IMG/VR virus record: IMGVR_UViG_3300043465_001344
Location: 1-54,944 of that record
Length of the DNA stretch: 54,944 nt
Source of the DNA: a virus
Strand: one strand, 5' to 3'
Shown here: positions 1 through 54,944 of the stretch, one piece after another
How the letters are laid out: each line of letters begins with the position of its first letter
How positions within the stretch are numbered: position 1 is the first letter of the stretch
The notes under the pieces: generated by a model
What the model was told of the DNA's origin: nothing
What the model saw: only the letters and a program-made list of their open reading frames with translations
Database searches by the model: none
Translations under genes and position numbers: made by a program

Positions 1-1
1 C

Positions 2-1498
2 GACAAGCAGGCGTCCCGGGCCGCCATCGTGGACGAGGTGCTCGTCCGGCTGGCCAAGTCGCAGCACATGGGCGACCTGCAGTGCGACATCATCCTGCAG
101 TACATCTACAACGGCAACTCCCGGCTGCTGACGATGGCCTCGATGCGCAAGCGCATCAAGGAGCTGAAGGGTTCGACGATGTCCGGCACCGACCACACCG
201 AGATCGCCCAGCATCTGATCAAGGAGCTGGAGCGGTACGGCGAGGTTCGCTACGAGGCCGGGTCGTTCTACCAGTGGGCCGGTGCGCACTGGCGGCAGAT
301 GACCGACGCTGACCTGATGAAGGTGTTGGCCGAGGAGTTCGGCCAGCTGGCCGCCGCTCGCAAGTTCAACGACCACAAGGGCATCCTGAACGTCGCGTCC
401 ATGCTGGTGCCCCGGGGCCTGAAGACGTGGGACGTCCCGGGCATCAACTTCGCCAACGGCTACCTGACGCTGGACATGCAGCTGCAGGATCACGACCCCT
501 GCTACGGGGCCAAGTACGTCCTGCCCTACCGCTATGCGCCGAATGAGGGTGCGCCGCTCCGGCTGCTCGCTCTGCTCGATCAGGCGTGGGGTGTGGATCA
601 GGACTACGCCCAGAAGGTGCAGGCCTTCCGCGAGGCGCTGGCGGTGACCCTGTTCGGAATGGCCCCTCGCTTCTCGCGGGCCGTCTGCCTGTTCGGGCCG
701 CCCAAGACGGGCAAGTCGACCGTGAAGGACATCGTGCAGGGTATGATGCCCGACGAGGCCCTCTGCTCGGTGCCGCCCCATGACTGGGCCGACAAGTTCC
801 TCCCGACCCAGATGCACGGCAAGCTGCTGAACTTCTGCGGCGAGCTGTCGGAGAAGGAGCTGATCTCGGGCGACCGGTTCAAGTCCATCGTCGAGGGCGA
901 GGAACTGAACGGCCAGATGAAGGGCGGGCAGATCTTCCGCTTCCGGCCGCTCTGCGCCCACTGGTTCGCCTCGAACCACCTGCCGCGGACGAGGGACACC
1001 TCGGCCGGCTTCAACCGGCGCTGGCTGTTCCTGCACTTCACCAATCAGGTGGCCGACGGTCAGAAGATCATCGGGCTGGCCCAGATGATCCTCGCCGAGG
1101 AGCGCGAGGCGATTGCCGCGTGGGCGGTCCCGGCCATCGAGGATCTGATGCGCAATCAGGACTTCACGCTGCCGAAGTCGCATGAGGCCCTGATCTCCGA
1201 TGTGGCCTCGCAGAACAACAGCGTGCGTTTTTTCCTGATGTCCGGCGGGGTTCAGGTCCACGCGCCGTCGGACAACGTGGATTGCTCGCTCCGCACCTCC
1301 GAGAGAGTGCTGTACGGTCTGTACTACGCGTTCTGCAGGCTTCAAACCAATGCCATGCCTGTGCAGTTGATGCGCTTCAGGCTCATCATGCAGGAGTTGC
1401 AGAACGAGATCGGCTTCCGGTCGGAGATCGTGGTTACCCCGGCGGGAGACGAGGCTTGGTACGTCAACCTCACTCCTGTGAGATCGACGGGGACGTAG
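2..1498 (+). CDS. D5-like SF3 primase/helicase, 5' partial
   Basis: Probable replicative helicase or primase-helicase of the phage/plasmid D5/P4 superfamily 3 type, acting on DNA at the fork. A Walker A motif, GPPKTGKS, lies near 695-718, followed by the helicase core (NFCGEL region) and an Arg-rich stretch around FNRRW. The frame is open to the first base of the window, with no stop before the GTG at 29, so the N-terminal (possible primase) part probably lies outside. About 490 residues are visible. The next genes follow closely on the same strand. The helicase class is fairly sure; presence of a primase domain cannot be judged from here. Confidence 0.85.
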   Translation, partial: DKQASRAAIVDEVLVRLAKSQHMGDLQCDIILQYIYNGNSRLLTMASMRKRIKELKGSTMSGTDHTEIAQHLIKELERYGEVRYEAGSFYQWAGAHWRQMTDADLMKVLAEEFGQLAAARKFNDHKGILNVASMLVPRGLKTWDVPGINFANGYLTLDMQLQDHDPCYGAKYVLPYRYAPNEGAPLRLLALLDQAWGVDQDYAQKVQAFREALAVTLFGMAPRFSRAVCLFGPPKTGKSTVKDIVQGMMPDEALCSVPPHDWADKFLPTQMHGKLLNFCGELSEKELISGDRFKSIVEGEELNGQMKGGQIFRFRPLCAHWFASNHLPRTRDTSAGFNRRWLFLHFTNQVADGQKIIGLAQMILAEEREAIAAWAVPAIEDLMRNQDFTLPKSHEALISDVASQNNSVRFFLMSGGVQVHAPSDNVDCSLRTSERVLYGLYYAFCRLQTNAMPVQLMRFRLIMQELQNEIGFRSEIVVTPAGDEAWYVNLTPVRSTGT

Positions 1499-1506
1499 AG
1501 TTCGAC

Positions 1507-1572
1507 ATGGATGAATGGGGATGGCTCTGGGCGATGGTGCTCGAAGTCACTGAAGCAGAGGAACAAGCATGA
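1507..1572 (+). CDS. possible 21-residue small protein
   Basis: A very short frame starting MDEWGW, acidic at the C terminus. It sits exactly between the helicase stop and the next gene, and its TGA overlaps the next ATG as ATGA (1569-1572). That tight coupling is typical of real genes in this window. It has no recognisable family and could equally be a leader that couples translation of the downstream gene. Confidence 0.35.
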   Translation: MDEWGWLWAMVLEVTEAEEQA

Positions 1573-1763
1573 AGTACGTTGTTGAGAAGGGTCCGATTGA
1601 GGTCCCGCTGTATCTGGTGCTGCTGGATGCCCAGCAGGGCATGGAGCACGAATGGTCCGATGACGAGGACCGCGCCACGCGGTTCGACACCTCGGATGAG
1701 GCGACGGCCTTTGGGTCGAACACCCGCGTCGAGGCGCTGCGCGTCACGGAGCTGGAGGCATGA
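1569..1763 (+). CDS. hypothetical protein, 64 aa
   Basis: Small acidic protein starting MKYVVEKG, with no recognised domain. It begins in an ATGA overlap with the short frame upstream, and its stop overlaps the ATG of the next gene (1760). Gene-dense coupling and phage-typical size support it as real. Function unknown. Confidence 0.6.
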   Translation: MKYVVEKGPIEVPLYLVLLDAQQGMEHEWSDDEDRATRFDTSDEATAFGSNTRVEALRVTELEA

Positions 1764-2263
1764 ACAAGATCTGGGACATCATCCAGACGGTGATCTTCGG
1801 GCCACCGCTGGTGAGCGTGAAGACCCAGCCGACGTTGGTTTCGGCCGACAGGTACGCCAGCCTCGTCACCAGTGAAGGGACCGCGGCCCGGATCGCGGGT
1901 GACGAGGCGCGGCCATGGGTCGACTACTGGCGGCGGATGGGCGTCGATGATCCTGTGGCGGCTGCGCGGGCCTGTGAGGGCCGACGCGCCGGCGGGGTTA
2001 AGGCCAGCGTGGCAGCGATCCCTGATGGTTTGGGGTTCGCGGCTCGCGCGATGGAGACGTTTGCGGAGGCCACGCGGGCGGTGCCGATGCTCACCTGCAA
2101 GGAGGGGAGCTGGCCGACGGCGTGCGTCACCGTCGAGCCGAAGCAGATCGACTTCTTCGAGCGGGGTCTGCGGACGAGGGTCATGATTGCGGGGTACGAG
2201 ATCCGGGATCGTGTAACGGGGCGGCTTCTCGCCGAAACTGAGAAGTATACGTTCGAAACCTAA
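1760..2263 (+). CDS. hypothetical protein, 167 aa
   Basis: Starts MNKIWDIIQ in a 4-base overlap with the preceding gene and ends about 30 nt before a strong intrinsic terminator, so it is the last gene of the helicase transcription unit. The hydrophobic first 20 residues could be a weak membrane anchor; the rest is mixed. No family recognised. Confidence 0.65.
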   Translation: MNKIWDIIQTVIFGPPLVSVKTQPTLVSADRYASLVTSEGTAARIAGDEARPWVDYWRRMGVDDPVAAARACEGRRAGGVKASVAAIPDGLGFAARAMETFAEATRAVPMLTCKEGSWPTACVTVEPKQIDFFERGLRTRVMIAGYEIRDRVTGRLLAETEKYTFET

Positions 2264-2292
2264 CGGTAATGCCTACTAATAGACGCTAATGG

Positions 2293-2322
2293 AGCCCCGA
2301 TCCGCAAGGATCGGGGCTTTTT
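2293..2322 (+). terminator. intrinsic terminator after helicase unit
   Basis: Perfect 11-bp GC-rich stem (293-303 with 308-318 of the 2 kb block) closed by a GCAA tetraloop and followed by a T run. It lies about 30 nt after the stop at 2263, as expected for Rho-independent termination. Confidence 0.9.
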
Positions 2323-2324
2323 CT

Positions 2325-2645
2325 TTATGTTTTCGGGGTGTGATAGCACATTATTCGCAGATTTTTTCCGGGAGCGTTTCTGTGATGCTCAGTATCAACC
2401 CCCCGCCACCACTAGAGAGAGAGGGTGTACTCCTTCATTCTCCACCCCCTTTCACTGGTGGTATAGGTTATTCTTAGTTATCGGATGAAGAGAAGGAGAC
2501 AAGAACAAGAGGGAAGAGGGTGTCGCGCCCCGCGCGCGACAGGTCACGGGCCTGTACCGTGCGCACAAGCCCCCATTATGTCTTGCGATTGCTTCGAAAC
2601 TTTAACCGTTAAACTTTTAACCTTCTAGCCCGAAAGGCTTACACC
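2325..2645. promoter_or_regulatory. non-coding regulatory stretch
   Basis: Longest stretch without a convincing gene (about 320 nt) and noticeably more AT-rich than its surroundings. It lies between a terminator and the next gene. It holds a purine-rich tract near 2490-2520, a 7-bp hairpin (2522-2528 with 2534-2540), and near its end the palindrome at 2601-2613. A promoter for the gene at 2646 is expected here, but no convincing -35/-10 pair was found. Confidence 0.5.
2601..2613. promoter_or_regulatory. TTTAAC/GTTAAA palindrome, copy 1
   Basis: TTTAACCGTTAAA: two perfect 6-bp inverted half-sites around one base, 32 nt before the ATG at 2646. An extra half-site (TTTTAAC) follows at 2615-2621. 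First of the 13-copy family seen only between 2.6 and 20 kb. The symmetry suggests a binding site for a dimeric protein. Confidence 0.65.
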
Positions 2646-3305
2646 ATGTTCAACGTTTCCACGCATACCGCCGCCGCTGTGCACAATGCCCGCGACGCCG
2701 CATCCAAAGCCGAAAAGGCGACGGGCAAAGTCGCCTCCACCATGACCGCCCTGTTTGTCGCGTTCATCGCGGCGGACCCGACGCTTTCCCTGAAGGCAAT
2801 CTCCGCCCTTGTCGGCGACAAGGTCCCGCAATCCAAGTCCGGGGGCGTCGCCGCCGTGCACAAGTCCCGCGCCAATACCTTTTTCAAGGACGCGGGGAAT
2901 ATGGCCGCCGCGCGGGCCGCTATCCCCTCGCCGGAGGCTATGGAACCGGAAGCCTTTCAGGCGGCCGTGACCGAATACGCCAAAGGGATCAATCCGCGAA
3001 AGTGGATCGATGAACAGAAGGCGGCCGAAAAGGCCGCGACCACGGCGGGGGCGGAGGCGAAGGCGGACAACGTCCGCGAAGAGGGCGAGGACGAACAGGC
3101 GGAGGGTGACGCCCCCCTGAACGCCGGGTTTGACCCGGTGCTCGCGGCTCAAACCGACGCCCTCAAGGCTATCGCGAACCTCCGCGAGATGCTGACGAAC
3201 GTTGACGCGCAAGTCGCGGAGGACGCCCTGAACGCCCTCCAGCGCGTGTTTGACAGCGCCGGCATCGCCCTCACCGGTGACGTCCCCATGGCGGTCGCAG
3301 TTTAA
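2646..3305 (+). CDS. hypothetical alpha-helical protein, 219 aa
   Basis: Ala/Glu/Lys-rich, apparently helical protein with a charged low-complexity middle (about residues 130-160), starting MFNVSTHT. It stands alone between a terminator plus palindrome upstream and a palindrome plus long hairpin downstream, so it looks like an independently transcribed single-gene cassette. Its stop codon TAA lies inside the downstream palindrome (3301-3313). Its coding sequence reads somewhat differently from its neighbours (runs of CGCGG and AAGG, more TTT), which may indicate transfer. No family recognised; a DNA-binding or virion role is possible but unsupported. Confidence 0.75.
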   Translation: MFNVSTHTAAAVHNARDAASKAEKATGKVASTMTALFVAFIAADPTLSLKAISALVGDKVPQSKSGGVAAVHKSRANTFFKDAGNMAAARAAIPSPEAMEPEAFQAAVTEYAKGINPRKWIDEQKAAEKAATTAGAEAKADNVREEGEDEQAEGDAPLNAGFDPVLAAQTDALKAIANLREMLTNVDAQVAEDALNALQRVFDSAGIALTGDVPMAVAV

Positions 3306-3313
3306 CGGTTAAA
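3301..3313. promoter_or_regulatory. TTTAAC/GTTAAA palindrome, copy 2
   Basis: TTTAACGGTTAAA with perfect 6-bp half-sites. It includes the TAA stop of the gene ending at 3305. Together with copy 3 it brackets the long hairpin at 3350-3415. Confidence 0.6.
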
Positions 3314-3349
3314 CTCGACCCCCTCCCAACCCCCTCGCCTCACGGCGGG

Positions 3350-3424
3350 GGGGATTTGGTCGTCCGCGTCCGCGCGCGTGCCTTACGCGCGCCTCGCGCG
3401 GACGACCAAATCCCCTTTCTTTTT
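3350..3424 (+). terminator. long hairpin with T tract
   Basis: A 19-bp perfect inverted repeat (3350-3368 with 3397-3415) encloses a second perfect 8-bp stem (3372-3379 with 3385-3392, loop GCCTT). It is followed at once by a T-rich tract, 3416-3424. It is a strong candidate terminator for the gene ending at 3305. The length is unusual for a terminator, so a cruciform or protein-bound role is also possible. Confidence 0.8.
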
Positions 3425-3435
3425 AACGCGTTAAA
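3422..3435. promoter_or_regulatory. TTTAAC/GTTAAA palindrome, copy 3
   Basis: TTTAACGCGTTAAA, a perfect 14-bp palindrome immediately after the long hairpin and 13 nt before the ATG at 3449. Confidence 0.65.
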
Positions 3436-3448
3436 GTGGAGCCTGAAA

Positions 3449-3670
3449 ATGCTGGATTTGGGAATACTGAGCCTGCGCTACGGCGGATTTTTCGTCGGGA
3501 CCATGACCATCGTCATCGCCAGCCTGTGCCTCGCGCAGCTGGGTCGCGAGTTGAAAGCCTGCCGCACGCGTCGCGAGGCGCGGAACGTCTGGGTCGAGAT
3601 CAACTGGGTTGTCGGCTACGCCACAGCCTTCCTTTCTGCCGCCACGATTTGCCTGATCGCGAGTTTTTAA
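3449..3670 (+). CDS. small membrane protein, 73 aa
   Basis: Two predicted transmembrane segments, roughly residues 5-28 (GGFFVGTMTIVIASLCLAQL region) and 52-72, joined by an Arg-rich loop. The start MLDLG was chosen because the upstream in-frame stretch runs through the long hairpin and palindrome. The stop TAA overlaps palindrome copy 4. Inner-membrane location is likely; function unknown. Confidence 0.65.
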   Translation: MLDLGILSLRYGGFFVGTMTIVIASLCLAQLGRELKACRTRREARNVWVEINWVVGYATAFLSAATICLIASF

Positions 3671-3679
3671 CATGTTAAA
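3666..3679. promoter_or_regulatory. TTTAAC/GTTAAA palindrome, copy 4, containing an ATG
   Basis: TTTAACATGTTAAA, a perfect 14-bp palindrome. It contains the stop of the upstream gene and, at its exact centre, the ATG (3672-3674) that opens the next frame. Confidence 0.65.
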
Positions 3680-4151
3680 AGTTGACAGCCGGTTCGGCCT
3701 CGAAAAGGTCGCCACCCGGGACCGCGGCCCAGTCCCGCGGCTCGCGACTACGGCCCCGCACAGTCTGGGCCTGCCCGAGGCCGCGTACCAGACGCACGGC
3801 ACGGCCGACATGGATTACGACCCTGTGGCGTTGGTCTGGGTCAAGAAGCCCCTGCCGCCCATCACCGGCCCGCGCGCCCCGGCCGTGACCCCGGTCCCGG
3901 CACGCGGTGCTGGCACGCGATACGAGGTCAAGGCGCGCGGGCAGCGGTTCTGGTTCGTGACCGCTCACACCACTGAGGAGGCGTGGGACGAGGTCGAGCG
4001 CCTGTGTCAGGCCAGCGGTTACGATGCGCGGGACGTCGTTCTGGAGCTGCACAAGCCGGCTCGCGTGGTGGGTCCGGGGCGGTCGCCCTTGGCCAGTGCT
4101 AGCGTTTCGGTCGCGGAGGTCAGGAAAAGGCTTTTGGGATCAAGGGCTTAG
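3672..4151 (+). CDS. hypothetical protein, 159 aa
   Basis: The frame opens at the ATG in the centre of palindrome copy 4. An alternative start is the ATG at 3810 (MDYDPVALVW), which would drop a low-complexity N terminus and leave 113 residues. The C-terminal part, about residues 85-130, has a compact alpha/beta look (RYEVKARGQRFWFVTAHTTEE region), similar to small phage proteins that convert an amino acid string over a WDEVE helix. No family named. Confidence 0.6.
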   Translation: MLKVDSRFGLEKVATRDRGPVPRLATTAPHSLGLPEAAYQTHGTADMDYDPVALVWVKKPLPPITGPRAPAVTPVPARGAGTRYEVKARGQRFWFVTAHTTEEAWDEVERLCQASGYDARDVVLELHKPARVVGPGRSPLASASVSVAEVRKRLLGSRA

Positions 4152-4271
4152 GTATTTGGCATAACAGAAAAAAAAGCCAAACCATTATCTTCTTTCATTT
4201 TTTATCCTAGAGAAAGAAAGAAAGAATAGAATATGGTTTGGCGGGTCGTCGCTGTTATGCCAAATAGCCTA
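4149..4271. repeat. nested AT-rich inverted repeat
   Basis: Outer arms of 15 bp, perfect (4153-4167 with 4252-4266), extended by TAGG/CCTA (4149-4152 with 4268-4271). Inner arms of 10 bp, perfect (4176-4185 with 4233-4242). Between them lies a polypyrimidine/polypurine core (TTCTTTC versus AGAAAGAAAGAAAG) with an A8 tract before the inner left arm. The element is far more AT-rich than its surroundings and has no gene. It could be a replication origin, a structured RNA, a terminator or a small mobile remnant; the sequence does not decide. Confidence 0.75.
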
Positions 4272-4361
4272 GCCTGCGCCAGAACGAGCTGGGCCACCCT
4301 TAAAACGAGGCGGCGAGACGCCAGTCTGGCTAGCAGCGCGATAGTGCGCAACAGTTATGAC

Positions 4362-4372
4362 TTCCACTGGAA
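4362..4372. promoter_or_regulatory. TTCCACTGGAA palindrome
   Basis: Palindromic 11-mer (one central base) just before the preferred start of the next gene. Similar sites lie at 23056, 43701 and 46372, all at gene boundaries. Role unknown. Confidence 0.3.
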
Positions 4373-4383
4373 AGCCTGAGCCT

Positions 4384-4908
4384 GTGACCGACGAAACTTT
4401 ACCCGTTAAAAAGCGGGGCCGCCGACCACAGTCGGTGCTCAAGAGGCTGGGCCGAGAGGGCCAGCTGGACGAGCACAGCTGGCCGGACCGGGCCTCGCCC
4501 TGTTGGGATGGCCCCGAGCTGATCAGCTACGGCGGCACGATGTGCCGAACCCCTCGCGCGTGCCTGAACGATACGATGCCGACACAGCTGACCAGCACGC
4601 AACAGTTGCAGTCGGTGTGCAAGCGCGACGGGTGTATCAACCCCCATCACTACCGGATTGCCGACCGGCGGAACCGGTCGGGCGAGCCGACCGTCCCCCT
4701 GCCCGACTGGGCGTTCATGCAGCACGTCCTCGAAGACGCGGAGCGTGAGAAGAACAAGCCACCCCAAGAGCGCCTCATGGAGTGCGCCATGGACGTGAGA
4801 CTGGCCCTGAACAGCGACCCTGACCTGAGCGACGCGGATCTCGCCGCGCGCTTCCAACACGCCTACACTGAGGAGCTAATCCGTGAAGCAAGAACCGTCG
4901 AGCTGTAA
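4384..4908 (+). CDS. HNH-like zinc-binding protein, 174 aa
   Basis: Contains a C-x4-CINPHHY stretch, the N-terminal half of an HNH-type nuclease fold (Cys pair then N-P-x-H), preceded by CRTPRACLN. The N terminus is Lys/Arg-rich, as in DNA-binding proteins. GTG 4384 was preferred over ATG 4357: it has the leader AAAGCCTGAGCCT, like those before 5411 and 13724, and ATG 4357 would include the TTCCACTGGAA site and lacks a Shine-Dalgarno. A degenerate palindrome (TTTACCCGTTAAA, 4398-4410) lies just inside the coding region. A catalytic role is uncertain, since a complete HNH triad is not obvious. Confidence 0.6.
   Translation: MTDETLPVKKRGRRPQSVLKRLGREGQLDEHSWPDRASPCWDGPELISYGGTMCRTPRACLNDTMPTQLTSTQQLQSVCKRDGCINPHHYRIADRRNRSGEPTVPLPDWAFMQHVLEDAEREKNKPPQERLMECAMDVRLALNSDPDLSDADLAARFQHAYTEELIREARTVEL
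4398..4410. promoter_or_regulatory. TTTAAC/GTTAAA-like palindrome, copy 5 (one mismatch)
   Basis: TTTACCCGTTAAA. The left half-site has one mismatch and the right one is intact. It lies inside the first codons of the HNH-like gene, unlike most other copies. Confidence 0.4.
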
Positions 4909-5287
4909 CATTCTCCGAAAAGCCCAAGACCTGATCCGCGACCCGCGACACTGGATCGGGGGCGACCTCTCCGAGAAACGCGCCATCGACCCAGCCTACG
5001 AGGCGTGCATCGTCTCCACCCTGCTCCCCGACGGGCGCTACGCCCCAGCCGAAGTGGGCAACGCTGACTGCTTCTGCGCCGGCCTCGCGATCACGCGAGC
5101 CTGCCGCGACCTCGGCGTCTACAGCGGCCCGACCCGCGATCTCGCCGTCCGCGCTATGAACGAGGCGGCCATCGACAGGTCCCAGACTGGCATCAGCCAG
5201 CTGGGCCAGTGGAACGACAACCGGACCCGCACCCATGACGAGGTCATGGCTGCGTTCGACGCCGCGATCAGCCGGGCCTCGGCCTGA
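4883..5287 (+). CDS. DUF6197-like protein, 134 aa
   Basis: Pattern of a helical start, then RDPRHWIGGDL, a Cys/Ala stretch (DCFCAGLAITRAC) and a C-terminal HDEVMAAFDAAI helix. This resembles the DUF6197 family common in phages and actinobacteria, by recalled pattern only. It overlaps the preceding gene by 26 nt. Function unknown. Confidence 0.65.
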   Translation: MKQEPSSCNILRKAQDLIRDPRHWIGGDLSEKRAIDPAYEACIVSTLLPDGRYAPAEVGNADCFCAGLAITRACRDLGVYSGPTRDLAVRAMNEAAIDRSQTGISQLGQWNDNRTRTHDEVMAAFDAAISRASA

Positions 5288-5320
5288 AGGCACTACGCCC
5301 TCCAGCGAAAGGAGCACACC

Positions 5321-5338
5321 ATGCCCCCGCCGGACTAA
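5321..5338 (+). promoter_or_regulatory. possible 5-codon leader peptide (MPPPD)
   Basis: ATG with a good Shine-Dalgarno (AAAGGAG) followed by three proline codons, Asp and TAA. It lies upstream of a perfect hairpin and the next gene. Polyproline tracts are known to stall ribosomes, so this could be a regulatory leader. It may also be chance. Confidence 0.3.
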
Positions 5339-5360
5339 AGCCCGGCACTCAACCACCACC

Positions 5361-5385
5361 GGCCCGGGCTCCCCCAGCCCGGGCC
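5361..5385 (+). other. perfect 10-bp GC hairpin
   Basis: GGCCCGGGCT pairs with AGCCCGGGCC around a CCCCC loop. It lies in the gap between 5287 and 5411 and no T run follows. Possible mRNA-stabilising or attenuating structure. Confidence 0.6.
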
Positions 5386-5410
5386 ACCCACCCTCACAAG
5401 GACCAAGCCT

Positions 5411-5866
5411 GTGACCCCACCCATCCTCGACCCCCAGAAAGTCGCCGCGGCCAGCCTTGAGGCCTACTACGCCGGCACCCTGTGCGCCCAGACCAACTTC
5501 GGCGGCGACTACGGGTCCGCGAGCGCCTTCTACATCACCGATGACACCAACTACCCCAACGCCCGCTGCGCTATCGGGGCCGGTATGACCGCCGAGCAAG
5601 CCCAGCTGGCCGAGCGCCGACCGGGCGTCCGCGACTACAGGATCTCCGGTCTCATCCTCGCTGGCCTGTTCCAGACCACGAGTATCGAGGCGATGAACGA
5701 TCTCCAGCTGCTTCAGCAGCTGCACGATATGTGGAGCACCCAGCGCATCAGCCGCACGCTCACGCCCCGCCCGGGCACCGCCGAAGAAACCCGGTTCGTC
5801 GAGTTTGCGACGGCCATGGCCAACAACACCGTCACCGACGAAATGCGCGACAGGCTGCGGACGTGA
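5411..5866 (+). CDS. hypothetical phage protein, 151 aa
   Basis: GTG start with Shine-Dalgarno AAGGA eight bases upstream. The sequence has GGDYGSASAFYITDD and NARCAIGAGMT stretches, a single conserved-looking Cys, then helical segments. It looks like a small cytoplasmic protein of a conserved phage type, but no named family is offered. Its stop overlaps the GTG of the next gene (GTGA). Confidence 0.65.
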   Translation: MTPPILDPQKVAAASLEAYYAGTLCAQTNFGGDYGSASAFYITDDTNYPNARCAIGAGMTAEQAQLAERRPGVRDYRISGLILAGLFQTTSIEAMNDLQLLQQLHDMWSTQRISRTLTPRPGTAEETRFVEFATAMANNTVTDEMRDRLRT

Positions 5867-6261
5867 CCAAACCAGCCCCCACCAACCCGGGCGACGTCGA
5901 GACCCTTCTCGCCGCCGACCTCGACACCCGCGTCTTCTGGGGTCCGCCCATCAGCCAGACGCACGCACTGGTCCTCGCCGCGCTCGACCTGCCACCCCGC
6001 CGCCCACCAGTGGGCTTCTCGGGCCGGGCCACCGTGACCAGCGACGGTCACATCATGTGCAACTTCACCACGGCCGAGGACGAGCACCACCACGGGGCCT
6101 ACGCCGGCCACATCGACCAGCTGGCCGTCTACCTCGACTACCTCACCACCGAGCTGCAGCTGGACCCAGTCCAAACGCTCGAACTCCAGCGCAGCCTCGA
6201 CGCGTTCATCACCACCTCCTACGAGGCTCGGCCGACCAAGTTCGCGCCACAATCCCATTAA
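5863..6261 (+). CDS. hypothetical protein, 132 aa
   Basis: GTG start in a GTGA overlap with the previous gene. Acidic, His-rich in the middle (DEHHHGAYAGHIDQ region), with a C-terminal helix. The gene ends right before palindrome copy 6. No family recognised. Confidence 0.6.
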   Translation: MTKPAPTNPGDVETLLAADLDTRVFWGPPISQTHALVLAALDLPPRRPPVGFSGRATVTSDGHIMCNFTTAEDEHHHGAYAGHIDQLAVYLDYLTTELQLDPVQTLELQRSLDAFITTSYEARPTKFAPQSH

Positions 6262-6263
6262 AC

Positions 6264-6277
6264 TTTAACGGGTTAAA
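6264..6277. promoter_or_regulatory. TTTAAC/GTTAAA palindrome, copy 6
   Basis: TTTAACGGGTTAAA, with perfect 6-bp half-sites around GG, ends 3 nt before the ATG at 6281. The central GGG sits at Shine-Dalgarno distance (8 nt) from that ATG, and no other ribosome binding site is visible. Confidence 0.7.
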
Positions 6278-6280
6278 ATC

Positions 6281-6724
6281 ATGTCTCTGAACATCCCGCG
6301 CCTCACCGAGCTGGCCGACCACCTCGACGGCGTGCCCGACGAGAAGTTCGACCTGTCGAACTGGTTCAGCACCGAGCCGGGCATCCCACTGTTCGTCAAA
6401 TGGGACACCCCGATCACCCCGGGCTGCCAGACCTGCGCCTGCATCGCCGGCGAGACGCTCGTGCTCTTCGCCCCGGACACGGCGGTCACCATACCCGCAG
6501 TCCAACACAGAGCCGCGGAACTGCTGGGCCTCACCCACCCCCTGAACGAGTGGCTGTTCGTGCCCCGGGAATACGACAGCGTCGTCGAGGACGAGGAGGA
6601 CACCGACGAGCCTGACGTCCTGCCCGAAGGCTGGCGGATGACCGACGTAAAGCCTGATCAGGCCGCCCGGGTCATCCGTCATCTGATCGAGACCCAAACC
6701 GTTGACTGGAGGATACTGCGGTGA
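6281..6724 (+). CDS. hypothetical protein, CxxCxA paralogue family member 1
   Basis: Shares its architecture with the genes at 7281 and 9029: a helical N terminus ending in FDL/FDM, a Cys-rich turn (here GCQTCACIAGE, elsewhere CGTxxCIxGWA), then a variable region. The C terminus DQAARVIRHLIETQTVDW is nearly the same as in the 9029 protein (EQAARVLDHLIETGEVDW). This copy lacks the GWA of the turn. It starts 3 nt after palindrome copy 6. Function unknown; the paired cysteines could bind metal. Confidence 0.7.
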   Translation: MSLNIPRLTELADHLDGVPDEKFDLSNWFSTEPGIPLFVKWDTPITPGCQTCACIAGETLVLFAPDTAVTIPAVQHRAAELLGLTHPLNEWLFVPREYDSVVEDEEDTDEPDVLPEGWRMTDVKPDQAARVIRHLIETQTVDWRILR

Positions 6725-7077
6725 CCGTGCGCCTCCCCTTCACCATCGAGGCCGACGCGCTCCTCATCACTGCCCACCCCCACATGGCGGTCGACTTCAA
6801 CGACGAGGACTACGACAGCAACGAGCTGGTCGACATCTCGGGGTTCAGCGCCCGCACCCAGTCCGAGGGCCACGGCACCCGGGCGATGACCGCGATCACC
6901 GAGCTGGCCGACCAGCATCAGGTCGGGCTCGAGGTTTTCGCGGGCGTCAAGGCCGATGGTTGCGACGCCACCCGCCTCATCGACTTCTACAGCCGCTTCG
7001 GCTTCGTCCTCCAACCCACCCCATGGGACGAGGAGTGCGGCCTCGGCCGGCCGTGGCTCATAAGGAGACCCCAATGA
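6721..7077 (+). CDS. GNAT-like acetyltransferase domain protein, 118 aa
   Basis: GTG start in a GTGA overlap. Residues around 48-60 (GHGTRAMTAITELAD) match the acetyl-CoA-binding motif A of GNAT proteins (R/Q-x-x-G-x-G), and DFYSRFGFVL near residues 89-98 matches the motif B end. It is shorter than typical GNATs, so the N-terminal strands may be reduced. A substrate cannot be inferred. Confidence 0.65.
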   Translation: MTVRLPFTIEADALLITAHPHMAVDFNDEDYDSNELVDISGFSARTQSEGHGTRAMTAITELADQHQVGLEVFAGVKADGCDATRLIDFYSRFGFVLQPTPWDEECGLGRPWLIRRPQ

Positions 7078-7277
7078 GCGTCCCCCACCTCGCCGCCCGT
7101 CTTGTCCCTGCCCACCAGCGGCACTGGCTCGGCGACAGCTGCCGGCTGCAGAGCGACAAATGCCTGATCGTCCCGGTCAGCCGCCTCACCTCCGAAGCCA
7201 CGAAGATCAACCACTTCTGGGACACCCTTCAACAACGACCTCTCATCGACGAGGTCATGTTCACCATCGAGGACTGA
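7074..7277 (+). CDS. hypothetical protein, 67 aa
   Basis: ATGA overlap with the GNAT-like gene. Basic N-terminal half, acidic C terminus. No recognised domain; supported by position in a tightly packed operon. Confidence 0.55.
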   Translation: MSVPHLAARLVPAHQRHWLGDSCRLQSDKCLIVPVSRLTSEATKINHFWDTLQQRPLIDEVMFTIED

Positions 7278-7280
7278 GCC

Positions 7281-7640
7281 ATGAACCCCAACCTGAAACT
7301 GGTCCGCGACCGTATCGCCGAGGCCCCTGAACGCCTGCTGGATATGAGCGAGACCGGTATGCCGCACTGCGGCACGCCGGGCTGCATCATCGGCTGGGCT
7401 CAGAGCCTGAAGCCCGAGCTGGTCGGCGCACCCTTTCACACCATCTACGCCGCCCTCGGCTTGGACGAGGAACAGGGCAACAACCTGAGCCTCGGCCTCG
7501 CCCCGACGCCGCTGATCGCCCAGAACCACATCACCAAGGATGAGGTCCTGACCGCCATCGACAGCCTGCTGGTCGACCCCACCCGGGTCATGCCCAAGTG
7601 GCCGCGCCGCGTTCGGTCCATCGCGGAGAACTGGGGGTGA
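7281..7640 (+). CDS. hypothetical protein, CGTPGCIIGWA paralogue family member 2
   Basis: Starts with a helix (LKLVRDRIAEAPERLLDM) closely parallel to that of the 9029 protein (IRLVRDMILAHPTQFDM). A CGTPGCIIGWAQ turn and an ALGL segment follow. The C terminus differs from the paralogues and is basic. It lies three bases after the previous stop. One of three related genes within 3.2 kb, suggesting duplication; role unknown. Confidence 0.7.
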   Translation: MNPNLKLVRDRIAEAPERLLDMSETGMPHCGTPGCIIGWAQSLKPELVGAPFHTIYAALGLDEEQGNNLSLGLAPTPLIAQNHITKDEVLTAIDSLLVDPTRVMPKWPRRVRSIAENWG

Positions 7641-7801
7641 GGATCTGGAGGTGCGAGATCAACTGCGGATGCTACATCATCCGTCCCTTCGAAGCGTGGG
7701 GTGAGACCCTTTGGTCGCTGACCAAGGGTGTCTTCTACATCTGCGCCATCATCATCATGGTGTGGCTCACCCACACCATTTTAACGGGTAAAATGTCATG
7801 A
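7637..7801 (+). CDS. small membrane protein, 54 aa
   Basis: GTG start in a GTGA overlap with the previous gene. Residues 32-50 (GVFYICAIIIMVWLTHTIL) form one clear transmembrane segment. Two Cys lie in the N-terminal part. Palindrome copy 7 lies inside its last codons and its stop overlaps the next ATG. Confidence 0.6.
   Translation: MRIWRCEINCGCYIIRPFEAWGETLWSLTKGVFYICAIIIMVWLTHTILTGKMS
7780..7792. promoter_or_regulatory. TTTAACGGGTAAA palindrome variant, copy 7
   Basis: Within the longer TTTTAACGGGTAAAA (7779-7793). The right half-site lacks one T. It ends 5 nt before the ATG at 7798, with GGG at 7786-7788 nine bases from the start codon. Confidence 0.65.
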
Positions 7802-8025
7802 ATGAGCCCCGATACATCGTCGCGACCTGCCCCAAGGAGGGGCCGGAACGCTTCTTCCCTATCGCCCAGCCGGGCGGTGGCCCGGTCGAGTATCCCGACC
7901 ACGCTGAGGCCATGGCCGTCGGCGAGCAACAGCTACGCACCGGTGGCCAGCGCGCGTTCCAGATCTGGACCGTGAGCGAGACCTACGAGATCGTGGTCGA
8001 GATCAAGCCGAGGCTGGCGGCATGA
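7798..8025 (+). CDS. hypothetical protein, 75 aa
   Basis: Starts MNEPRYIVATC five bases after palindrome copy 7, which overlaps its only plausible ribosome binding position. Ends in an ATGA overlap with the next gene. Beta-rich in appearance; no family recognised. Confidence 0.6.
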   Translation: MNEPRYIVATCPKEGPERFFPIAQPGGGPVEYPDHAEAMAVGEQQLRTGGQRAFQIWTVSETYEIVVEIKPRLAA

Positions 8026-8357
8026 GCATCTCCCGCCAGCAGCGGCGCTATCAGGAGCGCAAGGGACGCGTTGTCGTCCTCGCCAGCCCACCGCCGTCCC
8101 CGTCCGTCGAGCGCCTCGTCAGCTGCGCCCTGATCGACCACGAGGGCGTCACCCACCGTGGGTTCAAAGCCCACTGGGAGCTGCGCGCCAGCCTCGGCCG
8201 GGCTGACGCCTACGCCGCGGACCCGTCCGACACCTACGGCTTCTGGACCAGCTTCGACCGCTTCGTCACGCGACCCGAAGCCCAGCTGATCGGCGAGGTC
8301 TCCGGCCAGTGCCGTCCCCAGCAGCGCGAGCTGCTGTCATCGGACATCGACTGGTGA
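8022..8357 (+). CDS. hypothetical protein, 111 aa
   Basis: Basic N terminus (SRQQRRYQERKGR) that could contact nucleic acid, then a mixed domain. Overlaps the genes on both sides by 4 bases. Resembles uncharacterised phage proteins; no family named. Confidence 0.6.
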   Translation: MSISRQQRRYQERKGRVVVLASPPPSPSVERLVSCALIDHEGVTHRGFKAHWELRASLGRADAYAADPSDTYGFWTSFDRFVTRPEAQLIGEVSGQCRPQQRELLSSDIDW

Positions 8358-8821
8358 CCGCCCTCATCACCCCGGGCCAGTGGGTCGTGCTGTTGGAGGA
8401 CAACAGCGTCTGGCGGGTCGAGAGCACCACCCCCACCGCGGTCCTGCTAGAGGGTTGCACTCTCCCACTCGACCGGTCCCGCGTCGAACATCTGGCGGGC
8501 TTCTGCCCGCCCGACTTCTACGTCGGCGACGACGTGGTCGACTTCGAGCAGCGCAAGCGGTTCACCGTGGCCGGCTTCGAGGCTGACCCCGACGTCCGGT
8601 CCATCATCTTCGCTGTCGACGAGACGGGGGAAGTCCACTCGCTTCGCCCGCTCGGCCGCCGGTCCACATTCGACAGCGGCGAGGACGTCGAGGTCGAGAT
8701 GGCCGCGCTGTGGTCGGCCTATGCCACGACCGCGGTGCTGATGAAGCACTACCCGCTCGACATCAAGATCAACAGCCTGCGGCACAACATCCGCGAGGCC
8801 ATCCTCAACCTGCACCCGTGA
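8354..8821 (+). CDS. hypothetical protein, 155 aa
   Basis: GTG start in a GTGA overlap. The N-terminal two thirds looks beta-rich (GQWVVLLEDNSVWRVES, VGDDVVDFEQRKRFTVAGF) with repeated short strands; the C terminus is helical. Function unknown. Confidence 0.6.
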   Translation: MTALITPGQWVVLLEDNSVWRVESTTPTAVLLEGCTLPLDRSRVEHLAGFCPPDFYVGDDVVDFEQRKRFTVAGFEADPDVRSIIFAVDETGEVHSLRPLGRRSTFDSGEDVEVEMAALWSAYATTAVLMKHYPLDIKINSLRHNIREAILNLHP

Positions 8822-8865
8822 GACCGGGCGCGAACCGCAAGCGTCAATGGAAAAGGACACCCAAG

Positions 8866-9039
8866 ATGCGCGACTACGAACAACAGCAGGCCGCCCGACG
8901 GGCCAAGGAGGACGCCCGCGAGGCGCTCTTCGAGCAGATCATCAGCGGCGTCGCCGCGATTTTAACGGGTAAAGCCAGCATCGCCGCTGACCGCGACGGT
9001 GAGCGGACCCTCTACAGGGTCATCCCCGATGCAGAATAA
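8866..9039 (+). CDS. hypothetical helical protein, 57 aa
   Basis: The ATG at 8866 was chosen because AAAAGGA lies eight bases upstream; a GTG at 8818 overlapping the previous stop would add 16 residues. Charged helix (QQQAARRAKEDAREALFEQ), then a short strand region. Contains palindrome copy 8 in its coding sequence. Confidence 0.5.
   Translation: MRDYEQQQAARRAKEDAREALFEQIISGVAAILTGKASIAADRDGERTLYRVIPDAE
8961..8973. promoter_or_regulatory. TTTAACGGGTAAA palindrome variant, copy 8
   Basis: Same variant as copies 7, 10 and 11, but located inside a coding sequence 55 nt upstream of the ATG at 9029. It encodes the in-frame residues LTGK. Confidence 0.5.
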
Positions 9040-9445
9040 CGACAACATCCGCCTCGTCCGCGATATGATCCTCGCGCACCCCACTCAGTTCGACATGGGA
9101 ACGCTCGTCGGGGGTGACCCTAACGACGACGCCGAAGCCACCCTCGGCGGACTGGCCCACCCTTGCGGCACCGTGGCCTGCATCGCAGGCTGGGCGGCCT
9201 ACGCCGCCGGTTACCACGGCCGGGAGGGCGGACGGATCGAGCACATCGCCGCCGAGTTCCTTGGGATCCAGTTCAATGTCGGTGACTTGATCATCGGCGG
9301 TGTCGCCGGCCGGCTGTTCTACCCGGATATGCCCGAGGACCCCGAAGCCCCCGGCCCCTATGTGGCCACCGCCGAGCAGGCCGCCCGGGTCCTCGATCAC
9401 CTGATCGAGACGGGCGAGGTGGATTGGAGCAAGGCCGATGTCTGA
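9029..9445 (+). CDS. hypothetical protein, CGTVACIAGWA paralogue family member 3
   Basis: Fullest member of the local family: N-terminal helix IRLVRDMILAHPTQFDM, a CGTVACIAGWAAYAAG turn (residues about 47-60), a FLGI segment, and a C-terminal helix EQAARVLDHLIETGEVDW. It overlaps the upstream gene by 11 nt and the downstream one by 8 nt. The start at 9029 gives a better match to its paralogues than an in-frame ATG at 8999. Function unknown. Confidence 0.7.
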   Translation: MQNNDNIRLVRDMILAHPTQFDMGTLVGGDPNDDAEATLGGLAHPCGTVACIAGWAAYAAGYHGREGGRIEHIAAEFLGIQFNVGDLIIGGVAGRLFYPDMPEDPEAPGPYVATAEQAARVLDHLIETGEVDWSKADV

Positions 9446-9833
9446 CGACGCCAACGTCTACCTCATCGTCGGCAACCCAGAGCGTGGCTATACCGCGACC
9501 TGCAACGGCCACCACGGCACAGGCTCCAACCCGTCCGCGGCCCTACAGCAACTGCACCTGAAGTTCTGGAACCGAAAGTGGGCGAAGGACGCCGAGCGCA
9601 AGGCCGCCTTCAAGTCCATGAAGCGGCACTTCCGCCGGTCGATCCGCTACCCAATGTGGGCACCCCGCTTCCTCTGGAACTCGGGGCAACGCTTCGCGGC
9701 CAAACTCCACAACGACCTCGTCATGCAGGTCGCCCGTGAACTCGACGAGCGCCCGGTCCGCGCGACATGGACCGAGGCCGCCCGCATCATCAATGAAAGG
9801 TGGACCTATGGCCCAGATCACCCCCAGCCCTGA
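9438..9833 (+). CDS. hypothetical protein, 131 aa
   Basis: Basic protein with an aromatic, Arg/Lys-rich middle (KFWNRKWAKDAERK, RRSIRYPMWAPRFLW), which may suggest nucleic acid binding. Overlaps both neighbours. No recognised family. Confidence 0.55.
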   Translation: MSDDANVYLIVGNPERGYTATCNGHHGTGSNPSAALQQLHLKFWNRKWAKDAERKAAFKSMKRHFRRSIRYPMWAPRFLWNSGQRFAAKLHNDLVMQVARELDERPVRATWTEAARIINERWTYGPDHPQP

Positions 9834-10044
9834 GCAACAAGTCCTGCTCGACACCTACGACACCAGCCTCCTCGGCTTCGACCCCGAGGCCATCGAGGAG
9901 GGCGACGTCGAGAACTGCGGCGACGGCCTGTTCCTGTTCCTCTGGAACGAGCTGGCCCCAGACGGCGGCACCGACCGCGCCACCTACATCACCCGCATGC
10001 ACACTGCTCTGGAGCAGGTGCGCGAAGTCTTCGAGGCCCTCTGA
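9808..10044 (+). CDS. conserved-type phage protein, 78 aa
   Basis: ATG with GAAAGG upstream. Acidic protein with a helix, then EEGDVENCGDGLFLFLWNEL, a pattern I recognise from small uncharacterised phage proteins. It closes the transcription unit before palindrome copy 9. Function unknown. Confidence 0.65.
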   Translation: MAQITPSPEQQVLLDTYDTSLLGFDPEAIEEGDVENCGDGLFLFLWNELAPDGGTDRATYITRMHTALEQVREVFEAL

Positions 10045-10066
10045 GCTATCCACATCAACCCACTGT

Positions 10067-10080
10067 TTTAACAGGTTAAA
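10067..10080. promoter_or_regulatory. TTTAAC/GTTAAA palindrome, copy 9
   Basis: TTTAACAGGTTAAA, perfect half-sites around AG, ending 5 nt before the ATG at 10086. The central AGG lies about 10 nt before that ATG. Confidence 0.7.
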
Positions 10081-10085
10081 ATCTC

Positions 10086-12026
10086 ATGTTCTCAGACTTC
10101 TCCAAAATCGTCCATGCGACGTTCGGCCGAATGGCCGGCGTCGAGCTGTTCAAGGTCGACACCTCGGACCTCTTCGAGGTCTACCTGTCGGCCTTCCCCG
10201 AGGGCACCAACCCGATCTTCCGCGAGCGGACCGAGCACGACTGCTCGTGCTGCAAGAACTTCATCCGCAACATCGGCAATGTCGTCGCCATCATCGACGG
10301 CCGGGTCGTGACCGTCTGGGACGACTACGCCTCCGCGCCAGCTCCCTACGACGTCGTCGGCCGCGTCCTCGCCGAGCGCGTCCGGCAGGCCCCGATCCGG
10401 GGCGTGTGGCGCACCAAGGAGCGCCAGTACAGCCAAGAGACCTCCGTCGAAATGATGGGGGATCGTGCCCACACATGGCACCACTTCGCGGCCCGGGTGC
10501 CGGACAAGAACTTCAGCCTGACGCCTGACAAGGCCGCTGGTGACATCAACACCACCGCCCACGTCCTGCGCCGCGGCCTGAACGAGATCACTCTCGACGC
10601 TCTCGACACCGTGATCGATCTGGCCGAGGCCAACAACCTGCTCCGCGGCACCGAGTTCCTGCCGGCGATTAAGGGCTTCCGCGCCCTCCGCGCTCAGTGG
10701 ACCGGCGACGAACTGCTGATCTGGCAGAACCTCGACGACCGCTCGGCCCGCTTCCGCAACACAGCCATCGGCACGCTCCTGCTCGAGCTGTCGGCTGGCG
10801 AAGAGCTGGAGAAGGCCGTCGGCAAGTACGAGAACATGGTCTCGGGCACCAACTACAAGCGCCCGACCGCCCTCGTGACGCCCAAGATGATCGAGGCCGC
10901 CGTGACCAAGATCGACGAGCTGGGTCTGCGAGGCTCGGTCGAGCGCCGCCATGCACGGATCGAGGACCTGTCGATCAACGACGTTCTGTTCGTCGACAAC
11001 GCCTCGGCCAGCCAGATGCGGGATAGCCTCGCTGACACCCTGATGGCCTCAGCCTCGCGCCCCGTGGCCTCGGTCAAGAACCCCCAACCGATCTCGGCCG
11101 AGGACTTCTTCACCAAGAGCTACACCTCAATCAGCGCGCTGGTCGAGAACCGCCACGGCCCCAACTTCATGAGCCTGACCGCCCCGGTCGACACGACCGA
11201 GGGCCGGCTGTTCAGCTGGAACAACGACTTCAGCTGGTCCTATGACGGTGACGTCGCCGACAGCATCAAGCAGCGGGTCAAGGCCGCCGGCGGCAACGTG
11301 GACGCCAAGTTCCGCGTCAGCCTCGCGTGGTTCAACACCGACGATCTGGACCTGCACTGCTACACACCGGGGGGTCGGCACGTCTACTTCGGCTCGAAGC
11401 AAGGCATCCTTGATGTCGATGCGAACGGCCCGAGCGTGACCAACCGGCGTGACCCCGTCGAGAACATGGCCTTCACTTCGGTCGAGGATGGGACCTATCG
11501 CTTCGATGTCCACCAGTACAGCCGACGCAACTCGCACGACGTCGGCTTCACGCTGGAAATCCAGATCGGCGCGCAGATTATGCAGTACAGCTACGCCCCG
11601 ATGGTCGTCGGCACGGTCAAGGCAATCTCGATCACCCTGCAGGGTGGCCAGTTCGTCGACATGGTCCTGCACACGGACCTGACCGGCGGTGGCTTCTCGG
11701 CCGAAAAGTGGGGCGTCAGCACCGAGCAGCTGGTCCCCGTCGAAACGCTGATGCTCAGCCCCAACTTCTGGAACGGGCAGACCGTCGGCAACAAGCACTG
11801 GTTCTTCATCCTGCGTGGGTGCAAGAACCCGGACCCCGTCCGCGGCATCTACAACGAGTATCTGCGGCCGGACCTGAATGAGCACCGCAAGGTGTTCGAG
11901 GTGCTCGGATCCAAGACCAAGGCTCCGTTCGCCGAAGACCAGCTCTCCGGGCTGGGCTTCTCTTCCACCCAGAGGAACACCCTCACCGTAGTCGCGGATG
12001 GTCGCGCCTACGAAATCCAGTTCTGA
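10086..12026 (+). CDS. large conserved phage protein with YfaP-like domain, 646 aa
   Basis: The N-terminal ~200 residues include a Cys cluster (HDCSCCKNF, about residues 54-62) followed by GNVVAIIDGR. The middle, about residues 410-500, matches the pattern of YfaP/DUF2135-type beta-sandwich domains: LAWFNTDDLDLHCYTPGG, a LDVDANG stretch, DPVENMAF and DGTYRFDVHQYSRR. The C terminus is compact and hydrophobic. Such proteins occur in many large phages without an assigned role. It follows palindrome copy 9 and is paired with the next gene. Cytoplasmic location is assumed, as no signal peptide is seen. Confidence 0.75.
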   Translation: MFSDFSKIVHATFGRMAGVELFKVDTSDLFEVYLSAFPEGTNPIFRERTEHDCSCCKNFIRNIGNVVAIIDGRVVTVWDDYASAPAPYDVVGRVLAERVRQAPIRGVWRTKERQYSQETSVEMMGDRAHTWHHFAARVPDKNFSLTPDKAAGDINTTAHVLRRGLNEITLDALDTVIDLAEANNLLRGTEFLPAIKGFRALRAQWTGDELLIWQNLDDRSARFRNTAIGTLLLELSAGEELEKAVGKYENMVSGTNYKRPTALVTPKMIEAAVTKIDELGLRGSVERRHARIEDLSINDVLFVDNASASQMRDSLADTLMASASRPVASVKNPQPISAEDFFTKSYTSISALVENRHGPNFMSLTAPVDTTEGRLFSWNNDFSWSYDGDVADSIKQRVKAAGGNVDAKFRVSLAWFNTDDLDLHCYTPGGRHVYFGSKQGILDVDANGPSVTNRRDPVENMAFTSVEDGTYRFDVHQYSRRNSHDVGFTLEIQIGAQIMQYSYAPMVVGTVKAISITLQGGQFVDMVLHTDLTGGGFSAEKWGVSTEQLVPVETLMLSPNFWNGQTVGNKHWFFILRGCKNPDPVRGIYNEYLRPDLNEHRKVFEVLGSKTKAPFAEDQLSGLGFSSTQRNTLTVVADGRAYEIQF

Positions 12027-12034
12027 GAGACACC

Positions 12035-12433
12035 ATGACCGACAAGAACCTCTTCAAACTCGCCGCCCGTCGCAAGACGCGCTTCAACTCCACCCGCGGC
12101 CCGCTGACCGCCGAGCAGCTCTACGACCTGAAGCTGACCGACCTCGACGCCATCGCCCGGGGCATCAACACGGACCTGAAGTCCGTGACCGAGGACAGCT
12201 TCATCCAGACCACGCCGGACCCCCGCCGTGGTCAGCTGCAGGACGCCCTCGACCTCGTCATCGAAGTGATCGCCGACAAGCAGGCCGACGCCGCCGACAG
12301 CAAGAAGCGCATCGAGCGCGCCGCCCTGCGTGACACCCTGAAGTCGGCCCTCGCCCGCAAGCAGGACGAGGCCCTGTCCGAGACCTCCATCGCCGACCTG
12401 CAGAAGCAGCTGGCCGCGCTGGGCGACGACTGA
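12035..12433 (+). CDS. conserved phage protein, 132 aa
   Basis: Pattern NLFKLAARRKTRFNSTRG, LTAEQLYDLKLTDLDAIAR, then a C-terminal helical part ending SIADLQKQLAAL. This layout (short start, tandem helices, LxxKQ, SxxxLxxxL) is one I recognise from a widespread uncharacterised phage family. It lies directly after the YfaP-like gene and ends before a TTCG hairpin. Possibly a partner of the upstream protein. Confidence 0.7.
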   Translation: MTDKNLFKLAARRKTRFNSTRGPLTAEQLYDLKLTDLDAIARGINTDLKSVTEDSFIQTTPDPRRGQLQDALDLVIEVIADKQADAADSKKRIERAALRDTLKSALARKQDEALSETSIADLQKQLAALGDD

Positions 12434-12443
12434 TCCATCAACC

Positions 12444-12465
12444 GCCCCGGGCTTCGGCCCGGGGC
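12444..12465 (+). terminator. TTCG-loop hairpin
   Basis: Perfect 9-bp stem GCCCCGGGC/GCCCGGGGC with a TTCG tetraloop, 10 nt after a stop codon. The nearest T run is the TTTT of palindrome copy 10 at 12472. Likely terminator or 3'-end stabiliser. Confidence 0.6.
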
Positions 12466-12472
12466 ACCAGAT

Positions 12473-12485
12473 TTTAACGGGTAAA
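12473..12485. promoter_or_regulatory. TTTAACGGGTAAA palindrome variant, copy 10
   Basis: Ends 5 nt before the ATG at 12491, with GGG (12479-12481) nine bases before it. No other ribosome binding site is visible. Confidence 0.65.
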
Positions 12486-12490
12486 CTCCA

Positions 12491-12997
12491 ATGACCATCA
12501 CCCTCGCCGGCCTCGTCGCCCACATGAGTGCCCGGGACGCGATCATGAAGCGCCTCGACGAGATCGCCCGCTACTGCCACGCACAGCGGAAGATCGTCTG
12601 GGAGAACTCGATCACCCCCGTCAGCCGGTGGAAGGAGCCGGAGCCCGGCGTTGCCGATGACTTCGAGATCTACGATGGCAGCATCTGGGTCTCCTACTGG
12701 TGGTCGACCTATGATGGTCGGGAGGAGCTGACGGTCAAGTTCCCCGCTGACTATCTCGACAGGCATGACAGCATCTGGCAGGCCATCGAGACTTCGGCTG
12801 CCGCGGAGGCCGTGAGCCGCAAGACCCAACACGTCGAGACCCTCGCGCAGCACGCCGCCGAACAGCGCCGTCGAGCCTTCGAGCAGAGGCAGGAACAGGT
12901 CCGTCAGCGCATGATCGAGACCGTCCCCGGCTTCGGGCAGATGACGGAGCTGACCCAACAATCCATCATCGCCACCGCACTAGGAGCACGGACGTGA
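12491..12997 (+). CDS. hypothetical protein, 168 aa
   Basis: First gene after palindrome copy 10. A helical N terminus, an acidic/aromatic middle (YDGSIWVSYWWSTYDGREEL) that reads as a small beta domain, and a long charged helix (about residues 105-145) likely to form a coiled coil. Function unknown. Confidence 0.6.
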   Translation: MTITLAGLVAHMSARDAIMKRLDEIARYCHAQRKIVWENSITPVSRWKEPEPGVADDFEIYDGSIWVSYWWSTYDGREELTVKFPADYLDRHDSIWQAIETSAAAEAVSRKTQHVETLAQHAAEQRRRAFEQRQEQVRQRMIETVPGFGQMTELTQQSIIATALGART

Positions 12998-13416
12998 ACC
13001 TCTACCTCTCCAACGGCCGGGCATGGACCGGAACCCAGAAGGACGCCAAGGACGCCGGCCCGTTCGTCGCCGTGGACGTCCCGACCGACAAGCCGGGCCT
13101 GCTCCGGTGGTTGAACGAAAACTGGATTGGGCGCGGGGAGCCCACCGTCTCGCCGGACGGTGAAGAGACCACCGGCTCTCGGGATGAAGAAAGCCACAGG
13201 CGGACCGAACCCGAGGATGGTCTCACCCCGGTCACCAGCCAGCCGGCCGCCAACCCGACCGACTGCCCTGCCTGCCACCGCTCGCCTCGTGTCGCCCAGA
13301 TCGTGGTCAACTGCGAGGCCTCGATGACGGCGCAGGCGGCCATCGCTGACGTCACCGACACGCGGTCCCTCGACCGCATCATCGCGGTGGCCGTGGCCCG
13401 GCGGGCCGAGCTGTGA
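12994..13416 (+). CDS. hypothetical protein, 140 aa
   Basis: GTG start in a GTGA overlap. Begins MNLYLSNGRAWTGTQKDAK then VDVPTDKPGLLRWLNE, a compact N-terminal domain recognisable in small phage proteins of unknown role. The middle is low-complexity and is followed by a CPAC pair (DCPACHRS) that may bind zinc. Overlaps the next GTG. Confidence 0.6.
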   Translation: MNLYLSNGRAWTGTQKDAKDAGPFVAVDVPTDKPGLLRWLNENWIGRGEPTVSPDGEETTGSRDEESHRRTEPEDGLTPVTSQPAANPTDCPACHRSPRVAQIVVNCEASMTAQAAIADVTDTRSLDRIIAVAVARRAEL

Positions 13417-13709
13417 CGCCGGCCTATCACATCGACCCTCGCAACCGTTCGATCTCCCTGATCGACGAGCCCCTCGAACTCCCTGCCAATGGCGTCGCCA
13501 TTCAGGGCCTCGGCATCGTTCACTCGGACCCGATGTCGATTATGCAGCCGGGCATCAACCCGTGGTTCTTCGAGCCACTGGGCATGATGCTCGGACCTGC
13601 AATCGTGACTGAACCCGTCGTGCCCGAGCACGTCATCCACCGCCTGACGACTTGGGTCCGCGCGACCATGGTCATCAATCAGGCAACTCTCATCATCCCC
13701 TACCGCTAG
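13413..13709 (+). CDS. hypothetical protein, 98 aa
   Basis: GTG start in a GTGA overlap with the previous gene. Beta-rich and hydrophobic (NGVAIQGLGIVHSD, WFFEPLGMMLGPAIV) without a clear membrane helix. No family recognised. Confidence 0.55.
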   Translation: MTPAYHIDPRNRSISLIDEPLELPANGVAIQGLGIVHSDPMSIMQPGINPWFFEPLGMMLGPAIVTEPVVPEHVIHRLTTWVRATMVINQATLIIPYR

Positions 13710-13723
13710 GAAAGACCAAGCCT

Positions 13724-14614
13724 ATGAACGTCACGCTCACCCCGTCGGACAACGGTTTCGACGTCTCCCACCCGGCGCTGCCCGGTCCGATCAGCCTCAC
13801 CGCCGAGGTCGGCCGCCAGTTCGCCAAAGCTCTGGTTTCCCCGGAGCTGGACACCCCGGCCTTCAAGTCGGACAAGAACATCTGGGCTCCCCAGACCCGC
13901 GAACCCCTCGGCCTGTGGCTGACCGAGGCCGGCGTCATCCAGCTCTGGATCGCGGGGCAGGTCGAGGACATCACCCGTGACGAGGCCACGGCTCTCGCCT
14001 CGGAAGTCCTGCTCGCCTCGGCCGTCTTCAAGATCGGCGACGAGGTGGAAATCACCAGCGAGCTGTTCCTCTTCAGCCGGGCTGACATCACGGCCCGCGA
14101 GGCTGCCGATGCCACCGACCGCCTGTCCAAGCTGGCCGTGCAGGGCTCCTACGGGACCGTCGTCTCCGTCGAGCTCTTCGAGGGCAAGGTCGCCTATCGT
14201 CTGCAGATCGGTGACGCCTTCACCTTCTCGATGTACGACCACGTCTACAAGGCGGCCCCGCCGATCCAGACCTACCGCGTCGAACGGGACATCGCCCGCT
14301 ACCTCGGCGACGCCGTCACCGTGTCGGCCCGCTCCCCGGCGGAAGCCCGCAAGCTGGGCGAGAAGGCGCGCTGCCCCCGCGGCTACAGCCTGATCGATGT
14401 CGTCGATGTCGAACTCGTCACCGGGACCGACGACGAGCTCAACCGCGGCGAGGGCTTCTTCGTCGACACCACCAGCAACTCGCTGGGCCTGACGGACGAC
14501 AGCCCGTTCGCCGACCCGACCGCGTTGGTCGCGTTCCTCGTGGACAAGGCCTTCGCCGGCTCGCGCCGCCACCAGCAGATCGTTCGCGACGTCATCGCTC
14601 CGACCAGCGTCTGA
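13724..14614 (+). CDS. hypothetical protein, 296 aa
   Basis: ATG with the leader GGAAAGACCAAGCCT, as before 5411. N-terminal beta-rich region, then VFKIGDEVEITSELFLFSRAD near residue 105 that reads like an SH3-type barrel strand set, and a C-terminal helical domain. Cys only near residue 227. Ends before a GC-rich hairpin. Function unknown. Confidence 0.6.
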   Translation: MNVTLTPSDNGFDVSHPALPGPISLTAEVGRQFAKALVSPELDTPAFKSDKNIWAPQTREPLGLWLTEAGVIQLWIAGQVEDITRDEATALASEVLLASAVFKIGDEVEITSELFLFSRADITAREAADATDRLSKLAVQGSYGTVVSVELFEGKVAYRLQIGDAFTFSMYDHVYKAAPPIQTYRVERDIARYLGDAVTVSARSPAEARKLGEKARCPRGYSLIDVVDVELVTGTDDELNRGEGFFVDTTSNSLGLTDDSPFADPTALVAFLVDKAFAGSRRHQQIVRDVIAPTSV

Positions 14615-14623
14615 CCTGAGCCC

Positions 14624-14647
14624 GGGCCGGTCCTTCGGGGCCGGCCC
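14624..14647 (+). terminator. GC-rich hairpin after 14614
   Basis: GGGCCGG pairs with CCGGCCC across a loop containing TTCG. It lies 10 nt after the stop and 13 nt before palindrome copy 11. No own T run, so terminator activity is uncertain. Confidence 0.5.
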
Positions 14648-14659
14648 ACCCCTCCAGAT

Positions 14660-14672
14660 TTTAACGGGTAAA
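14660..14672. promoter_or_regulatory. TTTAACGGGTAAA palindrome variant, copy 11
   Basis: Part of TTTTAACGGGTAAAA (14659-14673), ending 5 nt before the ATG at 14678. GGG is nine bases from the ATG. Nearly identical in sequence and spacing to copies 7 and 10. Confidence 0.65.
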
Positions 14673-14677
14673 ATCCA

Positions 14678-15139
14678 ATGAGCGGACCGATCTACTTCAA
14701 CGGCATCGTCGACCTGAAGCCGGACACCACCATCCGCGAGGTGCTCAACCTCTACTGGGAGAATGGGTGCCCGTGGGACGACGACGAAGACCTGACCGAC
14801 GTCACCCACGAGTACAACGACTTCGACAATCAGGTGCGCCTCGTGATCGAGGGCGGCCAGCTGGGCTACACCGTCGACTTCAGCGACGGCTCCTACGACT
14901 TCGTCGACCAGTTCGAGGGCTTCCTCAAGGCCATCGCCGAACAGTACGCCACCAAGGGGTGGATCAGCTGGGAAGGCGAACCCGGCGACGACCAACAGCA
15001 GGTCGCCTACGGCCTGACTGAACTCGACAGGCTGCGTGCTGCCGCTGACCAAGCCGGCCTCGAACTCGAGGCCGCTCAGGACAAGTACAAGCGAGCGGTG
15101 GAGGCCCTGACCAGTGCAGCGCAAACCCCGGCCCAGTAA
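14678..15139 (+). CDS. hypothetical protein, 153 aa
   Basis: Starts MSGPIYFNGIVDLKPDTTIREV. Acidic first two thirds with beta strands and a WDDDEDL stretch, then a C-terminal helix (about residues 113-145) likely to form a coiled coil. First gene after palindrome copy 11. Function unknown. Confidence 0.6.
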   Translation: MSGPIYFNGIVDLKPDTTIREVLNLYWENGCPWDDDEDLTDVTHEYNDFDNQVRLVIEGGQLGYTVDFSDGSYDFVDQFEGFLKAIAEQYATKGWISWEGEPGDDQQQVAYGLTELDRLRAAADQAGLELEAAQDKYKRAVEALTSAAQTPAQ

Positions 15140-15189
15140 CCCGTACCCCGTGCCGACCAACGCGAGCACGCTCCACAAGGACTTCGACA

Positions 15190-15474
15190 ATGATTACCCC
15201 CGAGAGAGCCTACGAGATTGCCTCCCAGTGGGGGTCCTATATCTCAGCGGGCGACAACGGCGTGCCGTTCGTGAGCTTTCCGAAGAATGACGGAACGCCC
15301 GTCTCGCCGGGCCATCAAGAAGCCTGCATCGACTACACGATCAACCTGCTGGCCAACGCCAAGGAGGTTGATCGTTCCGACCTGATCGCGCTGCTGTACT
15401 TCTTCGACCAGACAGCCCCGCGTGACCTGCCCACCCCCTCAGACCTGAACCTCGGAGAAGACCCATGGAACTGA
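15190..15474 (+). CDS. hypothetical protein, 94 aa
   Basis: ATG preceded by an AAGGA in CACAAGGACTTCGACA. Small acidic protein with a helical middle (CIDYTINLLANAKEVDRSDLI is split across two helices). Overlaps the KTSC gene by 10 nt. No family recognised. Confidence 0.6.
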   Translation: MITPERAYEIASQWGSYISAGDNGVPFVSFPKNDGTPVSPGHQEACIDYTINLLANAKEVDRSDLIALLYFFDQTAPRDLPTPSDLNLGEDPWN

Positions 15475-15686
15475 TCCCCGTCGAGAGCTCGAACCTCGAC
15501 CGCGTCGGCTACGACACCGACACCAAGACCCTGCGCGTGCTGTTCAAGAACGGCCGGACCTACGACTACACCGGCGTCCCCGCCGTCATGTTCGGCCAGC
15601 TGCTCGCCGCCGAGAGCGTCGGCAAGTTCCTGAACGGGAGCATCAAGCCGCACTACGCCGTCACCGAGGTCAAGGCCGATGGCTAG
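15465..15686 (+). CDS. KTSC domain protein, 73 aa
   Basis: Whole protein matches the KTSC pattern: SSNLDRVGYD, TLRVLFKNGRTYDYTGVP, then LLAAESVGKFLNGSIK near residues 45-60. KTSC domains are small folds found alone in phages or attached to tRNA-synthetase-like and other proteins; their role is unclear. ATG with GGAG upstream. Usual length for the family. Confidence 0.8.
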   Translation: MELIPVESSNLDRVGYDTDTKTLRVLFKNGRTYDYTGVPAVMFGQLLAAESVGKFLNGSIKPHYAVTEVKADG

Positions 15687-15915
15687 GCAGTTCATCCAGA
15701 TCCCGTGGTCCAAGAAACTGGGCCTCGCCTACTGGGGCCGGAACCGCTCCGGCTCCCAGTGCGGGATTGCCCTCTACCCGGCTCAGGGTGAGACACCCTC
15801 GGTCGTCCTCATGCCCATCAACAGCCTCGCGCTGTCCACCACCGCCGCTCAGCTGGAAGTGCCCAAGTCGCACATCCCGACGCTGATCAAGGCCCTTCAG
15901 GAGATGATCTCGTGA
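15679..15915 (+). CDS. hypothetical protein, 78 aa
   Basis: Overlaps the KTSC gene by 8 nt and the next GTG by 4 nt. Basic, beta-rich start (QFIQIPWSKKLGLAYWGRN) and a C-terminal helix. Function unknown. Confidence 0.55.
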   Translation: MARQFIQIPWSKKLGLAYWGRNRSGSQCGIALYPAQGETPSVVLMPINSLALSTTAAQLEVPKSHIPTLIKALQEMIS

Positions 15916-16313
15916 AAATCTACGCCAGAATGTGTCAGGAGAACGAAGAGGACGAGCTGATCGTCTTCTTCATCCCGAAGGAGCGGCTGTTCCAGCTGCG
16001 GGAAATCTGCGTCGCGAACGGCCTCAGCGAGGCCTGCATCGAGATGCCGACCTACGTCCGCCACGCGTGGCCCGAGACCATCCCCTCCGATGGCTTCGTC
16101 TCAGTCGAAACCCGCTCTGAGTGGGCGGCCGGCCGCTTCGAGGACATCGAGTTCTCCGACCACCGCAACGTCGATCTGAGCCAGAGCCTGCTGGAGACCC
16201 TGCACGTCGGGGCCAACGGCGCGGTTCACATCGAGTGCCGCGGCGGGCCGGCCGGCGAGTGGTGGTCCGAGGGCCTCGACCTGCAGGAGATCGCGACCTA
16301 TGCCGAGGTATAG
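15912..16313 (+). CDS. hypothetical protein, 133 aa
   Basis: GTG start in a GTGA overlap. Acidic; the strands EDELIVFFIPKERLFQLREI are followed by a C-terminal half with a GGPAGEWW turn. No recognised family. Confidence 0.55.
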   Translation: MKIYARMCQENEEDELIVFFIPKERLFQLREICVANGLSEACIEMPTYVRHAWPETIPSDGFVSVETRSEWAAGRFEDIEFSDHRNVDLSQSLLETLHVGANGAVHIECRGGPAGEWWSEGLDLQEIATYAEV

Positions 16314-16500
16314 CGTGAGGCTGGTCTGCGACGCCACCGCGTGGGCGGATGTCGTTGTGGAAGCCGACAGCCCGGAGGCCGCTGTCGAGCTCGCCACCGA
16401 TGAGCAGCACCGCAACAGCGCCAAGTGGGAGCTGTCCGACGGCAACTACCTGAAGCGCGACGACATCTCGGCTGAGCTGGACGAAGTCACCCAACTTTAA
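16300..16500 (+). CDS. hypothetical protein, 66 aa
   Basis: Small protein starting MPRYSVRLVCDATAWADVVVEADS followed by a PEAAVELATDE helix, a beta-beta-alpha pattern like the short DpnD/PcfM-type modules. The match is by eye only. Overlaps the previous gene by 14 nt; its TAA stop is part of palindrome copy 12. Confidence 0.55.
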   Translation: MPRYSVRLVCDATAWADVVVEADSPEAAVELATDEQHRNSAKWELSDGNYLKRDDISAELDEVTQL

Positions 16501-16508
16501 CTGTTAAA
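16496..16508. promoter_or_regulatory. TTTAAC/GTTAAA palindrome, copy 12
   Basis: TTTAACTGTTAAA with perfect half-sites, overlapping the stop of the upstream gene, 18 nt before the rIIA-like ATG. Unlike other copies, a separate Shine-Dalgarno (AGAAGGA) follows it. Confidence 0.65.
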
Positions 16509-16526
16509 AATCAGAAGGATACGACC

Positions 16527-18746
16527 ATGCGTTCCGACGCTTTCAAAAGAGACGTCTCGGTCAGCGAAGAGCTGCCGACCGCGGCGTTCACCATCCAAGG
16601 CAACGCGAAGATGTTCAGCATCCTCGCCGACAAGCTCTACTCCGACAAGCCGCGCGCCGTGATCCGCGAGATCAGCGCCAACGCGCTGGACGCCCACGGC
16701 ATGAACGGCCAGACCCGGCCGTTCGACATCAGCCTGCCGAACCACATGGAGCCGATGCTCATCATTCGCGACTACGGTCCGGGCATGAGCGACGACGACG
16801 TGATGATGATGTACACCTCGTTCGGTGCCTCGACCAAGGATCAGGGCAACGACGCCATCGGCGGCTTCGGTCTGGGCTGCAAGTCGCCCTTCGCCTATGC
16901 CGACGCCTTCACCGTCTCGTCGGTACAGGCCGGCGTCAAGCGGAACTACGCCGCCTACCGGGGGTCCGACGGCATCCCGCAGATGACCCGCGTCGGCGAG
17001 GAAGCCACCGATGAGCCGGACGGCATCAAGGTCTGTGTCCCGATCAAGGACAACGACTGGTGGACGTTCGAGCAGACCGCCATCGATCTGCTGCAGCACT
17101 TCCCCGAGGGCTCCTTCAACCCCCACGGCATCGAGGTCTCGGCCATCGAATACGTCTCGAAGCACGACGGCTACTGGGTCCGCAAGGCCAAGCCCCCGAA
17201 GCCCTACGTCCTGATGGGTCCCATCGCCTACCCGGTGGACTGGACCCTGATCCTCGAAGAGGGCGACGTCGCTCTGCCTGAGACCGTCATCATGGTCTTC
17301 GACATCGGCTCGCTCGACCTGCAGCCGAACCGCGAGGGCCTGTCCTACGACAACCTGACGCTGGCCACCCTGCGCCAGCGGTACCGGTCCATCGCTGACG
17401 CCTACGCCGAAGAGCAGTTCGCCCTCATCCAGAAGCTGAACCGCTTCGAGCAGGTGCTGCACATCGCCAGCCTGAAGGAAAACAAGACGTGGTCGATGAT
17501 CGCCAAGCGGTGGCCGACGACCTACGAGGAGCGCAAGGAGGGCGACAAGAGCGTTCTGCGCAAGGAGCTGACCACCGAGGGCTTCCCGGGCATCACCGAC
17601 CGAGTCGACATCGCCGGCCGCCCCTCGACCACGCGCCTCGACGCCAAGGGCCATAAGGGCGTTTCGTTCGACGTCTACACCACCCGGCCCGAGAAGCTGG
17701 CGCTGGAGGCCAAGGACCTCAACGAGCGGTCGATCTTCATCTTCGACGACATGCAGGCAGACGGTGATTTCAAGCGCCGGCTGACCTCGCGCTACAAGCA
17801 GGCCTGCCATGACCGCGGTCTGAACGCAGCCCGCTTCTACCTCTTCGACAAGGAGCCGGGCGTCTACAACTCGTTGAAGCGGGAGTTCGAGGACATCGCG
17901 CCGACCTATGCGACCTTCGAAGACCTGCAGGCCGCGCTCGTCGGCTGGGCGCACGCCGACACCAACGTCGTCCGCCTGTCCGACCTGCCCACCATGGCTG
18001 CCGCAGTGCGCAGCGGCACCGGTCGCAAGACCGAGCTGCGCGTGACCGGTATCCGGCTGGGTCAGAACCACCACACCAACAGCGCCCGCTGGTACGCGAA
18101 CTGCTGGGAAGAGCAGCCCGGTCTGGCCGAAGGCGGCGTCTACGCGCCTCTCTCCGGCACTGGTCTGGAGGACGGCTTCCCGCAGGGCATCATGAACTGC
18201 GAGTGGCGTCTGCAGGAACTGCCGCTGTTGCTCGGCCTGACCAAGAAGGCCCGGGACCAGATCCGCAAGGACGGCACGACCGAGGACTATGTCCGTCTCG
18301 ACGTCTATCTGCGTGAGCGGTACGACAACGAGATCGCTGACGAGGCGATCCTGAACGAGCTGGCCCGTCAGGCCACCATGGCGGACTTCTCCAAGGACCC
18401 GGTCGCCGTGGCTGCGCTCAGCATCGCGCAACGCCGCCCCGAACTGTTCCCGTCGATCACGGAGCGCGTGGCTCCGCTGATCGACCCGGGGCAGGCCATC
18501 CGCACCCGGGTCAGCCGCCTGCGGGACTACGCCACCCGGGCCAAGCTCGTGCTGCCCAAGGTGAAGAAGTTCAAGGTCTCCGCGATCAAGGAGATCCACA
18601 AGGTCCACGACCGGTCGCCGCTCCTGCGGACGCTGGTTAAGTCGGAGCGGTCGCAGGACTATTCCATCCTGCGCCACTTCGATCACGAAGACCTGATGGC
18701 CTTCGCCGGCATCCGCCGGACGCTGGCCAAGACGGTCGAAGAGTAG
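16527..18746 (+). CDS. rIIA-like GHKL ATPase, 739 aa
   Basis: N-terminal GHKL ATPase fold: N-box REISANALDA (E48, N52, D55), DYGPGMS (82-88) and GGFGLGCKS (112-120). The rest of the protein and its pairing with an rIIB-like gene match rIIA proteins of large phages. In T4, rIIA and rIIB are membrane-associated and needed for growth on lambda lysogens (exclusion by Rex). Preceded by palindrome copy 12 and AGAAGGA. Probably acts with the next gene product. Confidence 0.85.
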   Translation: MRSDAFKRDVSVSEELPTAAFTIQGNAKMFSILADKLYSDKPRAVIREISANALDAHGMNGQTRPFDISLPNHMEPMLIIRDYGPGMSDDDVMMMYTSFGASTKDQGNDAIGGFGLGCKSPFAYADAFTVSSVQAGVKRNYAAYRGSDGIPQMTRVGEEATDEPDGIKVCVPIKDNDWWTFEQTAIDLLQHFPEGSFNPHGIEVSAIEYVSKHDGYWVRKAKPPKPYVLMGPIAYPVDWTLILEEGDVALPETVIMVFDIGSLDLQPNREGLSYDNLTLATLRQRYRSIADAYAEEQFALIQKLNRFEQVLHIASLKENKTWSMIAKRWPTTYEERKEGDKSVLRKELTTEGFPGITDRVDIAGRPSTTRLDAKGHKGVSFDVYTTRPEKLALEAKDLNERSIFIFDDMQADGDFKRRLTSRYKQACHDRGLNAARFYLFDKEPGVYNSLKREFEDIAPTYATFEDLQAALVGWAHADTNVVRLSDLPTMAAAVRSGTGRKTELRVTGIRLGQNHHTNSARWYANCWEEQPGLAEGGVYAPLSGTGLEDGFPQGIMNCEWRLQELPLLLGLTKKARDQIRKDGTTEDYVRLDVYLRERYDNEIADEAILNELARQATMADFSKDPVAVAALSIAQRRPELFPSITERVAPLIDPGQAIRTRVSRLRDYATRAKLVLPKVKKFKVSAIKEIHKVHDRSPLLRTLVKSERSQDYSILRHFDHEDLMAFAGIRRTLAKTVEE

Positions 18747-18781
18747 TAGCCTACCTCCACCCACCCTGTAAGGACAAGACA

Positions 18782-19987
18782 ATGAACCCCGTGATCTCCA
18801 TCACAAGCGCCGACAGCGTGACCGTGTTCGTGGCTGGCAAGCCCTTCACGGTCGCGTCCGACAACCCCCGATACGACGAGCTGAAAGCCGCCATCTCGGC
18901 GGGCGATCTCGATCTCGTGGACGGGATCGTCAACGCCTCCACCCGCCTCACGAAAGTCCTCGGCGTCTACGGCGACGTCGCGGTCTTCGCCGGCCACGTC
19001 ACCTTCCAAGGCCGCCCGGTCAAGACCAGTCTGGTCGAGCGGCTGCTGAAGATGGTCAATCAGGGCCGCGACCCTGAACCCTACGCCCGGTTCCTCGACC
19101 GCGTCATGCGCAACCCCACCAAGGATGCGATCTCGATGTTGTTCGACTGGGTCGAGAAGGCCGACCTGCCCATCCTGCCGGACGGGCGGTTCCTCGCCTA
19201 TCGCTACGTCAACATGGCCTACCTCGACGCCCACACGCGGACCATGGACAACACGCCGGGCCGGGTCATCCGCATGCCCCGCGAGGCGTGCGACGAGAAC
19301 CACCAGAACACCTGCTCACGCGGCCTGCACTTCTGCAACCACACCTACCTGAAGAGCATGTCCGGCTACCGCTGCCTCATCATGGCCGAGGACCCCGCCG
19401 ACGTCGTGAGCTTCCCGCAGGACGGCGGCGGCTCCAAGGGCCGCACCGAGAAGCACGAGGCCCTGTTCGAGATCTCGATGGACGACGCCCGCGAGGGCAT
19501 CTTCTTCGAGGGCGAGGACAAGCTGGTCTTCGACTTCGACCGGGTCGAGCACTACCAGCGCCTGCAGCTGGTCTTCCTCGCCGCCGAAGGTGAGGACGCC
19601 AGTGAGTTTCTGGCGGCCTACGACGCCGGTTATCGCGTCGTCTGGAGCGAAGTCGACGGCGACCAGTGGGGTCTGACCATCGCGGATCGTGTCATTGACA
19701 GCTACCCCACCCGCGCCGCGGCGTGGCAGGCTGCGGTCGACATGAACATCCACAACGTGGCCCCGTCGGAGGAGGCCGAGGTGGCCGCCATGGACGACGA
19801 CGCGACCGAGACCTTCTCGGGCCGTCTGTCTGCGATTGAGAACCAGCTGGCGATCAGTCTCATCTACGGCAACGAAGGGACGTTCAGCGAGCGCCTCGAC
19901 CGCATCGAGTTTGAGCTGGGTCTGACCGACCACACCCCGCCGCAGATCGATCGACTGACCCGCGCCGAGCAAGCCGCCGGCTTGTAA
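18782..19987 (+). CDS. rIIB-like protein, 401 aa
   Basis: Features of the rIIB family: a VFVAGKPFTVASDNPRYDEL start, then about residues 115-225 with LPDGRFLAYRYV, CSRGLHFCNHTYL and the C-x-R-G-L-H-F pattern that I associate with rIIB-like proteins. ATG with AAGGA 7 nt upstream, 36 nt after rIIA. The C-terminal ~80 residues are acidic and repetitive (two similar SERLDRIE / SGRLSAIEN helices). Palindrome copy 13 and a hairpin follow. Confidence 0.85.
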   Translation: MNPVISITSADSVTVFVAGKPFTVASDNPRYDELKAAISAGDLDLVDGIVNASTRLTKVLGVYGDVAVFAGHVTFQGRPVKTSLVERLLKMVNQGRDPEPYARFLDRVMRNPTKDAISMLFDWVEKADLPILPDGRFLAYRYVNMAYLDAHTRTMDNTPGRVIRMPREACDENHQNTCSRGLHFCNHTYLKSMSGYRCLIMAEDPADVVSFPQDGGGSKGRTEKHEALFEISMDDAREGIFFEGEDKLVFDFDRVEHYQRLQLVFLAAEGEDASEFLAAYDAGYRVVWSEVDGDQWGLTIADRVIDSYPTRAAAWQAAVDMNIHNVAPSEEAEVAAMDDDATETFSGRLSAIENQLAISLIYGNEGTFSERLDRIEFELGLTDHTPPQIDRLTRAEQAAGL

Positions 19988-19989
19988 GG

Positions 19990-20003
19990 TTTAACGCGTT
20001 AAA
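19990..20003. promoter_or_regulatory. TTTAAC/GTTAAA palindrome, copy 13
   Basis: TTTAACGCGTTAAA, a perfect 14-bp palindrome identical to copy 3. Here it lies between the rIIB-like stop and a hairpin, 50 nt before the next ATG. It is the last copy in the window. Confidence 0.65.
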
Positions 20004-20006
20004 AAT

Positions 20007-20034
20007 CAGGGGCTTAGCTTCGGCTGAGCCCCTG
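20007..20034 (+). terminator. TTCG-loop terminator hairpin after rIIB-like gene
   Basis: 12-bp stem (one G-T pair) with a TTCG tetraloop, followed by ACCTTTATA. It closes the rIIA-rIIB unit. Confidence 0.7.
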
Positions 20035-20053
20035 ACCTTTATAGGCTATCGAC

Positions 20054-20338
20054 ATGGACATCCTCATCGGCGGCGCGTTCGGCGCTGCCATCGTCTTCGC
20101 CGCGCTGGCTATCGTCTGGGTCATCCACCGCCGACGAGCCCTAACCCGCACCACCACCGCCCCCGACGTCCAGCGCCTCCGGGTCTGGACCGCGGAGCAG
20201 CTGTCCACCCTGACCGTCGAGCAGCAGGAAGCCATGCGCCTCTGGGCGTGGGCTGAACGCCAGAACTGGATGGTCGTCACCGAAAACGTCAACCTTGGGA
20301 ACGAGTTTCCCCGCGCCAAGGAGGCGCTCCTGTCATGA
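20054..20338 (+). CDS. membrane-anchored protein, 94 aa
   Basis: One transmembrane segment at about residues 5-25 (GGAFGAAIVFAALAIVWVI), then a basic HRRR stop-transfer and a soluble helical tail with several Trp. Probably an inner-membrane protein with a cytoplasmic C terminus. Overlaps the next ATG by 4 nt. Function unknown. Confidence 0.65.
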   Translation: MDILIGGAFGAAIVFAALAIVWVIHRRRALTRTTTAPDVQRLRVWTAEQLSTLTVEQQEAMRLWAWAERQNWMVVTENVNLGNEFPRAKEALLS

Positions 20339-20706
20339 AAATCACTGTCCAAACCGAAGTCCCGTTCCAGCGCATCGCCGACGTCATGTGCGGTGCAATC
20401 GAGGGCGGCTCCGCCTACTGGTGTCAGGACTTCATCCGCGAGAGCGGCCCGGACCTGCCCAACTTCTACGCCGAGGCCGCCTTCTACGAGAGCGGCAACT
20501 ACTCCATCAAGGTCACCCACGACGACCCGGATGGCGACGACCAGAAGACCACCATCATCGGCCCGACCGAGGTCGAGGCCGGCGTCCAGCTGATGGCCAC
20601 CAAGTTCAGCAGTCACTTCAACGACATGATGACCGAGGCCGACGACGCCATCACGTCGGACGTCCTGCTGCAGTGCATTGTGCTGAAGGACTTGGTCTTT
20701 GGCTAA
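20335..20706 (+). CDS. conserved-type phage protein, 123 aa
   Basis: Pattern VPFQRIADVMCGAIEGGSAYWC, then FYAEAAFYESG and a C-terminal MATKFSSHFNDMMTEADDAITSDVLLQ segment. I recognise this overall layout from small uncharacterised proteins in many phages. No catalytic motif is evident. Overlaps the next short gene. Confidence 0.7.
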   Translation: MKITVQTEVPFQRIADVMCGAIEGGSAYWCQDFIRESGPDLPNFYAEAAFYESGNYSIKVTHDDPDGDDQKTTIIGPTEVEAGVQLMATKFSSHFNDMMTEADDAITSDVLLQCIVLKDLVFG

Positions 20707-20812
20707 GCCCCGCACGAAGGTCTACTGGACGAAGAAGTCCAAGAATGGCCGGTTCCTGATCCGCGGCTGTATCGGGCAGTCGCGGGTCACGCTCATCGTG
20801 CGCAATGGCTAA
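20699..20812 (+). CDS. small basic protein, 37 aa
   Basis: TTG start overlapping the previous stop by 8 nt; begins (M)AKPRTKVYWTKKSK and ends overlapping the next ATG. The same AKP start recurs in the next gene. Basic and beta-rich, with no family. The gap it fills and the overlaps at both ends support it despite the rare start codon. Confidence 0.5.
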   Translation: MAKPRTKVYWTKKSKNGRFLIRGCIGQSRVTLIVRNG

Positions 20813-21206
20813 GCCCATCCGTACCCCCGCCGAGGCCATGGAGACTGTCGTCTCCATGGCCAAGCACGGCCACCTCATCCAGCAGCTGAGCCCCTACCAC
20901 TTCCGCGTCTGCTACGGGCGTGATCTCTGGGTCGACTGGTGGCCGACGACCGGAGCTGTTCGCATCGTCATCGAGCAGTGCGGCCGACCCCTTTTCAACG
21001 AGCGCGATCTCGCCGCTCTTCTCGAAGGCTTCCACTATGCCACATTCAGAACTCGACCTATCCCGGTACTGGATAGTCCACGTCAACCGCAACGTCATCC
21101 AGCGGAACGCCCACAAACCCCCGAGCGAGCGCGAGCCCGCCGTCCGCATCCAGAAGGGCAAGAGGGGCAAGCCGAAGTACGGGATGAGGGTCCGCCTTGG
21201 GCCTAG
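20805..21206 (+). CDS. hypothetical protein, 133 aa, with doubtful C terminus
   Basis: The first ~80 residues look like a genuine small protein (helix, then GRDLWVDWWPTTGAVRIVIEQ and LAALLEGF). From about residue 78 it runs out of frame over the gene at 21037 and becomes Pro/Arg/Glu-rich, as expected of the wrong frame. Either the overlap of 170 nt is real, or a stop was lost, or a frameshift lies near 21035. Confidence 0.55.
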   Translation: MAKPIRTPAEAMETVVSMAKHGHLIQQLSPYHFRVCYGRDLWVDWWPTTGAVRIVIEQCGRPLFNERDLAALLEGFHYATFRTRPIPVLDSPRQPQRHPAERPQTPERARARRPHPEGQEGQAEVRDEGPPWA

Positions 21207-21297
21207 CGAGATGATCTACTCGCCCGACGAGGCCCTGCTCCCCTGCGGCGCGAAGATGATCCTCATCACCGAGACCGAGCCGGAGGTCGTCGCGTGA
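21037..21297 (+). CDS. hypothetical protein, 86 aa
   Basis: Starts MPHSELDLSRYWIVHVNRN, then a basic stretch (VRIQKGKRGKPKYG) and a beta-rich end. It ends in a GTGA overlap with the MazG-like gene. The whole 5' two thirds overlaps the previous gene out of frame. Basic surface could suggest nucleic acid binding. Confidence 0.6.
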   Translation: MPHSELDLSRYWIVHVNRNVIQRNAHKPPSEREPAVRIQKGKRGKPKYGMRVRLGPSEMIYSPDEALLPCGAKMILITETEPEVVA

Positions 21298-22157
21298 CCA
21301 CCCGGGACTACGAGCTGATCGGCCTCGACTTCGCCGATCTCGAACTACGCGTTTTCGCCCACCTTCATGAGAGAACCATGACCGACTTCAACTACGCCGC
21401 CCTCGCTCAGCGCACCTGCCCCGACGGCTACCACGCCACCGCCGTCCCCCCGGGGCTGCTGATGTCCTCGATGATGAACGCCATCAACGCGCTGGCCGCC
21501 CTCGACGTCATCAAGAAGGCCTACGCCTACGGCAAGCCGCTGCCGGCCGCCCTGAAGCCCATCGCCGACGCCACCACTGGCACCGTCTTCGCCGGCGAGC
21601 TGGACGGTCACATCCTGCACTCGATCCTCGGCATCGCGACCGAGGGCGGTGAGCTGCTCGAAGCCGCCGTGAAGACCCTGTTCAACGGAGAGGCGTTCGA
21701 CATCGTCAACTTCCAAGAGGAGCTGGGCGACGTCGCTTGGTACCGCGCCATCGGCCTGAACGCCGTCGGCCAGTCCGTGGATGAGAACGACCGCCAGAAC
21801 ATCGACAAGCTGCTGGAGCGGTTCCCCAACAAGTTCGACGCCGATCTGGCGATCAACCGTGACACGGCGGCCGAGCGCCGGGTGCTGGAGGGCGAGGACT
21901 TCGCTGAAGATCTGGGCGACGTCGAGATCATCGCCCACGGCCCCGACCACAACCGGCTGCGCTGGACCGATGATGAGGGCACGGTGCGCCTGTCGAGCCG
22001 CGTCGTCCTGATGCCCTTCCGGGCCGCCCACGAGTACAATGGCAAGTACAAGGGCCAGCTGCTCGCCACGGACGACACCACTCTGTACCGCATCAACGGG
22101 ACGGTGACCGACAACAGCGCCTACCCGGCCGAGCCGGCCGATGCTGGTAGCGCGTAA
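21294..22157 (+). CDS. MazG-like NTP pyrophosphohydrolase, 287 aa, with odd N terminus
   Basis: The central part carries the MazG-type metal-binding pattern: TEGGELLEA (about residues 117-124) and EELGDVAWY (142-150). MazG-like enzymes hydrolyse nucleoside triphosphates to monophosphates; phage versions may affect ppGpp or dNTP pools. A further ~90-residue C-terminal domain with beta strands follows. If translated from the GTG at 21294 (GTGA overlap), the first 28 residues include IGLDFADLELRVFAHL, which resembles motif A of family A polymerases. An internal ATG at 21378 would remove it. Confidence 0.75.
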   Translation: MTTRDYELIGLDFADLELRVFAHLHERTMTDFNYAALAQRTCPDGYHATAVPPGLLMSSMMNAINALAALDVIKKAYAYGKPLPAALKPIADATTGTVFAGELDGHILHSILGIATEGGELLEAAVKTLFNGEAFDIVNFQEELGDVAWYRAIGLNAVGQSVDENDRQNIDKLLERFPNKFDADLAINRDTAAERRVLEGEDFAEDLGDVEIIAHGPDHNRLRWTDDEGTVRLSSRVVLMPFRAAHEYNGKYKGQLLATDDTTLYRINGTVTDNSAYPAEPADAGSA

Positions 22158-22395
22158 GGTCGTCGCGGCGGCGATGGCGGAGGCCTCCAAGTTGGGGGCC
22201 TCCATCTCGTTCCGCCCGGGCTCTAAGCACGTCCTCATGGAGGTGACGCTTGGTGAGGCCCGCCGGCAGACGACCCTGTCGAACAGTCCCAGCAAAAAAC
22301 GTGAAGTGCATCAGGAGGACTGGGTTCGCCAGTTCATCCGGCGCGCAGTGAAGGAGATGAAATCGTGCAATACCTCGACGCCCTCCAAGCCGTAG
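22141..22395 (+). CDS. small basic protein, 84 aa
   Basis: Overlaps the MazG-like gene by 17 nt and the next gene by 31 nt. Contains FRPGSKHVLMEVTLGEARRQTTL followed by SNSPSKKR and a C-terminal basic helix. The GSKH-then-strand layout recalls HicA-like small phage proteins, but the match is loose. Possible RNA or DNA contact. Confidence 0.55.
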   Translation: MLVARKVVAAAMAEASKLGASISFRPGSKHVLMEVTLGEARRQTTLSNSPSKKREVHQEDWVRQFIRRAVKEMKSCNTSTPSKP

Positions 22396-23018
22396 GCGGC
22401 CTTGGCAAGCCCAGCAAAATGCCGTGGTGGTCATGGTCCATATCGGCCACCGAGTGCATCACCGGGTCCAAACTGGCCGAGGTCGATGGCACCGTCTGCT
22501 CCGGCTGCTACGCCCTCAAAGGCAACTACCGCTTCGACAACGTCATCGCGGCCCAAGAGCGACGCCTCGCCGCGGCGCGTGACCCGGGGTTCGTGGGTGC
22601 TTTCGTGATCGTGCTGAAGCACCTGCTCAAGCATCAGCGCCGCGAGCGGAGACCCGGCGTCCCGGAGAACCGCTTCCGCTGGTTCGACGCCGGGGACCTG
22701 CAGGACGTTGAGATGTTGGACAAGATCGTGCAGATCGCCCGGGCCACCCCCGAGATCTCGCACTGGCTGCCGACGCGCGAGCTGCCGGTCGTCCGCGCCT
22801 ATCTGGCCGGCGGCGGGTCCTTCCCGCCCAACCTCGTTGTCCGCACCTCGAGCCCCAAGATCGGCGTCGCTCCCAAGCAGCGTCCGTTCGACCTGCCGGT
22901 CTCCACGGTCAGCGCCCCGGGTGCCCGGCACGACTGCCCGGCCAGCCAGCAGGGCAACAAGTGTCTCTCCTGCGACGCTTGCTGGTCGACGCGCGACATC
23001 AACTACCACTATCACTAG
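22365..23018 (+). CDS. Gp88-family-like protein, 217 aa
   Basis: GTG start. Contains a CSGCYALKGNYRF stretch near residues 45-57, a FRWFDAGDLQDVEMLDKIV stretch, a THE-like LPTRE segment and a terminal Cys cluster (HDCPASQQGNKCLSCDACW). This is the pattern of the phage Gene 88 family (known from mycobacteriophages). The spread of cysteines suggests a metal cluster, possibly as in radical-SAM-like folds, but no CxxxCxxC motif is seen. Biochemical role unknown. Confidence 0.7.
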   Translation: MQYLDALQAVGGLGKPSKMPWWSWSISATECITGSKLAEVDGTVCSGCYALKGNYRFDNVIAAQERRLAAARDPGFVGAFVIVLKHLLKHQRRERRPGVPENRFRWFDAGDLQDVEMLDKIVQIARATPEISHWLPTRELPVVRAYLAGGGSFPPNLVVRTSSPKIGVAPKQRPFDLPVSTVSAPGARHDCPASQQGNKCLSCDACWSTRDINYHYH

Positions 23019-23030
23019 GCCCGGGCTATT

Positions 23031-23052
23031 GACGCACCCTAACCGGTGCGTC
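23031..23052 (+). terminator. 8-bp hairpin GACGCACC/GGTGCGTC
   Basis: Perfect 8-bp stem with a 6-base loop, 12 nt after the Gp88-like stop. No T run, so it may be a weak terminator or an operator. A TTCCACTGGA site follows at 23056. Confidence 0.5.
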
Positions 23053-23055
23053 ATC

Positions 23056-23065
23056 TTCCACTGGA
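23056..23065. promoter_or_regulatory. TTCCACTGGA site
   Basis: Second of four TCCASTGGA-centred palindromes at gene boundaries, 17 nt before the ATG of the HTH regulator gene. Confidence 0.3.
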
Positions 23066-23082
23066 CAACTCAGGACCCCTCA

Positions 23083-23526
23083 ATGACCGGAAGCCGTGAC
23101 GACATCCGCGCCCTCAACGCGGAGCTGGTGGAGGCGTACTATAAGGGGGAGAGTGTGGCGGCCATCGCCTCCCGCTCCGGCAGGGACAACTCGACGATCA
23201 GCAAGTTGATCCGAACCGACACCCTCCTCAACGGCCCACGCCCCCGCACTGCCAAGCCTGCCGATCCCCGCTTGATGGTGGACAAGAAGACGCTTTCGAA
23301 GCGCCACACATGGATCGGCATCCAGATCGCCCGGTACCGGGCGGAACACGACCACACCCCCACCCAGTTCGGCATGCTGATCAACGCCAGCCGGGTGGTG
23401 GTGCGAAACATGGAGGTCGGTGCCCACGACTTCACCCTCTGCCAGATCGACCGGCTGAGCGAGGTGTTGAAGATGGACTTCCAGACCCTTACGACACCCG
23501 CGTTGGTGTCGGTGACCCGAGCGTAA
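23083..23526 (+). CDS. DNA-binding protein with two helix-turn-helix regions, 147 aa
   Basis: Residues about 12-43 (ELVEAYYKGESVAAIASRSG then TISKLIR) form a resolvase/sigma-type HTH. Residues about 75-135 (IQIARYRAEHDHTPTQFGMLIN, then SEVLKM) resemble an XRE/Cro-type HTH. The start at 23083 follows a hairpin and a TTCCACTGGA site, so the gene seems to have its own regulatory region. A transcription factor role is likely. It is the only clear HTH regulator in the window and hence a candidate to bind one of the palindrome families; that link is inference. Confidence 0.7.
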   Translation: MTGSRDDIRALNAELVEAYYKGESVAAIASRSGRDNSTISKLIRTDTLLNGPRPRTAKPADPRLMVDKKTLSKRHTWIGIQIARYRAEHDHTPTQFGMLINASRVVVRNMEVGAHDFTLCQIDRLSEVLKMDFQTLTTPALVSVTRA

Positions 23527-23539
23527 AGGACCAGCCCCT

Positions 23540-23734
23540 GTGAAAACTCTTGAAGACGCCGCCAAGACCTACTGGCGCTACGGCCAGCATCTGGCCGCAC
23601 TGAGGACCCCCGAGGAACGCGAGCAGTTCCTGATGTTCACCGTCGCGCCGACGGCGGCCGGGACCACCAGCCAGCATGAGCGCCGCCTGCTCGGCAAGCT
23701 GCTGAACCGCGAAGTCGCGGTCGCCACGGGATGA
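23540..23734 (+). CDS. hypothetical helical protein, 64 aa
   Basis: GTG start with AAAGGACC upstream. Short charged helices, starting MKTLEDAAKTYWRY. Overlaps the next ATG by 4 nt. No family recognised. Confidence 0.55.
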   Translation: MKTLEDAAKTYWRYGQHLAALRTPEEREQFLMFTVAPTAAGTTSQHERRLLGKLLNREVAVATG

Positions 23735-24345
23735 TCGTCAGCCGCTTCGGTCTGCACACCGCCGGCGGCATCCCGTTCCTACTCCAGAAAAACGGGTTCC
23801 AGAACCTGATCTCGCCGGAGCTGCGCGCTCCGTTCGAAGCGATGATCAAGCCGCGCAATGCCCTGTGCCAGCATGAGATCAACCTGTCCTCGGCTACCCC
23901 AGCCCCGGGTTGGATCGACGAGCCGCTGGCTCAGGTCTTCCACCCGGTGCCGGGCTCGTTCGTCAAGATCATCGTCGACCCCGACGGCACCCTCGGCCCG
24001 AAGTTGGAGACGCTCGCGCGTCTCTCCAGCCCGACCGAGACGCTGATCCGCCCCATCTGGTGGCGGCAAGCGATGAAGCTGGCCCCGCTCTACCAGCTGA
24101 CCAACATCGGCCCGCTGGTCTGGACGGCGGCCACGGTCGGCCGGACCCGGGAGATCGAACGCCACGTCGAGCTGGCCGCCGCCAACGGCCGGCGGGTGCT
24201 GATCGTGGCCGAGAGCCGCATCCCGATCTTCCAAGGCGTTGAGTGGATCGAGCCCTTCGACTTTCCCATCGACGCCCCCTTCGAAGCCATCGGCGCAGGA
24301 TTGCTGCGCCGCCACATGGAGACCATCCAATGCGGAACATCCTGA
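23731..24345 (+). CDS. hypothetical protein, 204 aa
   Basis: Starts MIVSRFGLHTAGGIPFLL. The C-terminal half (VGRTREIERHVELAAANGRRVLIVAES) resembles a nucleotide-binding Rossmann-like segment, with the strand LIVAES, but no Walker motif is present. Overlaps the lipoprotein gene by 16 nt. Function unknown. Confidence 0.55.
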   Translation: MIVSRFGLHTAGGIPFLLQKNGFQNLISPELRAPFEAMIKPRNALCQHEINLSSATPAPGWIDEPLAQVFHPVPGSFVKIIVDPDGTLGPKLETLARLSSPTETLIRPIWWRQAMKLAPLYQLTNIGPLVWTAATVGRTREIERHVELAAANGRRVLIVAESRIPIFQGVEWIEPFDFPIDAPFEAIGAGLLRRHMETIQCGTS

Positions 24346-24569
24346 TCCCCACCCTGCTGTTGTTGGCGGCCTGCGACACCCGACCTGACCACGCTGAGTA
24401 CCAGCAGGTCTGCATGGACTACGACAGCTCGACCACCACCGCGGTCGGCACCACCATCGGGGCAAACGGGCAGGTCTCGACCACCATCACGCCGATCACC
24501 ACCAGCTGGTGCGTTCGATACGAGGTGCAGTGCATCGCTGGCAAGGACGGGAGCACGACCTGTGAGTAG
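24330..24569 (+). CDS. small lipoprotein, 79 aa
   Basis: Signal MRNILIPTLLLLAAC ends in a lipobox (L-A-A-C, Cys15), so the product is probably a lipid-modified membrane lipoprotein. The mature part is Thr/Ser-rich with two further Cys pairs possible. It lies far from the lysis genes, so a role in host-surface change or superinfection exclusion is possible but unproven. Confidence 0.7.
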   Translation: MRNILIPTLLLLAACDTRPDHAEYQQVCMDYDSSTTTAVGTTIGANGQVSTTITPITTSWCVRYEVQCIAGKDGSTTCE

Positions 24570-24903
24570 ATGCAGCAGAGACCGGTGTGGGCAGGAAGCG
24601 GTCAAAGACCGTCTCTGCACCGTCCACCTCGCCGACCGCGACGAGCGCCGACGTCGGGGTCGGCTGATCCCGAAGTGCGCCGTCACCGGCTGCAACCAAC
24701 AGCGCAACAGCGTCAGCGACCGGTGCGGCGTCCATTGGAACGCCCTGCTCGAACGCCAGCGTGAGCTGGAGCGGGAGCAGCAGCGCGAACAGGCGATGGA
24801 GGACTTCAAGGAGCGGCTGCGGGTTCGCATCCGTGGGGCGCACAGCATCCCCGCCCTACAGGAAGTCCTGTGCAACATGGTCGACTATATGGTGTCGTCA
24901 TGA
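24562..24903 (+). CDS. protein with two zinc-finger-like motifs, 113 aa
   Basis: GTG start in an 8-nt overlap. Two consecutive C-x4-C-x8-9-C-x2-H modules: CSRDRCGQEAVKDRLCTVH (about residues 4-22) and CAVTGCNQQRNSVSDRCGVH (about 39-58). A long charged coiled-coil helix follows (about 63-90). Likely a nucleic-acid or protein-binding zinc protein. Confidence 0.65.
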   Translation: MSRCSRDRCGQEAVKDRLCTVHLADRDERRRRGRLIPKCAVTGCNQQRNSVSDRCGVHWNALLERQRELEREQQREQAMEDFKERLRVRIRGAHSIPALQEVLCNMVDYMVSS

Positions 24904-25292
24904 CCGTCTACTACGACCACAGGGCCGAGGCCGAGCGCAAGGCCCGCGACACGCCGGCCCAGATCGTCCACATCGCCCGGTCCAAGGGCTACTTCGACGT
25001 CAGCCACCGCTGGCGCGACGGCTGGCTAACCCGGCGCTGCATGGAGCTGGTGCGGCTGGGCTTCCTGAAGCGCGGCCGGCAGAAGGCGGCGTGGCAAGGC
25101 TCCACCCGCTACTTCCCCTCCCAGAAATGGTACTGGAAAATCCATGGCAAACCGACTGCAGCGTCGGCGGCTGGCGAAGTACAAACGCCGCAAGGACCAC
25201 GCCCGGACGAAGAACCAGTTTCTGGTGTGGTCGATCCGCTTTCACCGCCTGTGTCATCGACTGCACGGGCCGCCGAACCTCTGGAGACTTGA
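24900..25292 (+). CDS. hypothetical protein, 130 aa, with doubtful C terminus
   Basis: ATGA overlap with the zinc-finger-like gene. The first ~85 residues look natural (HIARSKGYFDVSHRWRDGW, RRCMELVRLGFLKRG), possibly a winged-helix-like unit. After about residue 83 the sequence is low-complexity and overlaps the small gene at 25144 out of frame by 149 nt, so the real C terminus is uncertain. Confidence 0.55.
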   Translation: MTVYYDHRAEAERKARDTPAQIVHIARSKGYFDVSHRWRDGWLTRRCMELVRLGFLKRGRQKAAWQGSTRYFPSQKWYWKIHGKPTAASAAGEVQTPQGPRPDEEPVSGVVDPLSPPVSSTARAAEPLET

Positions 25293-25296
25293 GTGA
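25144..25296 (+). CDS. small Arg-rich protein, 50 aa
   Basis: Begins MANRLQRRRLAKYKRRKDHAR and continues with aromatic and His residues. It overlaps the preceding gene out of frame and the next ATG as TGATG. Very basic, so it probably binds nucleic acid or a phosphate-rich partner. Overlooked easily because of its size. Confidence 0.5.
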   Translation: MANRLQRRRLAKYKRRKDHARTKNQFLVWSIRFHRLCHRLHGPPNLWRLE

Positions 25297-25445
25297 TGCA
25301 CTGGCCCAATCTGACGTTCAGCTTCGATATCTCGCCCTTCGACTGGAAGCGGTTCCAAATCGGACACCCGTGGCAGAGGCACCAGCCCGACGCTGTCTGG
25401 CTGATCGTCGGCCCGCTTGGCATCGGCGCGCACTGGGGCGGGTGA
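25296..25445 (+). CDS. small conserved-type phage protein, 49 aa
   Basis: Begins MHWPNLTFSFDISPFDWKRF and ends WLIVGPLGIGAHWGG. The order of W-P-x-L-T-F-S, a D-I-S-P stretch and a C-terminal G-P-L-G-I recalls a family of ~50-60 residue phage proteins of unknown role. TGATG overlaps on both sides link it to the helicase gene. Confidence 0.55.
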   Translation: MHWPNLTFSFDISPFDWKRFQIGHPWQRHQPDAVWLIVGPLGIGAHWGG

Positions 25446-26884
25446 TGCTGAAGCTCCGCGAGACTGACCAGCTGCCCCGACTGGCCTTCTACATCGGCCA
25501 GAGGAAGTGCATGGATCTATCCGACCCCGGCACCGGTAAGACACCGCCGGTGTGCGTCAACATGGGCCGGCGGGTACAGGACGGCATGAAGACGGTCTGG
25601 GTCCAGCCTCTGGCCCTGATCGAGAAGAACATCGGCGAGGTGATGCGCTGGACCGGGCTACCCCGGTCGGCCATCGCCGTCCTCGACGGCACCCCGGTCA
25701 AGATCCAGAAGGAGATGACGAAGGGGGCGCAGATCTTCATGGTCGGCCCCGACCGGTTCAAGACCACCTACGGGGCCATCCACCAGCAGGGCGTCCGGGC
25801 CATGGATACCGACGAGCACCACATGTGCTTCGGCGGGGCCACCAGCGCCCGCACCACCGCCTTCCTCGAACTGGCGAAGCACACCGAAGAGAGTGTGTTC
25901 ATGACGGGCACGATGATCAACGGCCGGCTCGACACCGGCTACTCGGCCATCGCGGCCATCAGTCCGCGCTACTATCCCTTCGGCTACGAGCTGTCGTTCC
26001 TCTCCGAGCACGCCACGCTGGACGACTACGGCCGGCCGATCTTCTGGTCGGGCCACGAGAAGCTGAAGCAGATCTTCGGCACCCACGGCATCCGCTTCAC
26101 CTTCGAGCAGATCTTCGGGCCGCAGTCGGTGGTCCGTGAGGTGCAATGGGTCTCGATGCACCCGAAGCAGCTAGCCCTGTTCAAGGAGTTCCGCGAGCAG
26201 GCTTTCCTCGAACTGGAGGACTTCTTCATCGACGGCTCCCAGCCGGGGCCGGCCATGATCCGTGCCCGCCAGTTGATGGAGCACCCGAACTTCTTCCCTG
26301 ATCTGCGTGACCCCGACCACAAGCTGGGCCTGCCACCGGTCGACGTCATGCCCGGCGAGCTGCCGGGCAAGGCCGAGGCCCTGCGGGTCCACTTCATCGA
26401 CCACAAGCTGACTGGCAAGCCGTTCCTCCTGTTCGCCGCCCTCATCCCCCAGCAGCGCCAGATATTGGAGCTGGCTCAGGCCGAGGGTCTACGCGTCGCC
26501 TTGATGAACGGGTCGATGAGCCGCGCCCAGAAGAACCGGGTGGACGAGGCCTTCCGGGCTGGCGAGCTGGATGGTGTCATCGCCACCCCGGGCGTCGCCT
26601 CGGTCGGCTTCAACTGGCAGTACTGGGGACCATACCGGCAGGAGGTTGACCACGTCATCAACGTCAGCCTCGGCTACATGGACAGCGACTTCGTCCAAGG
26701 CTACCGCCGCACCATCCGCGAGAAGCGCAAGCGTCCGCTGCGGATCACAACTCTTGCCTACTACGACAGCCTCGATCCGCGCTTCATGCAGATTTTGGAG
26801 ACCAAGTCGAAGGACGCCCACCGCGTCGATCCGACCCGGGAAATCCTGCAGTTCAACTCCTACGAACAAAAGCATGATGTCTAG
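25445..26884 (+). CDS. SNF2-like SF2 helicase, 479 aa
   Basis: ATP-dependent DNA translocase or helicase. Walker A DPGTGKT (residues 27-33), DEHH motif II (123-126), motif III-like MTGT (153-156), and a C-terminal helicase domain with VIATPGVASVGFNWQ and GYRRTIREKRKRP as motif V/VI-like segments. The start was chosen at 25445 (TGATG overlap), since sequence upstream in this frame is the shadow of two small genes. It opens the replication block. It may remodel replication or recombination intermediates; substrate unknown. Confidence 0.85.
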   Translation: MLKLRETDQLPRLAFYIGQRKCMDLSDPGTGKTPPVCVNMGRRVQDGMKTVWVQPLALIEKNIGEVMRWTGLPRSAIAVLDGTPVKIQKEMTKGAQIFMVGPDRFKTTYGAIHQQGVRAMDTDEHHMCFGGATSARTTAFLELAKHTEESVFMTGTMINGRLDTGYSAIAAISPRYYPFGYELSFLSEHATLDDYGRPIFWSGHEKLKQIFGTHGIRFTFEQIFGPQSVVREVQWVSMHPKQLALFKEFREQAFLELEDFFIDGSQPGPAMIRARQLMEHPNFFPDLRDPDHKLGLPPVDVMPGELPGKAEALRVHFIDHKLTGKPFLLFAALIPQQRQILELAQAEGLRVALMNGSMSRAQKNRVDEAFRAGELDGVIATPGVASVGFNWQYWGPYRQEVDHVINVSLGYMDSDFVQGYRRTIREKRKRPLRITTLAYYDSLDPRFMQILETKSKDAHRVDPTREILQFNSYEQKHDV

Positions 26885-26995
26885 TAGACAACACGGATTT
26901 CGGGACTTGAGGCAGCCCGGAAAGTAGTATCAAAGTCCTCTCTCGGCGGCCAACCGGTCGGCGAGATCACTTTCAAAAACAGAGACAGAAAACAA
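26885..26995. promoter_or_regulatory. short non-coding gap before the replication genes
   Basis: About 110 nt with no gene. A possible -35/-10 pair is TTGAGG then TATCAA with 15 nt between, near 26908-26934. This is a poor match on both hexamers and on spacing, so a promoter is only suspected. Confidence 0.3.
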
Positions 26996-27748
26996 ATGAG
27001 CGACGCTCTCGAAAACATCAACGCCCAGATCGCTGCCGCCCGTGCTAACGCCGGTGCGGTCATCCAACAGGCCGCTGATGCCCCCACCCCGCCCGCCGTC
27101 GGGCAGGGCTTCCAACCCCCCGCAGCCTCCAACGCCGTCCAGCCGGGTCGCCCCGTCTCGCTCGGTGAGCTCCTCGCTCAGGGCGGCATGCGGGTCGATG
27201 TCTATCTGAAGGCCGACAAGACCGGCTTCCTGCTGGGCACCGACGCCAAGAACCCGCAGGAGGAACTCGAGGTCGAGTTCAAGCTGTCCGATGTCGTGCC
27301 GTTCTTCGGCCTGCGTTGGGGCTCGACCCCGGCCAAGTACCTCCGCTCCTTCGACCGTCTCACCGAGAGCCGCACGAAGAAGCCGTGGGCCGATTGCGTG
27401 GCCGAGGCCATGCGCTCCGACGACCGCTGCCGCGGCGACTACGCCTCGGCGGACATCCCCTTCACCTACATCGGTGAAGACGTCGTCGCCGCCAAGGGCG
27501 AGGCCGGCAAGGTGCTGCTGGCCAAGGGTCAGTCGCTGGGCCTGACCCTGTCGATCACGAACTTCAAGGAGTTCGCGAGCTTCATCAAGCCCTACGACGA
27601 CCTGAAGGCTGCCGGCCAGATCCCGGCTGACCTGATGCTGCGCGGCAAGCTGGTCCACAAGGAAGCCACCGGGGGCGGCAACGTCTACGGCAAGGCCAAC
27701 TTCGTCGACTTCATCGCCGTGTCGCGGTCGGCGGTCGACGAGGGGTAA
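26996..27748 (+). CDS. hypothetical replication-block protein, 250 aa
   Basis: N-terminal ~55 residues are Ala/Pro-rich and flexible. The rest is a beta-rich domain (RVDVYLKADKTGFLLGTD, EVEFKLSDVVPFFGLRWG). Its place between the helicase and the 5'-3' exonuclease, and its domain size, would fit a single-strand-binding or recombination accessory protein. No family match is claimed, and the last third lacks the acidic tail usual for SSB. Confidence 0.55.
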   Translation: MSDALENINAQIAAARANAGAVIQQAADAPTPPAVGQGFQPPAASNAVQPGRPVSLGELLAQGGMRVDVYLKADKTGFLLGTDAKNPQEELEVEFKLSDVVPFFGLRWGSTPAKYLRSFDRLTESRTKKPWADCVAEAMRSDDRCRGDYASADIPFTYIGEDVVAAKGEAGKVLLAKGQSLGLTLSITNFKEFASFIKPYDDLKAAGQIPADLMLRGKLVHKEATGGGNVYGKANFVDFIAVSRSAVDEG

Positions 27749-27774
27749 CCCCCTCCACACCTTCGACCCTTGGG

Positions 27775-27803
27775 AGGGCGGCGGTTTCGGCCGCCGCCCT
27801 TTT
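27775..27803 (+). terminator. intrinsic terminator
   Basis: Perfect 10-bp stem AGGGCGGCGG/CCGCCGCCCT with a TTTCGG loop, followed by TTTT. Lies between 27748 and 27822. Confidence 0.85.
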
Positions 27804-27821
27804 CCTTGTCTGGAGACCACC

Positions 27822-28058
27822 ATGTTCGACTACCTCATCTCGTTCGCCTACGGCGCAGGTTTCTTCGCTGCCCTGATCGCCTTCTACATCCTTGTCCTCG
27901 TCGGCTTGGCCTACACCAGCGGTTGGCGGTCCCGCATCTGGCACAGCTGGCCCCACTCGGTGCGCGGCATCGTCAAGATCGTGGGCTGGACCGCTCTGAT
28001 CGTCTTCTTCGTCGTCCTCGCTGCGGTGCAGGGCGCTGACATCCGCGACACGATCTGA
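27822..28058 (+). CDS. two-segment membrane protein, 78 aa
   Basis: Transmembrane segments at about residues 10-32 (GAGFFAALIAFYILVLVGLAY) and 48-68 (GIVKIVGWTALIVFFVVLAAV) with a basic loop between. Overlaps the exonuclease start as TGATG. Function unknown. Confidence 0.65.
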   Translation: MFDYLISFAYGAGFFAALIAFYILVLVGLAYTSGWRSRIWHSWPHSVRGIVKIVGWTALIVFFVVLAAVQGADIRDTI

Positions 28059-28852
28059 TGCAAAAGATCGTCCTCTACGACAGCCTCTCCTACCTGCGGG
28101 TGCAGCTGGAGACGACCAAGCTGCGCGACTTCCTCGTGGGGTGTCTGAACCAGACGGCCAACCCCTACGACCTACGCATCTGGGTCTGGGATGGCGAGGG
28201 GGCGAACAAGGCGCGGCGGGCTCTGTTCCCTGCCTACAAGACCCGCACCAAGCCGAAGGGCAGCGTCACGCGCGACCTGAACTTCGTGCGGGAGCTGATG
28301 GGCTACACTGGCTCGTGGCAAATCCGGGTGCCCGGGTTCGAGGGCGACGACGTGATCGCCGCCCTGACCGAGCACTTCCTGTCCACCACCAGCCTGCCGA
28401 TTAACATCGTCTGCCGGGACGCCGACATCGCTGCGCTCTGCGCCCTGTCGCCCCGCGTGACCTGCACCTTCGACCCCAAGATGCCCTTCGAGGACATCCG
28501 GCTGTACAAGACCACGGTCGGCGACCCCTCGGACACCATCCCGGGCATGAAGGGCTTCGGCAAGGGCGGCTGGGAAGAGTGCGACAAGGCCGGTCTGCGG
28601 ACCCTCATCACCACCCTGCTCGACGAGCGCCGTCCTCTGGCCGACGATGAGGTCACCCGCGCACTGGCCATCGGCATCCGCCCGGGCACCTGCAACTGGC
28701 TCAAGGAGCAGGCCAACGTCGACGAGCTGGCTGTCATGCGCCGGATCATCGACCCGCTGCCCGTCCCGCGGGACACCATCAACCAACACCTGAAACAGGG
28801 CGTGCGCGACGAAGCCACGCTCTACCGCCTCTGCACGGAGTATATGTTGTGA
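28058..28852 (+). CDS. 5'-3' exonuclease (FEN/T5 exonuclease-like), 264 aa
   Basis: FEN-type nuclease acting on flaps and RNA primers. Metal-site segments in the expected order: VWDGEGANKARR near residues 43-54, GFEGDDVIAAL (93-103), RDADIAAL (120-127) and a GDPSDTIPGMKGFGKG helix-hairpin-helix-like turn (155-170). TGATG overlap with the upstream gene and GTGA overlap with the next. Probably processes Okazaki fragments together with the DNA polymerase. Confidence 0.85.
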   Translation: MQKIVLYDSLSYLRVQLETTKLRDFLVGCLNQTANPYDLRIWVWDGEGANKARRALFPAYKTRTKPKGSVTRDLNFVRELMGYTGSWQIRVPGFEGDDVIAALTEHFLSTTSLPINIVCRDADIAALCALSPRVTCTFDPKMPFEDIRLYKTTVGDPSDTIPGMKGFGKGGWEECDKAGLRTLITTLLDERRPLADDEVTRALAIGIRPGTCNWLKEQANVDELAVMRRIIDPLPVPRDTINQHLKQGVRDEATLYRLCTEYML

Positions 28853-29112
28853 CCGACGACCAAGCTCACATCGACCAGATGATTTCCGAGAAGCAGCACC
28901 CGGGTGACCGGATGTTTGTAGTCGGCGACGCCCACTTCGGCCAGCCTGCCGAAGTCCGCTACGAGACCGTCCGTGGCGTCACCATGCCCATCGAGCCGGG
29001 CATGTCCAAGCTGCGCATCGAGATCGAGCGCAATAAGGCCCGCAAGCGCATGAAGGAAGACGACCGCAAGCTGGCCCGCATCGAGCAGGCGATCAGGGAG
29101 CAGCAGAAGTGA
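28849..29112 (+). CDS. hypothetical protein, 87 aa
   Basis: GTG start in a GTGA overlap, ending in another with the polymerase gene. Basic coiled-coil-like C terminus (about residues 50-86). Position suggests a replication accessory role, without direct evidence. Confidence 0.55.
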   Translation: MTDDQAHIDQMISEKQHPGDRMFVVGDAHFGQPAEVRYETVRGVTMPIEPGMSKLRIEIERNKARKRMKEDDRKLARIEQAIREQQK

Positions 29113-31871
29113 TCCGCACAGTCCTCGTGGACCGCCGCAGCATCGCGGAGGAGGGTCCGAAAATCCTCGCGGTGATGGCCGCGGCCAAGGGCCTCGTCGG
29201 CATCGACTGCGAGACGCAAGACGACGCCCGGCACGACGGCCTCAACGCCTTCATGAAGGTCAACGAGGAGACGCGCCACAAGGCCAAGAACAAGCGCCTC
29301 GTCTTCGACATGCGCCGCACGGTGATGACCGGCTTCTCGCTCTACCCCGAGGGCCACGACGTCGCCTACTACATCAATCTGGCCCACGCCGACGTCGAGA
29401 ACCGGCTGGCGTGGGAGGAAGTGAAGCCCTTCCTCGACGCCAAGCCGGGCAGCGTCCTGTGGGTCGCGCACAACGCACCCTACGAGCTGACCGCCTTCAT
29501 GGCCTGCCACAGCTACGCGCTGGAGAACATCACCTGCACTATGCAGATGTCGGTGTCGGCCTTCGGCGACGACAACTACGACAAGCGGGAGTTCTGGGCT
29601 CGCGACCTCGGCCCGATCAAGATGCACCTGCAGCCGCTGCTCATGGCCGCGATGGAGACGCAGCCTTCGGACCTGATCCCCGACGAGGATGGTGAGGAGA
29701 CCCGGCGCTTCAGCCGCAAGGTCGACGAGATCATCGGCAAGATCACCTCGAAGACCGCAGACAGCGACGGCTCCTACAACGGCTATGTCTATGACATGGC
29801 CTACGGCCACGGCCTGAAGAACCTCGTCAAGAAGTTCTTCGGCGTCGAGATGACCACCTTCGACGAGGTCATGAATGGCAACGCCCACATGGGCATGCTG
29901 ACCGGCGATGAGGTCGTCGAGTACGGCGCGGACGACGCCTACTGGGTCGTCCCTCTCTTCCATCGTCTGATGCAAGAGCTGGCTCTGAACAGCCCCAACG
30001 CGCTGGGGACGTTCTTCGAGCAAGAGAACCCGATGATCCATGTCTACTCGGACATCTGGCTCGACGGGATGCGGGTCAACAAGCCCGCCATCGATGAACG
30101 CCGGGCGCTGGAGCGCGTCGAGTTCGCGAAGCTGCTGCGTGAACTGAAGCCGGCCATCCGCGCCCTGCTGCCGTTCGAGGACGGCCCTGAACGCGAGCTG
30201 GCCAAGCGTCAGGACTGGTACTTCAACCCGGACAAGCCTGATGCGGCCTGTGGCTACCACAAGTACCGCAGGCAGTGGGAGGATTGGGCCAACAGCCCCG
30301 ACAGCGCCGACGACTACGAGCAGTGCATCCAGATCTCGTCGCCCGTCGGCAACGCATGGATGATGGACCGTGAGGGCGTCGAGCTCAAGGCTTCGGCCAA
30401 GGCCAAGATGCTGTCGATCACCCACTACATGCCGGTGCGGGTCCTGCTCTACGACCTGATCCGCGCCAAGATGATGTTCGACAAGGGCAAGATCCAGTCG
30501 GATGGCGAAGCGCGCGGCAAGGTGCAGGACTGGCTGAAGCAGAACCAAGTCGACAACGCCGAGGCCAAGCTGAAGGTGATCGAGGTGATGACGGCCATGG
30601 CCGGCGTCGAGCAGCGCATGAAGCTGTACCTGACCCCCTACACCTTCCTCACCGACCCCGAGACGGACCGGATGTATCCGACCGTCAACTGCCTGCTGAA
30701 CACGCTGCGCCTCGCCGGCTCGACGCCGAACCTGATGCAGCTGGCCAAGCGCGGTGAGAGCACCTACGTCCGCGGCTTCTTCCTGCCGGACTACGACGAC
30801 CACGTCCTCGTCTCGCTCGACTGGTCGGCCTTCGAGCTGGTCATCATCGGCGAGCTGTCGGGCGACGAGGAGTTCGCCAAGGCCTTCGGCCAGCTGCCGC
30901 ACCAAGACATGCACCTCGGCGCGGCGGCCGACATCTTCCGGGCCGAAATCCCGTGGATGAGCGAGGAGATCTTCAAGACCCTGAAGAACTACCAGAGCCC
31001 GGACGACTTCCAGAAGGAGTACGGGTGCAAGGCCTTCGAACGCGACCGCCTCTTCACCAACCTGAAGGGCGAGGCGATGACCGGTGCCAAGGCCGCCAAG
31101 TACTGGCGGACCGAGATCGGCAAGGGGGCCAACTTCAACTACTGGTACTCGGGCTTCCTGACCACCGTCGGGCAGCGCATGGGTTGGGGTCTGCAGCGTA
31201 CCGGGGAGGCGACCGAGTTCTATCGGAACCGCTTCTGGGGCGGCGAGCAGTGGCGTATGGACACGATCCAGCACGCCGAAATCCACGGCTACGTCGAGCG
31301 CCTCGATGGTCACCGTCGGTTCCGCTACGAGGCCACGGAGGAGTGGATCCAAGCGTTCTCGGCCAAGTGGCCGGACGCGCAGGAGCTGCGCCCCATCGTC
31401 CGTGAGATCTGCCGCCGCATCAACAAGCGGGCCAAGAACCAAGCGGTCAACGCACAGGTTCAGGGCACCAACGCCTTCATCATCAAGCGGTCGATCCTTC
31501 GGCTGAAGAAGATGCTGGCCGAGGCCGGCTGGACGAAGCGTGAGGCCAACTTCAAGATCCCCGTCCACGACGAGAAGGTCTGGTCGGTCCACAAGGACCT
31601 CGTGGTCGAGTTCATCACGATGGCCCGCATGGTGATGATGTCGCACGACGACATCTTCAAGACGTTGAAGCTGGACGCCACACCGGCCGTCGGCCTGACC
31701 TTCGAGCCTTGGAACGGCGACAAGCCGATCAAGGGCCAGATCGGCCAGATCGAACTGTTCGAGGCCCCGAAGCTGGACTTCCTCCCCGAGAGCGCATGGG
31801 GCGGGCGTCTCAATGACGACCAGACTAGATCAGTCGTCGAGTTCTTGATGCACCAGAGGCAATCAGCATGA
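29109..31871 (+). CDS. family A DNA polymerase with 3'-5' exonuclease, 920 aa
   Basis: Replicative polymerase. Exonuclease motifs: GIDCET (31-36), AHNAPYE (120-126), YGADDAY (272-278). Polymerase motif A SLDWSAFEL (569-577), motif B region WRTEIGKGANFNYWYSG (666-682) with the conserved Lys, motif C VHDE (819-822). GTG start in a GTGA overlap. The motif B segment reads NYWYSG instead of the common NFGxxYG, a deviation worth noting. The C-terminal ~60 residues after motif C are acidic and could carry a clamp or accessory contact. Confidence 0.9.
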   Translation: MIRTVLVDRRSIAEEGPKILAVMAAAKGLVGIDCETQDDARHDGLNAFMKVNEETRHKAKNKRLVFDMRRTVMTGFSLYPEGHDVAYYINLAHADVENRLAWEEVKPFLDAKPGSVLWVAHNAPYELTAFMACHSYALENITCTMQMSVSAFGDDNYDKREFWARDLGPIKMHLQPLLMAAMETQPSDLIPDEDGEETRRFSRKVDEIIGKITSKTADSDGSYNGYVYDMAYGHGLKNLVKKFFGVEMTTFDEVMNGNAHMGMLTGDEVVEYGADDAYWVVPLFHRLMQELALNSPNALGTFFEQENPMIHVYSDIWLDGMRVNKPAIDERRALERVEFAKLLRELKPAIRALLPFEDGPERELAKRQDWYFNPDKPDAACGYHKYRRQWEDWANSPDSADDYEQCIQISSPVGNAWMMDREGVELKASAKAKMLSITHYMPVRVLLYDLIRAKMMFDKGKIQSDGEARGKVQDWLKQNQVDNAEAKLKVIEVMTAMAGVEQRMKLYLTPYTFLTDPETDRMYPTVNCLLNTLRLAGSTPNLMQLAKRGESTYVRGFFLPDYDDHVLVSLDWSAFELVIIGELSGDEEFAKAFGQLPHQDMHLGAAADIFRAEIPWMSEEIFKTLKNYQSPDDFQKEYGCKAFERDRLFTNLKGEAMTGAKAAKYWRTEIGKGANFNYWYSGFLTTVGQRMGWGLQRTGEATEFYRNRFWGGEQWRMDTIQHAEIHGYVERLDGHRRFRYEATEEWIQAFSAKWPDAQELRPIVREICRRINKRAKNQAVNAQVQGTNAFIIKRSILRLKKMLAEAGWTKREANFKIPVHDEKVWSVHKDLVVEFITMARMVMMSHDDIFKTLKLDATPAVGLTFEPWNGDKPIKGQIGQIELFEAPKLDFLPESAWGGRLNDDQTRSVVEFLMHQRQSA

Positions 31872-32062
31872 GTGAGCGCGAGTTCCCTATTGAACCCCAC
31901 GGGGTCGCCTACGATTGCGACGAGTGCGGAGAAGAGATGAAGCCAGCGAGCATGACGATGCGGATGACTAATCCGCCCCAGATGGCTCACGAGTGCCCCG
32001 CCGGGCACATCATCTGGCTCACCGAGCGGTACCCCACCGTCCGTTGGAGGCACCGGGCATGA
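31868..32062 (+). CDS. zinc-ribbon-like protein, 64 aa
   Basis: CDECG (residues 17-21) and a downstream HECPAGH (about 41-47) give four possible Zn ligands. It overlaps the polymerase stop and the next ATG. Likely a small zinc protein, perhaps a nucleic-acid-binding accessory. Confidence 0.6.
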   Translation: MSEREFPIEPHGVAYDCDECGEEMKPASMTMRMTNPPQMAHECPAGHIIWLTERYPTVRWRHRA

Positions 32063-32379
32063 CGTTCGGCGAGTACATCGAAGACCTGTCAGCGCAGGGT
32101 AAGGCGAAGGGGCAAGACTTCGCCTACGCCGTGCGCTGGCAGCTCGACCCGGTCTCGAAGGAGAACACCCCGCTCGAAGCTGACGTGCGCTGGCTCGACG
32201 CCGGAGGGCACATGACCGAGTGGCCGGAGCGCACCACGGACCAGATGCGAGCTCTCGGGCAACATTGGGACGAGAAGTGGACCTTCGTCCGCTGCGCGGT
32301 CCAGCCACCCCGGAAGACCATCAGCCTGAAGCCGGGCAAGTTCCTGCCGGCCATGCCCAATATCGAGATCGAACGATGA
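32059..32379 (+). CDS. hypothetical protein, 106 aa
   Basis: ATGA overlap with the zinc-ribbon gene. Begins MTFGEYIEDLSAQGKAKGQDF. No family recognised; located among replication genes. Ends in an ATGA overlap with the resolvase-like gene. Confidence 0.55.
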   Translation: MTFGEYIEDLSAQGKAKGQDFAYAVRWQLDPVSKENTPLEADVRWLDAGGHMTEWPERTTDQMRALGQHWDEKWTFVRCAVQPPRKTISLKPGKFLPAMPNIEIER

Positions 32380-32819
32380 CCAAGAACACCGGCAAGCCGT
32401 CGGAGGAGATCTTCGACACCCACTTCACCCGCCTCGGCAAGCGGGCCTACGTCCACAAGTTCACCGACGCCTCCGAGGTGACGGGCATGAACAAGGGCCG
32501 GGTCGGCTCGGGCTTCGTCAACGTCAAGGCGCAGCCCGCGGACCGGCTGGTGGTTCTGGACGGCCAGATGTTCTTCGCCGAGGTGAAGTCGTCGGTCGCC
32601 GAGCACGACCGGTTCGACTTCAAACTGCTGAAGAAGGGTCAGAACGCCGCCGGCGCTCAGGCTATCGCAGCGGGCGGGGCCTACTGGGTCTACTACCACC
32701 ACATCGCCACCGACGAGTGGTTCCGCTTCCCCTACGGTGTGGTCTTGGCCGCCAAGGCCGCCGGCCAGTCTTCCATCCCCCTCGCAATGATGCGAACCAA
32801 TATGATCTGGGTACCATGA
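32376..32819 (+). CDS. PD-(D/E)XK nuclease, Holliday-junction-resolvase-like, 147 aa
   Basis: Residues about 52-73 read DRLVVLDGQMFFAEVKSSV, the D...(E)xK centre of the restriction-nuclease-like fold. A downstream Gln-containing helix (LKKGQNAAGAQ) follows, as in archaeal-type Holliday junction resolvases. An Arg/Lys-rich start could contact DNA. It probably cleaves branched recombination or replication intermediates; the substrate is inferred from fold and location. Confidence 0.7.
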   Translation: MTKNTGKPSEEIFDTHFTRLGKRAYVHKFTDASEVTGMNKGRVGSGFVNVKAQPADRLVVLDGQMFFAEVKSSVAEHDRFDFKLLKKGQNAAGAQAIAAGGAYWVYYHHIATDEWFRFPYGVVLAAKAAGQSSIPLAMMRTNMIWVP

Positions 32820-33415
32820 CCGACGCGCCTATCTGTTCCTACTACGACATCATGACGGACATCGAGACGACCGGCACCCGGCCGGACCGTCACCACGTCA
32901 TGTCGCTGGCCGGTGTGGCCTTCAACTGGCACGAGGGTCAGGTTTCCCCCGACACCTTCTACGTCACCATGGCGATGCCCGGCTGGCGCAGCTGGGACGA
33001 GGACACCCGGGCGTGGTGGTCGAAGCAGAAGACCGAGACGTTCGCCGCCGCGACCGAGAACCCCGTCAGCCTCACGGAGGGTATGTGGCGCTACCAGCAG
33101 TGGGTCCGTAGGGTCACCGGGGTGCTGGACGCCCCGAGGCTCTGGGCCAAGCCAATCAGCTTCGAGTGGCCGTTCATCGAGAGCTGCTTCCGTGACGCCG
33201 AAGTGGACAACCCCTTCCACTTCCGAGACTGTATCGATATGCAGAGCTTCATCAGGGGCATGCGGATGAACCCGGCCGCTCCTGCGTTCGACAAGCAGGT
33301 TCCGTTCGTCGGCAACGAGCATCATGCTCTCGATGACACCCTGCACCAGATTGTGGTCACCCTGACCGCAAAGGCGAAGTTCGCCACCACCCCGAAGGAG
33401 ACTACCGATGACTGA
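32816..33415 (+). CDS. DEDD-type 3'-5' exonuclease, 199 aa
   Basis: First motif DIETTG (residues about 14-19) and final HHALDDTLHQ (about 173-182) are the D-E and H-D-x4-D/E signatures of DEDD exonucleases. WW residues in the middle (RAWWSKQ) match the Rv2179c-like subgroup that includes RNA 3'-5' exonucleases. Substrate (RNA or DNA) cannot be told. Overlaps the resolvase-like gene by 4 nt. Confidence 0.75.
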   Translation: MTDAPICSYYDIMTDIETTGTRPDRHHVMSLAGVAFNWHEGQVSPDTFYVTMAMPGWRSWDEDTRAWWSKQKTETFAAATENPVSLTEGMWRYQQWVRRVTGVLDAPRLWAKPISFEWPFIESCFRDAEVDNPFHFRDCIDMQSFIRGMRMNPAAPAFDKQVPFVGNEHHALDDTLHQIVVTLTAKAKFATTPKETTDD

Positions 33416-33800
33416 CAAGAAGGCCCCGCCCGCGCCTCCCGCGCCTCCCGCGCCTCCCGCCACCCCCGTGATCAAGTTCGGCAACCCCGACAGCGTCAAG
33501 CCCGGCCAGCTGTTCAACACCTATCGCCTCGGCGACAAGTGGGCCGACGCCGTCCAGAAGGACGACGTGGTCACTCTGGCCAACACCGATGGCCAAGGCT
33601 TCGGCACCGCCGAGGTCGTCTCGGTCCACTCCGGCCAGTGGGATGCCGTCAAGCCGTTCGCCAGCGACAATCACGAGGTCGCGCACTTCGGGCCGGCCGA
33701 GGCCGCCGAGCTGCTCTACGACAACCTGCGTCGTTACTATCCCGACGACATCAAGGACAACTCGCGCTTCACGGTCCTGTACCTGCGTCGCGTTTCCTGA
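33408..33800 (+). CDS. Pro-rich protein with ASCH/PUA-like core, 130 aa
   Basis: N terminus has a PPAP repeat (APPAPPAPP). The core, about residues 40-75, has LGDKWADAVQKDDVVTLAN then GTAEVVSVHSGQW, recalling the ASCH/PUA-like fold (GDxV then an added strand with a turn). ASCH domains are RNA-related in several phages. The match is moderate. Confidence 0.5.
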   Translation: MTDKKAPPAPPAPPAPPATPVIKFGNPDSVKPGQLFNTYRLGDKWADAVQKDDVVTLANTDGQGFGTAEVVSVHSGQWDAVKPFASDNHEVAHFGPAEAAELLYDNLRRYYPDDIKDNSRFTVLYLRRVS

Positions 33801-33806
33801 CCGCCT

Positions 33807-33830
33807 CTGGCCGCCCTCCGGGGCGGCCAG
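33807..33830 (+). other. 10-bp hairpin with TCCG loop
   Basis: CTGGCCGCCC pairs perfectly with GGGCGGCCAG in the 48-nt gap before the SbcD-like gene. No T run. Probably a 3'-end stabiliser or weak terminator. Confidence 0.5.
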
Positions 33831-33848
33831 CCACCCTGTGAGAAGACC

Positions 33849-34829
33849 ATGATCAAGATCCTTGGAGACGTCCACCTTGGCAAACGGTGGAAGAACGGCG
33901 TGAGCCTCGCTCGCCGCGGCGACCGCGAGAGCCTGCAGTGGGCCGAGTTCGAGGCGAACCTGATGGACGTGGCCGGCGTTACGCACCACATTCAGGTCGG
34001 CGATCTGTTCGACGAGGCCATCGTCCCCTACGGCGTCATCTGGCGGGCCGCGATGGCTTACCAGAGGGCGGCCGAGGCCAACCCTCACTGCTCCTACATT
34101 CTCTACCGTGGCAACCACGACGCCAGCCGCGACGTCGAGAAGGTGACGGCCTTCCAGATTTTCTCGGCCATCGTGGGCGAAGCCGTCATGGTCGCTGCTG
34201 ATGAGCCGTTCATGCTGGTGATTGACAGCGAGCGACACGTCTTCATCCCGTGGCACCCGGTCCTGTCGGCCGGCGAGATGATCCTCGAGCATGAGAGCCT
34301 GATCCGCGGTGCGGACGTGGTCTACGGCCACTGGGACGTCGACCGCCGGCAGATCGAGAGCACCAACTACATCCCGGCCGTGACCCTGAAGGCGCTGGGC
34401 GTCAAGCGGGCCGTGACCGGCCACGACCACAACAAGCGCGACGAGGTGATCGAGGGTCTCGACGTCCACGTCACGGGGTCGATGCAGCCCTATGACCACA
34501 GCCAAGATGAGGATGAACGCCTCTATGTGACGAGGGATCTGGCCGACGTCCTTGCGAACCTCGACGGCTTCAAGGACAAGCATCTCCGGGTGCGGCTGCA
34601 GCCGGGGGAGGTGCTCGATGTACAGGTTGATTGCCTCCAGCTTACTCAGGTCCGAGATGGCCAAGAGGAGGAGGTTGTGGCGCTGGATGTTGAGTTCGAG
34701 CCATTCGACTTCGAGGCCCTGCTCAAGCGGGCCATCGACGAGGTCGGCCTCGGCGAGACCGTCGCCACCGCCATGCGAGAGCGCCTGAAGGAGCACCGGC
34801 TCCACGAGGATGACCAGAATGTCGGATAA
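33849..34829 (+). CDS. SbcD/Mre11-like nuclease, 326 aa
   Basis: Calcineurin-like metallophosphoesterase of the recombination type. Motifs in order: GDVHLG (6-11), GDLFD (51-55), GNHD (88-91), a GHWD segment (160-163) and TGHDHN (190-195). It likely forms a complex with the SbcC-like product encoded just downstream (one small gene between), processing DNA ends as in T4 gp47/gp46. Confidence 0.85.
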   Translation: MIKILGDVHLGKRWKNGVSLARRGDRESLQWAEFEANLMDVAGVTHHIQVGDLFDEAIVPYGVIWRAAMAYQRAAEANPHCSYILYRGNHDASRDVEKVTAFQIFSAIVGEAVMVAADEPFMLVIDSERHVFIPWHPVLSAGEMILEHESLIRGADVVYGHWDVDRRQIESTNYIPAVTLKALGVKRAVTGHDHNKRDEVIEGLDVHVTGSMQPYDHSQDEDERLYVTRDLADVLANLDGFKDKHLRVRLQPGEVLDVQVDCLQLTQVRDGQEEEVVALDVEFEPFDFEALLKRAIDEVGLGETVATAMRERLKEHRLHEDDQNVG

Positions 34830-35034
34830 CGCCCCTGCTATCGGGCTACTGACCTACTGCGTCAACAATCTCACCATCATCACCGACGGCGAGCGCAGCC
34901 TGCTGCGCGAAATGCTCGCCGCCGCCCACCGAAACACCCTCCACGAGTGGGGGCAGGCGAACCTGCCCCGCGCTCTTGAGGTGCGACGGTTGTTCGACAA
35001 GATCAAGGCTCACCTCAATGCTACATCGTCTTAA
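34819..35034 (+). CDS. hypothetical protein, 71 aa
   Basis: ATG at 34819, nine bases after GAGG; an in-frame ATG at 34810 is possible but too close to the GAGG. Helical protein between the SbcD-like and SbcC-like genes, overlapping both. Its place suggests a partner, but no family is known. Confidence 0.5.
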   Translation: MSDNAPAIGLLTYCVNNLTIITDGERSLLREMLAAAHRNTLHEWGQANLPRALEVRRLFDKIKAHLNATSS

Positions 35035-37126
35035 ATACTCCGTCACCTTCCCCTCGACCGGTCGGACCCTGTCCGCCGATCTGACGTTCTCGAAGGGCCT
35101 GACCGCGCTGACCGGCGCGAACGAGACCGGCAAGACCATGGTGCTGGAAGTGGCCCGCTGGCTGCTGTTCGGGACCGCCGCCCTGCGCGGCACGGCCGAC
35201 GACTACAAGACGCTGGTCGGCTACGGTGCCTTCGAGATCAAGGGCAACCTGATCGAGATCGACCGGTCCGCCCGGGGCGCGACCATGAAGCGCAACGGGG
35301 CGGCCGTGGCCACTGGCACCAAGCCGGTGAACCAGAAGGTCGTGGAGGAGCTGGGCTTCGGCCTGTCGGTCTTCGACATCGCCAACTCGATCAATCAGGG
35401 CGAGGTGGAGAAGCTGGGCTCGATGACGCCGACCGCCCGCAAGGCGATGGTCGACAGCGTCCTCGGTCTGGCCGTGCTGGATCTGGTGTCGAAGTGGGCC
35501 GGCGAGGAAGCCAAGCTGCTCGACCGTCAGGCCGACGGCCTGAAGGAGCGGCTGACGCCGCCCGGTGCGCCGCCCGAGAAGCCGGAGGGGTACCAGACGG
35601 TCGCCATCTTGGAGCCGTGGTTGGCTGAACTGCGTCGGGACGCCGACGAGCTGGCCGGGATTGAGGGCTGGCTGGCCGCCCCGGCACCGGGCAAACCCGA
35701 GAAGCCGACCACCAAGGTCGAGCTCCCCTCGGAGAACCTCGTCAGCCTCGCTGCGAAGCGCGCTGACGCCCGCGAGCTGGTCGCCGGTCTCTCCGTGGCC
35801 GTCAACGCCTTGCCGGCCTCAGCGGCCTTCCCCGCCACCACGCTGGACGCCGTTGAGCGGGCGTGGGACGCCTATGACGCGTTCGAGGTCGAGGTGCAGT
35901 GGGCCAAGGCCAACCCCCGGCCCACGACGCCCTACGCCGATCTGATCCAGATGCAGGTCGCGTGGGACCTGCGCAACGAGTGGGGCCACTACGAAAATCA
36001 GGTCCGCGAGGTCGAGCGGCTGCGCGCGGCGCTGGAAAACGTCGAGAAGGTCACCTGCCCCGCGTGTCAGCATGACTTCGCGCTGCACGCTGATCACGCC
36101 GCGCGCCTTGGCGCAGAGCTGGAGTTGGCCGAGCAGGGTATGTCGGACATCAGGCCCTCGCAGCCGAAGCCGGACGAGCCGAAGCTGAAGTCGGCTGAGA
36201 TCGACCGACTGGTCGCCGCGTGGGAGACCACCGACGACGCCCGTCATGCCGCGCTCTTCATGAACCCCGGCGCGACCAAGCCCGACATGACCCGCCGGGA
36301 GATCGACACCTACCGGCGGCAGCTGGAACAGGTCGCCGAGCGTGAACCACTGGCCGCGGAGCTGGCTGTCGCCCAGAAGAAGTTCGAGGCGATGGCCGAC
36401 TACGAAGCGATGCTCGCGGAGCGTCGCCAGTACGAGACGATGTTGGCCTCCTACCAGACCCAGCTGGCCGCCTACGAGGGCTGGCAGGCTGAGGCGACCA
36501 AGAAGCAGGCCCGCAAGACCCAACTGGCCGGCGCACCGGCTGCCCGGGACAAGATGGAGGTCAGCCTACAGCAGGCCCGGGGCTATGAGCACGCCGAGCG
36601 GACCTACAGCACCACCCACGACGCCTACGTCAAGGGCGTCGCCGAGGTCGGCCGGCTGCAGGACGAGGCCGACGAGCACCGCAAGGTGCGCGAGGTCATG
36701 GCCGTCCTGCGCGGCCTGATCAAGCAGCACGTCGTGCCGTCGCTCAACGTCGTGGCCAGCCAGCTGCTCCGGCAGATGACGGGCGGTCAGCGGAACATCA
36801 TCCACGTCGATGACGACTTCAACGTCAGGGTCGACGACCAGAGCCTCGACACCCTGTCTGGCTCCGGCAAGGCCTGCGCCAACCTCGCCCTGCGTATCGC
36901 GCTGGGGCAGGTGCTGACCAACCGGGTCTTCTCGATCATGCTGGCCGACGAGATCGACGCCAGCATGGATGAGTTCCGTTCCGAGCAGACTGCAGATGTC
37001 CTACGGATGTTGGAAGAAAGGGTCTCCCAAGTACTTCTCGTCTCCCATAAGCCAGTCGATGCGCCGCATCATGTCAGGCTCGGAGGATTTAGTGACGACT
37101 GCGACAACCCCGGATCAGGTTCGTGA
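35018..37126 (+). CDS. SbcC/Rad50-like ATPase, 702 aa
   Basis: SMC-like DNA repair ATPase. Walker A GANETGKT (33-40), a CPAC zinc hook (347-350) midway between two coiled-coil arms, signature-like LSGSGKACANLALR (about 610-625), Walker B IMLADEID (about 639-646) and LVSHK near residue 680. With the SbcD-like nuclease it should form an Mre11-Rad50-type complex on DNA ends. The start at MLHRLKYS follows the previous gene with a 17-nt overlap. Confidence 0.85.
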   Translation: MLHRLKYSVTFPSTGRTLSADLTFSKGLTALTGANETGKTMVLEVARWLLFGTAALRGTADDYKTLVGYGAFEIKGNLIEIDRSARGATMKRNGAAVATGTKPVNQKVVEELGFGLSVFDIANSINQGEVEKLGSMTPTARKAMVDSVLGLAVLDLVSKWAGEEAKLLDRQADGLKERLTPPGAPPEKPEGYQTVAILEPWLAELRRDADELAGIEGWLAAPAPGKPEKPTTKVELPSENLVSLAAKRADARELVAGLSVAVNALPASAAFPATTLDAVERAWDAYDAFEVEVQWAKANPRPTTPYADLIQMQVAWDLRNEWGHYENQVREVERLRAALENVEKVTCPACQHDFALHADHAARLGAELELAEQGMSDIRPSQPKPDEPKLKSAEIDRLVAAWETTDDARHAALFMNPGATKPDMTRREIDTYRRQLEQVAEREPLAAELAVAQKKFEAMADYEAMLAERRQYETMLASYQTQLAAYEGWQAEATKKQARKTQLAGAPAARDKMEVSLQQARGYEHAERTYSTTHDAYVKGVAEVGRLQDEADEHRKVREVMAVLRGLIKQHVVPSLNVVASQLLRQMTGGQRNIIHVDDDFNVRVDDQSLDTLSGSGKACANLALRIALGQVLTNRVFSIMLADEIDASMDEFRSEQTADVLRMLEERVSQVLLVSHKPVDAPHHVRLGGFSDDCDNPGSGS

Positions 37127-37502
37127 CCTGTACAACGAGTGCGGGGGTGACCTTGAACAGGTCGCCGCCCGCCTCGGGCTGCCCTACAGCGAGTTCGTCT
37201 CGAAGTTCGGTGCGGAGGTAGCCCCGGCTTCCACCCCACCGGCGCGACGCCGGCCGCCGCCGTCCGATCTGGGGCACCGTGAAGGTGCTCCCAATCCGAA
37301 GTACATCGTCGCCGTGCGCCATGCGGACAACCCCATGTGGCCCACGGAACATCAGTCTGCCATCGCGCTCGCCCGGGCCAACTATGAGGCCGGGACGCAC
37401 GAGATGGTTCAGGGCCGGGATCGCGACTGGTTCATCCAGTATTCGATCCCCCGCCAGAAGCGTACCGGGGCGAGGAAGTTCTTCCACACCCACGGCTATT
37501 GA
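37092..37502 (+). CDS. hypothetical protein, 136 aa
   Basis: GTG start with GGAGG five bases upstream, overlapping the SbcC-like gene by 35 nt. Begins MTTATTPDQVRDLYNECGGDLEQ (HTH-like helices, about residues 5-35). The C terminus contains HADNPMWPTEHQSAIALARANYEAG. No family recognised. Confidence 0.55.
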   Translation: MTTATTPDQVRDLYNECGGDLEQVAARLGLPYSEFVSKFGAEVAPASTPPARRRPPPSDLGHREGAPNPKYIVAVRHADNPMWPTEHQSAIALARANYEAGTHEMVQGRDRDWFIQYSIPRQKRTGARKFFHTHGY

Positions 37503-37529
37503 ACATCAACCGGAGAAGGGCACTACTCC

Positions 37530-37730
37530 ATGAAGACCACCGAAGAAGGCCGCGCTTGGTTTACCGGGCTTATCGGCCTCCCTGCTGCACTCTGCTGGAT
37601 CGCCTATGGCGCTGGCTGGCTGCTGTACCCCCGCTTTCCCGAGCTGACCCCTGAAACCTGCGCGAAGGGCGTCGCTGCCGGCTACTACAGCCTCGCGATG
37701 TTGATCCTGTTCACGGGAGGGATGCGCTAA
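37530..37730 (+). CDS. two-segment membrane protein, 66 aa
   Basis: Transmembrane segments at about residues 10-31 (WFTGLIGLPAALCWIAYGAG) and 47-64. A GGAGAAGG lies upstream of the ATG. Overlaps the ligase ATG by 1 nt. Function unknown. Confidence 0.6.
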   Translation: MKTTEEGRAWFTGLIGLPAALCWIAYGAGWLLYPRFPELTPETCAKGVAAGYYSLAMLILFTGGMR

Positions 37731-38875
37731 TGCGGTTCCTGTATCGCCGGGGCAAGCCCGGCCAAGTCCTCGTCTGGGCCATGGAGCAGGACGGTGCCCG
37801 GCACCGGACCATCCATGGCGTCCAAGGCGGCAATCTCGTCACCTCTGAGTGGACCGACTGCGTCGGCAAGCAGAAGCGGACCGACGTCGAGCAGGCCGCC
37901 TTCGAGATCGACGCCGGCTACACCTACCAGCTGAAGCGCAAGTACTTCGAGACCGTCGCCGAGATCGACGTGCCTCGCTTCTTCGCGCCCATGCTGGCCG
38001 AGAAGTGGGCCGACACCACCTTCGAGAAGTGTGTCGAGCGGGTCGCCAACGAGCGGGTCAGCGCCCGGTCGCTGGTGGGTAAGGGCGTCTTCGTCGAGCC
38101 CAAGCTGGATGGCTTCTGCTGCATCGCTCAGGCCTCCGGCCTGACCAGCCGTGAGGGCCAGCCCATCGTGGCCGTACCGCACGTCATGTCGGCGCTGTCG
38201 CAGTTCTTCCGCGACTTCCCCGACGCGGTGCTGCACGGCGAGCTGTACAGCCACGACCTGAAGGAGGACTTCGAGGAGCTGTCGTCCATCCTCAAGAAGC
38301 AGAACATGACCCCCGAGCTGGCCGAGGCCGCCAAGGGGATGCAGTTCTGGGTCTACGACTACCCGTCGCCGGACGTGCGCAACCTGCCCTACAGCGAGCG
38401 TCGTGAGCTGCTGAACATCGACCTGCGCGAGTTCTGTGGCGACGTCATCAAGCTGAACGCCTACTTCCCGGTGGTCGGCGCGTGGGAGATCGACGTCTAC
38501 CGTAACCGCTTCATCGCCGAGGGGTACGAGGGCGCGATGGTGAAGCTGGATCTGGCCTACCGGGTCGGCAAGCGGTCGTGGTCCAACCTGAAGTGCAAGG
38601 TCTTCGACTGCGCCGAGTTCGAGCTGGTCGGCGTCGAGCCGGGCAAGGGCAACTACAGCCGCTTCGCGAAGCGCGCGACGTTCAAGCTGGCCGACGGCCG
38701 GACCTTCGGCGCGGGCATCAAGGGCGGTCAGTCCAAGTTCAACGCTGACCTGCTGACCAACTGGCGCGAGACGCAGCACTCGGCCACCGTCCAGTACTTC
38801 GGTCTGACGGCCGACGGCATCCCCCGCATGGCCACGGTCAAGGCGTGGCTGGGGTTGGAAGGGCGGGTGCTCTGA
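37730..38875 (+). CDS. ATP-dependent DNA ligase, 381 aa
   Basis: Nucleotidyltransferase motif I EPKLDG (123-128, adenylated Lys125), motif III LHGEL (168-172), motif IV EGAMVK (267-272) and motif V-like KRSWSNLKCK (281-290), then an OB-fold-like end. The N-terminal ~75 residues look like the WGR-like cap (LYRRGKPGQVLVWAM, then GKQKRT) seen in some phage ligases. Joins Okazaki fragments and repair nicks. TAATG overlap with the upstream gene and TGATG overlap with the ASCH gene. Confidence 0.85.
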   Translation: MRFLYRRGKPGQVLVWAMEQDGARHRTIHGVQGGNLVTSEWTDCVGKQKRTDVEQAAFEIDAGYTYQLKRKYFETVAEIDVPRFFAPMLAEKWADTTFEKCVERVANERVSARSLVGKGVFVEPKLDGFCCIAQASGLTSREGQPIVAVPHVMSALSQFFRDFPDAVLHGELYSHDLKEDFEELSSILKKQNMTPELAEAAKGMQFWVYDYPSPDVRNLPYSERRELLNIDLREFCGDVIKLNAYFPVVGAWEIDVYRNRFIAEGYEGAMVKLDLAYRVGKRSWSNLKCKVFDCAEFELVGVEPGKGNYSRFAKRATFKLADGRTFGAGIKGGQSKFNADLLTNWRETQHSATVQYFGLTADGIPRMATVKAWLGLEGRVL

Positions 38876-39159
38876 TGGCCCAGACCAACCACGTCGTCCG
38901 CTCGTGGTGTCACCTCTTCGAGGCGATGGCCTCCGGCGAGAAGACCCACGACCTTCGTCGCAACGACCGTCACTATCAGGTGGGTGACACCCTCGACCTG
39001 CAGGAATATGACATCCGCTTCGGCCGCCCGACCGGGCGCTCGTTGCGGATGCAGATCACCTACATCACGGGCCGCGACGAGGGACATCACCCCTGCGCCG
39101 TCTCCTCGGCAGTGCTCGACCCCGAGTACGTCATCCTCTCTGTGAGAAAGTTCCCTTGA
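38875..39159 (+). CDS. DUF3850-like ASCH protein, 94 aa
   Basis: FEAMASGEKTHDLRRNDRHYQVGDTLDLQE near residues 15-44 is a close fit to the DUF3850/ASCH pattern (F-x-x-G-x-K-x-x-E/D-L-R-x-N-D-R-x-Y/F-x-V-G-D). ASCH proteins may bind RNA or modified bases. The end overlaps the ThyX start as TTGA. Confidence 0.7.
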   Translation: MAQTNHVVRSWCHLFEAMASGEKTHDLRRNDRHYQVGDTLDLQEYDIRFGRPTGRSLRMQITYITGRDEGHHPCAVSSAVLDPEYVILSVRKFP

Positions 39160-39953
39160 CCACCATTTCCGCCAAGGTCATCGCCGACAGCGTCGCCGAA
39201 GACACCCGCATCCGCCTGTTGACGTTCGAACTGCGCTACCCCCGCTTCGTCCACGCCGAGTTCATGACCCACCGGGTCTTCAGCCGGAACGCCTCGTCCA
39301 GCCGCGCCATCCCGGTCAAGCGCCTCATCGCCACCGTGCTGCACGACATGGCCGAGCCCGTCCACTGGGGCAAGAACCAACCGGGCATGCAGGCCCGTGA
39401 GGAGCTGTCCGGCTGGCGTCTGGTCGCCGCGCGCCTGCTGTGGCGATCCGCGGGTCGCGCTGCCGTGCTGTTCGCTCGCGGAATGGCGGCGCTCGGCGCG
39501 CACAAGCAAATCGTCAACCGTCTGATCGAGCCGTTCAGCCACATCACAGTCGTGGTCACCGCCACCGAGTGGGAGAACTTCTTCGCCCTGCGGCTCCACG
39601 AGGATGCCGACCCGACCATCCGCGAGCTGGCCTACGTCATGGACTGCGTCGCTCGAGCCTCCACCCCGCTGGTGCTGAAGCCGGGCCAGTGGCACCTGCC
39701 GTACGCGGCCGACGAGGGCCGCGCGGTCTCCGCCGCCCGTTGTGCGCGGACCAGCTACCTGACCCACGACGGCCAGCGGCCGACGGCGGCCGACGACCTC
39801 GCGCTCTTCCAGCGTCTGGTCGAAGCCAACCCGCCCCACCTGTCGCCTGTCGAGCATCAGGCCACCCCGTCCGGTGATCGGGAGTTCCACAAGAACTTCC
39901 GGGGCTGGATCCAGTTTCGCGAGGAGATCGAACATGACCGCTACAGCGCCTAA
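39156..39953 (+). CDS. thyX: flavin-dependent thymidylate synthase, 265 aa
   Basis: FAD- and folate-dependent synthesis of dTMP from dUMP. The ThyX signature RHRxxSxNxxSxR appears as THRVFSRNASSSR (38-50), with Thr in place of the first Arg. A C-terminal SAARCARTSY near residue 193 and NFRGW are also typical. TTG start within a TTGA overlap with the DUF3850 gene stop. Works with the neighbouring dNMP kinase and ribonucleotide reductase. Confidence 0.85.
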   Translation: MTTISAKVIADSVAEDTRIRLLTFELRYPRFVHAEFMTHRVFSRNASSSRAIPVKRLIATVLHDMAEPVHWGKNQPGMQAREELSGWRLVAARLLWRSAGRAAVLFARGMAALGAHKQIVNRLIEPFSHITVVVTATEWENFFALRLHEDADPTIRELAYVMDCVARASTPLVLKPGQWHLPYAADEGRAVSAARCARTSYLTHDGQRPTAADDLALFQRLVEANPPHLSPVEHQATPSGDREFHKNFRGWIQFREEIEHDRYSA

Positions 39954-40509
39954 GTTCATCGGCATCGCCGGCCGCAAGCGGTCGGGTAAGGACACCGCAG
40001 CCATCATGCTCCCCCGGGAGTACCGGAAGCTGTCCTTCGCCAAGCCGATCAAGGCCATGCTGCGCACCCTGCTCTCCACCCGGGGGGCCGACCATGAGCT
40101 GATCGAGCGCATGATGGAGGGCGACCTCAAGGAGATCACGTCGCCCCTGTTCGGGGGCCACACCCCACGTCACGCGATGCAGACCCTCGGCACTGAATGG
40201 GGCCGCCAGTGCATCCACGGCAGCCTCTGGGTGGACACCGCCCTGACGGAGGCCTTGGCCACGGGGGAGTGCTACGTCATCCCCGACGTCCGGTTCCACA
40301 ACGAGTGCAACGCCATCAAGGCCATCGGTGGTGTGGTCATCAGGGTCGAGCGCCCCGGTCGCCCCATCGGCGTGCTCGAAGACCATGCCTCGGAGCAAGA
40401 GATCGACGAGCTGGATGTCGACCACGTCCTCGTCAATGACGCCGACACCGCCCTCGGTTTCGAACAGGTGGCAGCAGCTTTCTTCCGCGAAAAGCTGAAC
40501 ATCCACTAG
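39934..40509 (+). CDS. deoxynucleoside monophosphate kinase-like, 191 aa
   Basis: P-loop GRKRSGKD (13-20) in the context IGIAGRKRSGKDT, followed by KLSFAKPIK and a QTLGTEWGR segment. This order is typical of phage dNMP kinases (T4 gp1/T5-like) that phosphorylate dNMPs for the phage dNTP pool. Overlaps ThyX by 20 nt. Confidence 0.8.
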   Translation: MTATAPKFIGIAGRKRSGKDTAAIMLPREYRKLSFAKPIKAMLRTLLSTRGADHELIERMMEGDLKEITSPLFGGHTPRHAMQTLGTEWGRQCIHGSLWVDTALTEALATGECYVIPDVRFHNECNAIKAIGGVVIRVERPGRPIGVLEDHASEQEIDELDVDHVLVNDADTALGFEQVAAAFFREKLNIH

Positions 40510-40524
40510 ATACTCGCCTTTGCC

Positions 40525-40556
40525 CCCTAGCGGTGGGAGTTTCTCCCCCGCTAGGG
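40525..40556 (+). other. 14-bp hairpin before RNR genes
   Basis: CCCTAGCGG (40525-40533) pairs with CCGCTAGGG (40548-40556), and GGGAG (35-39) with CTCCC (43-47), loop TTT, one bulged T. No U tract follows. It may separate the kinase unit from the RNR unit or stabilise the transcript. Confidence 0.6.
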
Positions 40557-40582
40557 TCCGCTCCCCACTCTGGAGAACCACC

Positions 40583-42403
40583 ATGCCCGATCCATCGGCC
40601 GTCACCCTGTGCCCTGAGCGCGACAACCTGCTCACCGACTTCGGCAAGAAGACGATGCGAGATCGGTATCTGCTCCCGGGCGAGAGCTATCAGGATATGT
40701 TCGCCCGGGTCGCCGCAGCCTACGCCGATGACGACGCCCACGCGCAGCGCGTCTACGACTACATCTCGCAACTCTGGTTCATGCCGGCGACACCTGTGCT
40801 GTCCAACGGGGGCACCGACCGGGGCCTGCCCATCAGCTGCTTCCTGAACGCCGTCGGTGACAGCCTCGACGGCATCCAGCATATCTGGAACGAGAACATC
40901 GCTCTGGCCTCCAACGGCGGCGGGATCGGCACCTACTGGGGCGGTGTGCGCTCCATCGGCGAGAAGGTGAAAGGCCGCGGCGTGACGAGCGGCATCATCC
41001 CCTTCATCCGGGTCATGGACAGCCTGACGCTGGCGATCAGCCAAGGTAGCCTCCGGCGCGGCTCGGCCGCCGTCTATCTCGACGTCCACCACCCCGAGGT
41101 CGAGGAGTTCCTCGAAATCCGCAAGCCGACCGGGGACGCCAACCGCAAGGCTCCGAACATCCACCACGGCCTGAACGTCACCGACGCCTTCATGGAGGCC
41201 GTGCGCGACCGCCGGACCTTCGACCTGCTGTCGCCCAAGACCGGCGAGGTGATCAAGACGGTGGACGCCCGCAAGCTGTGGCAGAAGATCCTCGACACGC
41301 GGCTCCAGACCGGGGAGCCCTACCTGATCTTCATCGACCGGGTGAACGACGCGATGCCGATGCACCAGCGCCAATCGGGGCTGCAGGTGCGTCAGTCGAA
41401 CCTCTGCACCGAGATCACGCTGCACTCGGGCAAGGACCACCTCGGCGTGGACCGGACCGCCGTCTGTTGCCTCGCCTCCGTCAACGCCGAGACCTTCCTC
41501 GACTGGCAGGATGAGCCCCTGTTCATCCCCGACATCATGCGCTTCCTCGACAACGTGCTCCAGAGCTTCATCGACAACGCCCCTCCGCCTATGGCCAGCG
41601 CGGTCTACTCGGCCATGCGAGAACGGTCAGTCGGCCTCGGCCTGATGGGCTTCCACTCGTTCCTGCAGAAGCAGGGACTGGCCTTCGAGGGACCGATGGC
41701 CAAGTCGTGGAACAAGCGTCTGTTCCGTCACCTACGCCGGCAGGCCGATCAGGCCAGCGTGGATCTGGCGGTCGAGCGCGGCCCCTGCCCAGATGCGGCG
41801 GATCATGGAGTGATGGAGCGGTTCAGCCACAAGCTGGCCATCGCGCCGACCGCCTCGATCTCGATCATCTGCGGCGGCACGTCGGCGGGGATCGAACCCA
41901 TCCCCTCGAACATCTACTCGCATAAGACCCTCTCCGGTACCGTGGCGGTCATGAACCCCTACCTCGACCAGCTGCTGCAGGACGTGTGGGAGCAACGCTT
42001 CTCGGGCACCCCTCGCACACAATGGCTCGCCGAACAATGGGACAGCGTCCTTGAAGCCGACGGCTCCGTGCAGCATCTCGACTGTCTGAACGAAGACGAG
42101 AAGAAGGTGTTCCGCACCAGCTTTGAGTTGGATCAGAGGTGGATCGTCGAGCATGCGGTCGACCGCACCCCCGACATCTGTCAGGCGCAGTCGGTCAATC
42201 TCTTCATCCCCGGCAACGTCAACAAGTGGGACCTGCACATGCTGCACTGGACCGCTTGGGAGCGGGGCATGAAGTCCCTCTATTATCTGCGCTCGCGCTC
42301 TGTCGCTCGCGCCGCCCACGCCGGCTCCGACAAGGCCGCCTCCCCCTTCCCCATCGCGGCTCCGGCCCCGGTTCAATACGATGAGTGCCTCGCATGTCAG
42401 TAG
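40583..42403 (+). CDS. nrdA: class I ribonucleotide reductase large subunit, 606 aa
   Basis: Reduces ribonucleotides to deoxyribonucleotides. Cysteines at expected places: GLPISCFL (C86), QSNLCTE (C275), and CCLASVN (C295/C296), plus a C-terminal C-x-x-C tail (DECLACQ) that relays electrons from thioredoxin or glutaredoxin. Residues 270-330 and the PTASIS segment match NrdA. ATG with CTGGAGAA upstream. No N-terminal ATP-cone is obvious, so allosteric activity control may be lacking; the beta subunit follows. Confidence 0.9.
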   Translation: MPDPSAVTLCPERDNLLTDFGKKTMRDRYLLPGESYQDMFARVAAAYADDDAHAQRVYDYISQLWFMPATPVLSNGGTDRGLPISCFLNAVGDSLDGIQHIWNENIALASNGGGIGTYWGGVRSIGEKVKGRGVTSGIIPFIRVMDSLTLAISQGSLRRGSAAVYLDVHHPEVEEFLEIRKPTGDANRKAPNIHHGLNVTDAFMEAVRDRRTFDLLSPKTGEVIKTVDARKLWQKILDTRLQTGEPYLIFIDRVNDAMPMHQRQSGLQVRQSNLCTEITLHSGKDHLGVDRTAVCCLASVNAETFLDWQDEPLFIPDIMRFLDNVLQSFIDNAPPPMASAVYSAMRERSVGLGLMGFHSFLQKQGLAFEGPMAKSWNKRLFRHLRRQADQASVDLAVERGPCPDAADHGVMERFSHKLAIAPTASISIICGGTSAGIEPIPSNIYSHKTLSGTVAVMNPYLDQLLQDVWEQRFSGTPRTQWLAEQWDSVLEADGSVQHLDCLNEDEKKVFRTSFELDQRWIVEHAVDRTPDICQAQSVNLFIPGNVNKWDLHMLHWTAWERGMKSLYYLRSRSVARAAHAGSDKAASPFPIAAPAPVQYDECLACQ

Positions 42404-43509
42404 ACCGCCCCATCCCCACCTACACCTTCGATGACTTCGGTAACCTCAACGGCGTCATCGGCGAGAGCTCGCCCACTATGGTGCAGGTCAAGCAGGAGGC
42501 CATCCTCGCCATCCATGAGCTGATGCCGGTGGGGCTCCGTACGCCGGGGCCGTTCAAGCCGATGCGGTACCCATGGGCCTACGCTCTGTGGAAGCTCCAT
42601 GAGGAGATCCACTGGCTGCCCAAGGAGGTGCCTATGGGCGAGGACGTCATGGATTGGGAGCGCAACCTGTCGCCGGGTGAGAAGAACCTCCTGACGCAGA
42701 TCTTCCGGCTGTTCGTGAAGTCCGACGAGGAGGTCAACAACAACTACATGACGCGCCTCGGGGGCCTGTTCAAGCCGACCGAGATCTGCATGATGCTGTC
42801 CGGCTTCGCCGGCCGCGAGCCTGTCCACATCGACGCCTACAGCGTTGTGCTGGAGACCGTGGGCATGCCGGACAGCGACTACGCGGCCTTCGCCCAGTAC
42901 GAGGCCATGCAGGCCAAGGTGGATCACTGGTCGACCTTCAAGGTCGACACCGACGCCAACATCCTGAAGACGCTGGCCATGTTCGGTGGCTTTGCCGAGG
43001 GGCTCCAGCTCTTCGCCTCGTTCGCCATGCTCATGAACTTCCCCCGGCACGGCAAGATGAAGGGGATGGGCCAGATCGTGTCGTGGTCGGTGCGTGACGA
43101 GAGCATCCACTGTCAGGGCGTGATCCAGCTGTTCCACGAGTTCGCCAACGAGACCGGCGCGCTCACGCCGGAGGTGCGCCAGAGCATCCTCGACACGCTG
43201 ATGGTGGTGATCGCTCAGGAAGACGCCTTCATCGATCTGGCCTTCGAGCTGGGCGACGTGGAGGGCATGACCGCGGACGACGTGAAGCGATACATCCGCT
43301 TCATCGGCGGCTGGCGGATGCGCCAGCTGGGGCTGGCCGACCCGTTCGGGATCACCGAGCACCCGCTGCCGTGGCTGCAGGTCATGCTGTCGGGTCAGGA
43401 GCACGCCAACTTCTTCGAGGCATCGCCGACCGAGTATTCGAAGGGTGCTTCCGAGGGGACCTACGACGAGGTCTGGGATCGGTTTGACGCCCTGCCCCGG
43501 GTGGGGTAG
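42394..43509 (+). CDS. nrdB: class I ribonucleotide reductase small subunit, 371 aa
   Basis: Radical-generating beta subunit. Likely metal ligands D111, E142 and H145 (EPVHIDAY), E202, E236 and H239 (RDESIH). Y149, seven residues after E142, is at the E. coli Y122 position, so a tyrosyl radical is likely. The ATG at 42394 overlaps nrdA by 10 nt. A GTG at 42385 is an alternative. A terminator follows at 43539. Confidence 0.9.
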   Translation: MSVDRPIPTYTFDDFGNLNGVIGESSPTMVQVKQEAILAIHELMPVGLRTPGPFKPMRYPWAYALWKLHEEIHWLPKEVPMGEDVMDWERNLSPGEKNLLTQIFRLFVKSDEEVNNNYMTRLGGLFKPTEICMMLSGFAGREPVHIDAYSVVLETVGMPDSDYAAFAQYEAMQAKVDHWSTFKVDTDANILKTLAMFGGFAEGLQLFASFAMLMNFPRHGKMKGMGQIVSWSVRDESIHCQGVIQLFHEFANETGALTPEVRQSILDTLMVVIAQEDAFIDLAFELGDVEGMTADDVKRYIRFIGGWRMRQLGLADPFGITEHPLPWLQVMLSGQEHANFFEASPTEYSKGASEGTYDEVWDRFDALPRVG

Positions 43510-43538
43510 TAAGGGCGACCCTACTACCGGCCTCCGAG

Positions 43539-43566
43539 AGGGTCGCTCTTCGGAGCGGCCCTTTTT
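43539..43566 (+). terminator. intrinsic terminator after nrdB
   Basis: 10-bp stem AGGGTCGCTC/GAGCGGCCCT (one G-T pair) with a TTCG tetraloop, then TTTTT. Ends the + strand replication and nucleotide block. Confidence 0.9.
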
Positions 43567-43586
43567 CGTGTCTGGTGCCCAAACGC

Positions 43587-43619
43587 AAAAGCCCCCGTCC
43601 GAGGCGGCGGACGGGGGCT
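43587..43619 (-). terminator. intrinsic terminator of the minus-strand lysis block
   Basis: 12-bp stem (43590-43601 with 43608-43619) around a 6-base loop, with AAAA on the + strand at 43587-43590 (a U run on the minus strand). Convergent with the nrdB terminator, keeping the two transcripts apart. Confidence 0.85.
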
Positions 43620-43693
43620 CCCACAGAACGACCGGAGAAGGGCAAACGCCAGCCGAAGCTGCAATATCGTTCGCTCAGAGTAGACCTACAAGA

Positions 43694-44086
43694 TCAATGA
43701 TTTCCAGTGGAAAGATCGAGGTCGGGGGTGAACGGCTCCGGTGTCGCTAGCTGCTCCAGAAGGGGGGTTCGCGTCGAGGTCGAAGGACGGAAGTGTCGAG
43801 CATCTGGGCACTCTCCTGTTACCTGATCGATGGCCGTCAGGGTCAGGCAGACCCTGCGAAGCTGCCGTCGGCAATCGCGTCCGGCACCGGTCCGCTCCGT
43901 TTCGTTGATCGCAGTGGTGACGTCGTCGGCACCGGCCGCCCACGGCCGGGGCTCACCATCACACGCGAATAGTTCAGCGGGGAGCTTCGTCCGCTCCACC
44001 GGGGGAGGGACCTGCACCCTCTGCGGCCAGATCGTCGAGCAGCTGGCGACGGCGAAGCTCGAAAGCAGGACTAGCAGCACACGCAT
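43694..44086 (-). CDS. o-spanin lipoprotein (Rz1-like), 130 aa
   Basis: Starts MRVLLVLLSSFAVASC with lipobox V-A-S-C (Cys16), so it should be lipid-anchored in the outer membrane. The mature part is Pro-rich near the start (QVPPPVERTKLP). The ATG at 44086 has GGAGAAG upstream and lies inside the i-spanin frame by 113 nt, the classic Rz/Rz1 arrangement. Spanins fuse inner and outer membranes at the end of lysis. Longer than the typical ~60-residue Rz1, so an extra periplasmic domain is likely. Confidence 0.8.
   Translation of the reverse strand: MRVLLVLLSSFAVASCSTIWPQRVQVPPPVERTKLPAELFACDGEPRPWAAGADDVTTAINETERTGAGRDCRRQLRRVCLTLTAIDQVTGECPDARHFRPSTSTRTPLLEQLATPEPFTPDLDLSTGNH
43701..43713. promoter_or_regulatory. 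TTTCCAGTGGAAA palindrome
   Basis: 13-bp palindrome overlapping the end of the o-spanin gene, between it and its terminator. One of four related sites. Confidence 0.3.
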
Positions 44087-44402
44087 TGGTCTTCTCCACA
44101 GCGGACAGGGCGGCGATACGATCCAACAGCGCGGTCTGCGCGGCCCGGTCATCGCTCGACCCTTGTACGATAACCGGAATGGCCCGGTCACGATATTCGA
44201 TTTCCTTGATCGCCAGATCACCCTTCACTGCGTCGAAGGCCGTCACGATGACCGTGGGGCACTTCTCCAGCGTCTGGAAGCGGATGTCGGCGGCACAGGC
44301 CGCCCACGCCTCAGTCGCCTGCCAGTCGCGCAGCTGGTAGCCCCCGCCGAAGCCGGTGGCGAGCAGGAGGGCCGAGGCCAACAGGTAGATCCAGATCTTC
44401 AC
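43974..44402 (-). CDS. i-spanin (Rz-like), 142 aa
   Basis: N-terminal transmembrane helix MKIWIYLLASALLLATGFGGGY followed by a periplasmic helical domain with coiled-coil-like stretches and Cys near residues 36 and 48. GTG start overlapping the endolysin stop as GTGA. Together with the embedded lipoprotein it fits an inner-membrane spanin subunit. Confidence 0.75.
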   Translation of the reverse strand: MKIWIYLLASALLLATGFGGGYQLRDWQATEAWAACAADIRFQTLEKCPTVIVTAFDAVKGDLAIKEIEYRDRAIPVIVQGSSDDRAAQTALLDRIAALSAVEKTNACAASPAFELRRRQLLDDLAAEGAGPSPGGADEAPR

Positions 44403-45613
44403 CGACGTGCGCTCCGCGTGATCTCGTAGATGCGCTTGGCGAACACCAGCCCGGTGCCGAGGGCCATGAGCCAGCCCGCCCCTTGGGTGAGCCAGCCCAT
44501 CTCGATCTCGACGCCCATGTTACGCGCCTCACGCGCGGCCTCGACGACCAGCGGAGCGACGGTGACGAGACCGGTCAGCCACAGGGTGACCGACTTGCCG
44601 GCGTTCTTGTGCTCTTCGACCAGCGGGATGGGGCTGACGTCGGCCTCGGCCGGGGTGGCCACCGCGTGGGTGGTGACCGGGTAGACGCCGGCCCACATCT
44701 GGGCCTCGTCCTCGCGACGCCGCACGAGACCGTTCAGAACCTTGCCCTTGGACCGCGTCCACCGGCGGAACTGCGTCTGGATTTCGTGCTGAGGAGCGAC
44801 GGCGTTGACCTTCTTCAGCAGGGTCGAGGAGGTGAGATTGCCCTCCCCACAGTTGAAGGCGAAGGAGACCAGAGCGTCGTACTGCCACTGCTGCAGGGGC
44901 ACACGGACCAGCCGGCGCACGGCGGCCTCGAAGCGGGAGAGATCCCTCAGCAGGAGACGGTCGGCCTCGGTGAGGCTGATGATCTGCCCGATCTTCACGT
45001 CGGTGCCCGTGTGGCCGTAGCCGATGGTCAGGGTGCCCAGCACCTTGTCGCCAGCCTTCAGCGGGTGGTTCGGCCGGAAGTCGTCGTAGGCCCGCGCCAT
45101 GAACTTCTCGTGGGCCTTCAGGAAGCCCAGAGCCTGTTCGCTGATCGACAGCCCCATTGAGGCCGTGTTGGTCTCGCGGGTCATCGGGGCCTTGCCCCAG
45201 AGCCGCCAGAGCGGCAGGCCGCCGCGGCGCTCGTCCATGCGGCTCGTCTGCAGGATCTTGTGGGGGCCGGCCATGTCGTCTCGCACGCGCCGCGGCGGGC
45301 CGAAGGTGTCGCCGACCGACCACCGCTCGCCGTTGTCCAGCTCGACGATGCCGATCATGTGGTCGATGGCCGCACCGGTCGAGCTGACGAGCGCACGGTA
45401 GAGCTGGGTGCGCGGCACGCCCCACCGGAACAGGATCTCCAGCGTGGTCATCGACCAGTCGTCACAATCGCCTCGGAAGCCGATGCCCTTCTCGACGTCG
45501 TCGGCGAAGGACTTCCAGTTGTCGTGCAGGGCGGGGTCCGCCACATAGACGGCATACTGCTTGACCAGTCGGTCAGCCTCGAGGATCAGGCGATTGTTGA
45601 CGTCGGGTTTCAT
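44399..45613 (-). CDS. three-part endolysin, 404 aa
   Basis: Residues ~1-135: bacterial transglutaminase-like cysteine peptidase fold (RGDCDDWSMTTLEIL, Cys50; HMIGI with His85; DTFG). Residues ~155-310: GH24 muramidase with catalytic E169 (AHEKF), D177/178 (AYDD) and T196 in LTIGYGH, as in T4 lysozyme (E11, D20, T26). Residues ~341-392: two hydrophobic segments (VTLWLTGLVTVAPLVVEA and WLMALGTGLVFA) that look like membrane helices. A peptidase, muramidase and membrane part in one chain is unusual. Overlaps the small lipoprotein as TGATG. Confidence 0.8.
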   Translation of the reverse strand: MKPDVNNRLILEADRLVKQYAVYVADPALHDNWKSFADDVEKGIGFRGDCDDWSMTTLEILFRWGVPRTQLYRALVSSTGAAIDHMIGIVELDNGERWSVGDTFGPPRRVRDDMAGPHKILQTSRMDERRGGLPLWRLWGKAPMTRETNTASMGLSISEQALGFLKAHEKFMARAYDDFRPNHPLKAGDKVLGTLTIGYGHTGTDVKIGQIISLTEADRLLLRDLSRFEAAVRRLVRVPLQQWQYDALVSFAFNCGEGNLTSSTLLKKVNAVAPQHEIQTQFRRWTRSKGKVLNGLVRRREDEAQMWAGVYPVTTHAVATPAEADVSPIPLVEEHKNAGKSVTLWLTGLVTVAPLVVEAAREARNMGVEIEMGWLTQGAGWLMALGTGLVFAKRIYEITRSARR

Positions 45614-45768
45614 CAGGTCGGCTCACAGAACGGGTCTTCCGGCTCCAGCGCGCATCGGGTGCTGTCCTGTTGATGAGCGTGTGGCACTGCCGCGCCGGGG
45701 CCGGAAGGGGGTTGCTCCGGCCCACAGGAGGCAAGCAGGAGAAGGGGGATGATGATGAAGTATTTCAC
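45613..45768 (-). CDS. small lipoprotein, 51 aa
   Basis: GTG start, MKYFIIIPLLLLASC: lipobox L-A-S-C (Cys15), then a Pro-rich mature stretch and two more Cys. The start overlaps the upstream gene stop as GTGA, and its stop overlaps the endolysin ATG as TGATG. A second lipoprotein in a lysis module that already has an o-spanin; role unknown. Confidence 0.65.
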   Translation of the reverse strand: MKYFIIIPLLLLASCGPEQPPSGPGAAVPHAHQQDSTRCALEPEDPFCEPT

Positions 45769-46139
45769 AGGCCCAGATCCACGTTGAACAGTTTCGAGAT
45801 GCCCGCAATGGTCAGGGCGGCGACGACGGGGCCACCGACCCAGCTCATGACCCCAATGAGGACGTCGTTGCGACCTTGGGTGCGGGCCAACTGGACCGCG
45901 TGATCTGCTTGCCGTCCGTCGATGTCGTCGAGACGGCTCTTCAGGGTCTCGGCCACGCTCTCGACGCTGTTAACGCGGTGGCCGACGCTGGCGACCCCGT
46001 CGAGCTTCGTGTGCAGGATCTGCGCGTCCTCGCGCTGCCGCTGGTCCATCTGGTCCAGACGCTGAACCACGGGCAGGATGAGCCTGTCGATAAGGGGCAG
46101 GATCACGTTCTGCATCTCATTGGGGTCTGCCACGCTCAC
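45765..46139 (-). CDS. XhlA-like membrane protein, 124 aa
   Basis: GTG start. About 95 residues of coiled-coil helices (RLDQMDQRQREDAQILHTKLD onward), then a C-terminal hydrophobic segment VMSWVGGPVVAALTIAGISKLF (about residues 96-117). That layout fits XhlA-like/haemolysin-type proteins of phage lysis modules or a pinholin-like partner. Function is inferred from topology and position. Confidence 0.55.
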   Translation of the reverse strand: MSVADPNEMQNVILPLIDRLILPVVQRLDQMDQRQREDAQILHTKLDGVASVGHRVNSVESVAETLKSRLDDIDGRQADHAVQLARTQGRNDVLIGVMSWVGGPVVAALTIAGISKLFNVDLGL

Positions 46140-46318
46140 TACTCCCCCCGCGGCGCTGCGAGCGAAGGGTCCATATCGCCGAAGAGCAGCTGGTACCGCG
46201 AGCGGATGTGGTCGATGAGGACCGTACTCCCGCTCTTCTGGTCATGGTCCGCGATGGCGGCCAATTTCAAACGGTCGTCGGGCTTTCCCCGCGCAATGAT
46301 GCCAGCTGATTTCGCCAT
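46139..46318 (-). CDS. hypothetical protein, 59 aa
   Basis: Starts MAKSAGIIARGKPDDRLK. Its TAG shares one base with the GTG of the next gene (TAGTG), so it is coupled to it. No strong Shine-Dalgarno. Charged and soluble, no family recognised. It is the first gene after the minus-strand terminator at 46395. Confidence 0.5.
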   Translation of the reverse strand: MAKSAGIIARGKPDDRLKLAAIADHDQKSGSTVLIDHIRSRYQLLFGDMDPSLAAPRGE

Positions 46319-46371
46319 GGCAGTGGGATCGCATAGATCAGCTCGGAGTTCCCGTGGAAGATGCCCATAAC

Positions 46372-46382
46372 ATCCAGTGGAT
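46372..46382. promoter_or_regulatory. ATCCAGTGGAT palindrome
   Basis: Fourth TCCASTGGA-centred palindrome, just downstream (in the minus direction) of the terminator at 46395 and before the lysis module. Its position would fit a promoter or operator element. Confidence 0.35.
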
Positions 46383-46394
46383 ACTCAAATAAAA

Positions 46395-46419
46395 AGCCCG
46401 CCGTCAGTGACGGCGGGCT
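46395..46419 (-). terminator. intrinsic terminator before the lysis module
   Basis: Perfect 11-bp stem (46395-46405 with 46409-46419) with a three-base loop, followed on the minus strand by a U run (AAAAA at 46391-46395 on the plus strand). It ends the tail-protein transcript, or reduces readthrough into lysis genes. Confidence 0.85.
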
Positions 46420-46439
46420 CTTCCTTTTGGCCTGAGACC

Positions 46440-46871
46440 TTATGCCTCGGGTTCGGGCGGCGGGGCCGGCGCAGGGTCGACCACGACCGGGGCGACCGTG
46501 GAGAAGGCAGCGTCGACAGCGGGGGCCGGGGGCTCGTCGCCGGATGGGGCCAACTTGTGGGCCGCCCACGCCACGATGGCCCACGCCCGGTCGCGGCTCT
46601 CGATCCCACCATATTGGCCGGTGCCCACGGCGGTGGCCACGATGCCAAGCAGTTGGAGCGTGGCCTCCCGGCCGGGTGCGGTGGAGAAGGGCTTCTCGGT
46701 GGCGATCACATAGAGCGCCTCCATGCCGCCCAGCAGCGCCGGCACCGGCGAGATCTCGCGCAGCTTCTCGCGCAGCTTCTCCTTCACCTCAGCAAAGATC
46801 TTGCTGCCGTGGTCTTCCATGAACTCTCGCATCGCGTTGACGGCGGCGACGGGTCCGTTATCTGCAAACAT
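46440..46871 (-). CDS. hypothetical protein, 143 aa
   Basis: Helical protein (MREFMEDHGSKIFAEVKEKL, then LLGIVATAVGTG) with a Pro/Ala-rich acidic tail ending PEPEA. Directly downstream of the giant tail gene and upstream of the terminator. It might be a tail-related chaperone or a lysis regulator, but there is no direct evidence. Confidence 0.55.
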   Translation of the reverse strand: MFADNGPVAAVNAMREFMEDHGSKIFAEVKEKLREKLREISPVPALLGGMEALYVIATEKPFSTAPGREATLQLLGIVATAVGTGQYGGIESRDRAWAIVAWAAHKLAPSGDEPPAPAVDAAFSTVAPVVVDPAPAPPPEPEA

Positions 46872-46928
46872 GGTCTGGTCCTCAAGGGTGGTGGGTGTGG
46901 GGGAAGTGGGGCGATTAGTAGTCTAGTG

Positions 46929-49900
46929 TCAAGTGGTTTCGGTGATCGAGGCGGTGACGAGCAGAGTGACGGTCTTGCCGGTGCCGGCGTCGGTCGCAGC
47001 ACAGGCGAAGGTGGCCGACTTGGTCTCCCCAACCCCGACCGACCCGGTGAAAGCGGTGGCCGCGCCTGTCGATGAGGTGGCGCTGATCCCAGTGTCTCCG
47101 CTGATCCGGTACCAGCTGTAAGACACCGACCCACCCGCGCCCGTAGGCGTCACGGTGACGGTCGAGGTCGTGACAGACCCGGCCCCGGAGCGCGAGCCCG
47201 AGCGGTTGGTGTGGCTGGCCGTAGCCCCGAAGCCCCCCGCGGCGCTCGTCACCGCCGTCAGCAGGTTGCTATTGGTGCTGTCGTAGAACTGGCGGCCATC
47301 CGTCAGGCCGGCCGCCTTGGCCGCAGCGACGCCAGCGTGGGTCGGAAACGTCTGCGTCGCCAGTAGGGTCTGGCCCGCGTAAGACGAAGCGACGCCTTGG
47401 TCCGTGCGGAAGTTGGCGCGGGTGGCGAGAGTGGCCTTGGCCTCGGTCTCCCAGCAGTTCTCACCGAAGACCGCGTCCTGCCCGATGGAGCCTGCGCCAA
47501 TCGTGTAGCTGTCTGCGCCGCGAGCGGCGTTGGTCAGGGTGACGGTCCAGCCGTCGTCCCAGTCGGCGACCGTGCCGGGCGTGTGGCCGACGCGGACGTT
47601 CTTCACCGAGACCTTCGAGTAGGGCCACGTCGTGCTGTTGACGAGGCCAATGTCCACGGCGGGGCGGCCCGTCGCCGGGTCCTTGTGCATGTAGACGTTC
47701 TGGAAGCCAAAGCGATCTCCGGTCGCCTTGACGGAACTGTTGATCCAGCCGTGCGAGCCGCCGCCGTAATCGTAGGTGTAGCCGTAGATTTGGTACACCA
47801 CAGCACCTCCGCCGCCGTACCGCTGGACCTCCACCTCAAAGGAGATCATGGCGTAGTTCCACGTCACGGGCAGGACGATGCGCCACGCACCCATGTCGGC
47901 GCTGCCGGAGTTCTCGTTCGTGCCTCCGACCGGAAGGGCAATGTGCGTGACGTTGCCCTGCTTGCGGTCGTTGAAGACCTGAACGTCTGGAGCGGTCGCG
48001 GCAGCGGTCTGGCCGGAGATTGAGGAAGCGGTGCCAAGGCTGGTGATCAGGCCGGTGCGGCCCACAAGCGCCCCGCCCGTATCGTCATAGGTGTTGTGGC
48101 CGATACGGGCGACTTGGTTGGCCGGTCCCACCTGAATGTCGGCAAGCTGGTTTCCGAAGTACACCTGCGATGCTGCGAAGCCGAGGGTCTGGCCAGCGGC
48201 GGCGGCGTAGGTGTAGCGCACAACGCCGTTCTGGAGCCACTGAACCCGGACGCCGTCGTAGACGACCGACCAGACGTCCGTGAGCGCCCATGCTCCGGCA
48301 GCGGCCAACGTGGCGAGTTCCCCGATGCCCCCGGCGTAGGCCCGCATAGCTTGAGACCCCGGAAGCCCGGTCGTGTAGCACGAGTAGTTGATCGTATTGT
48401 AGTCGCCGCCAAAGCCGGGGGCAGCCAGACCCGCCATGAAGTAGGGCTGGACGCTCTCGCCTACACGGAACGAGCAGTAAGCTGCGCCAACATACTTGTC
48501 GCGCGACGACACGCCGCCGCCCCAAGAGCCGTGCGAACCACCAACCTTGGTCGCGGTGCTACCCGATACGACAGTCTCCGAGTTGTACGGGACCAGCGCC
48601 GCGACCGCTGCGGTGTTCTCGGTCCACGCGCCGTACTGGATATCAACGATGGCGGCGGGGAAGGTCGAGGCCGCTGAGTTGTAGAAGTCGATGATCTTCG
48701 GCCACAAGGTCTGGCCCGCCGGGGCGGGGGACGAGCAGTACCTGACGCCGTCAATGTCCACGAACACCGTCGAGCCGTCGTAGCCCAGCGTCATGCGGGA
48801 GGCGAGCGTCAAGACCGGGATCGTAGCGGACGCGAGGGTCGTGTCACCGCTGTAAAGGGCGAGGCTACCCGGCGAACCCCCGGCGGTGACGTACCGGCAC
48901 CAGTATTTCTGAGTGCTCGTGTTGAACGTCGTGGCGTCGTCATCAAGGGCAAGCTGCGTGTACCAGCCGCCTCCGGCGGCCACCGACAAGAGGCTGCTGC
49001 GGATATAGGCCGACCCACGCTGCGCCGATCCGACAGCCCCACCTTCGAGAGCCCCGTGTGTTCCCGACTTGCTGACGCTGTTGCCGACCACCGTCGAGAA
49101 AGAGCCGAGGGGGGTCAGGATGCCGCTCGTGCCCGCATTGGGGCTGGGGCGCGTGGCTCCGGTCACACCCGCGAAGTCGGAGTTCGTGGCAAGCACGGAT
49201 TGGCCCGTGATTGAAGCAGCGGTGCCGAGGCCGGTTACAAGGGCCGCCTCGGTGGCGAGGCTGCCGTCCGCCCTCCGCAGACTTCCGCCCACGGTGGTCA
49301 CTTCAACGATACGGAGGCCTTGGATTTCTACTGCGCCGGACGCGCCGTTGTAGTTCGGCAGAGCGCCCACCGCCATGGTGACGGCGTTGGCCGGAATGGT
49401 CTTGCCGGTGCCCGCGCCGAAGACGCGGCTGTAATAGGTCCACGTCGCCGGGATGGTCGTGCCCTGCGGCCAGTAGAGCCAGTACGATCCATCGCCATTG
49501 ATCTCCGAGCCCGCGCCGTCACGAAGGCTGGCCAGCCCGTAGGCGGTGTTGGTTGTACCGGTGCGGCGCATCCAGCACTCGATCATGTAGGTCTTGGCCG
49601 CGTCCACCGGCACACGACGAGCCCCAATCAGGGTTCCCCCCGTGAGGCGCATCGCGGTGGTGGCAACCTCACCGTCCGTGATCGAGACGAAGCTGCCCAC
49701 CGCTCCAGCCCACGCACTGGGGTCAGCGCCGGACGGGTCTTCGGTGAGGCTGTCCCCCTGCGTGACCGGGGCGCGGTTCGTCAGGTTGGTCGTCCAGTCC
49801 GCACCCACCGTGGCGTTGTTGGCGGGGCGGGTTGCGCCCGTGACCGAGGCGAAGTCAGATGAAGTCGCGGTAGCGGCCTGTCCGCTGATCGAGGCGGCGA

Positions 49901-52900
49901 CACCTTGGTCCGTACGGAAGTTGGCGCGCGTAGCCACGGCCCCGCCAGCTTGCTCCAACAGACCCTCGCCGAAGACCTGATCCCCGCTGCGGGGGACATC
50001 CACGATGCGGACCCAGTAAGGGGTCGTCATGTTGACGTAGGTGCCGGAGATGGCGGTGTTGTTCAGACTGATCGACCAGCCGGTTGCCCAGTCGTTGACC
50101 TGCGACGCGTAGCCGACCTGCACGTTGCGGATGGTGACATTCGGGTACTGCCAGAGATCACCAACCGAGCCGATCCAGATGGTCGCCTTGCCTGCGGCGT
50201 TGAAGCCAAACTTGACCGGGCGGGAGAAGGCGCGGGGACCGTTGAACGTCGCGGTGACGTTCGCCCACCAGCCGTTACTCCCCGTGTTGTAGTGGTGACC
50301 GGCGACGGTGTATGTGCTGGTGCGACCGGTAGAGTAATCGTGAACCACCACGTCGAACGTGATCATCGGCGAGACCGCGTTCCAAGCGAACGGGAAGACG
50401 ATCTCAAGCTGGCCGACTTGGTTCGAGGTCGGAATGTTGAGTTGCCCCCCGTCCGGCTGCTGGATCAGCTTGACGCCGCCCTCATAGCGGTCGTTCAGGA
50501 CGCGGTTGGACACCGCCGTCGCGCCCGGACCTTGGCCAGTGATGGCCGAGGCCGTCCGGGTCTCAGTGACGTTGGCGTTGGCCTCCTGCGGGCGCAGGAC
50601 CTCCATCGTGACGCCGCCGCCCCCAATGTAGTTCACCTTGTCGGCGGTCCGACCGGTCAGAGCGTCCAAAGGGCGGGTCGTGATGTTCGACAGGCTGTTG
50701 AACGCCCCGGTCGTGTTGTCGAGGTTCTGCGAGCGGTTGCCGACAATCGTGGGGGTCAGACCCCCCGGGATGGTGGCCGTAGCCCACGCGGTCTGACCCG
50801 CGATGGTCGCGGCGACACCAAGGCTGGTGACGGCGACCGCGTCGGTCAGGACCGCGCCCGTCTCCCGGTAGACCAGATCCCCCAGCCTGCTGGCGCGGCG
50901 AATGATCGGCTCGGCGAAGTAGCCGTAGCCGGTGTTGTAAGCCTCGAACCAGAAGCCCATGCGGACGGCGTTCGACGGCGGGGTGATCAGCGCGGTGACC
51001 CGCGTGGGGCTGGTCGTGGTGTTGCTACCGATGATCGGAGTGCTGCTGATCAGGGCTCCCGCTCGGTCGTAGAAGGTCGCGTACGCCGTGGCAGCTGCAG
51101 CGGGGACGGAGGAGAATACGACGGCACTGACGTAGTACACCCTACCCGGCTCAACGGGGGTCGAGCCCTCGTAGTTGCTCCGAACGGCCCGAGTGGAGCC
51201 TGCTGTGGTGATCAGGACGTAGTTCGTGGACGCGACGTCGAGAGACAGGCCCGACGAGGGGTTGAAAACGAAACTCCCCGGCGTGGTGATCCACAGAGAA
51301 GCGTCCCCCGACATATCGCTGTCGCGGAACATGTTGGACGTGTCGCGGATGCTCTGCCTGCTGGGGGTGACCGCCCCGGCGTCGATATGCGTTGCTGCAA
51401 CCGTGCCCCGCGTGGCCAGTACGCCTTGACCGGTGATGGCCGCCGCGGTCCGGCTCTCGGTGACGTTGGCACCAAACTCACCGGGGCGGAGCGAACTGAC
51501 GGACGCGCCACCGGTGCCGGGGTACAGCATCCGTCCCGCGTTGAGGTAGTTCCCATCCACATCGCCACCTTGCAGGCGGTTGGCAATGACGCCTGAAAGC
51601 TGACCGTCGCCGGAGATCGTGTTGGCCGTCGCCAGACCGCCCTGCCCGGTGAACGAGGCCGCAACCCCTTGAACCGTGATCAGATCGGCGTCGCCTCTAC
51701 GAGCACCGCTGCTGTCGCGCAGACCGGTATTGATGAACGTCGCGGCTGGACCGGACGTGTCGATCTGGTCGTACCGGGCAAGATACCAGTCGAAGGAGGT
51801 GTTCGCTCCGTTGTGGACCGCGAGGTGGCCCACGCTGGAGGGCGACCCTCCCGGCGCACCAGTGAAGACCTCGAAGACGTAAAGCTGCCAGCTTCCCGTG
51901 CCCTCCATGCTGGTGAGCGGGGTGACCGTGCTCCCCACCCCCATGGAGTTGCCGTGCCACGTCAAGGTGCGGCCAACAGGGATCAGCGCCATCACCTTGT
52001 ATAGGATGCGGGAGTTGAGCGTGTACTGGCCGGGGCGGGCTGCCCCGGTCGTGTACGTCAGACCCTGATAGACGCCCCCGAAGCCGGGCGACGGGTTGCT
52101 GTTCGGCGTCCCGGTGCCGTCGTAGCTGACCTTGAGGACGTACCGGCTATTGTTCGGGGCGTTGCTCTCGTACTCGACCGCAATCGTAACCTTCGCCCCA
52201 CCTGCGTTGTTGTAAACGCTGTAGTTGGCCGCACTTCCGTCAGCAAACTCCGGGTTCAGGGCGAGGTTCGTGCCCGCGATGCCGCCCATCATTTCGAGAG
52301 GCCTGACGCGGGCGTTCAACCCCGATTGCAGGTAGCCGTCGGCGAAGATGGCGGTGTTCAGAGCGTTGACGGAGCGGCCCGTGTAGGTCGCCCAATCAGT
52401 CTGGCCGGTGATGGCCGAGGCCGTGCGGGTCTCGGTGACGTTGGCTCCAGCCTCGCCGGGGCGAAGGCTCTCGACCGTTGCGCCTCCGGTGACGTAGGTC
52501 AGCTGATCGGCCGTCCGGCCGGTCAGGAGGGACAGACTGCGAGTGTTGATGTTCGACAGGCTGGTCAGGTTGCCGGAGGCGTCCAGATTGCCAACACGGC
52601 CTTGGACGGTCGCCGGCGTGAGGGTGCCATAGGTTGCCCAGCCGGTCTGGCCGGTGATGGCCGAGGCCGTGCGGGTCTCGGTGATGTTTGCACCGCGCTC
52701 CAGCACGGCACGGTCGGCCCCGTGCGTGACGTCGAAGCTGACCCCGGAGGCGTTCACCGCGGCCACGCCGTTGGTCACGAGGCCACCGGCCGCGCTGACC
52801 AGTGTGTAGGTCCCGTTCGTCATCACCCCGGTGACGCGGTTCGCGCCGCTGGCGTCGGTCAGCGGGATGGTGCCGATCAGTGTGGCCCCGACCGTGGGGT

Positions 52901-54944
52901 TGCTGACGTAGTTGACGGCCCAGACCCCTTCGGTTCCGGGCAGAGGCTCCACGCTGATCATCATGTCGAAGGCGCTGTTGGCCCCGATGTAGACGTCCAG
53001 ATAGCTTTCGCCGGTTCCCCTCGACAGACGGGCCTGAGTGATCGGGCAGCCCGTGCCGTTGGAGACAATGCTGATGGTCCCATTAACGTCCCAGTCGCGG
53101 GAAACGTCCAGCACCAGAGCCGAGGGGGTCGCCCCACCGCCGTTGAAGCCCAGCGTAACCCGCATCGCACCCCGGCCAACGGAGGAGACCACGCGGGCCA
53201 CCCGGTGCCAGCGGGCGCTACCTGCCGCAACGGCCACAGACGATTGGGTGCGGGGGGACAGGAATGTCGCGACAGGTGTGGCGACCTGCGACGGAGTGTA
53301 GCTGCCGTAGGTCGCCCATGAGGTCTGACCCGTCACCGAAGCGGCCACACGGCCTTCGGTGACGTTGGCTCCAGCCTCGCCCGGGCGAAGGCTTTCGACC
53401 GTGGCTCCACCCGATACATAGGTCAGCTGATCGGCCGTCCGACCGGTCAGGAGGGACAGACTGCGAGTGTTGATGTTCGACAGGCTGGTCAGGTTGCCAG
53501 AGGCGTCCAGATTGCCAACACGGCCTTGGACGGTCGCCGGCGTGAGGGTGCCATAGGTTGCCCAACCGGTCTGGCCCGAGACGGAGGCCGCGACGCCCTG
53601 ACTGGTGACCAGCACGGGGTCGGTGGACAGCACGTCCCCACCCGCGACGGTGACGTAGGTGGGTGTGGCGGTGCCAAAGTAGTTGAGTGCCCCGACGTTA
53701 CCGGTCCGGTCCACCGGCTTGCCCCAGTAGTAGTAGGGGACCCCCGCCGTGACGTTCGTGTCGGCGAAGATCGACCCAGTGACATTGGGTCGGTACAGGT
53801 CGGCCTCACCCGTGCCCGCGGGGCTGGTGCCCGTAGTGTTGCGGTAGAGCTTCAGGTGCGAGTAGTCGGCGTCAGCGTAGGGCGTCCACGCCAACACGAT
53901 CCGGCGGGCGAGGGCAGTGATGGTGATGCTGGTCGGGTTGCTCGGCGCGGTCACGTCGCCACCGGCGGCCACGGAGGCCGAGGTGGTGGACCATGCGGCC
54001 GAGCGAAGCCCAGTACGCCCCACAGCCTTGACCTTGACGGTATAGGTCCGGCCCGGCTGCACCCGCAGGTTCTTGATGGAGGCGACCGGAGACCACTCGG
54101 TCCACGGGGTCACCCCATCGTTGATCTCGATGTCGTAGCCAGTGGCGGCCGAAACAGCCGTCCAGCCTGCCGTCAGGTTCGTGACCTGCGTCCCATCGGG
54201 GTTGATGGTCGAGGCGAACGAGAGGGTGGGCGTGCCGCTGACGGTTGCGGGGGCGGTGGCCGGCAGGTCCACGTCCGCGATGCCGCCGCGCGTGACGCTG
54301 CTCTCCGCCGACCAGAACAGGTCCGAGCTGGAGAACTTGTCGTAGTAGGCCGCCTTGATGTAGCGCAGATCCCCATCCGCGAGGGGCACGAAGAAGCTGC
54401 CCTGATTGGCGTCCTGAGCCACGGCGGTGACGCCGCTGACCGTGGAGACGCTGAGCTTCGCACCGACCACGTCGCGCTCGGTGGAAGGCGACAGGACGAC
54501 GTTGACGCCGCCCATGGTCGCCGTGACCGTGATGGTCGGGGCGAACGGCGCGGGGTTGTTGATCGACAGCTCGACCGGAGGGGAGAGATTGTCGTCCTGA
54601 TCCACGGCGTAGAGCGTGAACGTCAGGTCGCGGGTCGCGGTGCCGAGCCCGTCGTCCCGGTTCATCAGGAAGTCGTAGCGGTACTCCAGCTCCGTCGCGA
54701 GCTCGACGATCCGCAGCTGGGCATCCGACGAGGTGTCGCTGATGACCAGCCGGTAGTTCTTGAAGTTGGGCGAGGCCGGCGGGGCGTCCCACATCACCTT
54801 CGGGCTGAGGTCTTCGAACACGGTGGGCAGCAGCCCACCCACGAGGGTCAGGTTCGTGGGCGGCGCGACCGGGCGGGCGTCGCCCGTCACGTTGTAGGTC
54901 AGCGTCAGGGGCAGGCTCTCGCGGCCCCGGATGTCGATGGCCAC
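46929..54944 (-). CDS. giant modular tail protein, at least 2671 aa, 5' partial
   Basis: Probable central tail fibre or host-specificity (J-like) protein. The N-terminal part has fibronectin type III-like repeats (VAPPTNLTLVGG, ATVSGTPTLSF, APSNPTSITITALARRI). The body then alternates beta-sandwich, carbohydrate-binding-like modules with a short linker ending GQ and ATx (for example ASAITGQTGWATYG), at least twelve copies. It ends in an Ig-like domain. The frame is open at the window edge, so the true start lies beyond. Ligand-binding modules suggest host-surface recognition. Confidence 0.85.
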   Translation of the reverse strand: MAIDIRGRESLPLTLTYNVTGDARPVAPPTNLTLVGGLLPTVFEDLSPKVMWDAPPASPNFKNYRLVISDTSSDAQLRIVELATELEYRYDFLMNRDDGLGTATRDLTFTLYAVDQDDNLSPPVELSINNPAPFAPTITVTATMGGVNVVLSPSTERDVVGAKLSVSTVSGVTAVAQDANQGSFFVPLADGDLRYIKAAYYDKFSSSDLFWSAESSVTRGGIADVDLPATAPATVSGTPTLSFASTINPDGTQVTNLTAGWTAVSAATGYDIEINDGVTPWTEWSPVASIKNLRVQPGRTYTVKVKAVGRTGLRSAAWSTTSASVAAGGDVTAPSNPTSITITALARRIVLAWTPYADADYSHLKLYRNTTGTSPAGTGEADLYRPNVTGSIFADTNVTAGVPYYYWGKPVDRTGNVGALNYFGTATPTYVTVAGGDVLSTDPVLVTSQGVAASVSGQTGWATYGTLTPATVQGRVGNLDASGNLTSLSNINTRSLSLLTGRTADQLTYVSGGATVESLRPGEAGANVTEGRVAASVTGQTSWATYGSYTPSQVATPVATFLSPRTQSSVAVAAGSARWHRVARVVSSVGRGAMRVTLGFNGGGATPSALVLDVSRDWDVNGTISIVSNGTGCPITQARLSRGTGESYLDVYIGANSAFDMMISVEPLPGTEGVWAVNYVSNPTVGATLIGTIPLTDASGANRVTGVMTNGTYTLVSAAGGLVTNGVAAVNASGVSFDVTHGADRAVLERGANITETRTASAITGQTGWATYGTLTPATVQGRVGNLDASGNLTSLSNINTRSLSLLTGRTADQLTYVTGGATVESLRPGEAGANVTETRTASAITGQTDWATYTGRSVNALNTAIFADGYLQSGLNARVRPLEMMGGIAGTNLALNPEFADGSAANYSVYNNAGGAKVTIAVEYESNAPNNSRYVLKVSYDGTGTPNSNPSPGFGGVYQGLTYTTGAARPGQYTLNSRILYKVMALIPVGRTLTWHGNSMGVGSTVTPLTSMEGTGSWQLYVFEVFTGAPGGSPSSVGHLAVHNGANTSFDWYLARYDQIDTSGPAATFINTGLRDSSGARRGDADLITVQGVAASFTGQGGLATANTISGDGQLSGVIANRLQGGDVDGNYLNAGRMLYPGTGGASVSSLRPGEFGANVTESRTAAAITGQGVLATRGTVAATHIDAGAVTPSRQSIRDTSNMFRDSDMSGDASLWITTPGSFVFNPSSGLSLDVASTNYVLITTAGSTRAVRSNYEGSTPVEPGRVYYVSAVVFSSVPAAAATAYATFYDRAGALISSTPIIGSNTTTSPTRVTALITPPSNAVRMGFWFEAYNTGYGYFAEPIIRRASRLGDLVYRETGAVLTDAVAVTSLGVAATIAGQTAWATATIPGGLTPTIVGNRSQNLDNTTGAFNSLSNITTRPLDALTGRTADKVNYIGGGGVTMEVLRPQEANANVTETRTASAITGQGPGATAVSNRVLNDRYEGGVKLIQQPDGGQLNIPTSNQVGQLEIVFPFAWNAVSPMITFDVVVHDYSTGRTSTYTVAGHHYNTGSNGWWANVTATFNGPRAFSRPVKFGFNAAGKATIWIGSVGDLWQYPNVTIRNVQVGYASQVNDWATGWSISLNNTAISGTYVNMTTPYWVRIVDVPRSGDQVFGEGLLEQAGGAVATRANFRTDQGVAASISGQAATATSSDFASVTGATRPANNATVGADWTTNLTNRAPVTQGDSLTEDPSGADPSAWAGAVGSFVSITDGEVATTAMRLTGGTLIGARRVPVDAAKTYMIECWMRRTGTTNTAYGLASLRDGAGSEINGDGSYWLYWPQGTTIPATWTYYSRVFGAGTGKTIPANAVTMAVGALPNYNGASGAVEIQGLRIVEVTTVGGSLRRADGSLATEAALVTGLGTAASITGQSVLATNSDFAGVTGATRPSPNAGTSGILTPLGSFSTVVGNSVSKSGTHGALEGGAVGSAQRGSAYIRSSLLSVAAGGGWYTQLALDDDATTFNTSTQKYWCRYVTAGGSPGSLALYSGDTTLASATIPVLTLASRMTLGYDGSTVFVDIDGVRYCSSPAPAGQTLWPKIIDFYNSAASTFPAAIVDIQYGAWTENTAAVAALVPYNSETVVSGSTATKVGGSHGSWGGGVSSRDKYVGAAYCSFRVGESVQPYFMAGLAAPGFGGDYNTINYSCYTTGLPGSQAMRAYAGGIGELATLAAAGAWALTDVWSVVYDGVRVQWLQNGVVRYTYAAAAGQTLGFAASQVYFGNQLADIQVGPANQVARIGHNTYDDTGGALVGRTGLITSLGTASSISGQTAAATAPDVQVFNDRKQGNVTHIALPVGGTNENSGSADMGAWRIVLPVTWNYAMISFEVEVQRYGGGGAVVYQIYGYTYDYGGGSHGWINSSVKATGDRFGFQNVYMHKDPATGRPAVDIGLVNSTTWPYSKVSVKNVRVGHTPGTVADWDDGWTVTLTNAARGADSYTIGAGSIGQDAVFGENCWETEAKATLATRANFRTDQGVASSYAGQTLLATQTFPTHAGVAAAKAAGLTDGRQFYDSTNSNLLTAVTSAAGGFGATASHTNRSGSRSGAGSVTTSTVTVTPTGAGGSVSYSWYRISGDTGISATSSTGAATAFTGSVGVGETKSATFACAATDAGTGKTVTLLVTASITETT
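52435..52652. repeat. near-identical direct repeat, copy A (tail gene)
   Basis: About 218 bp nearly identical to 53359-53576 (only a few substitutions seen), offset 924 bp = 308 codons. It encodes the module boundary TVQGRVGNLDASGN and following residues. Indicates recent module duplication or gene conversion within the tail gene. Confidence 0.8.
53359..53576. repeat. near-identical direct repeat, copy B (tail gene)
   Basis: Second copy of the repeat at 52435-52652, in the same reading frame of the tail protein. Confidence 0.8.

Follow-up and report, generated by a model that had tools for sequence, protein, structure and literature searches.

A lineage-specific palindrome array in the early genes of a Seuss-like phage and a candidate phage-encoded regulator

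We analyzed a 54,944-bp stretch of viral DNA in full (IMG/VR record IMGVR_UViG_3300043465_001344; hereafter the window) and found that the 13-copy array of the palindrome TTTAAC-N1/2-GTTAAA in its early genes is one case among at least eight related phages (11-12 including weaker arrays), with a palindrome that differs between lineages. On balance we favor, at a probability of roughly 0.55, an operator or stoperator array read by a phage-encoded dimeric protein, the product of the gene at 2646-3305, which would silence the early genes.

The palindrome array and its gene context

By its sequence, the window comes from a Seuss-like phage whose genome it covers only in part. Alignments with Caulobacter phage Seuss gave 80% nucleotide identity for the primase and amino acid identities of 67% for the DNA polymerase and 41% for rIIA, and the gene order matched when the window was read in the opposite direction. 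The common order is primase, left-end early genes, small unknown genes, rIIA-rIIB, replication genes and then late genes, the last on the other strand; in Seuss the left-end early genes lie within the terminal repeat. The early block was the most gene-variable region, and the sites flank its gene cassettes. A long imperfect inverted repeat at 4145-4274 (23-nt and 15-nt arm pairs; RNA fold of about -55 kcal/mol) occupies a non-coding gap right after the ortholog of Seuss gp001, near the end of the Seuss terminal repeat by gene order. At the far end, a minus-strand ORF of 2671 aa (46929-54944) that resembles central tail fibre J of Seuss runs off the window.

The original prediction listed 13 copies, mostly with perfect 6-mer half-sites around one or two bases plus a variant form, and we found all 13 where it had placed them (Table 1), eight of them perfect and five variant. 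Four variants read TTTAACGGGTAAA and the fifth is the reverse complement, TTTACCCGTTAAA; these are the only asymmetric sites of the array, and four of the five share one orientation. Every plus-strand GTTAAA in the window was part of a site, as was every plus-strand TTTAAC except one at 2616, which adjoins site 2601. The supposed rarity of such a 12-base AT-rich match was borne out by dinucleotide shuffles (8 perfect sites observed vs 0.00 expected; 10 vs 0.06 when up to two mismatches were allowed), and 59 permuted half-sites of the same composition gave no N1-2 palindrome in the window. Shuffles, permuted half-sites and the positional conservation described below together rule out a chance repeat. 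As had been claimed for 1-2.6 kb and the DNA after 20 kb, no further site occurred in the window outside 2601-20003, even with two mismatches. The clustering had a p-value of ~1e-5 against uniform placement, and the array spans exactly the region from the first post-primase gene to the end of rIIB.

The proposed check for enrichment upstream of ATGs showed an excess of sites near them: 9 of the 13 sites lay within about 40 nt of an ATG (ORFs of at least 60 aa) as compared to 22% of nearby positions (p = 4e-4). The claim that most sites sit at gene boundaries needs correction for 4398 and 8961, which are inside reading frames; other exceptions are 3301, over a stop codon, 19990, after rIIB, and 3666, which encloses a start codon. 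The idea of a regulatory element for the block including rIIA-rIIB gained from the retention of position in relatives and the absence of sites elsewhere in the genome. Its second half, a role in initiation, was unsupported, because no promoter stood out (one sigma70-like promoter found in the block vs 1.8 expected, a consensus that host or phage promoters may not fit) and sites also occurred at 3' ends and within genes. Rfam and tRNA searches returned no matches. A perfect 19-bp hairpin with a 28-nt loop (3350-3415) is located between sites 3301 and 3422.

Table 1. Palindromic sites and selected genes of the window, with partner sites in relative G003 and in Seuss
Feature	Position	Strand	Sequence and context	G003 partner	Seuss partner
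Site 1	2601..2613	.	TTTAACCGTTAAA; perfect; ATG of candidate regulator gene 32 nt downstream	65283	84919
Site 2	3301..3313	.	TTTAACGGTTAAA; perfect; overlaps stop codon of 2646-3305	64599	
Site 3	3422..3435	.	TTTAACGCGTTAAA; perfect; ATG of 73-aa gene 13 nt downstream	64493	84121
Site 4	3666..3679	.	TTTAACATGTTAAA; perfect; ATG of next gene, 3672-4151, within spacer	64239	
Site 5	4398..4410	.	TTTACCCGTTAAA; variant; within ORF 4357-4908		
Site 6	6264..6277	.	TTTAACGGGTTAAA; perfect; ATG 3 nt downstream; GGG at Shine-Dalgarno position		
Site 7	7780..7792	.	TTTAACGGGTAAA; variant; ATG 5 nt downstream		
Site 8	8961..8973	.	TTTAACGGGTAAA; variant; within ORF 8866-9039	no partner	
Site 9	10067..10080	.	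TTTAACAGGTTAAA; perfect; ATG of 10086-12026 5 nt downstream	57933	76136
Site 10	12473..12485	.	TTTAACGGGTAAA; variant; ATG 5 nt downstream	55438 (identical sequence)	
Site 11	14660..14672	.	TTTAACGGGTAAA; variant; ATG 5 nt downstream	53574	
Site 12	16496..16508	.	TTTAACTGTTAAA; perfect; rIIA start 18 nt downstream	49635	68952
Site 13	19990..20003	.	TTTAACGCGTTAAA; perfect; rIIB stop on one side, hairpin on the other	46233	
Candidate regulator gene	2646..3305	+	219 aa, function unknown, phrog_33105; first after primase, a site on each side		
rIIA-like gene	16527..18746	+	739 aa		
rIIB-like gene	18782..19987	+	401 aa; 43% match to Seuss rIIB		
Rival candidate regulator	23083..23526	+	147 aa; Seuss gp077 family; HTH-like in two regions; no neighbouring site		

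Conserved positions and private palindromes in related phages

Relatives were retrieved by DNA-polymerase alignment; single-protein scans with rIIA and with the 2646-3305 product retrieved none, and alignments that included Seuss succeeded. The nearest large relative, G003 (80.8 kb), had a DNA polymerase match of 83-84% and carried 12 sites between 46.2 and 65.3 kb, of which 11 are perfect and one is a GGGTAAA variant. Conservation in relatives had been another proposed check, and 11 of the 12 G003 sites paired by position with window sites. The flanks of paired sites (60 bp on each side) were mostly ~50-60% identical. The half-sites kept their 12 bases apart from a single inward position in the GGGTAAA variants, and a site with an N1 centre could be paired with an N2 site. 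The TTTAAC-N-GTTAAA motif was absent from Seuss, which instead had nine TTTACC-N2/3-GGTAAA sites (e.g. TTTACCTGAGGTAAA) that precede the orthologs of four site-bearing window genes, namely 2646-3305, the next gene, 10086-12026 (gp101-like) and rIIA. Since both arms changed together in Seuss, the pattern fits a symmetric DNA site read by a dimer. The paper on the Seuss genome does not mention the repeats (PMC4591317).

We also searched de novo for over-represented palindromes with shuffled controls, keeping the best of many palindromes for each genome. This identified GTTCGT-N-ACGAAC in JWF (12 sites) and Achromobacter phage 2-1 (11 sites), GGGGTAAC-GTTACCCC in KB12-38 (10 sites), and TTACTA-N3-TAGTAA in Lumi (7 sites, and 11 more with one mismatch). 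Two metagenomic relatives, G006 and G007, carried arrays of GCTTAA (4 sites) and GTGCGAC (5-8 sites), respectively, and weaker arrays in G008 (GGTTCAAAATTTGAACC, 3 sites) and G009 (CCTAACTAAGTTAGG, 2 sites) were recognised mainly by position. For JWF, 2-1, KB12-38, Lumi, G006 and G007 the p-values of the arrays ranged from 1e-11 to 1e-35, while the best of ten shuffles of a genome never went below 4e-8, and each operator sequence was found solely within its own group of genomes. The Acinetobacter members fJoAci01, EAb13 and Mystique had no array above shuffles. In a forward test, G010, which was retrieved solely through a post-primase protein 72% like that of JWF, had 10 copies of the JWF operator, confined to 68.2-79.6 kb of its 80.4 kb. 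A scan of genome contigs with the JWF-type protein retrieved no relatives. Operators private to each phage or its close kin point to a virus-made on/off protein whose specificity would be fast-changing.

Other repeats were noted in two of these phages. G008 (IMGVR_UViG_3300037789_000055) has a further family of palindromes, ATTTCCGGAAAT (6 copies, p 2e-17), at 1833, 6662, 53848, 58919, 58983 and 62111, which is genome-wide and apparently unlinked to the post-primase gene. Downstream of most KB12-38 sites (34089-60015) lies a conserved leader (about TAATTAAACTAAAACT..GGATTGACA), possibly a phage promoter, with an ATG 34-36 nt away from the site. A scan of viral contigs for TTTTAACGGGTAAAAT..ATG yielded 10 unrelated, mostly AT-rich contigs with one copy each, which we discarded as chance matches.

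The candidate regulator and competing readings

We infer from gene position and sequence comparison that the regulator is probably the product of the unannotated post-primase gene (2646-3305 in the window), ahead of the HTH protein discussed below. A site preceded this gene in 11 of the 11 genomes examined, and in most of them another lay at or after its end (in KB12-38 the candidate is the gene between the first two sites and not the first after the primase). When fixed distance limits were applied, sites on both sides were found in 7 of the 11 genomes; the second site was 180-390 nt away in JWF, 2-1 and G007 and inside the 3' end of the gene in G008. The encoded proteins in these 11 genomes are 211-287 aa long and of unknown function, and their identity tracked the operator: proteins 66-74% identical went with the same operator, those at ~29-36% with related but changed operators, and unrelated proteins with different ones. 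Profile comparison detected no homology between the seven sequence-unrelated forms. Models of two unrelated forms, one of them built on an alignment made up solely of proteins from contig-search loci, reached a mean pLDDT of 63.5 and 67.6 (modest confidence). In both, some 140 residues at the N terminus form a helical domain, which a disordered linker joins to a pair of C-terminal helices. Searches of the candidate against Pfam, PHROGs, PDB sequences and folds gave no significant DNA-binding family or fold, and the regulator class would be new if confirmed. We tentatively extend this to the Seuss/JWF-like phages, mostly without a detected integrase, which might carry immunity-like operators read in private codes by an unrecognised and very fast-diverging class of protein.

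In the favored mechanism, the 13 sites would be double-stranded DNA operators, stoperator-like, along an early unit that begins at the left end of the genome and finishes with rIIB. We infer the identity of the regulator, its DNA binding, the repression, its mechanism and the superinfection exclusion. A dimer would contact the two fixed half-sites and tolerate a centre of 1-2 bp, a centre that varies by 1 bp (N1/N2, N2/N3) being unusual for a rigid dimer and a point against the model. Once made, the regulator would sit on the sites and obstruct RNA polymerase, or ribosomes where a site and the Shine-Dalgarno region overlap. The early genes including rIIA-rIIB would as a result be turned down later in infection; the early genes of an incoming related phage might be silenced too (superinfection exclusion). 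Because sites flank 2646-3305 on both sides, its product would also control itself. The sites resemble stoperators more than promoter operators: they occur at gene boundaries and within genes, one lies beyond the last gene, and the block shows no excess of sigma70-like promoters.

The two-HTH protein at 23083-23526, which adjoins the replication genes and was the regulator suggested by the original prediction, is an unlikely reader of the array, though one that needs to be weighed. Its two HTH matches, weak as they are, were real, homologs occurred in most group members, and Cro/CI-like dimers are suited by 13-15 bp palindromes. The presumed recognition helix is SRVVVRNMEVG in both phages with the common operator and SRVRIRTMEVG in Seuss; since divergence of the HTH proteins among the nearest phages parallels that of the post-primase proteins, such correlation alone cannot separate the two candidates. 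What argues against the HTH protein is that the nearest site is more than 3 kb from its gene, that no homolog was found in KB12-38 despite the 10 sites there, and that JWF and Lumi have similar helices (WTTHKLAAIEKG and WSVQKIASIGKG) with operators that are not alike. Moreover, the copy in Achromobacter phage 2-1 (60558-61754) has apparently lost its frame after the recognition helix, through a sequencing error or a truncation. The post-primase gene, which adjoins sites in every genome examined, is the better candidate.

It is rather improbable that the sites act instead at the level of RNA or translation, as start-associated hairpins or ribosome-site elements read by a translational regulator or an RNase. 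Five window sites are indeed followed by an ATG after 3-5 nt and have GGG or AGG at the Shine-Dalgarno position, Seuss sites have GAGG or GGAG 1-6 nt ahead of the ATG, and those of KB12-38 and G007 could form stable hairpins (about -8 kcal/mol). No RNA fold was predicted for the window sites, however, which rules out an RNA hairpin for the window phage, and fixed arms around variable centre bases are the reverse of usual hairpin recognition. Symmetry in JWF and KB12-38 extends right to the centre or to within one base of it, which a hairpin loop could not use, and other sites are found in coding sequence, across stop codons or at 3' ends. The element is best read as duplex DNA, and some start-near sites are probably also ribosome sites because of the GGG, AGG or GAGG at the Shine-Dalgarno position.

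We consider it very unlikely that the sites are recombination or cassette-boundary elements for early-gene shuffling, or bind a compaction, partition or replication protein. Cassettes in the highly variable early block are flanked by sites, and recombination at repeats was inferred in relatives of Corndog (PMC4351075), but the sites stay beside orthologous genes despite the diverged flanks and lie near start codons more often than expected by chance. Capture of host regulator sites is barely credible: CtrA in Caulobacter, the host of Seuss, reads TTAA-N7-TTAA and the window sites do hold TTAA twice, but at a spacing of 3-4 in the perfect sites and not 7, the Seuss sites lack a TTAA pair, and the palindrome is wholly different between related phages.

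Comparison with known phage repeats

The Streptomyces phage phiC31, an integrating temperate phage, has conserved inverted-repeat repressor sites between its early genes; the window array would share this arrangement, while the phiC31 sites are promoter-linked. Searches for an integrase-type recombinase gave none in the window, G003, Seuss, JWF, 2-1, Lumi, G006, G007 or G010, several of these records being fragments, and tyrosine recombinase matches were present in G008 (57214-57702), G009 (15847-16266) and KB12-38 (77759-78238). Lumi forms clear plaques. JWF was called temperate in later papers (PMC9959647).

The start-associated sequence (SAS) of Cluster K mycobacteriophages, GGGATAGGAGCCC, is asymmetric, lies 3-7 bp before start codons and is nearly always start-linked (PMC3203893). 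The window sites are likewise short repeats a few nucleotides before non-structural gene starts, some with Shine-Dalgarno bases, but they differ from SAS in sequence and symmetry, and only the five start-near sites mentioned above have such a position. Stoperators of Cluster A phages (L5, Bxb1) are numerous 13-bp sites, mostly not promoter-associated, that block transcription elongation; their motif differs between phages and tracks the sequence of the repressor, which carries a further DNA-binding domain besides its HTH and binds DNA as a monomer (PMC6550527, PMC9283540). The window sites would act in a similar way, and they agree with stoperators in being repeated many times away from promoters, frequently close to gene boundaries. 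Unlike the asymmetric, genome-wide Cluster A sites, which are mostly in one orientation, 8 of the 13 window sites are perfectly palindromic and all are confined to 2.6-20.0 kb, and the favored regulator is without a recognisable HTH.

The nearest case in the literature is that of the Cluster O mycobacteriophages (Corndog), which carry 34 genome-wide copies of a 17-bp palindrome, TGTTCGG-N3-CCGAACA, with no regulator assigned; the authors predict dimeric DNA-binding proteins for such palindromes (PMC4351075). Like these repeats, the window sites include many identical perfect palindromes, mostly intergenic or near 5' ends, in phages without a detected integrase, with invariant dyad arms, a variable centre and no link to promoters. 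The motif itself is different, and whereas Cluster O has one sequence in five close relatives, the sites described here are limited to the early block, lineage-specific and adjoined by a candidate regulator gene. If nearly every lineage has its own operator code, silencing of early genes could be restricted to close kin; immunity-like codes private to each lineage would then exist in phages with no sign of an integrase, with consequences for superinfection, co-infection and phage mixtures. The question that the multi-copy palindromes of Corndog and its relatives pose, namely which regulator reads them (PMC4351075), can now be addressed in cultured phages, for example Seuss infecting Caulobacter crescentus CB15, because the comparison of twelve genomes supplied a named candidate protein, several matched pairs of operator and protein, and a forward prediction that proved correct.
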